From contig JACVTC010000034.1 of the NCBI GenBank assembly GCA_016946835.1, positions 372,001 through 436,000 on the forward strand: a stretch of 64,000 bases of DNA. Reading direction: 5' to 3'. Source of the DNA: Neocallimastix lanati (nom. inval.). Its lineage: Eukaryota > Neocallimastigomycota > Neocallimastigomycetes > Neocallimastigales > Neocallimastigaceae. Under the pieces are notes generated by a model that was not told the DNA's origin, made no database searches, and was given only the letters and a program-made list of their open reading frames with translations. Position 1 is the first letter of the stretch, and each line of letters opens with the position of its first letter. The position numbers were made by a program, and so were the translations under genes. Shown here one piece after another: positions 1-64,000 of the stretch.

Positions 1-711
1 CTTATCATAATTCAACTATATCATCATCATCGCATCCAATAAAAATTAATTTTTTCTTCTTTATTTTTATAATATTCAATTAAAACCTTGACTTCATCAG
101 TTCTATTAATGGTTTTTATTTTTTTTTTAAAAAAAAAGTACCTCTAATTCTCCTATCGTAATATAAAATGTACCATCTGCAAATATAATCTTCATTATAT
201 TGTGTGAATAGCTTTGTTTGGAATGGGGATTGAAAAATTATTAAATTAGGATTTTTGAATATCATAAAATTATCACCATTTTTTGTTTTATATAATATTC
301 TGATTCCTCCAGAATTTCTTCAAAACTTGTTATGTCAGGAGGTAATTGCTTATTTTGACTTCTTATTATTTGGATTCTAATGGAGTTAAATTCAGAACAT
401 ATTAATCCCATGTCCTGAGAAATTTCATTAGATATACGCTTTGGTCTAATATCCAAAGAAAAAGTCCTTTTTCTTATTGTTTCTTTGATTTTATGCTTTA
501 CTATCGATTTAGATGCTTCATATTCTTTTTCAAGATGATTATGTTGACTTTCATATTTTAAAATCTTCATCTTATCATTTAAAATAATAAAAGAATTACA
601 TTTATTTGAAATTCTATATTCTATGCATCTATATACCTTTCTTTTCATTTGAAAAATTAAATTTATATTTTCTGTTAATAATAATTTGCTTTTTTCCTCG
701 ATTTGTTTCAC
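1..711 (-). pseudogene. MULE (Mutator-like) transposase fragment with FLYWCH zinc finger
   Basis: This is the N-terminal part of a cut-and-paste DNA transposase that runs off the left edge of the window. The open frame at 262-711 carries a FLYWCH-type zinc finger: YRC near residue 27, KCNSF, then HNH near residue 57. A helical segment ending in LPPDITSFEEI follows, as in MULE-linked FLYWCH proteins. Downstream in a neighbouring frame are IIFQSPFQTKLF (about 211-241) and FADGTF (DGTF codons at 166-177). The DGTF motif holds the first catalytic Asp of MULE transposases. The reading frame shifts near 255-275 and coding quality fades below about 140, so the gene is broken. The family call rests on the FLYWCH to DGTF order. 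A domesticated FLYWCH host protein is less likely. No terminal inverted repeat is visible because the element continues outside the window. Confidence 0.72.
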
Positions 712-844
712 CTATTTCAATTTTAATACTTTTCTACATTTCCAATAAAATTTTTTAATAATAAATATATTTATTATATATAGATTTTAATAGCGTCGAT
801 AAAATGATTTTATATTTAATATTTAAAAAATATAATAATAATCA

Positions 845-2380
845 TATAACTAGAAGTTGCCCAACTTATAGATGCTCAAAAGGTGGAGTTAAATAGTAAT
901 ATTCAAATAGCGGGTCAAGCTGCTGTCAAAGCATTAGAAGATTCAGCAACAATAAAACAAAAACTTCAAGAAGAAACCAAAAATCGCAATAATGCCTTAA
1001 CCTTATTTACAGAAGAATTAAACAAGAAAGGCTCTCTTTTAGATATGGAATTGTCTTCCCTTAAAGATGAAAACAAGACTACATTCGATATGTTCCAATC
1101 TATCATTGGAACTCATAAACAAGACCTAACAGAATTCGCTAGCATAAAAGATGTTGATGACTTAAATAATAGAATTATGAAATATTATGAACAGTTGGAA
1201 AATACTAAGTCTACCCTAATTAAAATCTCAAAAGAAGATGGAAAACTCCAAGGGGAAGCTTTGGAAAAATTATGCAAAAGATTTGAATTAGCACTTTTGA
1301 AAAGTTCACCAAAGCTTATGCCACTGAATCCATTACTGTTGTAAAGAAATCTAGATGAATCTATCTCTTCCGCCGTTGCTAATAGCAAATTCCCTGAAAA
1401 ATTGGCGATTACAACAGCTCTCAATAAAGAGGATCATGCTTTAATTAGAAAAACCATTAATGTTGTTACGGATATAGCTTCTCAGTTTGCGGTTACTATG
1501 GCCGCTACCCAACAGTTACTTGAAGAGCAACAGAAAAACTCTACCACCAACAGAAATCAGATAATGCAAGCAATATTCTCATACTCCGAACTGATTAGCT
1601 TTTTTTAAGGAATTTACTGATAGAAACTCTCTTTTCTATGGCAATAACCACGGATCTCTTATAATTGATTTGGTTTCTAAACCCATTAAAGACATCTTAA
1701 CTAGAATCGAAAATATTAATTCCACCCTCTGTTACTGTTCTTCCCAAAGAAACAAATTACAAGAGATTTAACAATTCAGTATATCTTGACATTATTACTA
1801 GATATCCTAAAACTGCTATCCTTTTTAATATTTCTCAATCCAACGGTTTTATCACAGAATTAAGCATAAAGGATAAATTTAAGAAGGATGAGGAATTACT
1901 GGAATTTCTAGAAAATATAACTTTAATTCTGATTTCCTTTATTATGAGCCTCAACACTACGGATGTATTAAATCTTCCCTTTAGAGACTTTCTTGAAGAC
2001 CATAAAGGCAAAAATCCAATGGATTTAGATAAACCTTCCACTTCAGGAACTTTACAGCCGAAAAGTATTCTCAAACCTAGTACTAATCCCCAACCGGTTG
2101 ATGATTTGAGTTTGTCAAGTTCTAAAGTTTCTTACCCCGATTCCTCTTCTGACAAAGCTGACGATCCCGCCACTTTCCAACGAGTCTTCAATATTTCTAA
2201 ACCTACTTTCTCTGGTAAAGTCGAAGAAGTTGATGATTTCGTTCATCAATTTTATGAATTCTTCCATTTTTTCGCTCACTCACCTAATGAAGAATTTCTT
2301 GCTTCTGCTTTTATTTCATGTCTTCCTTCGTATCAACGGAACTACATCTATAGTTCCTATCTTCCTTCGAAGGGATAAGT
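845..2380 (+). mobile_element. Ty3/gypsy Gag fossil with coiled-coil N-terminal part
   Basis: This is a degraded Gag region on the plus strand, broken in several places. The first part (about 883-1600) is rich in Glu, Lys, Gln and Leu and reads as a long coiled coil. The second part (1944-2378) has a Pro/Ser linker, then a retrotransposon Gag-like core: KPTFSGKVEEVDDFVHQFYE, followed by a stretch resembling the LASAFISCLP helix. Codon use is more GC-rich than in the Asn-rich elements further right, which suggests a separate lineage. It may be the same family as the integrase at 14700-15750, but that is a guess from codon style. No LTR could be paired with it. Confidence 0.6.
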
Positions 2381-4705
2381 TTAATATTAATTTAAATAAT
2401 TATTTTTACACCCTTAAGAATACTAACTCAGCACTATTAAACTTCATTCATTAATAGTAAACTGGTTTTACACTAAGTATTTATTTATTTATTTTTTAAA
2501 TAATTAATCTTTATTTATTAATATTTTATATTTGATATAACAAGTTAACTTAATAGTAACGATAGTTCGTTACAGATTTAATTGTATGATATATTTATAC
2601 AAGATAATATATTTAATGATTGGATGCATTTTTAGTTTATTTAAATTTACATATCATTTATTATAAAATTATCAAAAAAATAAATTTAACTATAAATGGA
2701 AATTAATAAAAATATAATAAAATAATTGTATATTTAATGTACAAAATTAAATCTTTAATCAAATTATTTTTATTTCAAATAAAACTTTTGTATTGCTCAT
2801 CATTAATATTAAATTTTGTATAATTTTTCATGTTATTTGTGTTATTAAATTAATTATGCAGGTAGGGATATAATTTACCTACTTATGTAATTAATTTTAA
2901 TAGTTATTATTTTATTTTTTTTATTAATATTTTCAATTTTTTTTTTTAATTTAACATATATTTTCTTTCAGAAATTTTGTAGTATTTATATTTTTTTTAA
3001 AATTTAAACAATAATTAATTGTTTAGAAATTAAATAATTTTATAGAATTATTAAATTTATATCAATAATTCATTTTTGTTTTAATTTTCATAAAAATAAT
3101 ATTATATTATTTAAATATAATTTAATGAGAAATAATTAAAAATTAAATATATAGAAAATAGTTTTACTACTTTCTTTGACATTTTTAAGTTTAATTAAAA
3201 CATATTTAAGATTAATATAATCAATATAATAATCTTTAATTATTTTAAATAATAATTTGTAACTGTTCTCAAGAATAAAATAAAATTTTTATAATACTTA
3301 GTTAATAATTTTCATAATAAATTTTATAATGATATTTAATTAATAAATTTTTATAATAGTATTTAATTAATGATTTTTAATAATAATTTTTTATAGCTGT
3401 ACTTAATAATTTAATATTTTTATTTTCCATCTTTAAATTAGAGGTCCTATAGACATGGGTTGACTACTAAAATTTTTATTTTTTACTAAGGAATCCAATG
3501 GAACTGATTACAAAAAATAACAAAAATTCGTTTTAAGTTATTTCTTGGTGAATTTTAAAATTACTTACAAACAATATTAAAGGGTTAAACTTTATTTTAA
3601 ATTTATTAGGCATTTAAAGTCTTTTTAATTTATTTTACATAATATAATCATTACCTATTGTTTTTATTTATTGACAAAATAGTTATTATAAATAAGATTA
3701 TTATTAAAATTAATAGATGATGTGGATCATTTTTTGACAATTGTTATTAATAATTTAATTATAATTAATTTTATTATTAAATTATAATAACTAAATGATA
3801 TAGGCAAAGATCACATCCATTATTTTGAAAACACAAAATTAAATGCTATTATTAAATTTAATTCCAGTTCTGAATCTATCTTATCCTTTCTTATACAATA
3901 AACGACAGGAGCACATAATGGGAGGTCGTAATACTTAGTGTTAATACATTTTCTTCTTTCATAATCCATTGATATGAATATAAATACATTGTATCTCTTT
4001 ATCTGGATCTTCTCGAGTAGTTACAGCTATATAATTATTTAACTTATGATTAAATTCCAAGTTTTCATGTATAACACCTATTGATAACTGCCCATTATTA
4101 TAACGATGTCTTCAGTGTAATAATCTTTAATTATTTTCAACAAAATAATTATTTTTTTGTTAAGTTTTAATTAATAACTTTTATTTAAATTATATTGCAT
4201 TGGTACATATTATTAATAATTCTATAATATATGTATAATAATAAATATTAATAAAATAAATATTATCTTAAATATAATTTAGTTTGATAATAATATTTGA
4301 TATAATTAATCATAATAAATTTTGCTGAACAAGTAATTTATAAATACAATATAAAGAAGTTTTTTATATTTATATTTATTTTTATTTATTTTTTTTTTTA
4401 AATTTTTTAATAATTTTAAATTTATAAAATTAAAAAAAAGCAATATAAAGCAATAATAGTATTTAATAAAAAAGACATTTAAATACATTAATATTATTAA
4501 TTTATTTTTTTCCTTAAAATGTAAATTTAAATTTTTATGATCGAAATATTTTTTATTTATTTTTTTATTTTCGATCATTAGATAAGATTGGAAAATCAGT
4601 TAAATTGGGTTTTTCCAATTACTTCATGGAAGAAATAGGTTTTACTTAATGCGACGATCGATATGTGTGTGTTAGAAAATCAGTATTTTTAGTTTTAATT
4701 TTTAA
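2381..4705. other. AT-rich stretch, one possible decayed coding scrap
   Basis: Nearly pure A/T sequence with no recognisable gene. The only stretch of higher complexity is about 3850-4120. Its minus strand gives coding-like runs in two frames, for example IAVTTREDPDKEIQCIYIH and LCAPVVYCIRKDKID. I do not recognise the family. It could be a decayed host or transposon gene. The remainder holds nothing I can support. Confidence 0.35.
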
Positions 4706-4890
4706 TTAACACTTTAGTCAATACCTTTATTTTATTATAATTTTAAATATTAAGTAGTATATTATTAACGCTTTAGTCAATACCTTTATTTTATTATAAT
4801 TTTAAATATTAAGTAGTATATTATTAACACTTTAGTCAATACTTTTATTTTATTATAATTTTAAATAGTAAATAGTATATTATTAACACT
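4706..4890. repeat. 59-bp tandem repeat, three copies left of a solo LTR
   Basis: Three head-to-tail units start at 4706, 4765 and 4824, with a fourth starting at 4883. Each contains CACTTTAGTCAATAC or a one-base variant, followed by a TTTATTTTATTATAATTTTA run. The fourth unit is split by the solo LTR at 4891-5593 and resumes at 5594. Copies differ by a few bases, so the array predates the LTR insertion. Confidence 0.85.
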
Positions 4891-5593
4891 TGTAAAGATG
4901 TGATTATCCCAATCACATTTTAAATTAAAAATTTTTCTTGTGTAATTCAAAAATGTAAATTATTCTTTGATTTATAAAATAATAAATAAAGTAAATAAAT
5001 CATATGAACTAAATTTTTGAATTATATTCCTTAAGCCACATGACAAATTTTTAATGTAACAATTTTCGTAAAAAAATTAATTCTGAGAAAATTATTGTTT
5101 TACAATGATTTAAATGAATTGATTAAAGTTTAAAACAAAATAAATTAATAATTTATTTTGTGAAAATTAAGTTTCAAAATTTAATCATGACTCTTTTAAC
5201 ATTGTTTTTAAATTGAAAATAAATAAAGATTTTACTTATAATATTAAAATAATAAATAGATAATAAATATACTTAATTTAAATTACTTAGTATTTAGTTT
5301 AATTAATAATTATATTTTTCTAAATTTAGCTATAGTTTATAAATTTATTATTTAATAAAATTCATTAGGATAGTTTTATATTAAAATATATGTAATTTAA
5401 ATAAAAATATATTATCAATGTATTTAGGAAAAGTATAAATAGAAGATACTTTTCACATTTTTTTTCGATGTAATTGTTATTAACTATTAATAAAAATATA
5501 ATATTAAGAAAAAAATATTTTTAATAAAAAATTTTAATAAAATAAATTCTTATTGTGTTGTTATTGTAATATATTTTGGTGTCTCTTTTTACA
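4891..5593 (+). mobile_element. Solo LTR (family S) with 5-bp target duplication ACACT
   Basis: A 703-bp sequence starts TGTAAAGATGTG and ends TCTTTTTACA, so it has the TG...CA ends of an LTR. ACACT lies immediately on both sides (4886-4890 and 5594-5598). It interrupts a 59-bp tandem unit, which gives the empty site directly. No internal region is attached, so it is a solo LTR left by recombination between the two LTRs of a former element. A second copy of the family lies at 8902-9587. Strand is arbitrary. Confidence 0.85.
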
Positions 5594-5650
5594 ACACTTT
5601 AGTCAATACTTTTATTTTATTATAATTTTAAATAGTAAATAGTATATTTT
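5594..5650. repeat. Continuation of the 59-bp tandem repeat
   Basis: Remainder of the fourth 59-bp unit, displaced by the LTR inserted at 4891-5593. It carries the same TTAGTCAATACTTTTATTTT core as the unit at 4824. The following 5651-6075 is AT-rich with nothing else recognised. Confidence 0.8.
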
Positions 5651-6075
5651 AAATAAATAGGATATATTACAATAATATAAAGTTTATATAGTTTATGATA
5701 CAAATAATATAGTTTAAAAAATTTTATAATCCTCCTTTTATACTATATCTATAAATCATGTATTTAATAATAAATATGTACATTTCATTGAATGTAATTT
5801 TTATGAATATAAAAAAATATTAAATCATGTATTATAAAAGTAAAAATGTTTCTTTGAAAAAAATAAAATTTTAGTAAAATTAAATATTTATTTACAGTTT
5901 TTTGTCATATTAAAAGTCTCAGTGAATTTCTAGAGTTTTTGATATATTAATAAATATAGTATAAATATAGTAATTAGTAATAATTAGTGTTGTCAATTAA
6001 GTAATCGACAAATTAAATAAATAAAATTTTTACAAATAATAATAAACCAATAATAAACATAGAAAAATAAAAAAA

Positions 6076-7610
6076 ATGTCTAATATAATTATCGACGGTA
6101 TGGAATACATCCTGACAGAGACCAATTATATAGAATGGTATAAAGACTTCAAATAGAATTAGATGGGGCCGGACTTGGGGAATATATAGAAAAGGATATA
6201 GAAATAATTATAATTAAAACTATCACCAAGTAGATTGACAAACACACAGAACTCTCTGTAAAAGGGGAAGAAAGAATTAGGAAATACAAGATGAACAATT
6301 CCAAAGTCATCAGCTTCATCAAAAGGTTAGTGAATACAAAAATCAAAGCATATATAAAGAATAAAACAGAAGAAAAAAAATCAATTTATGTACTAATAAA
6401 GTTACTTGAGAAAAATTATAGAGAAAAAGAACTGAATGTAATCCTCAAACTCTATAAAAAATTAGAAAATTTAAAGGCAATTAATAAAAGGGAAGTCATA
6501 AACTACATTGAAGAATTTATAGAAATCACAAGAAAATTAAATGAGTTTTATATTAAACTTAATAGGGAAAAATTAACTTATTTGTACAAAGGATAGCATG
6601 AAAAGCAAATAAACTTTTTAGAAATTAAATGTAATAACTCTGACCATATAGATATAATTTTAGAAAATATGAAACAGCAAATCAGAAACTGTCATACATA
6701 TATGCTTGAAGACGACAATGAAGTCTCATTCATTTCCAGGAATGACAACAAAAGTAAATTTAATAAAATATTTATAATAAACATAGTAAAAGTGAATATC
6801 ATCACTCTAAACATCATAACAAGGAATTTAGTAAAAAAAGATAGTCGAAATAATAATCATTATATATATAATAATTTCAGTAATAACAATTATGATAAGA
6901 AAACTTCTTCAAATAAAAAATGTCGTTTTATATGCAATAAAAAAAATATTGCCTTTAACTATCCGTTTAATCCAAAGAATCCAAATAACAAAACAAAAGT
7001 CATCGCATAGGAATTTAGTCAATTAAATATGAAAGAAGATGAACTAAATGATATTGAATTTTGTTATGATAATGACACATTATCATCTAAAACTAAAACA
7101 AGAGAAATTAACTCAATAAAAGTTCAAAATTTGAGAGAAGAAAGTGAAAGTGAAGAGATTCCAGAAATCTCTCTCTTTGATACCAATAATTTGAATTTCA
7201 CTAATTGTCAATACACCCCCAAAAATGTTAGAAGAATAACTAAGGATGTCTCAAGAGTTTTTAATATTATAAAATAATTTCTCCTGTAATTTAAAATTGT
7301 CACAAATGGCCAAAATAAGGAAATAATTAAACAGTATACAAAACTAGTTCGTGTAATAACATAAGTGTTCCATCATTGTTATTCACTAGTGATTCTGGAA
7401 CATCAGTACATGTCACAAATTCCATCGAATTCCTTAATGATATATATATAAAATAAGTTTCATCCTTCCAAACAAAGAAAAAATTAGAATTACTAAAATA
7501 GGAACATTGTCAGGATATATCAATAATAAGCCTTTCGAAATAGAAGATGCATTCTAAGGAACTCAACAAGAATTTTATCTCATAATGTATCATTTCGCAA
7601 TATGGCTTAA
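6076..7610 (+). mobile_element. Ty1/copia fossil: Gag and protease region
   Basis: Plus-strand remnant of a copia element, clearly broken in several places. An ATG at 6076 opens a Gag-like start with NYIEWYKDF, typical of copia Gag. Lys- and Asn-rich Gag segments follow at about 6290-7000, including a degenerate CCHC-like stretch near 6920-6960. The aspartic protease signature DSGTSVHVTN lies at 7391-7420. Integrase and reverse transcriptase are absent. Despite lying between two related solo LTRs, it does not belong to them, because each LTR has its own target duplication. Confidence 0.6.
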
Positions 7611-7997
7611 AATATTTTTAATTAATTGCCACATTATATAATTTTTTTAATCTATAAATAAATAATTAAATAAATAATTAAATAAATAATAAAAATCACT
7701 TTTGAAATAAGTAAATAATTCTTTAAATATATAATTATAAAATATTTTTAAATAAATACTAAATACTAGATACTAGATAATAAATACTAAATAATAAATA
7801 ATAAATAAATAAATATTTTATCTTATTAAAAAAATTGAATAACACTAATTTTTTATTCAGAAATAAATATAAATATTTCAAATATTAAACAGTAAAAAAA
7901 AATTTTCATATATACTTCATATTACTGTTATACTTAAAAAATTATATATTATATATTCTGAATAATAAATAATTAATTAAATATACGTAATAAATTA
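7611..7997. other. AT-rich gap
   Basis: Low-complexity A/T sequence containing short TAAATAAT and ACTAGATAATAA-type repetition near 7660-7810. No coding signal or element end was found. Confidence 0.5.
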
Positions 7998-8462
7998 CTA
8001 AGTATCTAGGAACTTGTGATCAGAATGTTCGTTTAATTTATGAATAATTTTATTGAATTCTTCGTCTTTTAACTTTTGTTGGAATTCTAGTTTAGAAATT
8101 TGGAACCTATTATAAGCGTTAGCTACATCTGATTTATAGGGTATTTGTTTGAATAAGAGGACTAGATTATCTGAATTTTCTGGTACAATCTTGTAGAATT
8201 CTTCAGCTTCGGCATTAATTAATTGTCAAGCACACATATTCAAAAAGGTAACTTTATCCATAATACCGTAGTCTTCTAATGTAACATAAGTTTCGTTAAT
8301 AGTATATATTTCTTTTTGGCTTCCTGTGGGTAGATCCATAAAGGTATATGTTTTTGTTCCTTCATTCTGGTGTTCTATTACAAAATGGTCCAGAATGTTT
8401 GTTCCGCCACGTTCTTGTATTAAATGATTAGAAGCTTCCGCTAACTCTTCAATTATTGGCAT
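7998..8462 (-). pseudogene. Unrecognised protein gene, downstream member of a two-ORF module
   Basis: A minus-strand frame opens with ATG at 8462 (MPIIEELAEASNHLIQERGG) and gives 78 residues to a TGA at 8226. The same frame remains coding-like to a TAG at 7998: mixed, hydrophilic, predicted helical, with runs such as AEAEEFYKIVPENSDNL and KLEFQQKLKDEEFNKII. I do not recognise the family and see no zinc finger, protease or polymerase motif. Base composition is clearly richer in G/C than the flanks, so this was protein-coding in the past. Either the TGA is a disabling change or a shorter protein is made. It starts about 18 bp after the end of an open frame from the preceding ORF region, a compact spacing more like a virus or plasmid than a fungal gene pair. 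Confidence 0.4.
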
Positions 8463-8464
8463 CT

Positions 8465-8796
8465 TTAAATGATAGATTAATCTTGAACATGAGTGAAGGA
8501 GTTCTTTGAGTGTTTACTTCCAAAGATAGAAGATAGGTCACTATCAAGACTACTTTCTTCCAAAATTCTTATTGATTTTCTTAAAAAGATTCCAATTAAT
8601 AAATAGGATGTTTATAGACACCAAGATCTGCGAGATTAGTGTTTAATTTGAAAGGAGTATTGTTTTCCTTTTGCCTATTAAATTTTTTGTACACAGAGAG
8701 TAGGCCTAAACAAATGCACAAAAATATTTGATTTGTATTTTCTTTTATATACCAAAATCCAAAATTCAAGGGATTTTCCGTGGTAGACAAATTCAA
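8465..8796 (-). pseudogene. Unrecognised small membrane-like protein, upstream member of the module
   Basis: The minus-strand frame 8596-8796 gives 66 residues with one hydrophobic stretch, NQIFLCICLGLLSVYK (about residues 22-37), followed by a basic tail. This looks like a single membrane span with positive residues on the inner side. Between 8465 and 8600 a different frame is coding-like (EESSLDSDLSSIFGSKHS) and ends just before the next ATG. The region is therefore probably one decayed gene or two small ones. No homologue is recognised. It lies between two solo LTRs but shows no retroelement motif. Confidence 0.35.
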
Positions 8797-8901
8797 AATA
8801 GCCTAGTTTAATATAAACTTCTCTGTTACAAGTGAAATATATTAAAAATAAAGTTAATTTATTAATTTCTTATTAAATGTCTTTATATGTTTTAATATAA
8901 C

Positions 8902-9587
8902 GTAAAGATGTGATTATTCCAATCACATTTTAAATTAAAAATTTTTCTTGTGTAATTCAAAAATGTAAATTATTTTTTGATTTATAAAATAATAAATAAA
9001 GTAAATAAATGAAGTAAATTTATAAATTATAGTCTTTAAGCTACAAAACAAATTTTTAATGAATAATTTTTAAAAATTTTAATTCTGAGAAAATTATTGT
9101 TTTACAATGATTTAAATCAATTGATTAAAGTTTAAATCAAAATAAATTAATAATTTATTTTGTGAAAATTAAATTTCAAAATTTAATAATGACTCTTTTA
9201 ACATTGTTTTTAAATTGAAAATAAATTAAGATTTTAATTATAATTTTAAAATAATAAATAGATAATAAATGTACTTAATTTAAATTATTTAATATTTTAA
9301 TTAATAATTATATTTTTCTAAATTTAGCTACAGTTTATAAATTTATTATTTAATAAAATTCACTAGGATAGTTTTATATTAGAATATATGTAATTTAAAT
9401 AAAATAATATATTATCAATGTATTTAGGAAAAGTATAAATAAAAGATACTTTTCACATTTTTTTTCGATGTAATTGTTATTAACTATTATTAATTATTAA
9501 ATATTAAGAAAGAAGATTTTTAATAAAAATTTTATAATAAAATTTTATCCTATTGGTATTGTAATCTATTTTAATGTTTCTTTTACA
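8902..9587 (+). mobile_element. Solo LTR (family S), second copy, target duplication ATAAC
   Basis: About 686 bp, aligning along its whole length with the LTR at 4891-5593 (shared GTAAAGATGTGATTA at the start and CTTTTACA at the end). ATAAC lies on both sides (8897-8901 and 9588-9592). Different flanking duplications show that the two LTRs came from independent insertions. It is visibly diverged from the first copy, so neither is recent. Confidence 0.8.
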
Positions 9588-9737
9588 ATAACAATTACCT
9601 TTTCTTGAATAAAATACGTTACAATAACTTTGTATCTCTGAAAATTTTTTCGGTCTATAGCCAATGTAAAGGTTTAAAAGCTACCAAAAATAGATAAATA
9701 AATAATAAATATTCTTAAATTGGAAAACTTAGAAAGA

Positions 9738-9961
9738 CTAATAAGCCGCCATCCTTAACTGGAAGAAAATGCGACCATGAAGGATTCCTTACAAGGTTCC
9801 TTACAAGGGCAGAACTAGCAATGGAATCCCGACCATATCAATTTAATAATGATGCAGCAAGAGTAAGATCCGTAATGTCCTACATGCTTGGAAAACCTTT
9901 GGAATGGGTCTACTGCTTACATAGAAATAATAGTCCGTTACTTGACTCGTACGTACGATGA
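9738..9961 (+). mobile_element. Ty3/gypsy Gag core fragment
   Basis: A short plus-strand coding remnant, reading KPPSLTG, then AELAMESRPYQFNNDAARV, then MLGKPLEWVYCLH and SPLLDSY. This is the order of the retrotransposon Gag core: Pro-rich start, acidic and aromatic helix, LxGxALxW, then a short helix. It is an isolated fossil. Nothing upstream or downstream continues it. Confidence 0.65.
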
Positions 9962-11448
9962 GAAAATAAAATAAAATTTTACTTTTATTGATTTTTTTTA
10001 TTATAAAATTAATTATAATAATAATGTTATACTAATGTGAAGAAATATTTCGTTTTGAATTTAGTTTGTAAAATATGTTTTTTTAAAAAAATTCTTTTAT
10101 TATTTTATCAAAGTTAAAAATATAAATTATTATTATTATTATAACTATGTTTTTATAATAACTCTTGCTTTCTTAAAGAGAACTCAAGAGCCATATTTAT
10201 ATTTTTTATGAAAATAAGGTTAAATAAAAAGGTTTTCTAATATTAATAAATAACTAATTTGGAAAAAGACTAGAAGAAAAAACTAGATAAGTTTCGATCG
10301 ATATTCTATTCACACTAATCATCATATATATTAAGTAAAATAAAATATATAATTATAATATTCGGATAAACCTTAAAATAACAATTTTTTATATTTTAAT
10401 TTAGATTATCGAATAAAAGGAAAAATAAAGAATAATCGAATATGATCTAAATTAATCTAATTTTCTAGATATCATTTTTAAAACTAATCAAAGCCTATTA
10501 ACATAAAAAACTATCTTTAAACTAAAATATAGAATTATAAAAATGCAGAATCTTATTAATTATTCTTTTAAATGTACAATGTAAAAAAATAAATAAAAGG
10601 AATGCTTTACATTAAATTAATAATTAAATGAATATAACTAAATAATTTATAATATTAATAAATATATATATAATAATTATTTAAATAAATTTTCTAATAT
10701 TAATTAAACATATAAAAATTATTTTTTTAATAAATTTAAAAATAACATTTCAATGTATGCAATAGTTATAATTTAAATAAGCTTATAATTATTTTCAATA
10801 ATTATAAAAACTAAGAAATATTAATTATTTATTAATAAATAATTATTATTTCTTACCCTGATTAACGATTCTATTATCTTAATTTGAAATTATTACTTCA
10901 AAAGTGATAATAGATATATTAAGTTTTATTTAATGTAAAATTAATTGATTTCTTAATATTATTATTAATTAAGTTATTATTATTATATTAGTTTAACATT
11001 TAATTGTTAATAATTTTTCACAATTACACATTTTCTTTGTGTTTATTACTAATTTTTATTATTATTTTATTAATATAATATTTGATTATTATTTTTACTA
11101 CATTTCTAAACAACGAAATTAATTTTACATGATTTTACAAGTTCTTATATTATTACAAGAAATTTGTAAAGAGTTTGGAAGAAACAGATTACAAATAACA
11201 AAATACACAAAATATTTAAAAACACGTAATAAAAAAATTCCTTTTTTAATAAATAATCTTTTATTAAATTTAAAAATAAATCTCTTCTCGTTATTAACTA
11301 TTTGATAGTCAATAACTAATACATCAATTTAAATAATGAATTTTACATGTATTTATATTTTTTCATGATTACATTTTAATATATAAAACCTATTTAATAT
11401 ACATATATTACTATTTATTTATAAACAAGATATTTATTAATATTTTAT
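9962..11448. other. AT-rich gap
   Basis: A/T-rich sequence without recognisable coding motifs, paired ends or tandem arrays that I can support. Confidence 0.5.
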
Positions 11449-11935
11449 TAAATAATAATTAACTAAAACTAAACAATAATTAATTCAATAAACTTTCAAC
11501 TTATTTACAATAATAATTAAATTCAATAAAAACTCATTTATTAGATATTTATTATATAAATATTATTAATACTAATGTTTATATATTTACAATTCAAAAC
11601 TATTTTTGTAAACTATTTAAACTAATTTTAACTATTTAAAACTATTCTGAAATTAATTTTAAATTATTTTAAACTAACTAAACTAAATTAACTAACTAAA
11701 ATAAAATAATTAAATTAAATAAACTAAATTAAATAAACTAAATTAACTAATTTAGATAAATTATTTAGATTAAATTTATTATCCAAAATTATTTAAATAA
11801 TAATTTATCCTTTATGAAAAGTTTACATAAATTTATAATTAATTTTCATATACGTAAATCATAAATTTATGTAATTTTATTACATTAATTAATTATGTAA
11901 TAATTAATTATTAAAGATTTTATTAAATCTTTACA
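11449..11935. repeat. Dispersed repeat R1, copy 1
   Basis: About 490 bp that reappears in the same orientation at 61463-61835. Shared landmarks in order are AACTAAAACTAAACAATAAT, CAATTCAAAACTATTTT, TTTTAAACTAACTAAACTAA, and AATTTATGTAATTTTATTAC near the end. This copy has extra internal AAACTAAATT repetition. It is probably a non-coding part of a retroelement, such as an LTR piece, but the ends are not clear. Confidence 0.65.
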
Positions 11936-12639
11936 AAATTTAAGTAATTTTTATTTAATAATAAATAAACAAAAGAAATAATTAAACAAGAAAAACATTT
12001 ATTAATAAATTAATTAAAATAAAATAAAAATTAAAAAAAATATATTTAAATATAATTTTTTTATTTACAATTGTTTACAAAGAATAATTAATTTGCCAAT
12101 TATTTATATTTTGTTTATTATTAAAGTTTTAACTATTTAATTGTTTTCTTTTTAGATTTTGTTTTTCTCTACTATAACTAATTTATAATTATTTTGGTGT
12201 TTAAAGGGAATTTTAACTTATTTTATCTTTTTATAAAAATTTATTTTAATTATTATTTAATTTGTTTTAATTAATTTGTTTTTAATTTATTTTTGATATA
12301 ATAATTTTATAATTAAAGTAATTTTCAAAATTTGGAATTATATTTTATTCTGGTTAAATCTTAATTAGATTTTTATTATGATTTTTAATTTAATAATTTC
12401 ATTGTTTATCAACCCGCTACATGGTCCCGCTCAAAGATAACGAATACCAGAAGAATCATAGTTTTCATTATGTTTGCTTTAAATATCTATAAATTAATCT
12501 AAGCTATTAAATTATATTAAAATAAAACTATTTACATATTAATTTAAAATATTAAGTTAAACTAAACTATATATAAGACAATTTTATTACATTTAATGTA
12601 TAAATGAGTTAATATTTATGAGAGTTTTTAAATTCCTAT
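11936..12639. other. AT-rich gap
   Basis: Mostly A/T. A short richer spot near 12410-12470 (ATCAACCCGCTACATGGTCC) could be an LTR edge of the adjacent Ty3 fossil but could not be paired with a partner. Confidence 0.35.
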
Positions 12640-13140
12640 AAAAGTTCAGGACAATTCAAGTTTTCTTAGGGTTCCCATGACGATTCACTTTGAGGATATC
12701 CTTTCCACTTTATCAAGTACTAAATCATTCGGTAATGTTTTCTTTGATCCAAAGTTTCTTCGACTTCGTATTCTTCGTTATCATTGACAATAATTGGAGG
12801 CGGAGGAGATTTATTTTTTTTAAATTTATTATCTTCGTAGTAGAGTTCTAAACTAAATACATGTACAACAGAATGAATTTTAATTTTTCGGTAATTTCAA
12901 TTTAAACGAAACTTCAGAGGTTTTCTTCATTATCTTAAATGGTTCTAATTTACGAGGATTAAATTTTTTATTACCAGAGGGAAGTATTAGAGAACTACCT
13001 AACCAAAACTTGTCATTAACACTGAAATCTGGTGGTTTATTTCTGTATTTATTTGCAAATTTCTTCTGTATTTCGTTTGCTTGTTTGAGATTTACTTTTA
13101 ATTCTTCTATTAACTCGTTTAAATTTCGGGTAAATTCTTC
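12640..13140 (-). mobile_element. Ty3/gypsy integrase C-terminal fossil with chromodomain-like end
   Basis: The minus strand encodes the end of a Ty3 integrase. It has a Lys/Gln helix containing QKKFANKYRNKPPDF, the SVNDKFWLGSSLIL strand region, a GPY/F-type motif (NPRKLEPFKIMKK), and then a weak chromodomain-like tail ending in IVMGT-type sequence. It stops abruptly at the left breakpoint of the 2.6-kb inversion. The integrase core of the same family lies in the opposite orientation at 14700-15749. Broken, with several breaks. Confidence 0.65.
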
Positions 13141-13142
13141 AG

Positions 13143-13520
13143 CAGAAAGTTAATATTGCAAGATACATGAGTGTGTTCATCAATGTTTATGACATAAAAT
13201 TTTATTTAAAGAACTAAATATATATATAAATAATATAATAATTAATTCTGATAATAAAATTGCAATTTATAATTGCGAAAATGAAATAATAAATTTAAAG
13301 TCAATACACATTGAATTAAAATATCATAAAATTCGAGAATTAGTTCGATAAGATAAAATAAAATTAAATTATATTAAATCAAAACATAATTTAGCTGACT
13401 GTTTTACTAAATATTTTAAATCTATTATAAAAAGTAAATTTAGAAACATCATTCTTTCTAACTTTAGTTATTAAAAATAGTAAATATTTATATTTAAATA
13501 ATATTAAACTTAAGGAGGAA
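13143..13520 (+). mobile_element. Ty1/copia RNase H end and polypurine tract (fossil)
   Basis: The plus strand carries the second half of a copia RNase H: KILFKELNIYINN, IIINSDNKIAIYN, HIELKYHKIRE, KHNLADCFTKYF. The last of these is the usual LADxLTK-type end. A purine run TAAGGAGGAA at 13511-13520 is directly followed by a TGTTA LTR start. The first half of an RNase H of this kind lies at 15752-15832 on the other strand. Confidence 0.7.
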
Positions 13521-13800
13521 TGTTAAAAATAAAGTTTTATATATATGAATATTATTCTTGTTATTAAACAAAGTAATAAATATAAATTTTATGTAAAAAT
13601 ATTATAAATTTTAAGATACCATTTATCATTAAAATAACCAAATCAATCTTTATTTTATAATTACGTGAAGGATCGCTATTACTAGTTTTATTTTACATAC
13701 AAATTATAGTTTAATAATATAAATAAATATAAGAATATAGTAAATAATTTCAACTATATATATTCAATTATAATATAAGTAATTAAAACTATTTTATTAT
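13521..13800 (+). mobile_element. Copia 3' LTR start and LTR-like sequence
   Basis: TGTTAAAAATAAAG at 13521 follows the polypurine tract and so marks the 3' LTR start. Its far end is unclear. Within it, 13727-13800 resembles an internal stretch of the 47044-47741 LTR of element B (shared CAACTATATATATT and AAAACTATTT). Either the two LTR families share a segment or a Ty3 LTR scrap is inserted here. Confidence 0.5.
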
Positions 13801-14640
13801 ATTATAATTCCATAATTAGGTGTATGTTTTAAATATCTAAAGATCTTCGAGACATTAAACCAATCCTCATAATTTGAATTTTGGTTTTTACGTGATGTTT
13901 ACATATCGAAAATAAAATATATTTTTAAGTATCTCTTTTGATGGATTAAATATACATCATTACACTTTAAAAATTTTATACCTACTATAAAATTAACATA
14001 ACTTGCATCAGTTATCAAATTTTCCTTTTAATAATCTTTTAACTTTTAAATTTTCTTTATTTTTACCAGTGATGAGTATATCATCTATATATGCACCCAG
14101 AAGACAGATTATTTTATTATGTACATTTCCTTTAGCATACAGGTAAGGTTCACTTAACAGTCTGTTCAACTTCATATCAACTAAAGCATTATTTAAAGTG
14201 TTATTCTGCTTATTTCATTCCTGTTTAAGTGCATACAAAGCTTTGTTTAATTTGCAATATTTTATTCCTTGAAGATGGTCGCGTTCTGGTAGTTCAATAT
14301 ATATGTTTTCATTTAATCAATTTGTTGCCACTAATAATGTACTTCACCTCATCTTTTATATAGAAGACATGCATTAAGGTAATTTTATGATTGTTTATTA
14401 TAAAAGTAAATTCAGAATAACAGTCAAATGTGTATGTAATATTGTTTGAACTTTCAGTGTTGTTTTTTTTTCTTTATATTTTTTAATAAATTCATATTGT
14501 TAGTTAAATTTTTTCCTGCTCCTGAGTCAAATAACCAATATGATTTAAAGGATAAATATTATTATTTGAATTCATGTTATGGATTTCATTTCCTTTTATA
14601 GTTTTAGTCAATTCTACAACATGATTTATTAATCTTACAA
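13801..14640 (-). mobile_element. Ty1/copia fossil: protease, reverse transcriptase, start of RNase H
   Basis: Minus strand, reading from right to left: an aspartic protease signature with YWLFDSGAGKNLTNN (about 14500-14560), then reverse transcriptase with a KALYALKQ segment (about 14200-14260) and the catalytic AYIDDILITGK (about 14065-14100), then FIVGIKFLKCNDVYLIHQ and a FRYLKHTPNYG-type start of RNase H near 13801-13880. Integrase is missing. Several breaks, clearly old. Confidence 0.7.
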
Positions 14641-14699
14641 AAAGCTTGAAAAGAAGAATAAGAGATTGGTTTGTTATTCACTTTTTCTTTCTGAGTTTA

Positions 14700-15749
14700 A
14701 CTTTATTATTAAATAACGCTCTGGTTCTTCAAATGATAAATAAGATTCTCTTTCTTGCCGTCCTAATTATGTTTCTTCAACTTCTTATGATAATGTGCCT
14801 TTCACCTTACTTAGATCAAAAAACATTTTTGTTGTTGCTACCTCGATTTCTTCTTTTAGTGATAAGATCCTTTCTTCCTATAAATCTGACGAATTTTATT
14901 TCAATTTTTAAAACTATCTTGATAACCCTAAACCTCCAATCCCTCATCCACAAGTTAATAAATTTACCATAAGTAACAGTTTCCTTTATTTAATAATAAA
15001 ATTTATATACCACCTAATTGCCGTTCTTTCATACTCAAGATTTTTCATGACTCTTCAGCTGCAGGTCATTTTTATATTAAGAAAACTTCCTCTCTCAAAT
15101 CTCCCGATTTCTGGTGGCCTTCTCTCAATTCTGATGTTGCTGATTATGTTCGTTCTTGCGAAACTTGTTCTCGTTCAAAAAATTATTATCATAAGCCTTA
15201 TGGATTCCTTAAACCTCTTGCCATTGCTGATCGTCCTTGGTCATCTATTTCTATGGATTATATTATAGATCTCCCTTCATCTAATGGTTTCACTTGTATT
15301 CTTGTTGTTATAGACCCATTAGACTTAAGGGACATTTTATTGCTTTTGCTGGTATTCCTTCTGCTGAAGAAACTGCTATTGCTTCCATTAATGGTATCTT
15401 TTGTCTTCATGGACTTTCTACCGAAATAATTTCTGATCGTGGTTCATAATTCACTTCAAAATTTTGGAAAGCTGTTTACCAAATTTTATCTGTTGATCTT
15501 AAATTTCCTTCTCCTTTTCACTATAAAACGAACAACCAAACGGAGAGAGTGAACTTCATTATTGAACAATATTTAAGATGTTTCTCTAACTATAAAGGAA
15601 CTAATTGGAGTAAACTTACAAAAGTTAGCTGAATTTAGTTACAACAATGCAATTCAAGAACCTGCTAAATGATCACCCTTTTTTTTTGAATCATGGTTAT
15701 CATCCCAAATATTTATCTGTTATTCCAAATCAAGTTAATGTTCCTAGAG
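14700..15749 (+). mobile_element. Ty3/gypsy fossil: RNase H end and integrase core
   Basis: The plus strand reads the end of RNase H (a SLSCRPNY-type motif near 14750), then the integrase zinc-binding domain with FHDSSAAGHFY and CETCSRS (about 15020-15180), then the core with SMDYIIDLPSSNGFTCILVV (about 15250-15310) and later an SFNN/HGYHP-type region near 15640-15710. Codon use is richer in C/T than in elements A and B. It ends at the right breakpoint of the 2.6-kb inversion, and its C-terminal part lies at 12640-13140 (-). Broken, several breaks. Confidence 0.7.
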
Positions 15750-15751
15750 CT

Positions 15752-15832
15752 GTAGAGATTGCTACTGTGTTTTGCAATTTAGAATACCAGCTAGCAATCC
15801 CAGAGATTACCTTCATTATGTATCCAGTTTAG
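15752..15832 (-). mobile_element. Ty1/copia RNase H, first-half scrap
   Basis: A short minus-strand stretch reads TGYIMKVISGIASWYSKLQ and then NTVAISTA. This is the segment of copia RNase H just before the conserved AEAEY. It abuts a Ty3 integrase on the right and the inversion junction on the left. It is too short to name alone, but the SWxSKxQxTVAxSTA pattern is diagnostic of copia. Confidence 0.65.
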
Positions 15833-17498
15833 ATTTTCAAGTATCTAGATCTGAACCTATTCCTGGACAGATAGAAAAATTTCCACCCCCTGTGGAAGCT
15901 CCTTTTGTAAAGTTAGGATTAGATATTATAGGTCCACATAAACAGACTCCTAGAGGTTTTAAATACTTAATAGTATGTGTGGACTATTTTACAAGTTGGG
16001 TAGAAGCAAAGATAACAGTTTCAGTAACTTCTCAAGAAGTAACAAATTTCCTAATTGAAGTATTTAGTATACATGGACTTCCACAAGTTATAAATATGGA
16101 TAATGGACCTCAGTTAAATTCAGATTATACCAAAATATTTTTAGATTTGTATGGGATATATACTCACTTTATTTCAGTTTATCACCCAGCTTTTAATGGA
16201 CTTGTAGAAAATAGAAATAGGGAAATCGAAAAGAAACTTAGGACCTTTGTAGAAGATAATGAGAATTGGGATTTACTACTATCTTTAGTGTAATGGGCTT
16301 TACGAACATCAAGATCGTCAGTATCAGGATACTCTAGTTTCGAATTATTATATGGATGAGAAGACTTACTACTTATTGAATTAATATTAGGAATTCTATT
16401 GAGGAAACAATTCAAAGAACTATGGATGAACTTCTTATCTAGAGATTCTTGGAACATCAACGTTTGATTAAGGAAGCTGCTTATAAAAGATTAGGAACCA
16501 TTAATTATTAGAAGACTAGAAGGGAAGCTAAACAAAGTATGTCAAATAAGAATAATTATAAAATTGGAGATAAGGTAAAAATAAGAAAATTTCAAAGACA
16601 CAAGTTAGAGCCTTACTATTCAGAACTTATACAATAAAAGAAATAACTTGGAATACAGTAAAATTACAAGAAGATAGGACAGGGATAATACAAAGAAATG
16701 TGCATATTAAAACCATTTTACCATATAAGGAATAGTATATAAAATAATAATAAACACAAAATTAACTAACACTCTAAAATTTATATATTATATATATATA
16801 ATTTTTAAATTCAAGCTAAAATTAATTTTTAGAAAATTAATTTTAAATTTTAAAATTCGATTTTGAAATTTCAATTTCAATATCTAAAAAAAAAAAAAAA
16901 ATTATTAAAAATTTTTCAAAAATTGAATAAAAAATTTAATTAAAATTATATCAAAATTATTATAATTATTTTTCATGGATATTTAAATTATATTAATGAA
17001 TATTTTATTAATCAATACAGTAACTATAAAATTTTCTTTAAATATGAAAATAATATTCTAAAATTGATTTATTTTATAAAAATTATTATAATGTTAGTAT
17101 TCAATTTTATCTTCAATTAATAATTCTTCTCATATAGAGAAATATTCTTAATTTCATATATAAATTGCTAACTTAGAGTGGGCAATTTTGATCTAAAACA
17201 AATATGTGTAGTAACATATTTGTATATTTAATAATAATTATTAAATGTTAAATTTATATCTTTTTGATAATAATTTTTATAATATATTATTAGTTATTCA
17301 TTGTTATATTATAATTACTATATTATAATATATATTAAATTATATATTATTTTTTAAACTATTGAATTATATATTTATTTTTTAATATATATTAAATAAT
17401 ATATCTATTTTATATTTATATATTATTATATTAAAATATAATAATATTCTTATATTTAATAGAACTTAAATAATCTTTTTTTATATTATATTATATAA
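15833..17498 (+). mobile_element. Ty3/gypsy element C fossil: integrase and partial 3' LTR
   Basis: Plus-strand 3' end of a Ty3 element related to element B. The integrase core shows LGLDIIG, IVCVDYFTSWVEA, INMDNGPQLNSDYTK and NGLVENRNREI. The tail has FQRHKLEP-type sequence and VHIKTILPYK near 16730. The 3' untranslated part leads to a purine-rich AGAGTGGGCAATTT and an LTR starting TGATCTAAAACAAATATG at 17189. That LTR is cut at 17498 by the insertion of copia element D. The 48550-48678 sequence, now far to the right, looks like more of the same LTR type. Several breaks, old. Confidence 0.75.
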
Positions 17499-17674
17499 TG
17501 TTAAAGTATAGTAAATAAAATTATATACATTAAGCTTTATTATAAAATAAAATTAATATAAAATACATGTAATAATTATTATTTAGAAAAGGATTCTTCT
17601 TTATTAAATAAAATATTATTAAATAAATAAAATATATAATATAAAATAATTAATCTAAGCTTCACTCATTGACA
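17499..17674 (+). repeat. Copia element D, 5' LTR (176 bp)
   Basis: Starts TGTTAAAGTATAG and ends CACTCATTGACA, with TATAA immediately before it (17494-17498). An LTR of the same length, about 96 percent identical by eye, lies inverted at 48679-48854 and is flanked by the same TATAA. A short hairpin, GTCTC...GAGAC, follows the LTR. No primer binding site was recognised. Confidence 0.85.
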
Positions 17675-20600
17675 GTCTCATGAAAGAGACCATAAAATAC
17701 ATTTAAATAATATTATATAATTATAAATTACTATATTCAAATTTAAATTTATTTTATGAAATAAATGAATATATAATTAATTTATTAAATAATTAAATAT
17801 AAAAGTAAATAAATAAAATTTTATTAAAAATTTGATGTTTAAAATCATGGGAAGAAAAAGAACTCAAGAAACAGAAATCTCCGAAGTTAGTTCCACTCCT
17901 TCTTCATCAACTATACTATGAATAAAAATGAAGTCATTAATATGGACGAGGATAATGTTCCTCAAAATGAAATTTTATTTCAAAATTATGTCTATAAAGA
18001 TTTATTAATTAAATCCGTATTCAATTACAGTGATTTAAATTAAATACCTCAAATTTTGAAGATTGGTTTATTGAATTAAAACGTCAACTAATTGCACAAG
18101 ATTACGACGAATATACTGAAAAAGAATTTTTGTATGATGACATGACTAGAAAGCAAATAAAATATGATAATACAGTTCAATCAGTAATATCTTGTAGCTT
18201 AGACTTAGAAACAAGGCTTATCTAAAAGGTTGTAGGACTGCATATCAAATGATTGATAGACTTAAAAAACAATTCTACAAATCAGGAGAATCCTTATTAA
18301 ATTTATTAATGCAAAAAATCAAAATTTTAGAAATTAATAATAACAATTATATTCTATATCTCAATGAACTAAAAAATCTATTTGAACAATATGATATAGA
18401 ATGTGTCAAACTAAATAAAAACAAACTAACTGAAGAAAGTAAAATCATCGATGCTTGCGCTAAATTAAAAAACATTGGATTTAATTTTACATTAACTTAC
18501 AAATATAAAAAATTCAATGAATTTCATGATGATTTGCAAAAAATGAGAAATCATGAAGAAAGAATCAACAATTATCTAAACACTCAAATTAATAATAATA
18601 ATGAAAATAATAATGAAAATAATAAAATTCATTATATTTCAAATAGTAGCAAGCAAACTATATACAAAAATAATAATAATCAAAATAAACCTAATAATTC
18701 AAGAAATAGAAATAATAAGAAAATAAAAATCAAACACTGTCTCCTATGTAAAAAAGATGGTCATATATAGAAGAATGTTACTATAATCCATTCAATAAAT
18801 ATAATTAAAAATAAAAATAAAAATGCAACAAATAAATATAATAATAATAAAAATAATATTAACAACAAAAATAAATATCACTCTATAAGATAAATGAAAA
18901 TAATTCAAAATATTCATCAGACACAAATAAATGATGTTTACATTAATTTTACTGGAAATATATCTGTATTACAAAACAATATTAAATGTAACAATTTAAA
19001 AACAAATAATAAATATACAACATGGATTATAGATAGTGGTACAGGATTAAATTTAACCAACAACATAAACCAACTAAATAATATTCAAAATTCTAATGAT
19101 AAAATAATAATTTATCCAAATAGTACCACTGATAAAATAAATTGTTCTGGTACATATTATGGAAGTTTCAAGAATAATATATTCAAATTATCAAATGTTC
19201 ATTTTGCACCAAACATTAAAAACAATCTAATCTCAACACATCATATCTTAAGTCTTGGCAATAGATAATTATGGAAAATATCAATAAAAAAGAGAGATTA
19301 CAAATAATCAATAAAGATAATAATATTATTGCCAATATTTATGCAAATGATGAAAATTTATTTACATTTAATACTATTTCAAATATCAATAATATTAATG
19401 TTGATATTCAAAGTAATAATTATGACAATTATTCAAAATTTAATATTCACAATGTAGATTATTCACTTTGGCATTCAAGGTTAGGACATTTCAATAATTA
19501 AAACAATATTAAACATACTTCTTTTCACAATAAAAAAGAATGTCCTAAATGCAAAATCAGTAAATTGAGGAGAAAACCTTTTTCTTCTTCTTATTCTTTC
19601 ACAACTGAACTTTAGAACTGGTTCACACTGATGTTGTGGGTAAACTAGAAACTTCATTTCAAGGATATAACTTTTCTAGATGATTTTTCTCGCAAATGTT
19701 GGATTTATCTTTTAAAAAATAAATCAGATGTCTATGATAAATTTATTGAATTTTATAAATTAACTTCGAACTTATATAATATTCCAACTAAAACTTTTAA
19801 ATCTGATAATGGAACTGAATACATAATTAATTTTAAAATTATTAATTTTAAAATTCCTGATGAATTATTCTTTAATAAACCTGTTGATATTTCTCACTCT
19901 AGAGTATTCAGTTGTAAAGCATTTTTCTTTAATAACCATAAAACAAATAAATTTGAAAATAATTCGAAACAAGGTATCTTTTTTGGTTATCTTGAAAATT
20001 CTTCTGGTTACCGAATTTTAGATATTTTTACAAGCTCTATCATTACTGCTAGAGATGTTTATTTCATGGAAGATATTCCTGGTACTATTGACACTTCCTT
20101 TTTCTCATCAAAAACTATTGATTCTATATTCATTTACTCAAATCGATTGAAGGGGAAAGTGCCAATATACAATCGACAAATTCTAATGTTAATAATAATA
20201 ATAATATTGATGATAATAATACTGATGAAAATAATAACATTATAAAAAATAATATAAAAAATAATAACAATTTTTCAGATAGTGATATTAATAGAAAAAG
20301 AAGATTTCAAGATGATGAAGACTCAGGCGATGAATCAGACACCCAATCATTAAATATAAGAAATGAAATATTATATAAAAATAAAAACATTAATAAAAAA
20401 CATAAAATTTTCAATATTATAACACAATGTCCAAGTACATATGAAGATATGAAGATGCTATAATTTCAAAAGATTCAAAAGAATGGAACATAGCTGTAAA
20501 AAAATGAAATTAAAATTATGTACGATAAAATTGTAATGATGGTAGTAAATATTGATGATATACCAAAAAATGCAAATATTATAGATACAAGATGGGTTTT

Positions 20601-21543
20601 AGTAATAAAAAATGATAATACTAAAAAAGCTAATTTAGTAGCAAAAGGTTGTCAGCAAAAAGAAGGTGAAGATTTTATTTCAACATATTCCCCTACAGCC
20701 CAATATGATAGTTTATGAATTACCATCGCAATAGCTTCAATAAATAAATGAAATTTAAAGCAATTAGACATAAAAGCAGCATATTTAAATGCTGACCTTA
20801 ATGATACAATTTATGTTAAAATTCCAAAAGGAGATAAAAATTATAATAAAAATAAAGTATGGTTATTGAAAAAAGCACTATATGGTTTAAAACAAGCTGG
20901 ACGTATGTGGAATGAAGAAATCACTAATTATTTAAAGTCAATTGATTTTAAACAATATAAATCAGACAAATGCTTATTTGAAAAATATAATAAAGAAAAT
21001 AAATTAATAGGATTATTAACATTATACGCTGATGACATTTTATTAACTGGTGAAGATTATGAAATCAAAAATATAGTTAAGAAATTAAAAAGTAAATATA
21101 CAATTTCAAAAGAATCTGATGCCAGAAAAATTATTGGAATAAATATTTATAAACCTAAAGATGGTTATAAAATTAATCAAGAAGATTATATAAATAAAAT
21201 TATTAATAATTATAATATGAATAAAACTAAAATAATAAAATATCCATGTAGAAAAATTTCAAATGAAGAAAGAAAAAATGCAAAACCTGTAGATGTTGGA
21301 AAATAAAAATTACTTTTAGGTTCACTATTATATATTGCAATAAAATCTAGACCAGACATTACATATGCAGTTAACCAAGCATCAAGAAATTGTGAACAAC
21401 AAACTACTATAGACTATAAAGCATTACTACTGATATTACAATATTTAAAATCTACAGTAAATAAATCAATATACTATAATAGAAAAAATAGATTAGTTGG
21501 ATTTTCAGATACTGATTACGCTAATGATGAGGCCACTAGAAGA
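17675..21543 (+). mobile_element. Ty1/copia element D internal region (fossil, left half)
   Basis: Plus-strand copia polyprotein in the order Gag, protease, integrase, reverse transcriptase, RNase H start. Gag begins at the ATG at 17848 (MGRKRTQETEISEVS) and ends in an Asn-rich tail with a CLLCKKDGH half-knuckle near 18740-18770. Protease: TTWIIDSGTGLNLTNN (about 19017-19065). Integrase pre-domain: SLWHSRLGHFN near 19480. Reverse transcriptase: IIDTRWVLVIK near 20580, LDIKAAYLNADLND near 20765, LYGLKQAGRMWNEE at about 20880, and LYADDILLTGE at about 21025. RNase H starts with GFSDTDYAND at about 21500 and stops at the inversion junction. Broken, with roughly six or more breaks. Confidence 0.8.
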
Positions 21544-21545
21544 TC

Positions 21546-22285
21546 AGTTAGATTATACAGATCAATCCGCTATTTCAGTAATTGATTATGAAAATGCCTT
21601 GAGACCTCGTAGTAAGATTTATGAAAGATTCGCCATTGCTGAAGCTTCTGATCTCGAAACTGCCTGTAACTTGGATGAAAGTAATGAAAATATATTAAAT
21701 GAAATGCAAGGAAAACAAGAAATGAGGAGTTCTTATGGTAATACCAGTAACTATAATAGAAGAAATAATTTTTCCAATCTGGTAGATTAAATTATAATAA
21801 TACCTTCATGGATCAATATAATAATAATTCAAATTTTACACTATTCAATAATAATTTTAATACAATCAATAATTCAGGAAATTTTAATAGAATAAGAAGA
21901 TTTAATAATTTGCCATTAAATTCACCATCTAAAATGAATTCGACCGGTTTGAGAAATTTTAATAATGGAAATTTTAAAAACACAAATTTTTAATGGTAAC
22001 AATGGTAATAATTATAATAATAGTAACAATAATGTTAATTTTAGAAACAACAAATTTTAACAGTAATAATGGTAATAATTATAATTATGACAATAATAGT
22101 AATATAAACTAAACTCAATTAATAATAAAATTTATAATAAAAATTATAATAAAAATTATAATAAACATTATAAAAATCGTAATAATTATATCAATAACGT
22201 TGAAAATAACAATTTACCTATTGATTATGAGATGACATAAATTATGAAAATTTAAGTCACATGATTAACAATATGATATACGATT
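21546..22285 (+). mobile_element. Ty3/gypsy Gag fossil N (rear half of Gag)
   Basis: Plus strand: DQSAISVIDYENALRPRSKI, then an EASDLETACNLDE helix, then a very Asn-rich tail extending to about 22250. This matches the Gag of element B (ISVIDYENALRP is identical). No zinc knuckle was recognised. The tail near 22130-22210 resembles the Asn-rich tail at 47742-47830. The matching front half of such a Gag lies at 49475-50570 on the other strand. Several breaks. Confidence 0.7.
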
Positions 22286-22747
22286 TGATATGCTGGACTT
22301 TTATGCGCTACTAATTTTTAATAGTATCGTTATATTTAATTAACCTTTATTAATATATTTTAATTTATAAAACCCAATTAACCAAGGGTCTTCTCAAAAC
22401 TACAATAAAGAAGATTATTAGGAAATCTTTATAATAATTTAAATATATATTAATAATAATAAATATACATTTAAAATATATTATATCGGAGTATAGTAAA
22501 ATATATAATAAATATATATTAATAAATATAATAAATATAACTATATAATTCTTAAAATGAAAATAAGAACAATAAAGTTAAATATATAAGAATATAATTA
22601 TATAATAAATATGAATATAATAAATAATATCAACTATATATATTTAATTATAATTAAAATAACTAAAACTATTTCATTATATTATATATTATAATATATA
22701 GAAGTATTATGTATTTTTAATATAAACTTTAAAATAAATATGCATGG
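22286..22747 (-). repeat. Partial LTR of element-B type
   Basis: Starts TGATATGCTGGACTTTTATG and follows the first 460 bp or so of the LTR at 47044 (shared GGGTCTTCTCAAAACTAC and TAAAATAAATATGCAT). It then departs from that LTR. No internal region or primer site lies beside it. It is a truncated LTR fossil in the orientation of element B. Confidence 0.75.
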
Positions 22748-22835
22748 TTAATATAACAGAATTAATAATTACAATTATTTTATTATTTTAATATTTAGTA
22801 TTATTTTTCAATAAAGTTTTAAAACAAATAATTAA

Positions 22836-23910
22836 TGATACGGGCTGGGGTTGAAACACTAAGATATTCAAAACAAAAAAAAAATAAATATTAACACATA
22901 ACTATAAAAATAAATTTGGAAACAAGAAAAAAAATTAAATTTTAAAATATTCTTTATTTAAATTTAAAATTAAAATTATTTGTTCCTAGTATTAAAAAGA
23001 AAGAAATTTATTCTTCTTTTTATACTTTTATTTTAATACATTTTATTTATTATTAATATATTCTTTATAAAGAAAACTATTATAACTATTTTATTTTAAT
23101 TTTTAACTATTATTTTAAATTATTTTTTTAAAAAAAAAATAATATTTATTAAATTAAAATATAAAAAATTAATTTAAAGATTGTATCACGAAGGGCATTC
23201 CGGGCGGTAGCTTCTTCTTGATATTGTTTTTCAGAGAGAGAATTATACAGAATTGATATTTTCTGTATTTTAGATCATTTTTTTATTATTGAAATTCTGT
23301 ATTTTAGTTCATTTTTATTTTTAATAAAGATTTAATTTATTTTTGATTTTTGATTTATTTTTAGTTTATTTCAAAGGTTTAGAAAATATTATACAGAAAC
23401 TTATAATTCTGTATTTTATATCAAATATTTATTGAAATAGGTTTTTATTATTCTTAATATAAAAATAAGAATTAATAATGATTTAAATATTATATAATTT
23501 TTAATAAGAATATTTAATAATAATTTTTATTATATTTAATATTAATAAAAGATTTTTATTAGAATATTTAATAATTTTTATTATATTTGATATTAATAAA
23601 AGATTTTAATAAGAATATTTAATAATAATTTTTATTATATTTAATATTAATAAAAGAATTTTATAAGAATATTTAATAATAATTTTTATTATATTTAATA
23701 TTAATAAAAGAAATTTATAAGAATATTTAATAATAATTTTTATTATATTTAATATTAATAAAAGAAATTTATAAGAATATTTAATAATAATTTTTATTAT
23801 ATTTGATATTAATAAAAGATTTTAATAAGAATATTTAATAATAATTTTATTTTATTATTATTAAGAGTATTTAATAGGAAATACAAGGTATTTAGTGACA
23901 CCCCGTATCA
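22836..23910. mobile_element. Solo LTR Z, 1075 bp, TTAA on both sides
   Basis: Begins TGATACGGG and ends CCCGTATCA, a perfect 9-bp inverted repeat at its ends. TTAA lies on each side (22832-22835 and 23911-23914). The ends resemble those of the element B and H LTRs (TGATATGCGGG, TGATATACGGG), so the same clade is likely. It contains a 54-bp tandem array at 23507-23860. No internal region is attached. The right TTAA is also the left flank of element A. Confidence 0.7.
23507..23860. repeat. 54-bp tandem repeat inside LTR Z
   Basis: Units starting AGAATATTTAATAAT begin at 23507, 23561, 23612, 23666, 23720, 23774 and 23828. Spacing is 54 bp except one of 51. Copies differ by a few bases. Confidence 0.85.
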
Positions 23911-23914
23911 TTAA

Positions 23915-24473
23915 TGGTACGTTATTTTTATATATTGTACCTTTTATATGATTTGGGGAAAGCAAGTTGTAAAACTATAAAATAATATATTCTAATAAAA
24001 GAAATAAATAAAAAAATTATAACACAAAATTAATAATAAATTTTAATAAATAATAATGTGTTACTTTTAAGTCTTTATTTTATTTATAAGTTTTGTTCTT
24101 TAAATAAGTACATTTAAATTTATTATAACTTTATTATATCTTTAAATTTATATTTTAATAATAATATTAACCAAAATATCCTAAATATTTATTCACCCGA
24201 ATAAATATTTTATAATTCCTATTCTAACTATTATATTCTTTAAAGATATTAAATTTTTAAGTTCCTCCTTTGTTAATATTTTATCTTTCACTTATTTTTA
24301 TACTATAATTTATCTTAATTCTTATTGGTTATCTATTAATTAAAATTATTTTTATTAATATTATATTTTTATATACTAATTAAACCTTATACCTATTATA
24401 ATAAAATAACTAAAGAATTATTTATTTTCTTATATTTTTAATAATTTATTCTATTTTAGTGAGTAACGTACCA
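23915..24473 (-). repeat. Element A 3' LTR
   Basis: 559 bp with ends TGGTACGTTA and TAACGTACCA. On the internal side, the minus strand shows a purine-rich run with GTGGGGGCG just before the LTR (24474-24485), the expected polypurine tract. Confidence 0.85.
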
Positions 24474-24485
24474 AGACGCCCCCAC

Positions 24486-24732
24486 TTTGTCTAGACTTCG
24501 TCCCTTGAAGTCGTGATTTATGGATATAATGAATAAAAATTTTTATAAAAATTAAAAAAAAATATTATTATATTCTTTAAATTTTTTTTTTTTTATATTT
24601 GAACTATTTAACTATATAAATTTTTTTTTTTTTTTTTATAATATATATATACAATTTCATACAATAATGTACATGTATACATTACATATATGTAATTTTA
24701 TACTATATTGTATATGCATATATATATATATA

Positions 24733-24767
<35 letters not shown>

Positions 24768-25309
24768 GTAAGTAAATTGTAAAATTATGTTATATTGTTT
24801 ATAAAATTTTATAAAATTACATACTTGTTTACTAATTTAAAATTTAATTTATATATATTCTGTCTATATATCTTTGTATATTTTAATATTATATTTTACT
24901 ATTCTATTTTACTATTCTATTTTACTATTCTATTTTACTATTCTATTTTACTATTCTATTTTACTATTCTATTTTACTATTCTATTTTACTATTCTATTT
25001 TTACTATTCTATTTTAATTTTATATTTTACTATTATAATCTATTATTATATTTTTATTATATTTTATTATTTATATCTAATAAAAGAAATTACTGGATTA
25101 GAAATGTGAATTAATTTATTAAACTTTTCAACAATAGCTAAATGTTTATTTTTGTAAGTTGAAATTCAAACGCGTTTTTTTTTTTTTTTTTTTTTTTTTT
25201 GTCGTTATCTATATTCTGAAGATTATATAATTGTATTATTTATCTATCTCTATAATTTTTTTTTTAAAACGTGTTATTGTCAGGAAGTTATAGGTTGTAT
25301 TAAAATATA

Positions 25310-25343
<34 letters not shown>

Positions 25344-25443
25344 TTTTTGATAAAAACCATATTTATTTTATATATATTATTTTTTAATTTATAATTGATA
25401 ATAAATATTGATAAATAAAAAAATTCATATGTAAATATTATTA

Positions 25444-25478
<35 letters not shown>

Positions 25479-25579
25479 CATTCTTTGATTATCTACTTAT
25501 TAAAAAAAAACTTGCTATAAATATTGTTTTAATTATTTAATAATTATTGTAAATATATTTATATTATCTGATAAGTATC
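24486..25579. repeat. Element A 3' untranslated region with simple repeats
   Basis: Low-complexity stretch inside element A. It has a 13-bp tandem array (unit CTATTTTACTATT, about nine copies, 24895-25015), TA runs near 24715 and 25305-25325, and four long T tracts at about 24737-24765, 25177-25200, 25327-25350 and 25443-25471. T tracts on this strand are A tracts in the element transcript. Confidence 0.75.
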
Positions 25580-28500
25580 TTAGTCTTCATTTGTGAGGTT
25601 TAGTTCCGTAAAGTATGGAATAATATTCTTCAGGTGGATATTACGTTCTGCTAGTTCACCAGTCGTTGGGTCGCATACTGTCACTGTGTTTAATTCTCTT
25701 TTAACAATTTGTAATGGTCCTGTGAAGAATGGGTCTAGCTTCCTTCGATTAAATACTTTCACTAATACTAAGTCCCCTGGTTTATAGTCACTTCTCATTC
25801 TTTTGATTTGTTTCCTTCTATCGGACCAAAGTTTGTTTGCGGTTTCAATATTTCTTATGGCTTCCTTTATCCACTTATCATGTATCAAAAATTTTCTGAG
25901 CCAGTACTCTTCATCACTTTCCCATTCATTTTTCTTTTCAATATTAATGGATAATTCGAAAGGTTGTATATCCCTCCTTCCATACAATAATTCGAAGCTA
26001 CTGTGTTTTGTAACTTCACTTTTACAAGTACGTAGTGTTCATAAAGCACTATATAAAGTCTCATCCCAATGCTTATCTTTTTTTCCCAGGATTCGTAGAT
26101 ACTTCCCAATTTCTTTGTTTCTGTTTTCAACTTCTCCATTCGAGGCTGGATGGTAAGTTGAAATATAGTGAACATAAACATCGTGTAGATCTAAGAATGC
26201 TTTTGTTTTATCTGCGGTGAACTGTGGACCATTGTCTGTTACCAGTATCTCAGGGATACCATGTCTTGAGAATACTTTCTTTAAAAAGTTTATCACGTCA
26301 TCTGCTTCCGATGTTACTAATGGTTCAGCCTCTACCCATTTGGTTAAATAGTCAACTAGAACAATTATAAATCTATTACCTCTTGGAGTTTCTGGTAGGG
26401 GTCCAATTAAATCGAGTCCAACTCTTGAGAAGGGTATCCTGGAGAAGTGGCATTATCTTCTGGAAATTGATTTAATGTTTGTGGCTTACATGTTTGGCAT
26501 TTGTAACAACATCGAATATAATTATTAATATCCTTTTTCATATTTTTCCAATAATAATCTCTTTTTAGTCTGTTGTATGTTTTATATACTCCCTCATGGC
26601 CAATTTGATGAGCTTGATCAATTAATGTTAATTTTTCTTCTATGCTTTTCACTATGTACCTTAATTTATCGCCTTGTTTATAATATTCTTTGCCATCAAT
26701 AATTATTATTCTTTTTTTGATATAATCTTCTATAAATTTATTAATACTATTACTATTATTATTATTATTATCACTTATACCATTATCACTATTATCAACT
26801 TCATTATTATTGTTATATATAATATTTATTGTTTCTTTAGGTTTATCAGAAGTTTCCAATCTAGACAGGGCATCAGCTATGACATTCTTCCTCCCCTCTT
26901 GATATTCGACTTTAACATTCAAGATAGATAATTCCGTAACCCATTTGAGATGTCTACTATTGGTAGGTTCACGATTATTAAATATACCAACAAGCGGTTT
27001 ATGGTCAGTATAAACTATAGTTATAAAAGAATTACCAGTGATAAATTGTTTAAATTTCTGAACACAATGGAAGACAGCTTTACCTTCCAGGTCAGTAATA
27101 CTATAATTTTCTTCCGATTTACTTAATGATCTACTTTCATAAAAAATAGGAACCTCAAGATTATTTTTATCTCGTTGTAGAAGAACACCTCCTAGTCCAT
27201 CTCTAGAAGCATCGGTACGTATAATAAATGGTTTAGAAAAATCTGGGGGAGTTAATATAGGTGCTTGTATTAATTTATTTTTTAATTCTTCAAATGCTTT
27301 AATACACTCTTCGGAAAAGTTAAATATCGAGTTCTTCTTTAAAAGGTAAAATAATGGTTTTGCTATTTGAGCAAAATTTTTAATAAATTTGCGATAATAT
27401 CCTATAGCACCAAGAAAAGATTTAAGTTGTGTAGTATTTTTAGGTGGTAACCAATTAACAATTGTTTTTACTTTTTCCGGAATAGGAGAAATACCATCTG
27501 TCGAGAGCTTGTGACCAAGTAGTGAAACTTCTTTTTTAAAGAATGAACATTTTTCCAAATTAATTTTTAATCCATTGTCTTTTAGTATCTTAAAAACACG
27601 ACGTAAGTGTAAAATATGTTCATTTATATCTTTAGAAAATATAACTATATCATCAATATAAATAAATACACATTCACCGATTAATTCAAAAAATATTTTG
27701 TTCATTTCTCTCTGAAAGGTTGCTGGGGCTTTACATAAACCAAATGGCATTACTCTGAAGTTGTAATTGCCATACATTGTGGTAAATGCAGTCTTTTCTT
27801 TATCTTCGGGAGCCATTGGAATTTGGTGGTATCCTGAAAAAAGGTCAATCGTAGACAGGATTTGTGAATTATTTCCGATTTGCAAAAGAATTTCATCGAT
27901 CAAAGGTAATGAATATGAATCTTTAATTGTTATATTATTTAATTTACGATAATCAACGCACATTCTCCAATCTTTATTATTCTTTTTAGGTACTAAGACA
28001 ACAGGAAAGGATCAGGCAGAGAAAGACGGTTCAATCAACCGATTATTGATTAAAAATGTAAGTATTTCCTTGAGAGCCATAGATTGAGCCTTAGAAAGTT
28101 TATATGCTTTCAGTTTTATTGGTTTAGCATTTGGAATTAAATTAATTCTATGTGGTAATAATTTAGAAGTTCCAAGGTCATCAGTCTTCACAGCTAATAT
28201 GTCTTTAAAAATTTCGAATAGCTTCTTTATAGAGTTCTTATGTTCACTAGGTACGGCATTAATAATATCATTTATTAGATTTTCTTTAACATTAATAGTT
28301 TGTTCTAATTGTTTATCTTTATTCTGAATAACTATAGTAAGTAGTAAGGGTGTAGATGCATTTGTGTTTTCTTTATTAATTTCTTCTCCTGAGTCAATTG
28401 GATTTTTCAGATTAATATCGTAGTAAAGGTCAGCTAATTTCTTGTAAGCATTATCTTCATTAATATAATACAATGAGTCATTAACTAGGTTAATATCAAA

Positions 28501-29703
28501 CCTATTTTTCTTTAATGAATCAACTCCAATTAGAATGTCGAAAAGGTCATCTTTTTCAATTACTCTAAAATAATCTTGGAAAGTCTTGTCTCCTATAGTT
28601 ATTTCTAGCTCATATATTTCGGATTCAATTGTCGAGTTTGAACAAGCTTGAAAAATAGTTTCTGAGATTCTTCCTATGGCAGGTTTGTTTATATTATATT
28701 TTTCTAAAGCAGATCTTGTAATAGCATTAACACTAGCGCAAGTATCTAAAAATATCTCACAATTGGTATTTTCAACTTTTCCTTTTACTTTAATTATTTT
28801 AAATTTATTAACTATTGTCATCACATTATTAATAGCATTACTTTTAGGAGTAAGCTTCAAAGCTTTACTAAATGCTGTTCTGAATTTTGGGAATAGATCA
28901 AGTAAGTATCCTAATTTAGTAATAACTTCAGTAGATGCAACTTCTTTTAATAGATCTTGTATTAAATAATCATCAAATTGTTCTATTAATTTAATATGTT
29001 TTTCATTAGATTCTTTGTTGTTACTTAATGAAGGTGGAGATTTCTTTGCATTTTCAATAATATCTTTAATTCTTTCTTCATGATTGTTTCTTTTACTCGT
29101 TCTAATATTCTTCTCGGCTATAATTGAAGGATCTAAGTACTCCAATTTTTCGGTTTGATTACTATTAGAGGTAGTTTTATTATTTTTATCTAAAGTAGTA
29201 TTCTTATCTACTGTATTTGTAGACTTATTTTTATTAATTTCATTATTTTGTATACTATCTTCAATATCATCTTTAATCATAATTACATCTTCAATTGGTA
29301 AAGTATTAGTTTCCATATTTTGATTCTTTTGGTTATGCACCTTTTTTTCTTCATCAAGACAAGCATCATATTTGTTGTTATGTCTCATAGCTGCTGTTTG
29401 AATCGGCGTCGGATTATTCTTTAATGTATCATTGGATTTCTCTTTATTATAAGGAATGGAACTTACGTTTTTTTCTTTTTGTTTTCTGACAGCTGGTGCA
29501 AGAACTTCAATTGGTTTATTAATATGTAAAGGTTGATAATTTGATATTGATTTATTATGGTTATTCATATTATTATTATTAATATATTTATTATTAATAT
29601 TGTTACTATTATTATTAATATTGTTACTATTATTATTAATATTGTTACTATTATTATTAATATTTCTATTATGATGATAACAATTATTAGCATTGTCTTC
29701 CAT
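25580..29703 (-). mobile_element. Element A pol region (fossil)
   Basis: Order along the minus strand: an Asn-rich linker, then a retroviral-type protease region (IFLDTCASVNAITRSAL, about 28720-28770), reverse transcriptase (CVDYRKLNNITI near 27930, FIYIDDIVIFSK near 27640), RNase H (IIRTDASRDGLGGVLL near 27190-27240), integrase zinc-binding domain (HQIGHEGVYKTYNRL, CCYKCQTC near 26490-26610), integrase core (VTDNGPQFTADKTK, HPASNGEVENRNKEI near 26110-26250), and a tail with FTGPLQIVK and RNIHLKNIIPYF near 25600-25740. The catalytic motifs are easy to read, so decay is mild, but the region is broken. Confidence 0.85.
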
Positions 29704-29741
29704 GTGGTTGGTTTGTTTACTGGAAGTTATCCTTCTCCCAT

Positions 29742-30922
29742 TTAGTGGTTTAAAGATTTGTTGATCATTCCCCTTTCTTCCATTTCCGCTAATTGTTTGA
29801 ACGAATAGGGGCAGTTTGAAGCCTTATGCCCATTTTGGAAACAACGGAAACAAGTAGTTTTCCTATTTTGGTAGTCTTTATTAAAACTTTTATTATATTC
29901 CTTATTTGGAATAACCCCTGGATTTCTATTTATGGTAGTTGTAAGTATATTAGCATCAATACCGTTATTATTGTCATATACGTTACTATTTTGAGAAACT
30001 GCGGTAGCTATATTGTTGGTATTGTTATCGTTACTAATATTATTGTTTTTATAATTGTAATTAGAGTTATTACTATTTTGTATCCTATTAGGTAAATAAT
30101 TATAATTATAGTTGTTGTTATCCATGATATTATTCATATTTTGATTGACGTTAGTATTATAATTATTATTGAGGTTCATAAATCTTGAACCATTACTAAA
30201 GTTTCGGTTATTCCTTCTAAAAGGTGGACGAAAATTATTATTGTAAATATTTCTATTAGTACTTTGATTTATATTATGTTTATAAGAAGGTTCTCCATAA
30301 AAATTCTGATAAAATGGGTGATTCATTATAGGACTATCCAAATTTTGCACAAACATTAAATTAGATCTATTCTTATTATTATCCTGCCCAATATTACTGA
30401 TTATTTCTTTTTCAGCTTCTTCGGATACTTCAGCTACCTTAAAAGCTTCAGATAAAGTTTCGCATTCGGTTGTCATAACTCTTGAACAAGGAAAGACCCG
30501 TGTACTTATAGCAGTAGTATAATCCTTTATTGAAATTAATTTTGATATTCTCTTGGTAGGCCTTTATATAATATTTTGTATCTATGATTAAATTTTTTTA
30601 TAGTTTCTTTATTATTAATTTTTAATGATTTTAATACTGCACATTTATCATTAGGTGTGATGTGCAAGTACTCCTCAACGGCAGCTTGGATTTCTTTGAA
30701 GCTGGGATATCTAACTTCGTTTCCATTCTTACTTTTTAAAGAGTTTAAGGCCCCATGCATGTCTTCTTCGACTGCTTCTTTGGCCCAGACAAAAATTCTT
30801 CTTGGTTCCACAACATCGTAGAGCTCCATCACTCTGACGAATTCATGCATCCATCCATCAACATCTTTTCCATAGTCGATGAGATTTGGTAATGCTTTCT
30901 GTAATTTGGCAGCGTCAATCAT
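29742..30922 (-). mobile_element. Element A gag region (fossil)
   Basis: Minus strand. The front part opens MIDAAKLQKALPNLIDYGKD and contains the Gag core with VDGWMHEFVRVMELYD and KFNHRYKILYKGLP. The rear part is Asn-rich with one CCHC zinc knuckle, CFRCFQNGHKASNC, near 29800-29845. The knuckle binds the element RNA in this family. The region is broken but well preserved. Confidence 0.8.
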
Positions 30923-31147
30923 GATAAATAGAATTTATTAAAAAAAAGTAATATAAAATAGTTATATTTATTTATAATATAATAATCGTTTTGTAAAAAA
31001 AAAAAATGAAGAAACAAAAAAAATAAAAATTGTTTTATAATAATACAATAAATGCTTTTGTACTATAAATATATAAAATAAAAAAAATGAATGAATTAAA
31101 GTAAAGTAATTTCTCTTATTATTTTCATATTATTTTATCTTGCTTCC

Positions 31148-31164
31148 GCCCGGATTCTCCACCA
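31148..31164 (-). promoter_or_regulatory. Element A primer binding site candidate
   Basis: On the minus strand, four bases after the 5' LTR, TGGTGGAGAATCCGGGC reads as the complement of a tRNA 3' end with CCA. Elements B and H have TGGTGGAGATATCGGG at the same place. The tRNA species was not identified. Confidence 0.65.
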
Positions 31165-31168
31165 ATTT

Positions 31169-31681
31169 TGGTACGTTATTTTTATATATTGTACCTTTTA
31201 TATGATTTGGGGAAAGCAAGTTGTAAAACTATAAAATAATATATTCTAATAAAAGAAATAAATAAAAAAATTATAACACAAAATTAATAATAAATTTTAA
31301 TAAATAATAATGTGTTACTTTTAAGTCTTTATTTTATTTATAAGTTTTGTTCTTTAAATAAGTACATTTAAATTTATTATAACTTTATTATATCTTTAAA
31401 TTTATATTTTAATAATAATATTAACCAAAATATCCTAAATATTTATTCACACGAATAAATATTTTATAATTCCTATTCTAACTATTATATTCTTTAAAGA
31501 TATTAAATTATTAAGTTCCTCCTTTGTTAATATTTTATCTTTCACTTATTTTTATACTATAATTTATCTTAATTCTTATTGGTTATCTATTAATTAAAAT
31601 TATTTTTATTAATATTATATTTTTATATACTAATTAAACCTTATACCTATTATAATAAAATAACTAAAGAATTATTTATTT
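31169..31681 (-). repeat. Element A 5' LTR, inner part
   Basis: Inner 513 bp of the 5' LTR. It ends in the target duplication TATTT (31677-31681) created by the chromovirus. The remaining outer part is 39734-39784. Confidence 0.85.
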
Positions 31682-32745
31682 TGTAAAGGATTTCTAATGT
31701 GGGTTAGAAATATATAAATTTTAAATAATTTAACTAGGTCAACAAGTCCTTATATAGTAATAAAAAGGATTAGATTCTTATAAAATATTGATCAAATAAT
31801 TATTGAAATAAAAGAATACTTTTTATTATAATAAACACTAATAAAATATTATAAAAATATATTTAAAAGTTTCTTTTTTATATTTATAACTTTTATTTAT
31901 AATTATTATTAATTAATTATTATTATTACTATAATAGATTATTCTTATATTAATAATCTTACAAAGATTTAATTCTAAATCAAATTAATGTCTTTTTATA
32001 TTATTTTCTAAAAATAATTATTATAATAATATTTATTTAATACATGTATTTTTTATATATATAAAACTAAACTATTTAATTAATAAACTATCTAAATAAA
32101 ATATAAAACTAAAGGAGATATTGTTTTTATTATTCATTATTCATAAGACTAGTCATTTTCATTATTCATATTGAGTCAGAATATTATTCTAAAGTCATTA
32201 TCTAAATAATTATAACTAATAAAAATAAAACATAATTGTTAGTAAAAATATAATATAATAATTCGTATTTAAACATAATATAATTATTTGTTATTAATGG
32301 ATAAATTATATAATAATTTGTATAGTAATGGATTAATTATTAAGGGGCCCTATCAAAATAATTTCTCCAATATTATATATATATTATTGATATTTATCCA
32401 AAACTTTGAATCACGATATCTCGTGAACCAGTGGAGATATCGAGCTAAAAATTTGATATTTTTCTTCTCGGAAGCTAAAGCTTCCGAATGAGCATAATAC
32501 CAAGCGCGAAACTCAATTATTTGGCGAGATATGACTCATTGAAGTGAGTCTTAAATCACACATTATTTTATTATTTAATTATTGAAAAATTTAAAATAAA
32601 TTTTTATATTTAAATTGTTTAATATGAATCATATTTAGTAATAATAAATAATATAATATTATATAATGAATTAATGACGATTGAATAATATTTTTGTTTG
32701 CAATTCCAAAGTGATTTCAAACTAAATCACCTCGTAATCGCGACA
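31682..32745 (-). repeat. Chromovirus 3' LTR
   Basis: 1064 bp, TG...CA. Just internal to it, the minus strand reads CAGGAGGAGCGA (32746-32757), a purine-rich tract suitable for plus-strand priming. It holds three hairpins (32414-32550). Confidence 0.9.
32414..32550. other. Three hairpins in the chromovirus LTR
   Basis: Stem 1: CGATATCTC/GAGATATCG (32414-32422, 32434-32442), 9 bp with an 11-base loop. Stem 2: CGGAAGC/GCTTCCG (32469-32475, 32480-32486), 7 bp with loop TAAA. Stem 3: GACTCA/TGAGTC (32533-32538, 32545-32550), 6 bp. The same set is at 39402-39538 in the other LTR. These are the most GC-rich parts of the LTR. Role unknown. Confidence 0.7.
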
Positions 32746-33639
32746 TCGCTCCTCCTGAAGAATCGAATTCCAGGCGACTGAATAATTCATATATTAGGAA
32801 TATACATGATAATATATTATGATTGACTCAATATATAGTTGAAATATAATTACAATATATAATATTGAAAAATTATTGAATAGAAATTAACATATTAAAA
32901 TATTGAAAAATTATTGAATAGAAATTAACATATTAAAATATTGAAAAATTATTGAATAGAAATTAACATATTAAAATATTGAAATATAGTTCCATATATG
33001 GTGAAAAATTTTTATCATAAATTCTAATTAATAATATTTTGTTGAAAATTTAAACTCTACTTATTATAGAATTGCATAAATTTAATTTAAATAAATTAAA
33101 AATTTCAAAAAAATAAATTTTTTATTTGAATATTATATATAATTGATTTTTAATAATATTTTTAATAATAAAATATATTCTTGAAAAATTTATTATAAAA
33201 TTATTGATATATAGAAAAATTTTAAAATTTTTTGAAAAAGCTGATTTTACTGAATTTTTTGTAAAATATAATTATTGAGATCTATTTTATTTTTTATCTG
33301 TAAAATGTGAAATTTGAAATTTAAGTAATTTTACTTGTAAATTTTAATATTGTATAATTATTTTTATATATTTTATAATAAAGATTTTGTGTAATTTATT
33401 TTTGAATATGCTCAAGTTAATTTTTTGAAATAAACTAAAAATTTAGTTTTAATTATTTTTTAATTATTTTTAATAAAATAAAATTGAAAAAATTTTTGAA
33501 ATTGAAATTCCATTTATTTGAAATTATTTTTGAAATTTAAATTTAATTAGTGAGATGAGTTTATGAAAATAATAAATTTGTATTACTAAGTTGATTTTTG
33601 GTACTTTATTATAAAAATTGATTAATAAATTGCTTTGTT

Positions 33640-36600
33640 TTAGAATTTCCTGATACTTTTGTTGAAATTAATTAACATTTCTTGATATTGAATATCATTT
33701 TCGATAACTGATGCTGGAACCCAGTTACATTGTTGTTTATAGTTGTATCTAACTTTGTATTCATACCTTTTCTCTTTGTAATTTGGCCTAAAGTCTAAGA
33801 TTTCAGTTATTCTAGCGGCTGTTTCTCTATACCTTGTCCTCCCTTTGAATTTTTCAGGAGTTGGAACATACGGTTCTAACTCAGAAACATGGAAAATTGG
33901 ATAATGTTTTGGGAATGGAGATTTAGAAATATCTATTCTATAATTACCATTCTTTAAAACTTCTAAAACTTTATATGGTCCATACTTACGAGGAGCTAAT
34001 TTAGCTGATTCAGCGGTAGTAAATGCTGGTGGAGCATTAACCCAAACTTTTTCACCTTCTTTAAATTCAGGAGCAATCATTCTTTTCTTGTCTGCAGCTC
34101 TTTTGTAAAGATCTTGAGCTCTTAATAAGACTTCTTTGACATGTAAAAAGTTTTTTCCTACATCTTCGATATATTCGAAATTAGAATTAGATCCTTGGAA
34201 TAAAAATATTTCGTCCATTGGTGGATGGAAACCATAATTAATGAAAAATGGAGTTTGTTTTGTAGACTCATGAACTGAATTGTTATAAACAAATTCTGCT
34301 AAATGTAGCCATTTAATCCAGTCATCATGGAAGAATGCTCTAGTGTAGCATCGTAAATATTGTGCGATGAATGAATTACATCTCTCAACCTGTCCAACAG
34401 TTTCGTGGTGATCAGTAGTTGCTATTTTTGAAGCAATTCTAAGTTTTTCTAATATTTCTGTCCATAAAGCACTTGTAAATTGAGAACCTCTATCAGAGTA
34501 AATGTCAGAAGGTAAACCGTGAATCCTAAATATTTCTTTTAAAAATGCTTCAGCAGTTTCTTCAGCTGTAGGTATAATTTTAAATGGTATTAAGTGAATC
34601 ATTTTTGAAAATCGATCCACAACCACCATAATTACTGTGTATTTTTTAGATTCAGGTAGACCGCATAAAAAATCAATTTCGATCGATCTCCAAGGTCGAT
34701 CTGGAATTTCAAGTGGTCGTAAAAAATCATACTTTTTATGTCTACTAGCCTTATTTCTTGCACAGTTTTCGCATGAATTAACGAAACTTGTTATATCTTG
34801 ATGCATTTTTGGCCACCAAAAATTTCTCATAATCAATTCTTCTGTACGTCGAATACCAAGATGACCTGCTGCGGGATTTTCATGATACCTTTTTAATATT
34901 TCTAGTCTTAATTTTTCAGGAACATAAATTAAATTACCATACCATATCATATTATTTTTAATTTTAAATTTATTCATCTTTCTAAAAGGTCGGTAGTAGT
35001 ATCCTTGACTAGCATTAATTGGACCAAAGTAATGATAGATATCATCAGCAGTACTATCAGTTTTAGTTGCTTCAATTATTTCTTTAATAAGTGTGTTGGA
35101 AATACCCATTAAACATGAAGATGGATCAATATTACTACTGTCTAAGATATATTCTGGTTGTTCATATTCGGGTTTTTGTAAATAATCTGGTCTGCGAGAT
35201 AAACTATCCGGTTTTCCATTCTTTTTTCCTTGTCGATAAATTAATTGGAAGTTAAATTCTTGAAAGAACATGTGCCAACGTTGTTGCCGTTGGTTGCCTA
35301 CCTTTCCGCCTAAAGTATAAATTAAATTTTTATGGTCAGTAAAGACCGTAACTTGATGTTTTGCACCAAGTAATAAATGTCGCCAGTTGGAAAAAGCACA
35401 TTTTATTGCTAAAAGTTCTTTTTCAGTGATTGAGTAATTTACTTCTACATTTGATAAACTTCTTGAATAGTAAGCAACAGGGTGAAGTTTACCTTCATTA
35501 TCCTTTTGAGATAGAATACCACCTATTGCATAGTTGCTAGCATCACACTCAACAATAAATGGTTTACTTGGGTCTGGATGTATTAATACAGGAGCGGTAG
35601 TAAGTCTATTTTTTAATTCTTGAAAAGCATTTTCGCATTTGTTATCCCAAATAAATTTATTATTTTTCTTTGTTAGGTTGTGTAGTGGTCTGGCGATTTG
35701 TGCAAAATTTTCTACAAACCTTCTGTAGTAGTTACAAAGACCGACAAAACGTTGTACATCCTTAACACATGTGGGAGTAGGCCATTCTTTCACAGATTTA
35801 ATCTTTTCTGGATCGGTAGATATACCTTTTCCTGAAATTACATATCCTAAAAATTGAACTTCATCTTTGTGGAATTCACATTTCTTTAATTTAGCGTATA
35901 AATTATTTTCTAATAATTTTTGTAAAACTTCGCGAACATGTTGTATATGTTCATCCAATGTTTTGGAGTAGATTAAAATATCGTCCAAATATAGAATTAC
36001 AGATTTTTCTAAGAATGGGCGTAAAACTGAATTTATAAATGATTGAAAAGTTGCAGGTGCATTTTTCAAACCGAAAGGCATTACGAGATATTCGTAATGA
36101 CCATATTTTGTGCGGAAGGCGGTTTTGTATTCATCACCTTCACGTATACGTATTAAATTATACGCTGAACGTAAGTCAAGTTTTGTAAAATATTGTGCAC
36201 CTTTGACTTTTTCGATAATATCATTGATTAGTGGTAGAGGATATGAATTTCTGACTGTTACGTCGTTTAATTTTCTATAATCGACGCAAAGTCGTAAAGT
36301 ACCATCTTTCTTTTTCTGGAATAAAATAGGATAACCAGCAGGAGATTCAGAAAGACGTATAAAACCTTTTTTCTCGTTATCTTTAATGTATTGCTTTAAT
36401 ACTTCGTCCTCTTCTTCAGAAAGTGGGTAAATAGGGCAGTAATGTAAGGTAGCATCCTTTTGTAGAACAATTTTACAGTCAACTAATCTGTGGGGAGGTA
36501 GTTTGTCAGCATTTTTCTTGCTAAAAACTTCAAATAAGTCTCTATAAGGTTCCGGAATATCTTCAATTTTGTCTTCTTCTTCATCAATTTCATCATCTTC

Positions 36601-37605
36601 TTCAGTAAAAGTATCTTCAAAATTATTTAAAAATGAATAAATAAAAAGATTGTAATTAAATTTATTGAAATTTCGTTTTGAAATTACTTTATTTTTTGAA
36701 AAATTTTTTGTAGTAAAACAATTTTTATTATTGGTAAATTTTTTGGTTACACGAAATTTTTTAAATTTATAATAATTTTTAAATTTTTTAGAATTTTTTG
36801 AAAAGTAATTTCTAAAATTGAATTTCGAATTTTTTCTAAATTTTGAATAATAATTATAAAATTTTGAAGATGATTTATACTTAGGTGAATAATAATTATA
36901 ATATGAATTTTTTGGTTTTATTGAATAAAAATTATTATTAAAATATTTTTTGTGAAATTGTTTTTTGTTAAATTTCAATTTATTTGAAAAATATAAAAAT
37001 TTTGGTTTTTTATTGAAAAAATTTTTAGAAAAAATTTTTGGAAAATTTTTATAATAATTAAAATTTGAAAAATTAATTTTATTATTTAAATTTGTTATAG
37101 ATACTGATTTTTTCTTAAATGAATTGAAATTTAAATTGGAGAAAATAAATTTATTTTTGTAATTAAATTGAATTTCATATTTATTCATAAATTTATTTCC
37201 AAGTAAAATATCTGTAGGTATTTTATCAGTAACTAAGAAACCATCTTTAAAAGTAGCAATGTAAAATTTATTATTGATTGAGATTCTTAATTGAAATTTC
37301 AAAACAACAATTTCTTTTATAAAAGCTGAGCCACTAATTCCTTTTATTTCAATAGAATTAATAGCTTTATGCTTTTGTAAATTTAATTTTGATACTAAAT
37401 CTTTAGAAATAAAATTGCAATAGGATCCACTATCTAAAATAGTTGAATATTTAGTAAATTTATTATTAAATTTATTTTCAATATTATTTAATTTTAGTGG
37501 AATAAAAGTTTTTAAAGTAAAAAATGTATTTGGTAATTTTGGTATTTTTGTGGAGTCAAGTACTGGGAAATTATAATGATATGTTTTATGGTTTTGAACA
37601 TTCAT
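33640..37605 (-). CDS. pol: Chromovirus Pol polyprotein, 1321 aa
   Basis: Supplies protease, reverse transcriptase, RNase H and integrase for the element's copy-and-paste cycle. Visible parts: protease DSG at residues 58-60 and ILLGNKF near 135; a Phe/Lys/Asn-rich spacer (about 180-330); an acidic stretch near 345; reverse transcriptase with CVDYRKLND and YLDD at 539-542; RNase H with VECDASNY (Asp near 688) and FTDHKNL; integrase zinc-binding HHCC (His near 908, CENC near 945); integrase core with EIDFLCGL near 978, SDRGSQF near 1039 and VGQVERCNSF near 1074; the GPY/F module (RKYGPYKVLEV near 1208); then a chromodomain (about 1265-1316, with FRPNYKEKRYEYKVRY and NWVP). In this clade the chromodomain steers integration toward marked chromatin. 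It follows gag after 23 bp. How Pol is expressed from the gag-pol RNA is not shown by the sequence. Confidence 0.93.
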   Translation of the reverse strand: MNVQNHKTYHYNFPVLDSTKIPKLPNTFFTLKTFIPLKLNNIENKFNNKFTKYSTILDSGSYCNFISKDLVSKLNLQKHKAINSIEIKGISGSAFIKEIVVLKFQLRISINNKFYIATFKDGFLVTDKIPTDILLGNKFMNKYEIQFNYKNKFIFSNLNFNSFKKKSVSITNLNNKINFSNFNYYKNFPKIFSKNFFNKKPKFLYFSNKLKFNKKQFHKKYFNNNFYSIKPKNSYYNYYSPKYKSSSKFYNYYSKFRKNSKFNFRNYFSKNSKKFKNYYKFKKFRVTKKFTNNKNCFTTKNFSKNKVISKRNFNKFNYNLFIYSFLNNFEDTFTEEDDEIDEEEDKIEDIPEPYRDLFEVFSKKNADKLPPHRLVDCKIVLQKDATLHYCPIYPLSEEEDEVLKQYIKDNEKKGFIRLSESPAGYPILFQKKKDGTLRLCVDYRKLNDVTVRNSYPLPLINDIIEKVKGAQYFTKLDLRSAYNLIRIREGDEYKTAFRTKYGHYEYLVMPFGLKNAPATFQSFINSVLRPFLEKSVILYLDDILIYSKTLDEHIQHVREVLQKLLENNLYAKLKKCEFHKDEVQFLGYVISGKGISTDPEKIKSVKEWPTPTCVKDVQRFVGLCNYYRRFVENFAQIARPLHNLTKKNNKFIWDNKCENAFQELKNRLTTAPVLIHPDPSKPFIVECDASNYAIGGILSQKDNEGKLHPVAYYSRSLSNVEVNYSITEKELLAIKCAFSNWRHLLLGAKHQVTVFTDHKNLIYTLGGKVGNQRQQRWHMFFQEFNFQLIYRQGKKNGKPDSLSRRPDYLQKPEYEQPEYILDSSNIDPSSCLMGISNTLIKEIIEATKTDSTADDIYHYFGPINASQGYYYRPFRKMNKFKIKNNMIWYGNLIYVPEKLRLEILKRYHENPAAGHLGIRRTEELIMRNFWWPKMHQDITSFVNSCENCARNKASRHKKYDFLRPLEIPDRPWRSIEIDFLCGLPESKKYTVIMVVVDRFSKMIHLIPFKIIPTAEETAEAFLKEIFRIHGLPSDIYSDRGSQFTSALWTEILEKLRIASKIATTDHHETVGQVERCNSFIAQYLRCYTRAFFHDDWIKWLHLAEFVYNNSVHESTKQTPFFINYGFHPPMDEIFLFQGSNSNFEYIEDVGKNFLHVKEVLLRAQDLYKRAADKKRMIAPEFKEGEKVWVNAPPAFTTAESAKLAPRKYGPYKVLEVLKNGNYRIDISKSPFPKHYPIFHVSELEPYVPTPEKFKGRTRYRETAARITEILDFRPNYKEKRYEYKVRYNYKQQCNWVPASVIENDIQYQEMLINFNKSIRKF

Positions 37606-37628
37606 AGACTCCTTATGATGTTCATTAG

Positions 37629-38636
37629 TTAGTTTTTTGTACTGACTTTTTTGACATTAGTAGTAGAATAATTACTACTATTATTGTTATTGTTGTTATT
37701 GTATTTATTATTATAATTATAATTTCTTGATGATTTGTAGGACGATTTTTTATTGGGTTTTTTATTAGTATTATTATTTCTATTACTGCTAATTTTACTT
37801 TTAATTTTAAAAGAATTTTCTAATAGGATACATTTTGTAATAATTGCTTCTAATGTATTTGGTAAATTTTCCATTTTCTTAATTTCTTCTTTAAATTTTG
37901 GGTGTAAACCATTGTAAAAAAATAGAGCAAGACTTTTATCTTCTAAATCTAATTGGTTACTATAGGCACGAAAACTTTCTATATATTGGTTGATGTTTCC
38001 ATAGTTATGTTTTAATTCTAATAGTTGAATTTGAGCAAGTTTTTTACTTTCAACATTAGGGAAGGCAGCTTTTAAACCATCCAATAATTCTTGTAATGAA
38101 GCTGGTACCACATTACCTTTGTATTTTGTAAGATACCAATTCCTAGCAGCATCTCTAAGTCTAGTTTTTACAAAATTAACACGAGCATCTGGTGGTAGTA
38201 AATTATTTGGATATGCCTTAAATGTTGCAGAACATAATTCACAGAATAATTCAACTTCAGCTGGTACACCAGTAAACAATCCTGGATCTGGTACTTGTGC
38301 TATAGGATAGGTAATTCTTCCTCTCATAACTACATCATTGTCTAGATCATAATTAGTAGAAGAGTCAGAACGTCCACTATCATCATTGCTATTATCGTCC
38401 CCAGGCCTCGGAGTTGCCCGTTGATGGATATATCTATCTTGAATTTCATTTCTTAACATGGTAGCAATATTCTGGTTATTAGCAGCAATTTCTTGTTGAA
38501 ATCTACCATACATTTGGGTAGCAAAAGCCTCTAAATCAGTCCTACTAACAGCAGTTTGGTTCAAAGTTTGAAGTACTTCATTGATGGCAGTACCAAGTTC
38601 TTGCCTAAATCTTTCCATAAAATCTTGATTGGACAT
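37629..38636 (-). CDS. gag: Chromovirus Gag, 335 aa
   Basis: Structural protein that forms the virus-like particle. The ATG at 38636 follows the 5' LTR by 33 bp. The N-terminal third is helical and Gln-rich (ELGTAINEVLQTLNQ). The central Gag core reads DPGLFTGVPAEVELFCELC, then NFVKTRLRDAARNWYLTKY and LLELKHNYGNINQYIESF (about residues 115-245). The C-terminal tail is Lys, Ser and Asn-rich. No CCHC zinc knuckle is visible in the frame, so the basic tail may bind RNA instead. That is an inference. Confidence 0.9.
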   Translation of the reverse strand: MSNQDFMERFRQELGTAINEVLQTLNQTAVSRTDLEAFATQMYGRFQQEIAANNQNIATMLRNEIQDRYIHQRATPRPGDDNSNDDSGRSDSSTNYDLDNDVVMRGRITYPIAQVPDPGLFTGVPAEVELFCELCSATFKAYPNNLLPPDARVNFVKTRLRDAARNWYLTKYKGNVVPASLQELLDGLKAAFPNVESKKLAQIQLLELKHNYGNINQYIESFRAYSNQLDLEDKSLALFFYNGLHPKFKEEIKKMENLPNTLEAIITKCILLENSFKIKSKISSNRNNNTNKKPNKKSSYKSSRNYNYNNKYNNNNNNNSSNYSTTNVKKVSTKN

Positions 38637-38641
38637 GCTAA

Positions 38642-38652
38642 GGTAGTTACCA
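38642..38652 (-). promoter_or_regulatory. Possible chromovirus primer site
   Basis: TGGTAACTACC lies on the minus strand 17 bases after the 5' LTR and just before the gag ATG. It begins TGG as a tRNA-primed site would, but the gap from the LTR is long, so self-priming or another site is equally possible. Confidence 0.3.
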
Positions 38653-38669
38653 AAATTCGGTAAGATTAT

Positions 38670-39733
38670 TGTAAAGGATTTCTAATGTGGGTTAGAAATA
38701 TATAAATTTTAAATAATTTAACTAGGTCAACAAGTCCTTATATAGTAATAAAAAGGATTAGATTCTTATAAAATATTGATCAAATAATTATTGAAATAAA
38801 AGAATACTTTTTATTATAATAAACACTAATAAAATATTATAAAAATATATTTAAAAGTTTCTTTTTTATATTTATAACTTTTATTTATAATTATTATTAA
38901 TTAATTATTATTATTACTATAATAGATTATTCTTATATTAATAATCTTACAAAGATTTAATTCTAAATCAAATTAATGTCTTTTTATATTATTTTCTAAA
39001 AATAATTATTATAATAATATTTATTTAATACATGTATTTTTTATATATATAAAACTAAACTATTTAATTAATAAACTATCTAAATAAAATATAAAACTAA
39101 AGGAGATATTGTTTTTATTATTCATTATTCATAAGACTAGTCATTTTCATTATTCATATTGAGTCAGAATATTATTCTAAAGTCATTATCTAAATAATTA
39201 TAACTAATAAAAATAAAACATAATTGTTAGTAAAAATATAATATAATAATTCGTATTTAAACATAATATAATTATTTGTTATTAATGGATAAATTATATA
39301 ATAATTTGTATAGTAATGGATTAATTATTAAGGGGCCCTATCAAAATAATTTCTCCAATATTATATATATATTATTGATATTTATCCAAAACTTTGAATC
39401 ACGATATCTCGTGAACCAGTGGAGATATCGAGCTAAAAATTTGATATTTTTCTTCTCGGAAGCTAAAGCTTCCGAATGAGCATAATACCAAGCGCGAAAC
39501 TCAATTATTTGGCGAGATATGACTCATTGAAGTGAGTCTTAAATCACACATTATTTTATTATTTAATTATTGAAAAATTTAAAATAAATTTTTATATTTA
39601 AATTGTTTAATATGAATCATATTTAGTAATAATAAATAATATAATATTATATAATGAATTAATGACGATTGAATAATATTTTTGTTTGCAATTCCAAAGT
39701 GATTTCAAACTAAATCACCTCGTAATCGCGACA
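38670..39733 (-). repeat. Chromovirus 5' LTR
   Basis: 1064 bp, same length as the 3' LTR and without visible differences. It contains the same three hairpins (39402-39538). The promoter is expected inside it by family, but no TATA box stands out in this AT-rich sequence. Confidence 0.9.
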
Positions 39734-39784
39734 TATTTTCTTATATTTTTAATAATTTATTCTATTTTAGTGAGTAACGTACCA
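39734..39784 (-). repeat. Element A 5' LTR, outer part
   Basis: Outer end of the split LTR. It begins with the second TATTT copy and ends GAGTAACGTACCA, followed by TTAA. Confidence 0.85.
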
Positions 39785-39800
39785 TTAAATTTAAAAAATA

Positions 39801-39873
39801 TTATTTCTGGTATAGTTGTTAGTAACTAATACCATGAATCAAACTACTTAGGGTTCGATTCACATTTATTATT
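39801..39873 (+). other. tRNA-like sequence with Pol III A and B boxes
   Basis: TGGTATAGTTG at 39808-39818 fits the A-box consensus TRGYNNARNNG, and GTTCGATTC at 39853-39861 fits the B-box consensus GWTCRANNC. They are separated by 34 bp, normal for a tRNA gene. GGTATAGTTGTTAGTA is close to the D-arm of eukaryotic tRNA-His and tRNA-Asp as I remember them. The acceptor, D and T stems do not pair well, so this is not a working tRNA. A tRNA pseudogene or the head of a tRNA-derived SINE fits best. The promoter could still attract Pol III factors. No second copy was noticed in the window. Confidence 0.55.
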
Positions 39874-40335
39874 ATTTTATAGTTTTATTCTAAAAAATAT
39901 CTAGAAGATTCTTTATAGTTCAAGAAATTACTAGAATTTCTTGATAATTCTTGTGTTTAATTAATTAAAATTTATTCTATTAAATTCTTAATTCTATTGT
40001 TTTCTATTTTTTCTAAATTTTTCGATTTTTAAGAACTTTTTAGAAACTTTTATTTTTATTTTTTAATAACTTTAACTTTTAAAAAAAATATAAATATGAG
40101 TAAAATTCTTATTAACAAATATTCTTTTCTTTGTGTTTTTTATTTTAATTTTGTTTAGTTAATAAAACTTAATTTTTTAATAAAACTTTTTTTAATATTA
40201 ATACTATATCAACCCTTGCGGCTTATAGTATTATAATAAATATAATTAATAAAATAATTAAAAAAAAAATAAATAAAAAATAAAATAATTTTTGTTTTTT
40301 TTTGAGTGTTATTATATTTATTATAATATTTTGTT
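39874..40335. other. Unassigned AT-rich stretch after the tRNA-like sequence
   Basis: May be the body of a SINE if the tRNA-like head is one. No coding signal. It contains TATCAACCCTTGCGGCTTATAG near 40207-40228, unlike its surroundings, which I cannot assign. Confidence 0.3.
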
Positions 40336-40574
40336 ATAGTTAAATTATATATATAATAATATTCTTATATATATTTAGAAGAAATTAACAATTTAATTTA
40401 ATATATTAATATATTTCATATTATAATGAATAATATAATATGTATAAATATTGAATAATATATGAATAAGAAATTATTTCGAATATTATTATTGACAAAA
40501 GAGATATAAATTTAATATTTAATAATTATTATTAAATATACAAATATGTGGCTACACATATTTGTTTTATATCA
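40336..40574 (-). repeat. Element B 3' LTR, partial
   Basis: Matches 47507-47741 with few differences and ends TTGTTTTATATCA. The outer part is missing or replaced. Between it and the integrase (40575-41180) lies AT-rich untranslated sequence. Confidence 0.75.
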
Positions 40575-41181
40575 GAAATGCCCTCGCTAAAATAGCTGAT
40601 TACTAGTGAAATTGAAATTTATCTCTATACGAGAACAATTCTCAATTGAATCTGTAAATTAGCTACAAATTCAATAATAAGTTGAAATGATCGTAGTACA
40701 AATAAGGAAAAATATAAAATTGAAAGAAATTTTATATTTTTGTGAATAATTATTAAAATCTGTATTAATGAAGATTAATTGTATTATTTGAAAATTTTAT
40801 AAAATTTTTAACTCAATTTTTGAAAATTTTTCATTAATAAAAAAAATTTTTTTTTTTTAAAATAATTATATATAATTTTGATATTATAATAATTGAATAA
40901 TATATATAATTATTAATAATTAATTTTGAAATTTAAATTGGAAATGTAATTTAAGAATTTTATTTTGAAATTTTGATATTTCAATTTCGAAATTTTTTCT
41001 TAAAAAAAAATAAAATAAAATTAATTATGAAATATATATATAAGTTAAATGTCCTATTGTCATAAATATGAATAATATTTTGCTATTTTAACTGTAAATA
41101 TTAAAATGAATTGCTGAAATTTAAATTCAAAATGTTGAAATTTATTATTATTTATTATATTTTTGTATTTATAATTGATTT

Positions 41182-43917
41182 TTACTTATTCTCTATAAGG
41201 TAATTTTTAATATGGATATTTCTTTTTAATATTACTCCTGACCTATCTTCTTGTAGTTTCACCGTATTCCAAGTTATTTCCTTTATCGTATAAGGGCCAA
41301 TGTAGTATGGGTCCAATTTTTGTCTTTGAAATAATTTAATTTTTACCTTATCACCAACTTTATACTCAGGATGTTTTTCCATACTTCTTTTTGCTTTTCT
41401 TCTAGTCTTCCAATAATTAATTATACTCAATTTTTTGTTTGCAGTATCCTTTACCCATTTAGTATGTTCCAAAATTCTTTCAATTAATTCTTCGTCAATT
41501 GAGCATTCAACAGGTTCCTCCAAAGAATTCAATAAGGTAATTTCAGTAGGAAGTAAATCTTCTCTTCCATATAAAAGTTCAAAACTAGAGTATCCACTAA
41601 CAGAGGATTTTGCCGTCCTAATAGCCCATAAAGCCAACGGTAACAGAGTATCCCATTCATCGTTCTTACCAGCAAAATTCCTTAATTGTTTTCCTATTTC
41701 TCGGTTTCTATTTTCTACTAAACCATTAGAAGGTAGATGATAACTAGCAACAAAATGAATGTAAACTCCATATAAATCTAAGAAAATTTTTGTATAATCA
41801 CTGTTCAATTGTGGTCCATTATCCATATTAATTATTTGTGGTAGTCCATGTCTACTAAACACATTCACTAAGAAATCAACCACATCTTGAGAAGTAACAG
41901 AAGGATAAGCTTCTGCTTCAGTCCATAAAGTGAAATAATCTACACAAACAATTATATATTTATTACCTTTAGTAGTAGTTTTTAAAGATCCAATAATATT
42001 TAGACCCATTCTAACAAAAGGAGCTTCTACAGGAGTTCGAAATATTTCAACCAAATTAGAAAGGCGCTCAGATCTATTAAGTTGACATATTTTACAAATA
42101 GATATATATTTTTTTTATATCTAAAATCATATTTTTCCAATAATAATTTTTCTTAATTCTATCATACGTCTTTTGTAACCCTTCATGGCCGATTCTATGA
42201 TCCATTCCGATAATTTTTATCTTTTCTAGATAATCATCTATCACTAGTCTTAGTTTATCTTTATCTATAATATATGTTTTATCATCTATAATAACAATTC
42301 TATCTTTTAAAAACTTTTTCATGAATTCAGAGATATATTTTTCATTTTCGGCTTCGTCCAAAAAGTTTGATTGATCATTTTCATTATTGTTATTACCAAT
42401 AATTTCTACGTTATTTTCATCAACAATAATATTATTACTTTCAATATTGTTTCCCAAATTATTATTATTTTCTTCAACAATAGCATTTACTACAATATTT
42501 TCTTTTTTTCTAATGCGAGATAATGCATCAGCAATAATGTTCCTTTTCCCTGGTTGGTAGACTGACTGAATAAATCACACCAACGAGCGTGTTTACTAGT
42601 ATTAGGTTCACATTTCATAATGATAGGGACTAATGGTTGATGATCTGTATACAGTATTGTCTGGAACGGATTACCTAATATATATTGTTTAAATTTATTT
42701 ACACAAAAATATGCCGCAGTACCTTCTAACTCTGTTATCGGGTAATTAAGCTCTGACTTATGCAGGAAACGACTAATATAAAATACTGGGTGTTCTATTT
42801 CATCATTTTATAGTTGCAATAAAACACCACCAATTCTTTGATAACTAGCATCAGTGCGTATAATAAATGGTTTATCATAACTTGGATAACACAAAATAGG
42901 TGCTTGACAAAGAGCTTCCTTTAATTTTTCTATACAAGTAGTATGCTCATTAGTCCATTCAAAAGTAGAATTTTTCCTTAGTAATTTGCATAATGGGGAA
43001 GTTAATGTAGCATAATTTTCAATAAAATTCCTATAGTAAACCACTATTTCAAGAAAAGAACGTAATTCCGTAACATTAGAAGGATTATCCAATTTCTTTA
43101 TTGCATCAATCTTCTTTTTTAGTGGTAATAATCCTTTGTTTGAAATCGTATGTCCTAAAGCCTCCACTTCAAAAACACAAAAATGACATTTCTCAATATT
43201 CATTTTTAATTTAAATTTTCTGAGAATTTTAAATACATTTGTTAGGTCGATTAAATGTTGTTCAATGGATGGTGAATAAACAATAATATCGTCAAGATAA
43301 ATTTGAACACATTTATTAATTAAGTCAAAGAAAATCCTATTCATTTCGCGTTGGAAGGTTGCCGGAGCATTAGTCAATCCGAAAGGCATTACCTTAAAGT
43401 AATAATTTCCAAACTTAGTTGCAAAAGAAGTAATTTCTTGGTCGCTTTCATACATAGGTATCTGGTGATACCCACTAAAAAGATCAATAGTAGAAAATAT
43501 TACTGCATCTTTCAATGCATCAAAAATTTCTTGAATTATAGGGATGGCATAAGCATCTTTTTTTGTTATTTTATTTAATAACCTATAATTTATGCACAGT
43601 CTCCATCTATCATTTTTCTATGGTACTAGAACAATAGGAGAAGACCAAGGTGAATGAGAAGGTGAAATTAATCCTTTGTCTATTAATTTTTTTAATTCTT
43701 CTTTTAGTGCTGAAAGTTGTACCTGGGAGATCCTATATGCCTTTTGTTTTATTGGCTTGCTACCTTCTAGTAATTCAATATGGTGAGGTAGCAATTTGGA
43801 TGGTTCTAAATCATCACTAGACATAGCTATTACATCTGAATATGAAGTTAATATGGATTTAATTTCATTTTTAAAATTTCCATCCTTGATATCCATATTG
43901 CTGATTAATTCTTCCAA
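41182..43917 (-). mobile_element. Element B reverse transcriptase, RNase H and integrase region (fossil)
   Basis: Motifs in order on the minus strand: LLPHHIELLEGSKPIKQKAY and the first RT helix (about 43650-43900), FSTIDLFSGYHQIPMYESDQ near 43450-43510, VQIYLDDIIVYS near 43280, FIIRTDASYQRIGGVLLQ near 42815-42865, RNase H end near 42500-42800, integrase zinc-binding start HRIGHEGLQKTYDRI near 42140-42200, core IVCVDYFTLWTEAEA, INMDNGPQLNSDY and NGLVENRNREIGKQ (41690-41960), GPYTIKEITW near 41290, and RNIHIKN at the end. The region is close to element C. Confidence 0.8.
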
Positions 43918-45190
43918 AATTTTATTTTTTTAGTTGTATTAATTTTATTCGTACTAATTACATTATTAATACTAGTATTATTCTCTAATATATAACAAAA
44001 CATACACTGTGTATGAAGTTCATGCACATTTTCTAAAGGAACCAATGGGACTGCACAAAAGGTAAACACACCATTAACATTATTAATACCACTTTTTACG
44101 TATAAATATTTACTATCTGCATCTACTAATAATTTATAATCTGCTTGAGTTTTTAAATTAATTATTATATCAAATATTGAGTCATCATTATCAAATACTC
44201 TAAAGACTGCATTAATTTTTAGAGTACCAATTTGTACTTCAAATTTTACCATTTCATAAACACGTTCTTCCGTATTAGATAATGCCTGATGCACTCTACC
44301 AGAAGTAGAACCAACTATAGTATAATTTTTAATATTTTTATTTAGAAAATTTCTGGTTACCAAATTTGTATTACTACCACCATCAATTAATACAGCAGCA
44401 GAATGACCATTAACTGTACCTTTGACTATAGCAATATCGTGCTCTTGAATTTCTCTTGTAGCGTAGCAATGGTTAGGATTATTTACTATTTCAAATTCTT
44501 CTATATCATTATGATATTCTGCACATCCTACCGCTGCATCATCATCCTCAGTTCTTACCTTTTTAAAACTTTTGGTGATATCTGAACGTAGGGCACTACT
44601 TATACCTATTAATTGGGCCAAAGTAATATTTGCTGGGGTATTTTGTAATTCTTCTATAATATCATAAGGTTCAATACCTCTAATAATTTAATGATTTGGC
44701 CTACCCTAGTAGTTTTTTCCTTCTTATTATTTTGTTCCAATATTTTTGTACTATTATTTTTATCGTTAAATTTATTAATAATATTAGATGCAGGTATATT
44801 TAATTCCACTGAATCTATGTCAATTTTGTTTTCCAATGTGTCATTTTTATTATTATTTTTATTATTTATATTATTTTTTGTAGTCAAGTTGGATGTATCA
44901 TTATTGCTATTATAATTACTTGAATTATTATTAATTAAATTTCCATTAATATTATTATTATTGATATTATTTTCATTATTATTATTGATTCCTTTATTAT
45001 TAATATTATTCTTAATATTATTATTTAAATTTGATTTTAGAATTTTACGATTTCGTAAATTGTATAAGATATTATTGTTAACATTATTACTTATATTTAA
45101 ATCGTTATTGTTATTTTCATTTATATTGTTATTGTAATTGTTATTATTTATTTTAATATTATTATTTTTTTATAATTTCTTTTTGGCTTA
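43905..45190 (-). mobile_element. Element B protease and Asn-rich linker (fossil)
   Basis: The minus strand has a retroviral-type protease with AAVLIDGGSNTNLVTRNFL (about 44345-44400) and FDIIINLK near 44150. Upstream (44650-45190) is a long Asn/Ile-rich low-complexity linker coded by AAT/ATT repeats. A DGG at the active site replaces the commoner DSG/DTG. This is reported as seen. Confidence 0.7.
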
Positions 45191-45325
45191 GGTAGAATGC
45201 ATATCTTTCATCTCTACTACGTTTTGCTGCAGCAATAATTGTATCATAATTATTGTTCCATGTTGCTGCAGTTATTACAGGAGAAGTGGCAATTTGATTA
45301 TGGGAAGTTTGCCTTCTTCCATCAT

Positions 45326-46350
45326 TCAGTTTTTTTGTAAATTAAAATAATTTATAAAGTTTGGATCTTGTTTAATTTTGGCTAATTCAGTACAATCCTT
45401 AACAAGATGACTAGGTTGGTTACAGAAATAACATGTTTTAATCTGTAAGTTTTGCATTCTATTTACCAAGTCATCCATTCCATCATTATTAGGTATTTGG
45501 TTGTTGTTAATGTTATAATTATTGTTTCTATTATTTAAATAATTATTTATATTATATGGGTTATTGATTCCATTATTATTAAAATTATTCGGCATATTAT
45601 GATTATTTCGATGAATGAAATTGGTAGGTATGTTCGTGGAAGTATTCCTATTGTTTCTAAAATTCAGACCATTTCTTTTCCATGAATTATTGGAATTATT
45701 TACAAGATTAGAAACAGGTTGATTCATAGGGGAATGTTATAATTATTATTTCTTTCATTCCTCCTATTATTCCTATTGTAATGTGATTCCTGTAATATTT
45801 TCTCATATTTTTCTGCTTTACTACAAGCGTCTTCTAGGGAATCACATTCCTCCATAGCAATTTTAGTATAAATCTGAGTCCTAGGTCTAAGAGCATTTTC
45901 ATAATCTATAACCGAAATAGATGCTCTATCCTCTGTCTCTAGTAGGTCGTATAATTCTAAATACCTGGTATTGAAATCATATACGGTTTCGTTTGGTTCG
46001 ATAATAATACGTTTTAATTGACGTAATTTATTATCTTTTTGGTTTTCTCTCCAATACTTTTTCTTTATTAGTTTCACACATTCATCTAATGTAAGAGGTC
46101 TATTTACTTCTGATTCTTTTTCTTTCAATACAATGTCATCTTCAGCAGCGGTAATAATATAACTAAATTTATTTTCATCAGTAGTAATGCCTTCTCTCTT
46201 AAACCAGTCATTGATCCTAAATTTCCAAAGTTCCGCGTCCCTACGAGATCCACCAATCCTTGGGAGAGTTTTTGTATCTACGTCTGACATAGTGCTGTTG
46301 ATACTATTATAATCACTACTAATATGTTCACTACTACTACTACTTCTCAT
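45326..46350 (-). mobile_element. Element B gag region (fossil)
   Basis: The front part opens MRSSSSSEHISSDYNSINST and includes LPRIGGSRRDAELWKFRIND and a YLELYDLLETEDR core (45724-46350). The rear part is Asn-rich with a CCHC knuckle CYFCNQPSHLVKDC near 45390-45435. The same Gag type is present in fossils at 21546-22285 and 49475-50570. Confidence 0.8.
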
Positions 46351-47021
46351 AAAAGAAAGTTAAATATTTTTTTTTTTTTTTTAATTCGTTATTGCGTTTT
46401 GGTTTAATAACTAATAATACAAATAACACTTTCTATATTTATTTTATTTTATTTATTTTATATCCTATTCCTAGTTATTATTAAATATGAAAATATGTAT
46501 TATTTTTTTTTTATAATTCTATTGTGAAATAATTTATTATTCCACTCTTTTATTTTGTTATTGCTACTTTTATTTTGTTATTGCTAACTCTATTAATATT
46601 ATATACAAATAATTATTATCCTATATATAGAATAATTATATTATTTTTTTATTTTATATCAAAGTTTTTTTTTTTTTTTTTTTTTTGTATAATTATTATT
46701 ATTACTATTCAACTAAAATATTACTAAACAATTATAACTAATCCTATTTTAATAATTTTAATATAAAGGAAAATTAAAGACTTGTTCGTTTTTATTCTGG
46801 TCCGAATTCCCAGTTGTCTCTAATTATATATCTTTTTAATAATTTAAATTAGTTTTGTGTTATTTAATGATTTATTATTATTAATTATAACCAATCTCAG
46901 CTCAATAACCAATTATAAAAAAAAATAAAATATAATATTTAATATGTATAATTAATCCTCAAATTTATTTATTTATTTTTTTTTTTTTTTTAAAAAACAA
47001 TATAACAACACTATTGCACAT
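46351..47021. other. Element B 5' leader
   Basis: AT-rich untranslated leader between the primer site and gag. It holds several long T runs (46365-46382, 46666-46686, 46979-46991) and the sequence GACTTGTTCGTTTTTATTCTGG near 46779-46800. Similar wording (GACTTATTCGTTTTTATCCTGG) appears in the leader of element H near 50910-50935, so this may be a conserved leader motif. Confidence 0.5.
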
Positions 47022-47038
47022 CCCCGATATCTCCACCA
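47022..47038 (-). promoter_or_regulatory. Element B primer binding site candidate
   Basis: TGGTGGAGATATCGGGG on the minus strand, five bases after the LTR. Same type as elements A and H. Confidence 0.65.
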
Positions 47039-47043
47039 ATTTT

Positions 47044-47741
47044 TGATATGCGGGACTTTTATGTGCTACTAATTTTTAATAGTATCGTTATATTTAATTA
47101 ACTTTTATTAATATATTTTAAATTATAAAACCCAATTAACCAAGGGTCTTCTCAAAACTACAATAAAGAAGATTAGTTATTAGGAAATCTTTATAATAAT
47201 TTAAATATATATTAATAATAATAAATATACATTTAAAATATATTATATTGGAGTATAGTATAATATATAATAAATATGTATTAAAATAATAAATATAATA
47301 AATATAACTATATAATTCTTAAAATGAAAATAAATAAAATTAAAAATATAAGAATATAATTATATAATAAATATGAATATAATAAATAATATCAACTATA
47401 TATATTTAATTATAATTAAAATAACTAAAACTATTTCATTATATTATATATTATAATATATAGAAGTATTATGTATTTTTAATATAAACTTTAAAATAAA
47501 TATGCATAGTTAAATTATATATATAAGTATATTCTTATATAATTTAGAAGAAATTAACTATTTAATTTAATATATTTAATATATTTCATATTATAATGAA
47601 TAATATATGTATAAATATTGAATAATATATGAATAAGAAATTATTTCAAATATTATTATTGACAAAAGAGATATAAATTTAATATTTAATAATTATTATT
47701 AAATATACAAATATGTTGCTACACATATTTGTTTTATATCA
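47044..47741 (-). repeat. Element B 5' LTR
   Basis: 698 bp, plus-strand ends TGATATGCGGG and TTTTATATCA. Related partial copies lie at 22286-22747 and 40336-40574. The LTR starting at 17189 (+) shares the AAAACAAATATGTGTAG end. Confidence 0.85.
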
Positions 47742-48549
47742 GATTTTTATAATTATTACGATTTTTATAATTTTTATTATAATTTTTATTATAATTCTTA
47801 TTATAATTTTTATTATTATAATTATTGTTATTAAATCTTTATAATTATTATTATTATTAAATTTAGTTTGATCCATGGTTCTGCTTGTTCTCCATTGTAA
47901 TGGCATTCATTTGTTAAATGACCATGTTGTCTACAAATGTGACAGTATTTGTTTGGAATTCTTCTTTGAAAATTATTTTGTCTGTGGCTTTTATATCTAT
48001 TATTTCTATTAAATACTAAGTCTAAATCTATGGGATTATTGTAGTTATTATAAATGTTACGATTATAATGATTAATTTGTGTTTTGATTATTTCGTTCAT
48101 GCGTTTTATAAATATATTTCTGGATTTGATAATATCATAATAATCTTTAGCTGTTTTACCAGGTTCAGGCAAGAAAGCAATTTGTAATTCCTTTGGTAGC
48201 GCCTTAAACATATACTGGATCTTGTCATTTTCACTCATATCGTAATTGGCTGTTTTAAGTTTGTTAAAAATGTTTAACATATCAGATAAACATTTTAAAA
48301 CTTCCATATAGTTTCGAGGCTTCATAATTTTCAGTTTCTTGATTAACTTCTCTACAATTAGTTCATCTGCTTCTTGGTTTATCTCTTCAAGTTTATTGAT
48401 CATGTCATAAGCAGATTCTGTGGTTTATTCTAGATACATATTAATTTATATTTAATTTATAATTACAATGTATTTAATATAATATAATTTAATATTTTAT
48501 TAAGTTTGAGCTAGAATATAACTTTATATTAATAAAGTTAACAGGAATT
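47742..48549 (-). mobile_element. Ty1/copia Gag fossil I with possible 5' LTR
   Basis: The minus strand reads a copia Gag: DMINKLEEINQEADELIVEK, NYMEVLKCLSDM, FKALPKELQIAFL, KTAKDYYDIIKSRN, and a CCHC knuckle CHICRQHGHLTNEC near 47905-47945. The tail is Asn-rich and is cut by the LTR of element B. Upstream, TGTTAACTTTATTAAT at 48549 (reading leftward) looks like a copia LTR start. Broken, few breaks. Confidence 0.65.
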
Positions 48550-48678
48550 TACATTTAAAATTATAAATTTAATAAAATAAAATTCATTTTATACATATAA
48601 TATAAATTTTATATAAGAATATAATATCTATAATTAAATATAAAATAAATATAAAATAATACATAATAATATATTATA
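48550..48678 (-). repeat. LTR fragment of the element C/H type
   Basis: Shares GGAATTTACATTT, AAAATTATAAATTT and ACATATAATATAAATT with the element H LTR (51271-51365). It directly flanks the copia LTR at 48679, with the TATAA target duplication between them. It is probably the rest of the LTR interrupted at 17498. Confidence 0.6.
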
Positions 48679-48854
48679 TGTCAATGAGTGAAGCTCAGAT
48701 TAATTATTTTATATTATATATTTTATTTATTTAATGATATTTTATTTAATAAAGAAGAATCCTTTTCTAAATAATAATTATTACATATATTTGATAATAA
48801 TTTTATTTTATAATAAAGCATAATGTATATAATTTTATTTACTATATTTTAACA
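48679..48854 (-). repeat. Copia element E, 3' LTR (176 bp), partner of the LTR at 17499
   Basis: Plus-strand ends TGTCAATGAGTG and ATATTTTAACA. Same length as the LTR at 17499-17674 and differing from it at about seven positions. Its outer flank on the minus strand is TATAA, equal to the flank of the 17499 LTR. A polypurine tract (TAGGGGGAA on the minus strand, 48855-48863) sits just inside. Confidence 0.85.
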
Positions 48855-49471
48855 TTCCCCCTACATTATGTCTTTTTTAGATATATTTTATTTTATTTTA
48901 TTTTATTTTATTTTATTTTATTTTATTTTATTTTATTTTATTTTATTTTATTTTATTTTATTTTATTTTATTTTATTTTATTTTATTTTATTTTATTTTA
49001 TTTTATTTTATTTTATTTTATTTTATTTTATTTTATTTTTATTTTATTTTTATTTTATTTTATTTTATTTTATAAATTATATCGTTATATTTCTTAATGT
49101 TAATACCTGATACTGGTTTTATTAAAGGATCAGCTAACATATCATTTATGCTAATATATTCTAATTTTATATTCTTCTCTTTTATTTTTTCTTGAATAAA
49201 TTTATATCTAGTATCAATATGTTTGCATCTACCTTTAGCATTTTCATCTTCAGCTATTGCTATACAAGCTTTATTATCTACTTTTATTTTTATTAAGACA
49301 TTCTTATTAGTTATTTCTTCGAATAAAATTTTTAACCATATTCCATAATGTTTTGCGCATTCAGTAAAACTAATAAATTCAGCTTCAGCTGTTGATAATG
49401 TAACATTTCTTTGAATTTGTGATTTCCAGGAAATTGGTCTATTTCCAAGTAAGAATATATATCCACCTACA
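48855..49471 (-). mobile_element. Copia element E: RNase H second half (fossil)
   Basis: Minus strand: VGGYIFLLGNRPISWKSQIQ, then LSTAEAEFISFTECAKHYG, then a segment matching IKVDNKACIAIAEDENAKG and GRCKHIDTRYKF. This is copia RNase H from just after the RRS motif to its end. Element D at 21500-21543 carries the part before it on the other strand. Confidence 0.75.
48885..49070. repeat. (TTTTA)n microsatellite
   Basis: About 36 copies of TTTTA with two slight interruptions near 49040-49055. It lies in the 3' untranslated part of the copia element between RNase H and the polypurine tract. Confidence 0.95.
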
Positions 49472-49474
49472 GAT

Positions 49475-50570
49475 TATATAGCTCTAAGAATCTTGTATTA
49501 AAGTCATAGATTCTTTCATTTGGATTGATCATAATTTTCTTAATTTGTCGTAATTTGTTTTCTTTCATATTTTCTCTTCAATATTTCTTTTTAATCAGGT
49601 TTACACATTCATTTAATGTTAGAATACGACCCAATTTAATAGGACCCTAACAATATCATCCTCACAAGCTGCAATGATATAACTAAATTTACCTTCATCA
49701 CTAAATATACGCTCTCTTCTAAACCAGTCAGTAATACGGAACTTCCAGATGATATGAAATGAAAATAAAAACCTTAATTATTAATAAATTATTTTATTAT
49801 TAATTACATAAAAATAAATCAATTAATCACTTGATTAATTATCATATGATTTATAAAATGATCCAGAAATAACGTAATATAAGATAAATTTATGTATCAT
49901 CATAAATTCTATTAAATACATATAATCAATGTAAAATAAAATTTATATCAAAAATTTTATGTTATGTAAATAATTTATAAATTAATTAAGTTTTATTTTA
50001 TTTAATTTTAATTATTTTTATTATATTTTTATTATATTTTTATTATATTTTTATATTTTTCTAATTATTATAAATATTTTATTATTTATATTATACTTTT
50101 TATAATATTCAACTAAATATTTAATTCTTATTATTTTAAAATAGTTTATAATTAAAGAGTATTATATAAAGAATACCTTTTACGTTATATTTATTCTTTG
50201 TAATTTTGCAATTTTGCAAATTGCCATTCATTCAATTAAAGTTATAATATCAAATTAAATATATCTTTTATTAATAAAATTAGTTTAGTAATATTCAATA
50301 TGAATTTATAAAAATTTAGTAGTTAAATAAATTTAAATTATAGAATAAATAAATAAATATTTAATAAATAAATAAATAAATTTATATTATATTAATAAAT
50401 TTCATAAATAAATTATATAACTTCTCCTAGTAAGAGATACTGAATCAGGCGTACTTTATCACAGATCTCTACATCTTTATGAACACCTCCAATCCTTGGT
50501 AGAGTTCTAGCATCAAAATCATTATTATCCACTAGATCTATTGAAGGAGAAGATGAACTTGACATCTTCA
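49475..50570 (-). mobile_element. Ty3/gypsy element H: front half of Gag, with an inserted piece
   Basis: Minus strand. The front (50460-50560) reads MSSSSSPSIDLVDNNDFDAR and TLPRIGG, matching element B Gag. After a foreign stretch it continues at 49475-49750 with IWKFRITDWFRRE and a YDFNTRFLELYN end. It ends at the right breakpoint of the 27.9-kb inversion. Gag of this type continues at 21546 on the other strand. Confidence 0.7.
49751..50466. mobile_element. About 715-bp insertion within the element H Gag
   Basis: AT-rich, non-coding sequence separating two adjoining Gag segments. Plus-strand ends read TGATATGAAATG and CTTTATCACA with GAT repeated at both edges. It looks like a solo LTR or a small non-autonomous insertion. 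The family is unknown, and the duplication is too short to be sure of the edges. Confidence 0.4.
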
Positions 50571-51114
50571 CAAAATTCAGGATAATAAATATTTTATATA
50601 TATATAATAAGTTTAACAATATAGTTTTATTAATTAATAAAAACACGTTTAATATTTTATAGCAATTAAATATATAATTTAGTCACGTCACTATTAAATT
50701 TTTTTTTTTTTTACTATTTAATATTATTTATTACTACTTTATTATTAGTATTATTATTTTTTATAATATATAATAAACTAATAGCTAATAGTTAAAGGCT
50801 TATTCGTTTTTATACTGATTCAAACACCCAGTTACCTTTTATTACAAATAAAATATTACAATTAATTAACTAACTTATTAATATTAACTAAATCTAACTT
50901 GTAATTAAAGACTTATTCGTTTTTATCCTGGTCCAAATTCCCAGCTGCCTTTAATAAATAAAAATTAATTATTTTTTTTTTTTACACATAAATATTAATT
51001 TTCAACTAATATTATATTTAAACTTAATAAATTAACACATGAAAATAATTATAATAAAAATATATCTCTTAATAAAACACTTATAAAAATAATACAACTA
51101 TATTACTGCGCATT

Positions 51115-51130
51115 CCCGATATCTCCACCA
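51115..51130 (-). promoter_or_regulatory. Element H primer binding site candidate
   Basis: TGGTGGAGATATCGGG on the minus strand, five bases after the LTR start at 51136. Identical in type and spacing to element B. The leader between it and Gag (50571-51114) is AT-rich with T tracts. Confidence 0.65.
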
Positions 51131-51135
51131 ATTTT

Positions 51136-51365
51136 TGATATACGGGACTTTTATGTACTATATTTTAATTATAATAATATAGTTATATCTTTATTTAATA
51201 TATTATTACTTTTCCTAAATAATTAAAAAAAAACCCGTCTAAAATAATTATATTAGAAATTGGTTATTATAAGGAATTTACATTTTAAAATTATAAATTT
51301 TCTAATATAAAAATACACTTTAAACATATAATATAAATTATATATATAAGAATATTATATCTATA
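51136..51365 (-). repeat. Element H 5' LTR, partial
   Basis: Begins TGATATACGGGACTTTTATG, like the element B LTR, and is cut at 51365 by the copia LTR that starts at 51366. Confidence 0.7.
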
Positions 51366-54300
51366 TGTCGTTAAGAATAAAATGATATTTGGTTTTAATA
51401 TAAATTTATTTATTAAAATATTTAATAGGTAATTACAATGTTAACAAATTTAGAAAAATTACATTTTATTTATACTTGTTGTGGCTAGTGCCAAATATAA
51501 TGAACTTTTATTACAATTAATTAAAGAAGTATTTCAAATATAATGAGATAAATTATATAACGAATATTAATATAATAAATTTAATACAATAATTCTTTAT
51601 ATTCTAACATTCCCCTGTCAAACTTAATTTTCTGTTATATCAAAAATTATGTTTGAGAATTTCTTCATTTTAGGTCCATTAACCGTTTTAGTCAAAACGT
51701 CAGCTAACATTCTTTCCGTATCAATATATTCTAATATAATTCTTTTCATTTTAATATGATCTTTGTTAAAATAGAATTTTAAATTAATATGTCTTAATTT
51801 TGAATTTAATTGTCCATTTTCAATTATTGTTTTACTAGAAATGTTGTCAGTGTAAATTTTAATTGGTTTGTCGAAACTGAATAATTCAGTTAACATATTT
51901 CTTATCCAAAGTACCTTTTTTACGCATTCTGAAGTTCCGATATATTCCGCTTCCATTGCAGAGGTAGCTACTGTAGATTGCTTTTTTGATGACCAACAAA
52001 TTGGGCTTTTTCCCATAAGAATTATATTTCCGGAGGTTGACTTTTTATCAGTTATATCTCCCCCTAAGTCAGCGTCCGTAAAAGTAAAAAATTCCCCTGT
52101 TCCTGTGTATTTAATTTTATAATTTAAAGTTGAATTTAAATATTTAAGAATATTAATTATCTTATTCCAGTCTGAAATATTTGGGTTCTCAGCTTTCCTA
52201 GTGGCTTTATTAACAGCAAATGAGATATCAGGACAACTACATTTAGCTAAATAAATAAGGGAACCTAAGGCACTTTTATATGTTGTTTTATTAAACGGAT
52301 TGTTATTTTCGTTTATATTATCACCAGTACAAGGTGTATTAGTTTTAGGAGTATTATTAATTTTGAATTTTGATAAAATATTTTTAATGTAAGTAATCTG
52401 AGAAATTAAGTATGAGTTATTCTGTTTTTCTACTGTTATACTAAGTAAATAGTTGATTCTTTCACAATTTGAAATTTTGAATTTTTCTTTTATTAATTTA
52501 ATGGTTTTGGAAATTTCTTGGTCCTTATCTGTAATAATCATGTCATCAACATAAATGCCGATTATACATGATGTACTTTCCTTATTGACCTTTTTAAATA
52601 TACATGGTTCAGAGACAAGTTGTTGAAATCCAATGTTTTCAAGAAAAACAGTAATAGTTTCATTCCATACTCTTTCCGATTGCTTTAATCCGTAAAGCAC
52701 CTTATTTAATTTCCAATAGCCCTTACCATAATTTTTGTCTCCTTGAAGAATATTAACAAAAATATCCTTATCTAATTTTGTGTTTAAGTAAGCAGCTTTA
52801 ATATCGGGTTGGAAAATATTCCAATGAAATATTGCTGCTAATAAAATAATAAATTTCATGCTGTCAATACTTAAAGTTGGGGAGAATGTTAATTCATAAT
52901 CGATTCCTCGGATTTGGCTTTAGCGACTATATGTGCTTTAAATCTAGTGATCATGTTATTATTATCCTTTTTTATGTTGAAAATCCATTTTGTTTTTATA
53001 GGTTTTTTATCTTCTGGTAATTTAGAAATGTAAGTCATAATTTTGTTACTATATAAATTATTTAATTCGTCATTAATAGCATTTAACCATTCTTCTTTAT
53101 TTTTACCCGGTTTAAGTGATATTATCCAACATTTTTCCTTTTATTGAGAATATTATCATCAAAGGTATGTCTTCTTTTGCCAATCGTATTATTGATAGTA
53201 ATAGGGTTCAAATGGAAATTGTTATCAGATGAAATTTTAAATGAATTTAGATTTTCTAAAACATCATCTATAGTGTATTCGTCGTTTAAAGTTGTTTGTT
53301 CATTACTTGTATGAGGTTCATTTTCAATAACAATATCAGTGTCATTTGAAAAGTAATGGATTGCTTGTGAAGCCTTTTGTTCCTTATAGTTTTCATCTGG
53401 TAGAGTAAAGTTCGTGGGTTGATCTTCATCAAATACTACTCGGACTAAATGTAACTTGGGGTCTTCGTAATATATTTTGTGAAAAGTTTTTATAATAGGA
53501 AATACACCCAAATGTTTTAATATATTTTAAATCAACCTTTTTATTGAAGAAGACTTCATTAGGTATGGCATTTCCTATACTTCTATGTGGGTTAATATTA
53601 TATAACTAATTCGCATAGTTAATTGCATAATCCCAAAACTTTTGATCTAGCTTACTCCAAGATAAAAGGGTTCTTGCGCAATTGATCAATGTTTGATTTA
53701 ATCTTTCTGCTTTGCCATTATTCTCGGGATTATAAGGAGGCGAATAGAGTTTAGTAATACCGTTCTTTAAGCAATATTTTTCAATTTTCGTATTTTTAAA
53801 TTCCAATCCATTATCGGTTTTAAAGAATTTAATATTACAGTTGAAGCAATTTGAAATTGTTTTAAAGAATTGAATAGTAGTATTAGGAACATCTCTTTTC
53901 CTTTTAAGTAAAAATATCCATGATTTTCTGGAAAATTCATCAATAAATGTTAAGATGAATTTCTTGCCTGTTCCAGATGTAATGCCCATAGGACCTATTA
54001 GATCTGAATGAATTGTTTCTAATATTCCGGAAGCTGTAGGAGGAATACCATTATGAGGTAATCTTTTAAGTTTAGAAATTTTACAATTCAAGCATTCATG
54101 TTTCTTTATGTTGTGTAATTCTAGGTATTGTGATAAATTATTGTGATAGAAGTGTCCTAAACGATTGTGCCATATGGTTTTGCTATAATCATCCAATTCA
54201 TTTTTATTATTAGTTACACTTGAAATTGATGGTACTATTAGTTTTATTGGAATTCTTGCAATGTTGAATTTGTCAACATTGAACTATCCAATGATTTTTT

Positions 54301-54645
54301 CTTTATCAGTTATGTCGTCAGTCTTTTTAAGAATAAGTGATGTTTTGTTGATTTCACTTGAATATCTATTCCTGTATAATTTAAATCCACTTAATAAATT
54401 TTTATTGATTCTTTTAGAATAATAAACATTGTCTAATCGGATTATTTCATTATTGATTGTTCCTTCGAATGTTCCAATGCCTTGAAATTCACAAATGGAA
54501 TTATTTGCACATCTCATTTGGATTCTTTCATTACGAAAATTCTTTAAGATATTTTTAATATTTGTAATATGTTCTGAACATCCTGTATCGTAGGTCCAAA
54601 TGATATAACTATCATTTGAATTGATTTCTTCACTCGTCAAATGAT
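51366..54645 (-). mobile_element. Ty1/copia element F (fossil, 3' LTR to protease)
   Basis: Minus strand. The 3' LTR is 51366-51609 (244 bp, TGTTAGAATATAAAG...ACGACA on the coding strand). A polypurine tract (GACAGGGGAA) is at 51610-51619. Reverse transcriptase and RNase H (51624-52990) show QPDIKAAYLNTKLD, LYGLKQSERVWNET, IYVDDMIITDK, TFTDADLGGD, STSGNIILMG, AMEAEYIGTSECV and MLADVLTK. Integrase (53100-54196) shows WHNRLGHFYHN, CLNCKISKLK, FIDEFSRKSW, FFKTDNGLEF and NPENNGKAERLNQT. Protease (about 54560) shows TYDTGCSEHITN. Gag and the 5' LTR are absent. Only about three or four breaks, so it is the best-kept copia here. Confidence 0.88.
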
Positions 54646-56620
54646 TGATAGCTTTTATAATAATGAAGAATGAAGAAACAATAATAATAGGAGAAGAAAT
54701 AACATTAAAAGGTATATCAATTATAATAATAAATTCAAATTAGGTAATAAATATAACTTTGACTTAAATTTTAATGAATTAAGAACGATTATTGAAGATA
54801 ATCCTTACACCAAAAATAATCAACATTCAAATAATAATGGCAAAAAGTTTGCTTTATTCATTAATCGTTATGATAAAAATTTTGCCATTGACAAATATTT
54901 AAACGTCAATAAGATTGAGAAAGAATATAATAAAGAATATAGTAAAGAATTTAATACAAATTTAATCAATAATGAAAAAATCTATATGATTATATGATTC
55001 CGGAGCCTGAGAACATATTAAATGCAATAAATTACTCTTAGAAAAATTATACAAAAGAAAACATCAATTTAATATGCATAAATAATACCGAATGTAAATT
55101 TGAAGGATATGGAGAATTTGAATTTAGGATAAATTATCATACTTTTATACTAAAACATGTACTATATTTTTCAGATGTAATTTAAAATATTATTAGTGAA
55201 GTAGAATGGGCAAAAGATGGCGTAAATAATTTGATCAACAGTAATAACAATATTGTATATTTAAAATTATTAGACAAAGATTATAATAAAATTGCCTCCT
55301 TTCAGGTAAATGAAACATTGAATTATGAATTATTGTTATACACAAAAATAATATCATTAACAATAAACGCCAAATATTTTCAATAAATAAGAATACTAAT
55401 GAATTAAATATTATAAATACTATTTTATTTTAATTAATAATATTCGCTTATTTAGGTATTTATTAATTAATTAATAATCTATTATTATTTTTAAAAAAAA
55501 CCACTAATTGTAGTATACCAAATACGCTAATTATATTTATAACAAAATTCCACATTCAGGTAATAATAGTAAAATACCTAATGAAGCCTTTTATACCTAT
55601 AAAATCAAAATTAACCATATAAAAGTATTTGGTTATATCACTTATAAAAACCCTTCATTTAAAAAGAAAAATGTTTACTCCAAATACAAAGAAAGGAATA
55701 TTTCTAGGGTATAGCGAAAAATTTAGTTGATATATAATCATGGATTATTACAATTTTATAATACACTTAGTTCGTGATATCAATTGCTTGGAAAATGTTC
55801 CAGCTAATCTCAAAATTCAAAATAATATTAAAAATAACAAAAAAGATATAGATTTTTTAATTTTTAGTTTTTAATTGTTTAAATTATGTTCAGACTTATA
55901 ATGTAAATATTGAATTAGATAAAAACAAAAACAATCAAAATTTAATAAATTGAAAATTCTAAAAACCCATCTGAAAACAATAATATTTCATATAATACAG
56001 TTGAAAAATCTAATCAACAATTACTCTGAAATGACATTAATAACTCCAATATTATTTTTTTATAAATTCAAAAACTACAGACAAAATAAATTCAAATAGT
56101 AACTATTCCATTAATTATAATAATGAACTCCATAATGAAAATCTAGTTAATAACTCAGACTCAAGTGTAATCTTGAAAATCAGAATAATTCTAATAAAAA
56201 AATTTTTAATAAATTCTGAAGAAAAAATTTTAATAATGACCAAATCTTAACTAATAATAGATTTGATGAAAATAATTTAAATAAAATTTTTTATCAATTA
56301 ATAATGAAAAATTCAATAATAAGAATTTAGTTAATAATACTTAGACTAAAATTTTTCTAATACTAATTTAGAAAACGATAAAAATTTTAATGAACCAACT
56401 TTGGGCGTGGTTATTGTAAACTTGACAAAGCTCTGTATAGTTTAAAACAATCAGGTTGACAATTGTATCTTACCATTTCTAATTTTCTTATTAAACAAGG
56501 TTTTTCTCAATCAATTTCTGAAAAATGTGTTTTCTTCAAGAAAAATAACAATTTATTAGTATGTGTTAATGGTTTATATGTTGATGATATGATAATCGCT
56601 GGTTATAAATAATACTTCTT
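54646..56620 (+). mobile_element. Ty1/copia element G (heavily decayed), head-to-head with F
   Basis: The plus strand begins in an Asn-rich Gag tail (NNNNRRRNNIKRYINYNN near 54680-54735). It continues through a decayed protease (DSGA and EHI near 54998-55020), an integrase end (GIFLGYSEKF near 55695-55730) and reverse transcriptase scraps with KALYSLKQSG near 56425 and LYVDDMIIAGYK near 56575. More than ten breaks, so clearly old. It abuts element F at 54645 in the opposite orientation. Confidence 0.65.
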
Positions 56621-59600
56621 CGAATCAGAGTTATATCATTTCCAAATACACTTTTAACTAATAAATAAATTTTGGGATATAATATATATTGCTAATAATT
56701 TTTATTGATTTAATATTATATTTAATTAAAATTAGAGAATATAACAAAATATATAAATATTTTTAATTTATTTAGAATTTAAATTAAATAAATTTATAAT
56801 GTATAATATATATTATTATATATATTATATAATTTGCTTATAGCAAATGAACTATATATTATTGGAGGTTATTAAATATATTCATAAAGTAAATTAACTT
56901 ATTAAACTAATATTATTAAATAATAATAAAAGTTGCTATTACTTTAACAAATGAATTTATCTTTTGAGATTTATGAATTAATAATTTTAAAAATTTATTA
57001 TTTATTCTTTTATTATTAGTACCTTTTAATTGATGATTTTGAATTTAAAGCTTAATGATTCTTGAAATTTTATAAATAAATATTATATTTTTAAATTATT
57101 TTTTATATATAATTAATATATATTATATTTTTTACTTTAATTTAAAGTTTTATTCAAAAATATTAATTTGAAAATATCATTGTTAAATAATAACTTAACG
57201 CTTAACATAATTTTATATTAAAAATAAAATTATTCGTAAATATTTATAAATATAAATAATATATTTATAATTAATTGATGTGGACTAAAAATATATGTCT
57301 TATCATCTTTTATTCTTCCATATATTTAATATTTATATTTTTAAATATTTCTTTTTTAAAAAATATAATATTTTGCATTTAAAGTATTTTGTACTTAAAT
57401 AATTTTAGACAAAAATCAATTATTAAAATTTACATATTAAATTAAAATTTATTTTTAATAATATTATATTTTAATAAATATAAATATAAAAATAATAAAT
57501 ATAAATGAAACATTATAGTTTTATTTTACTATTGATGATTAAAATTAGGATAAAACTATATATAATTATCCTTTTTTGATGAAATTTTTAATATTTAAAA
57601 AAGTGATAACAGTTAATAAATATAAATAAAATTAAAAATAATAAAACAATAGATAATTTAATAAAATATAAATATTTTTAAATTAAATTAATTAAAATAA
57701 TATTTCATGAAGTAAATTTACTATATGTAAATATATGTCAAAGTTGAAGTGATGATATAATAATTTTAAATTTGACTCAAATATTTTATAATATTTATTA
57801 CATTGTTCCAGTCTTATATCGTTAGTCGTTAAATTTTTCTTCTTTGCTAATGGAGAATAATATATTTGGTATTGTTAATTTGATATATTTACTAGTAAGC
57901 CAATTATGCTATGTTAAATATTCCTATCAAATGATGGTTTATTAATTTTATTTAATCGTAAGTATATGAAGTAGAAATATATTTTTTATATTTAATTTTA
58001 TTAAAATATTTTAAATATAATTTTCTAGGGAGATTGAATGTTCTAATCTATTTTTTCTGCCATTCAAACAAAAAATGAGATTTCTTTCTTCATATTAGGA
58101 TAGTTAAAATTTATTCTTTATAATATTAATATTAATAATAATTTCTTCTTTAATTCTTGTTATTAATATTTTTAAATACATATTAGGTTTTAATGCATGG
58201 TTATATTATTATTTTATAATCAAAGAGACATTTTGCACCTTTTAATTTGAATTAGTTTTTTATTTAAGATTTACTATTTACTTAATTTCATTAGCAATCA
58301 TTTGTTTTAAACCATATAATTCTTTAGATAATTTGATGTTTAATTATAAAAATTATAGTTAGATTCTATTATTATATTTTTACAATACTGAATATATTTA
58401 TTGTCAATCTTTAATATTTTGATTATAATAATAATTTGTATTATCATCAATATGAATTGTGGAAGTACTATATTTTTTTAATGTCATCTCTTCATCAAAA
58501 TTTAAGTTGTAAAATTTATAAATTTTCAAAGTTTTTAAACTAAAATAATGAAACCACAACATAATATAATTACTTAGATTTAAAAAATATAATTATATAT
58601 TGAATATTTATATATCTTGTTAGATAACATTTAATCTAATAATTTTAACATAAATATTTATCAAATTGTAAAATATACCAATCAAATTAAAATTAAAATA
58701 AAAAACAATTACTATTAAATAAAATTGTGAATTTTGAGTTATATCTATTAATTATTTAAATTATAAATAATATTTTAAATCTATTTAAAATGCATTTAGT
58801 TAGAAATTAATTTTATATTAAATAATACTTTTAAATAAAATATTTGTAAGCTATTTTCGGAGTTTACAATCTTAAAAATTATTATTGATAAATAACGAAA
58901 GAAAAAGCTTTTAAATTATTGTTCATTAAATTTCAAAATTAAGTAAACAAACTTTTATTATAATAAATTTATTTTCATTTGAAAATTTCTTTTTAATATA
59001 ATTTAAAGGAATTATGATATAAATATATATATTATAATTAAAATATCTTTTCAATATTTGAAAACAACAAATTTTTAATATTATTAAGTAAAATAATTAA
59101 CGAATTTAAAAAATATAAATATATAAAAGAAATAACACAAGGGATTATAATAATGTTAATGATTCATCAAAAGAATTATATATATAACAGAGATTTAACT
59201 GAATATAAATATATTTATGATAAAAAAAATAATTTTAATAAATTATTTATAAAATTTAAATTATTAGGAATGAATTTCCATGAAACTAAATTATAAATAT
59301 TTATAAAGAATGGATTTGATATTAATATTAAAAATGAATTCTTATTCTGTAAATTATTTATGCGATCATTAATACTGTTTCTATTGGTATTAAATATAAT
59401 AGAAATAACTTAGCATATATGTAATTATAAAATATTGAATAATATAAAAATAATCAATAGATTGAAATTGAAAATAGAATAAATGAATAAAAGTAATTTA
59501 TTTAAAAAAATGTGAATTAGATAAATAATAATAATAAAAATTTGATGTTACATAATTTAAATAATAATAATTAATCAAAATAACTAAATTATAATAATAA

Positions 59601-61462
59601 ATAGCAATATAATTAAAATAATTTATAATATTGTTTAAGAATATATAAATTATTGTAATAAAAAAAAGTCGATTATAAAATTTTCAAATTCTTTCGAAAT
59701 AATAAATATATAATTTTAAAATAAAAAGTTTAATGATAGACAATGATTTAAATTATTATAGAATATACTAGATATTTAATATATATAAATGAAATCAAGG
59801 AATTAATGAATAAAATAATTAATAATTTTGGTCCAAAATCCCAAATTATAATAAAATTAGTTGAATTGATGAAGAAAGTTTTGAAAAATAATATTACTAT
59901 TAGATTTGAATATCCATTATAAAACAATCATATTTAAATTATATTAAGAATAAGATGAAAAGTTTATAATCAAAAAAATTAGGGGAAATAATAGAAAAAT
60001 AAATAAATAGAAGTTAAAGAGTTAAAATAGATTTAATAATAACAAAAATTTATATTATTATAATATAAATATAAATATAATAAAAGTAAAATTTAAGAAA
60101 AAATACAAATAAGAATAAAAATGAATAAAAATAAAAATTTTATTATTAAACTTTTTGTAAAGTATTTAGAAAATTTAGATTTGAAAAGTATATTATTATA
60201 AAATGTAATATTTATATTAAAATCACTTATAGTTAATTTTATTTAAAAATCTAAATAATATATTAAAATAATTTATAATAAAAGCAATATATATTATAAT
60301 GTATTTTATTAAATTTAGGAGTATATTTGTTTTCGTTTTAAACATTAATTACTAGCATAAATAAAGTTTAATATAAAAAATGCAATACTTTCAAATTTCA
60401 TTATCATTTTTTAAATTTTAATTTATTAAATTATAATTTAAATTCTTATAAATAACTAAATTAGTTATTAATATTTATATTCTATAGTATATTTGTTAAA
60501 AATAAATAATACTTTCAACAAATTCATAATTTTGGATTGAAATTAATATTTAAATATTATAAATGCAAATAATTATATTTTATATTCTTAAATTCTTTAT
60601 TTATATTTATATACTTATTATTTTTAAATCTCTTTAAAAGCATTCATAATATTTCAATTATATTTTTTTTCTTTTTTCTAAAAATATTTTTTATATAGTA
60701 TTCAAAAATATAGTTATTAGTTTTACTATCAAACTTTAATTTATTATTTTTATAATTAATAATAAAAATAGTAAATTAAACATAATATTAATTCTTAATT
60801 AATTTATAATCTCTATTTGCATTTTATTCTTTACTTCATTTATCTTGATTATTATCTCGAAATTAATATTTAAATTCTAAATGTAAATAGAAAATAAAAA
60901 ATTAACAACAAAATAAAAAATTTTATTGCCAAAACTAAAAGAAGATAAAAAATTATTTTTGTTCCAATTGTATTAAAATTTTTCAACATATTTTAAAGAC
61001 AATTCATTAATAATATTTTATAAATTTTTCATAAAATTAAGTCATTAATAAAATTATACATTAAACTAATAAAAGTATATGTTATAATCATTCTCTAAAA
61101 TATATAAATTTAGATATTAAACAAATTTATTATAACTATATAAAATATATATATATTATTATTATTAGAAATACTATTTATTTTTAATATATGAGAACAA
61201 AACTAGATATTGAGCGAATAACATTCTTCATTTGAAATTTGGTATAACATCGAAATAATGTTTAGGTATTTAAAAGGTACATAATATTATAGATTTATAC
61301 TATATTAAATAATTAAATCTGTGGATGCAAAATTAAGAGGAAATAAATTGACCAAATATATCTACAACAAGATTTATTATAAATATGTGTAAAACATTAA
61401 TTTCTTGATATTCTAAGTTACAACACTACTTACAATTGTCTACTGCTGAAAATAAAAATATT
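56621..61462. other. Featureless AT-rich region
   Basis: Nearly all A/T. A few faint copia-like runs (for example NTVSIGIKYNRNNLAYM near 59360-59420, plus strand) suggest deeply decayed retroelement sequence. No gene, RNA or paired repeat can be supported. Confidence 0.45.
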
Positions 61463-61835
61463 AAATAACAATTAACTAAAACTAAACAATAATTAATTCA
61501 AGAACTCATTTATTATTATCTATTTATTATATAAATGTTATTAATGTATATTTTATGTATTTTCAATTCAAAACTATTTTATGGACTATTTAAATTAATT
61601 TTAACTATTTAAAACTACTCCGAAAGTAATTTTAAAGTATTTTAAACTAACTAAACTAAATTAAATAAATTATTTAAATTAAATTTATTATTCAAAATTA
61701 TTTAAATATTAATTTTCCTTTTGAAAAAGTTTATATAAATTTATAATAAATTTTATACATGTAAATTATAAATTTATGTAATTTTATTACATTAATTATT
61801 ATATTAATTATTAAAGATCTTATTAAAACTTTACA
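61463..61835. repeat. Dispersed repeat R1, copy 2
   Basis: Shorter copy of the repeat at 11449-11935, in the same orientation and moderately diverged. Lacks some internal AAACTAAATT repetition of copy 1. Confidence 0.65.
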
Positions 61836-62139
61836 TTATGATATTTTGGAACATCATATTTTTAAAGTTAAATGGAGAATATATTAAAGACTGAGATAAC
61901 TTTAGGAAATCAGAAAAATTATTAGGAAACAACGAAGACAAATTTCAGCCAATAAATATAGCACATTATTTAGAAATACTTACAAAAGACTATAGAGTAC
62001 TTGTAATTAGAAATGTGTAACTATTGATATTAGAAAATTTATTCAAAATTGTATGCCTATTAAGTAAGAAAAAAAAAATTACAAATTCAACAGAAAAACA
62101 TGGAACTACAGTAAAATTTTCTTTTTTTCTTTTACTCAT

Positions 62140-62270
62140 TTAGGATTTAGGATTGGATATACAATATGTAATAATACTTCACCTAAACCATTTTTAAAAG
62201 CTAAAATAAGAGCTTGAATAATAAAGTTTTTTAATTTATCAAATCTAGTTTGTTTTTTTGGTACAAATAA
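62140..62270 (-). mobile_element. Ty3/gypsy RNase H scrap
   Basis: The minus strand reads FDKLKNFIIQALILAF, then NGLGEVLLHI and VYPI. This follows the order of the RT/RNase H junction in Ty3 elements (FxxLKxxIxxAPVL, then GLGAVLxQ and PI). Deeply decayed. A coding-like plus-strand run at 61890-62020 (NEDKFQPINIAHYLEILT) is not recognised. Confidence 0.4.
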
Positions 62271-64000
62271 ATGAAATATTTTTACTTGTAAGTTTATTTA
62301 AAGAAGCATCAATCGTGAAATTTTTATAAAATTTTTATAATATCCTTTAATATTTTTATATATATATTTTATAGTTAATTGATACGTGTTCTAACTAAAT
62401 TGGTTAAATAGCAAAAAATAGGGATATTAAAATTTTAATATAATTTTTTAAATTTATATTAAAATTTTAACATTATTATCATAAATTTTTTTGAATAATT
62501 TGGTTTAATAAATAAAAATTTATTTATAATTAATTTTAATAATTGAGGTTATTTGATTAATTTTATTTATAATTATTTCTTTTTATTTAATAATGAAATA
62601 TATAAAACATTACTATTATGCTAATTTTTCAATAACCTTGTAAAGAATATAAAAGATAGATTTTTTCATCTTCATTTTATATTTTGTAATTTACATAATA
62701 ATAGTAATTAATTAAACAATATTAATAATATAGAAATATAAATATTATTAAATATTAAGATTATAATATCAATATAATTAAAACATTAATTTAATATACT
62801 AAATAAATTTAATTTGTAATAGTAATTGTTAGCAAACAAAGATTTTGACATATATTATTTTTATAATTAAAATAAATTAAATTTAAATTTAAAATATATT
62901 TATTTTTTTGTTGTATTAAATCTAATTATTTAAAATCATTGTAATAAATTTCATACTATTTGGCACAAGCCTCAATTTGTATATTTTTCATAAATTTTGT
63001 AAATATTTATTATTTAAAAGTTAAGATGCTTAAAATATTAAATAGTGTTGTTTACCAACCATTTTTATGACTAAAATACTTTAGAAAATTAAAAATTAAT
63101 TACTATAAATATTACTATAATAAAAATATTTTAAAATATTAAAAAGTATATTATAAAAATTTAAATAATATTTTTAATAGTTAATAAAATTTTTTAGAAA
63201 TATTAATTTAAATTAAAATACAAGTACTAAATAATAGCATTTCATCCCCGATGGAATCCCTTTTTATAATTATTATTTTAAGTTATTATTAGTTAAACAG
63301 AATATTATACAAAACATAAAAATAAAATTAAATTTTTTAAAAATTAAACCTTTAGCAACAAAAATAATAAATTAAAATAATAAAAAAAATAAATTAATTA
63401 AAATAAACAAACAAATAATAACAATTATAAATAAATTAAAATAATCTATAATAAAATATCTTGTTTAAAAATAATATTTATTTATTGTATTTTTATTAAA
63501 TTGAAATTTTATAATTGTAATAAATTTAAATATAAAATATTAAGGCAATATTATTTTAGAAATAGAAAAAAATTATGTTTAAAAATTTTAAACTAATGAA
63601 TTGATAAAAAAATTAAAAAAAATAATAAAATCAAATAAAAAATAAATACTATTAAATAAACTGTTAAGGTAGTAATAATTGAATGAATTATTATTAAATG
63701 AACAATTCTTTATTGGATATTAATGTAGTTTAAGCAAAATAAATAAATTAATTTATACAAAAGTTTAATATTCTAATATTCAATAATTTGTAATAATAAT
63801 TTTGTGATTACTAATATTAAATTTTATATTTAAATAGAAATATACTATTATTAAATTATTAAAATTATGGTTTCATTTTATTTCGAAAAAATATTATTAC
63901 TAATTTTTTTATATAAAATTTAATAATATATTTAATAATTGTTAATTTTATATTTCAAAAATATTTAACTATATAGATATATTTTTTGTAGTAACCAATT
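62271..64000. other. Featureless AT-rich region
   Basis: No coding signal, paired repeat or RNA gene recognised up to the window end. Confidence 0.5.

What the first reader, a model, noticed from the sequence alone, without database searches (positions are those of the whole stretch)
21543..49474. A 27.9-kb inversion bounded by two exchanged retroelements
Seen: at 21543 a copia RNase H (+) stops just after its RRS motif and a Ty3 Gag (+) begins mid-core. At 49474 a Ty3 Gag (-) stops at that same mid-core point and a copia RNase H (-) begins just after RRS. Both elements are therefore cut once, with the halves exchanged and reversed. ATC is shared at the two junctions. Independent support: the 176-bp copia LTRs at 17499-17674 (+) and 48679-48854 (-) are about 96 percent alike and have the same outer flank TATAA, as expected of one insertion. 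Inference: a single inversion through 3-bp microhomology moved everything between, including elements A and B and the chromovirus.
Basis: partly seen in the sequence, partly recalled or inferred. Interest (0 to 1): 0.88.

Follow-up and report, generated by a model that had tools for sequence, protein, structure and literature searches.

The report
Fungal inversion through two retrotransposons
A stretch of DNA in what is probably a gut fungus was cut inside two unrelated jumping-gene relics, flipped and rejoined without losing a base; this is an ordinary kind of chromosome break repair, but the record of it is unusually complete.

Summary
Confirmed: two reciprocal chimeric junctions. A copia RNase H and a Ty3-type Gag are each cut once, halves exchanged and reversed, both junctions at ATC (21543-21545 plus; 49474-49472 minus). 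All 17 other copia and 11 other Gag copies examined read straight through that triplet, so nothing was lost or gained. Among scored matches junction 1 is unique; junction 2 recurs only on C619, a redundant contig of this locus. New support: the copia sits in a Ty3-family LTR whose halves, beside the duplicated target TATAA, now lie on opposite sides of junction 1. The breakpoints lack homology.

Corrections: 96% LTR identity is family background. Three shared bases arise by chance in about 10% of random cuts. That everything between was moved is not shown: element A with its nested chromovirus (23915-39784) has LTRs 99.6-100% identical, against 96% for the copia, so it probably landed later, and the flip may have moved only about 12.05 kb. 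Known kind of event; no reads or relatives could be examined.

The parts
21543..21545 (+). Junction 1: shared ATC; copia RNase H to the left, Ty3-type Gag to the right
   Evidence: unique among scored matches
49472..49474 (-). Junction 2: shared ATC; on the minus strand Gag (from the right) meets copia RNase H (to the left)
   Evidence: also on redundant contig C619
17499..21545 (+). 5' part of the split copia element (5' LTR 17499-17674; ORF fragments separated by stops, one with RVT_2; start of RNase H)
   Evidence: (RVT_2 at 20752-21303; no Pfam hit on 18198-18767)
48679..49474 (-). 3' part of the same copia element (rest of RNase H 49063-49473, purine-rich tract, 3' LTR 48679-48854)
17494..17498 (+). 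Target-site duplication TATAA, copy beside the 5' LTR
48674..48678 (-). Target-site duplication TATAA, copy beside the 3' LTR
17189..17498 (+). First half of the Ty3-family LTR into which the copia inserted (the matching element end, integrase and LTR, runs from about 15837)
48543..48678 (-). Second half of that same LTR, now inside the inverted segment
   Evidence: (four family members)
49472..49750 (-). N-terminal half of the split Ty3-type Gag (outside the inversion)
21543..22128 (+). C-terminal half of the split Ty3-type Gag (inside the inversion)
21546..49471 (.). Inverted segment as it stands now (27,926 bp between the two ATC triplets)
23915..39784 (-). Element A, 559-bp LTRs (23915-24473; 31169-31681 continued at 39739-39784) with 2 differences, apparent target duplication TTAA; carries the chromovirus in its right LTR
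31682..39733 (-).
40230..47743 (-). Element B, older; LTR ends about 90% alike (299 of 333 aligned), boundaries not fixed

Best explanation
This is one conservative (cut-and-paste) inversion. Sequence of events: (1) a copia element inserted into an LTR of a Ty3-family element, duplicating TATAA (shown). (2) Two double-strand breaks fell at about the same time, one inside the copia RNase H and one inside the Gag of a Ty3-type element lying in the opposite direction (inferred). (3) The piece between was rejoined the other way round by end joining, perhaps helped by pairing of the 3 bp ATC, without loss or gain of bases (products shown, pathway inferred). (4) Probably afterwards, element A and then the chromovirus inserted into the inverted piece and lengthened it from about 12.05 kb to 27.9 kb (order A then chromovirus shown by nesting; later than the inversion only likely). 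I see no sign of a function: both elements were simply broken, and the copia part to the left is already interrupted by stops.
For: Exact reciprocal exchange against 17 of 17 other copia copies and 11 of 11 other Gag copies examined. TSD TATAA on both copia ends, with 5-bp duplications in all five other copies whose two LTRs were both fetched; 5' and 3' flanks of different copies agree in 4 of 149 pairs. In four of four Ty3-family members examined, the match to the copia's right flank begins within 41 bases of where the match to its left flank ends, and the joined empty site aligns to one of them across the insertion point. The two halves of each element have largely the same near relatives. 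The breakpoint flanks are no more alike than random: 13/50 and 20/50, random median 16, 95th percentile 22. Among scored matches no other place carries these stretches at allele-level identity: at most 97% (copia), 91% (Gag) and 93% (host LTR, over part of it). Relative age: copia LTRs 7/176, A 2/559, chromovirus none in about 1.07 kb.
Against: No reads and no second isolate could be examined. Junction 1 rests on one contig, and C619's support for junction 2 may come from the same reads. The genome searches scored only 40 candidates each, so an un-inverted allele is not excluded. TATAA is a common target word: three of the four chance flank agreements are TATAA. No target duplication was found for the split Gag element, so its two halves are tied together by exact reciprocity and shared relatives only. 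The host-LTR alignment has gaps to the right of the insertion point (8, 18 and smaller). LTR ages are relative, rest on few differences and could be distorted by gene conversion.
Confidence: 0.9

Rival explanations
1. Assembly artefact: the assembler or a chimeric molecule flipped the segment.
For: The region is almost wholly repeats; junction 1 is on one contig only; no reads were available.
Against: Mis-joins usually occur at shared repeats (general knowledge), but the two breakpoints are not alike beyond 3 bp. Both reciprocal junctions are exact to the base. Junction 2 is also on a separate contig, C619, identical over the 8,338 bp that include it, though possibly built from the same reads.
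Confidence: 0.06
2. Inversion by homologous recombination between inverted repeats (NAHR).
For: Several inverted repeat pairs of about 70-82% identity lie in the region.
Against: The two breakpoints do not lie in the two arms of any listed pair, and the two breakpoint neighbourhoods have no homology.
Confidence: 0.01
3. Two separate chimeric elements made by template switching during reverse transcription, each inserted on its own.
For: Reverse transcriptases do make chimeras (general knowledge).
Against: Two independent chimeras would not be expected to be exactly reciprocal to the base, nor to leave the copia's host LTR and target duplication divided between the two sites. Neither junction is a repeated unit among scored matches.
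Confidence: 0.01
4. All of A, B and the chromovirus were present when the segment flipped, so 27.9 kb moved at once.
For: They lie inside the segment now; the order of A's insertion and the inversion cannot be read directly.
Against: A and the chromovirus have LTR divergence of 0.36% and 0%, against 4% for the copia that must predate the inversion. If the inversion date is spread evenly over the copia's age, it predates A with a chance of about 0.9 (own estimate, wide error).
Confidence: 0.15

Closest known systems
Simple cut-and-paste inversions by non-homologous or microhomology-mediated end joining (described for Drosophila, e.g. PMC6861252, passages seen)
   Same: Two breaks in non-homologous sequence, rejoined in reverse; a unique event rather than a recurrent one.
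   Different: The passages also describe staggered breaks that leave duplications at the ends; here there is no loss or duplication. Both breaks fall inside multicopy retrotransposon coding sequence, so the ancestral order can be read from other copies in the same genome without an outgroup.
Transposon-associated rearrangements in the fungus Verticillium dahliae (PMC4971763, passages seen)
   Same: Fungal rearrangements with breakpoints in transposable elements; six inversions among 19 large rearrangements there.
   Different: There, of 12 cases reconstructed in detail, eight lie over highly similar TEs and the authors infer homology-based repair (the passages seen do not say how many of the 12 are inversions). 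Here the two elements are unrelated and the repair was homology-independent.

Membership tests
Conservative inversion by end joining | Two reciprocal junctions whose halves correspond to two ancestral sequences | tested here: met
   17 of 17 copia and 11 of 11 Gag copies examined read through the site
Conservative inversion by end joining | No extended homology between breakpoints | tested here: met
   13/50 and 20/50 identical bases, within the random range
Conservative inversion by end joining | Little or no gain or loss at the junctions | tested here: met
   Exact to the base, 3-bp overlap only
Microhomology-mediated end joining (as opposed to classical NHEJ) | Microhomology longer than chance | tested here: inconclusive
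   3 bp or more arises in 11.4% (window) or 9.6% (these elements) of random break pairs
Conservative inversion by end joining | Un-inverted order present in a relative or allele | tested here: inconclusive
   Not found in this genome (40 of 3450, 344 and 575 candidates scored); no relatives held
NAHR inversion | Breakpoints inside a pair of similar inverted repeats | tested here: not met
Copia (Ty1) superfamily, the split element | RVT_2 reverse transcriptase, TG...CA LTRs, 5-bp target duplication | tested here: met
   PF07727 at 20752-21303; LTR ends and TATAA
Copia (Ty1) superfamily, the split element | RNase H downstream of the reverse transcriptase | tested here: inconclusive
   Name taken from the finding and motif recall; Pfam gave no hit on 49063-49473
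Ty3-type Gag, the other split element | Ty3 capsid profile | tested here: inconclusive
   Only the related Gag of element B was scanned: PF19259 at 20.5 bits, below its cut-off of 29.1; the split halves themselves were not scanned

The most novel reading that the evidence does not exclude
In this repeat-saturated fungal genome, transposon nests may be reshuffled mainly by homology-independent end joining rather than by recombination between the many near-identical repeats, so that reciprocally split elements like this pair recur and can be used to count inversions in a single genome without an outgroup.
Probability: 0.15. Interest if true: 0.5.

Novelty: new member of a known kind. Interest (0 to 1): 0.3.

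Why it matters
Simple inversions are normally found by comparing two genomes. Here multicopy elements serve as their own outgroup, so one genome gives both breakpoints to the base, the ancestral order, and a relative timetable (copia, then inversion, then probably A, then chromovirus). It also shows a rearrangement in a repeat-rich genome that did not use the repeats as homology. It would matter mainly as a method: a genome-wide search for reciprocally split elements could measure the inversion rate of poorly sampled lineages.

Tried and rejected
LTR identity as proof of a single insertion was rejected: other family LTRs match the window's 5' LTR at 93-97% and its 3' LTR at 92-96%, apart from the redundant C619 copy at 99%. 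The two window LTRs share one uncommon base, but L058 has it as well. Microhomology as proof of mechanism was rejected. A target duplication for the split Gag element was looked for through four family members, but the LTR match on the right stops near 51366 and no 3' end was identified inside the segment. The very permissive alignment gave AT-rich noise and was not used. Exact-pattern scans of IMG/VR for junction 1, junction 2 and an intact copia junction gave 0 matches each; this is uninformative, because the intact control was empty too. Literature: inversion breakpoint + retrotransposon + microhomology + fungus and anaerobic fungi + genome assembly + retrotransposon + Neocallimastix gave 0 papers; some searches gave listings with starts of abstracts; passages of two papers were seen, neither paper was read whole. 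No RNA-family or structure tool was used.

Full report
What was checked. The window is C268:372001-436000 of a 199-Mb, 762-contig genome. It is AT-rich (GC 13-32% per 2 kb) and, judged from its ORFs and repeats, consists largely of nested LTR retrotransposons. Few relatives of the copia RT fragment bear an organism name; among them are Piromyces sp. E2 and proteins tagged 'Orpsp1', read from recall as Orpinomyces. The host is therefore inferred to be an anaerobic gut fungus (Neocallimastigomycota). The species is not identified. The names chromovirus, Ty3 Gag and copia RNase H are taken from the finding; for the two split elements, Pfam confirmed only the copia reverse transcriptase.

The junctions. 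Junction 1 reads copia-AGAAG-ATC-AGTTAGATT-Gag on the plus strand at 21543-21545. Junction 2 reads Gag-CTATATA-ATC-TGTAGGTGG-copia on the minus strand at 49474-49472. Of the 40 loci held at that point, 39 matched and one (L040) did not; four of the 39 are the junctions themselves. Removing seven double-fetched places leaves 17 other copia copies and 11 other Gag copies, mostly the best-scoring ones. Every copia copy continues from ATC into copia, and every Gag copy from ATC into Gag. The exchange is therefore reciprocal to the base, with a shared triplet and no loss or gain.

Uniqueness. Only the window covers the whole 201-bp junction 1 query (40 of 77 candidates scored). Junction 2 is covered by the window and by contig C619 (40 of 150 scored). 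C619 is 13,089 bp long and collinear with window 47145-60103. In its first 10 kb it differs by 1 mismatch and 6 gaps, all within the first 1.7 kb; the remaining 8,338 bp, which include junction 2, are identical. The next 2.96 kb are 98.6% identical. C619 is thus a redundant contig or second haplotype of this place. It partly supports junction 2 and says nothing about junction 1. No un-inverted allele was seen: outside this locus the best identity over any long matched stretch is 97% for the copia part, 91% for the Gag part and 93% for the host LTR (40 of 344, 575 and 3450 candidates scored).

One copia insertion. The flank TATAA on both sides is better. All five other copies whose two LTRs were both fetched show a perfect 5-bp duplication, and flanks of different copies agree in 4 of 149 pairs, although three of those four are TATAA itself. 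The best argument is new. The copia's left flank is the first half of a Ty3-family LTR. In four of four family members examined, the match to the copia's right flank, read on the minus strand from 48678, begins within 41 bases of where the left-flank match ends (right-flank scores 157-170; best of ten shuffles 106). The joined empty site aligns to L043 across the insertion point, with some gaps further right; the right flank alone scores 166 against a maximum of 129 for 200 random stretches of the window. So one LTR, split by one copia, now lies on both sides of junction 1.

Mechanism. The 50 bases to the left and right of ATC in copia and Gag agree at 13 and 20 positions, while random pairs have a median of 16 and a 95th percentile of 22. 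Recombination between repeats is therefore very unlikely, although inverted repeats exist elsewhere in the region. Two cuts chosen at random share 3 bp or more in 11.4% of cases, or 9.6% within these two elements, so ATC may have helped but is not evidence of a special pathway. End joining of two double-strand breaks is the inference.

What was inside at the time. Element A has 559-bp LTRs with 2 differences and an apparent TTAA duplication; it runs from 23915 to 39784. The chromovirus (31682-39733, duplication TATTT, LTRs identical over about 1.07 kb) sits inside A's right LTR. A plus the chromovirus are thus one 15,874-bp block, counting one TTAA. The copia, which must be older than the inversion, has 7 differences in 176 bp. 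On an even prior over the copia's lifetime, the inversion is older than A with a chance of about 0.9 (own estimate, wide error). Without the block the inverted piece is 12,052 bp.

Place among known things. Cut-and-paste inversions by end joining are described (PMC6861252, passages), and fungal rearrangements at transposons are well known (PMC4971763, passages). In the latter, eight of 12 cases reconstructed in detail lie over similar transposons and the authors infer homology-based repair, unlike here. The event is a new member of a known kind; its completeness, not its nature, is unusual.

Noticed in passing
   Followed up: yes
window 47145-60103; contig C619 (L039, L040): A 13-kb contig of the same assembly duplicates this stretch almost exactly: redundant contig or second haplotype.
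   Followed up: partly
window 23393-23926: Tandem array with a period of about 54 bp (eight overlapping family members) that reaches the left edge of element A.
   Followed up: no
window 48885-49044: (ATTTT)n array between the copia RNase H and its purine-rich tract; in another copy (L002) the same stretch of the element is about 120 bp shorter, so the array length seems to vary.
   Followed up: no
window 49751-50461: About 710 bp between the Gag start and the 5' leader that lie adjacent in three of four other copies (L042, L043, L044): probably a further insertion; 50048-50461 resembles sequence beside another copy (L042:334-703).
   Followed up: no
window 22284-22751 and 47042-47513: Direct repeat of about 470 bp at 95%: a fragment like the 5' end of element B beside the split Gag.
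   Followed up: no
window 4892-5594 and 8902-9588: Direct repeat of about 700 bp at 91%, possibly the LTRs of another element.
   Followed up: no
window 47834-48424 (-): Copia-type gag fragment (PF14223) just inside the copia's 3' flank.
   Followed up: no
L063 and L064 (C33:42874-43046 and C33:8906-9078): Two LTRs of the copia family 34 kb apart on one contig with identical 15-bp flanks on both sides, as if the region around a solo LTR had been duplicated.
   Followed up: no
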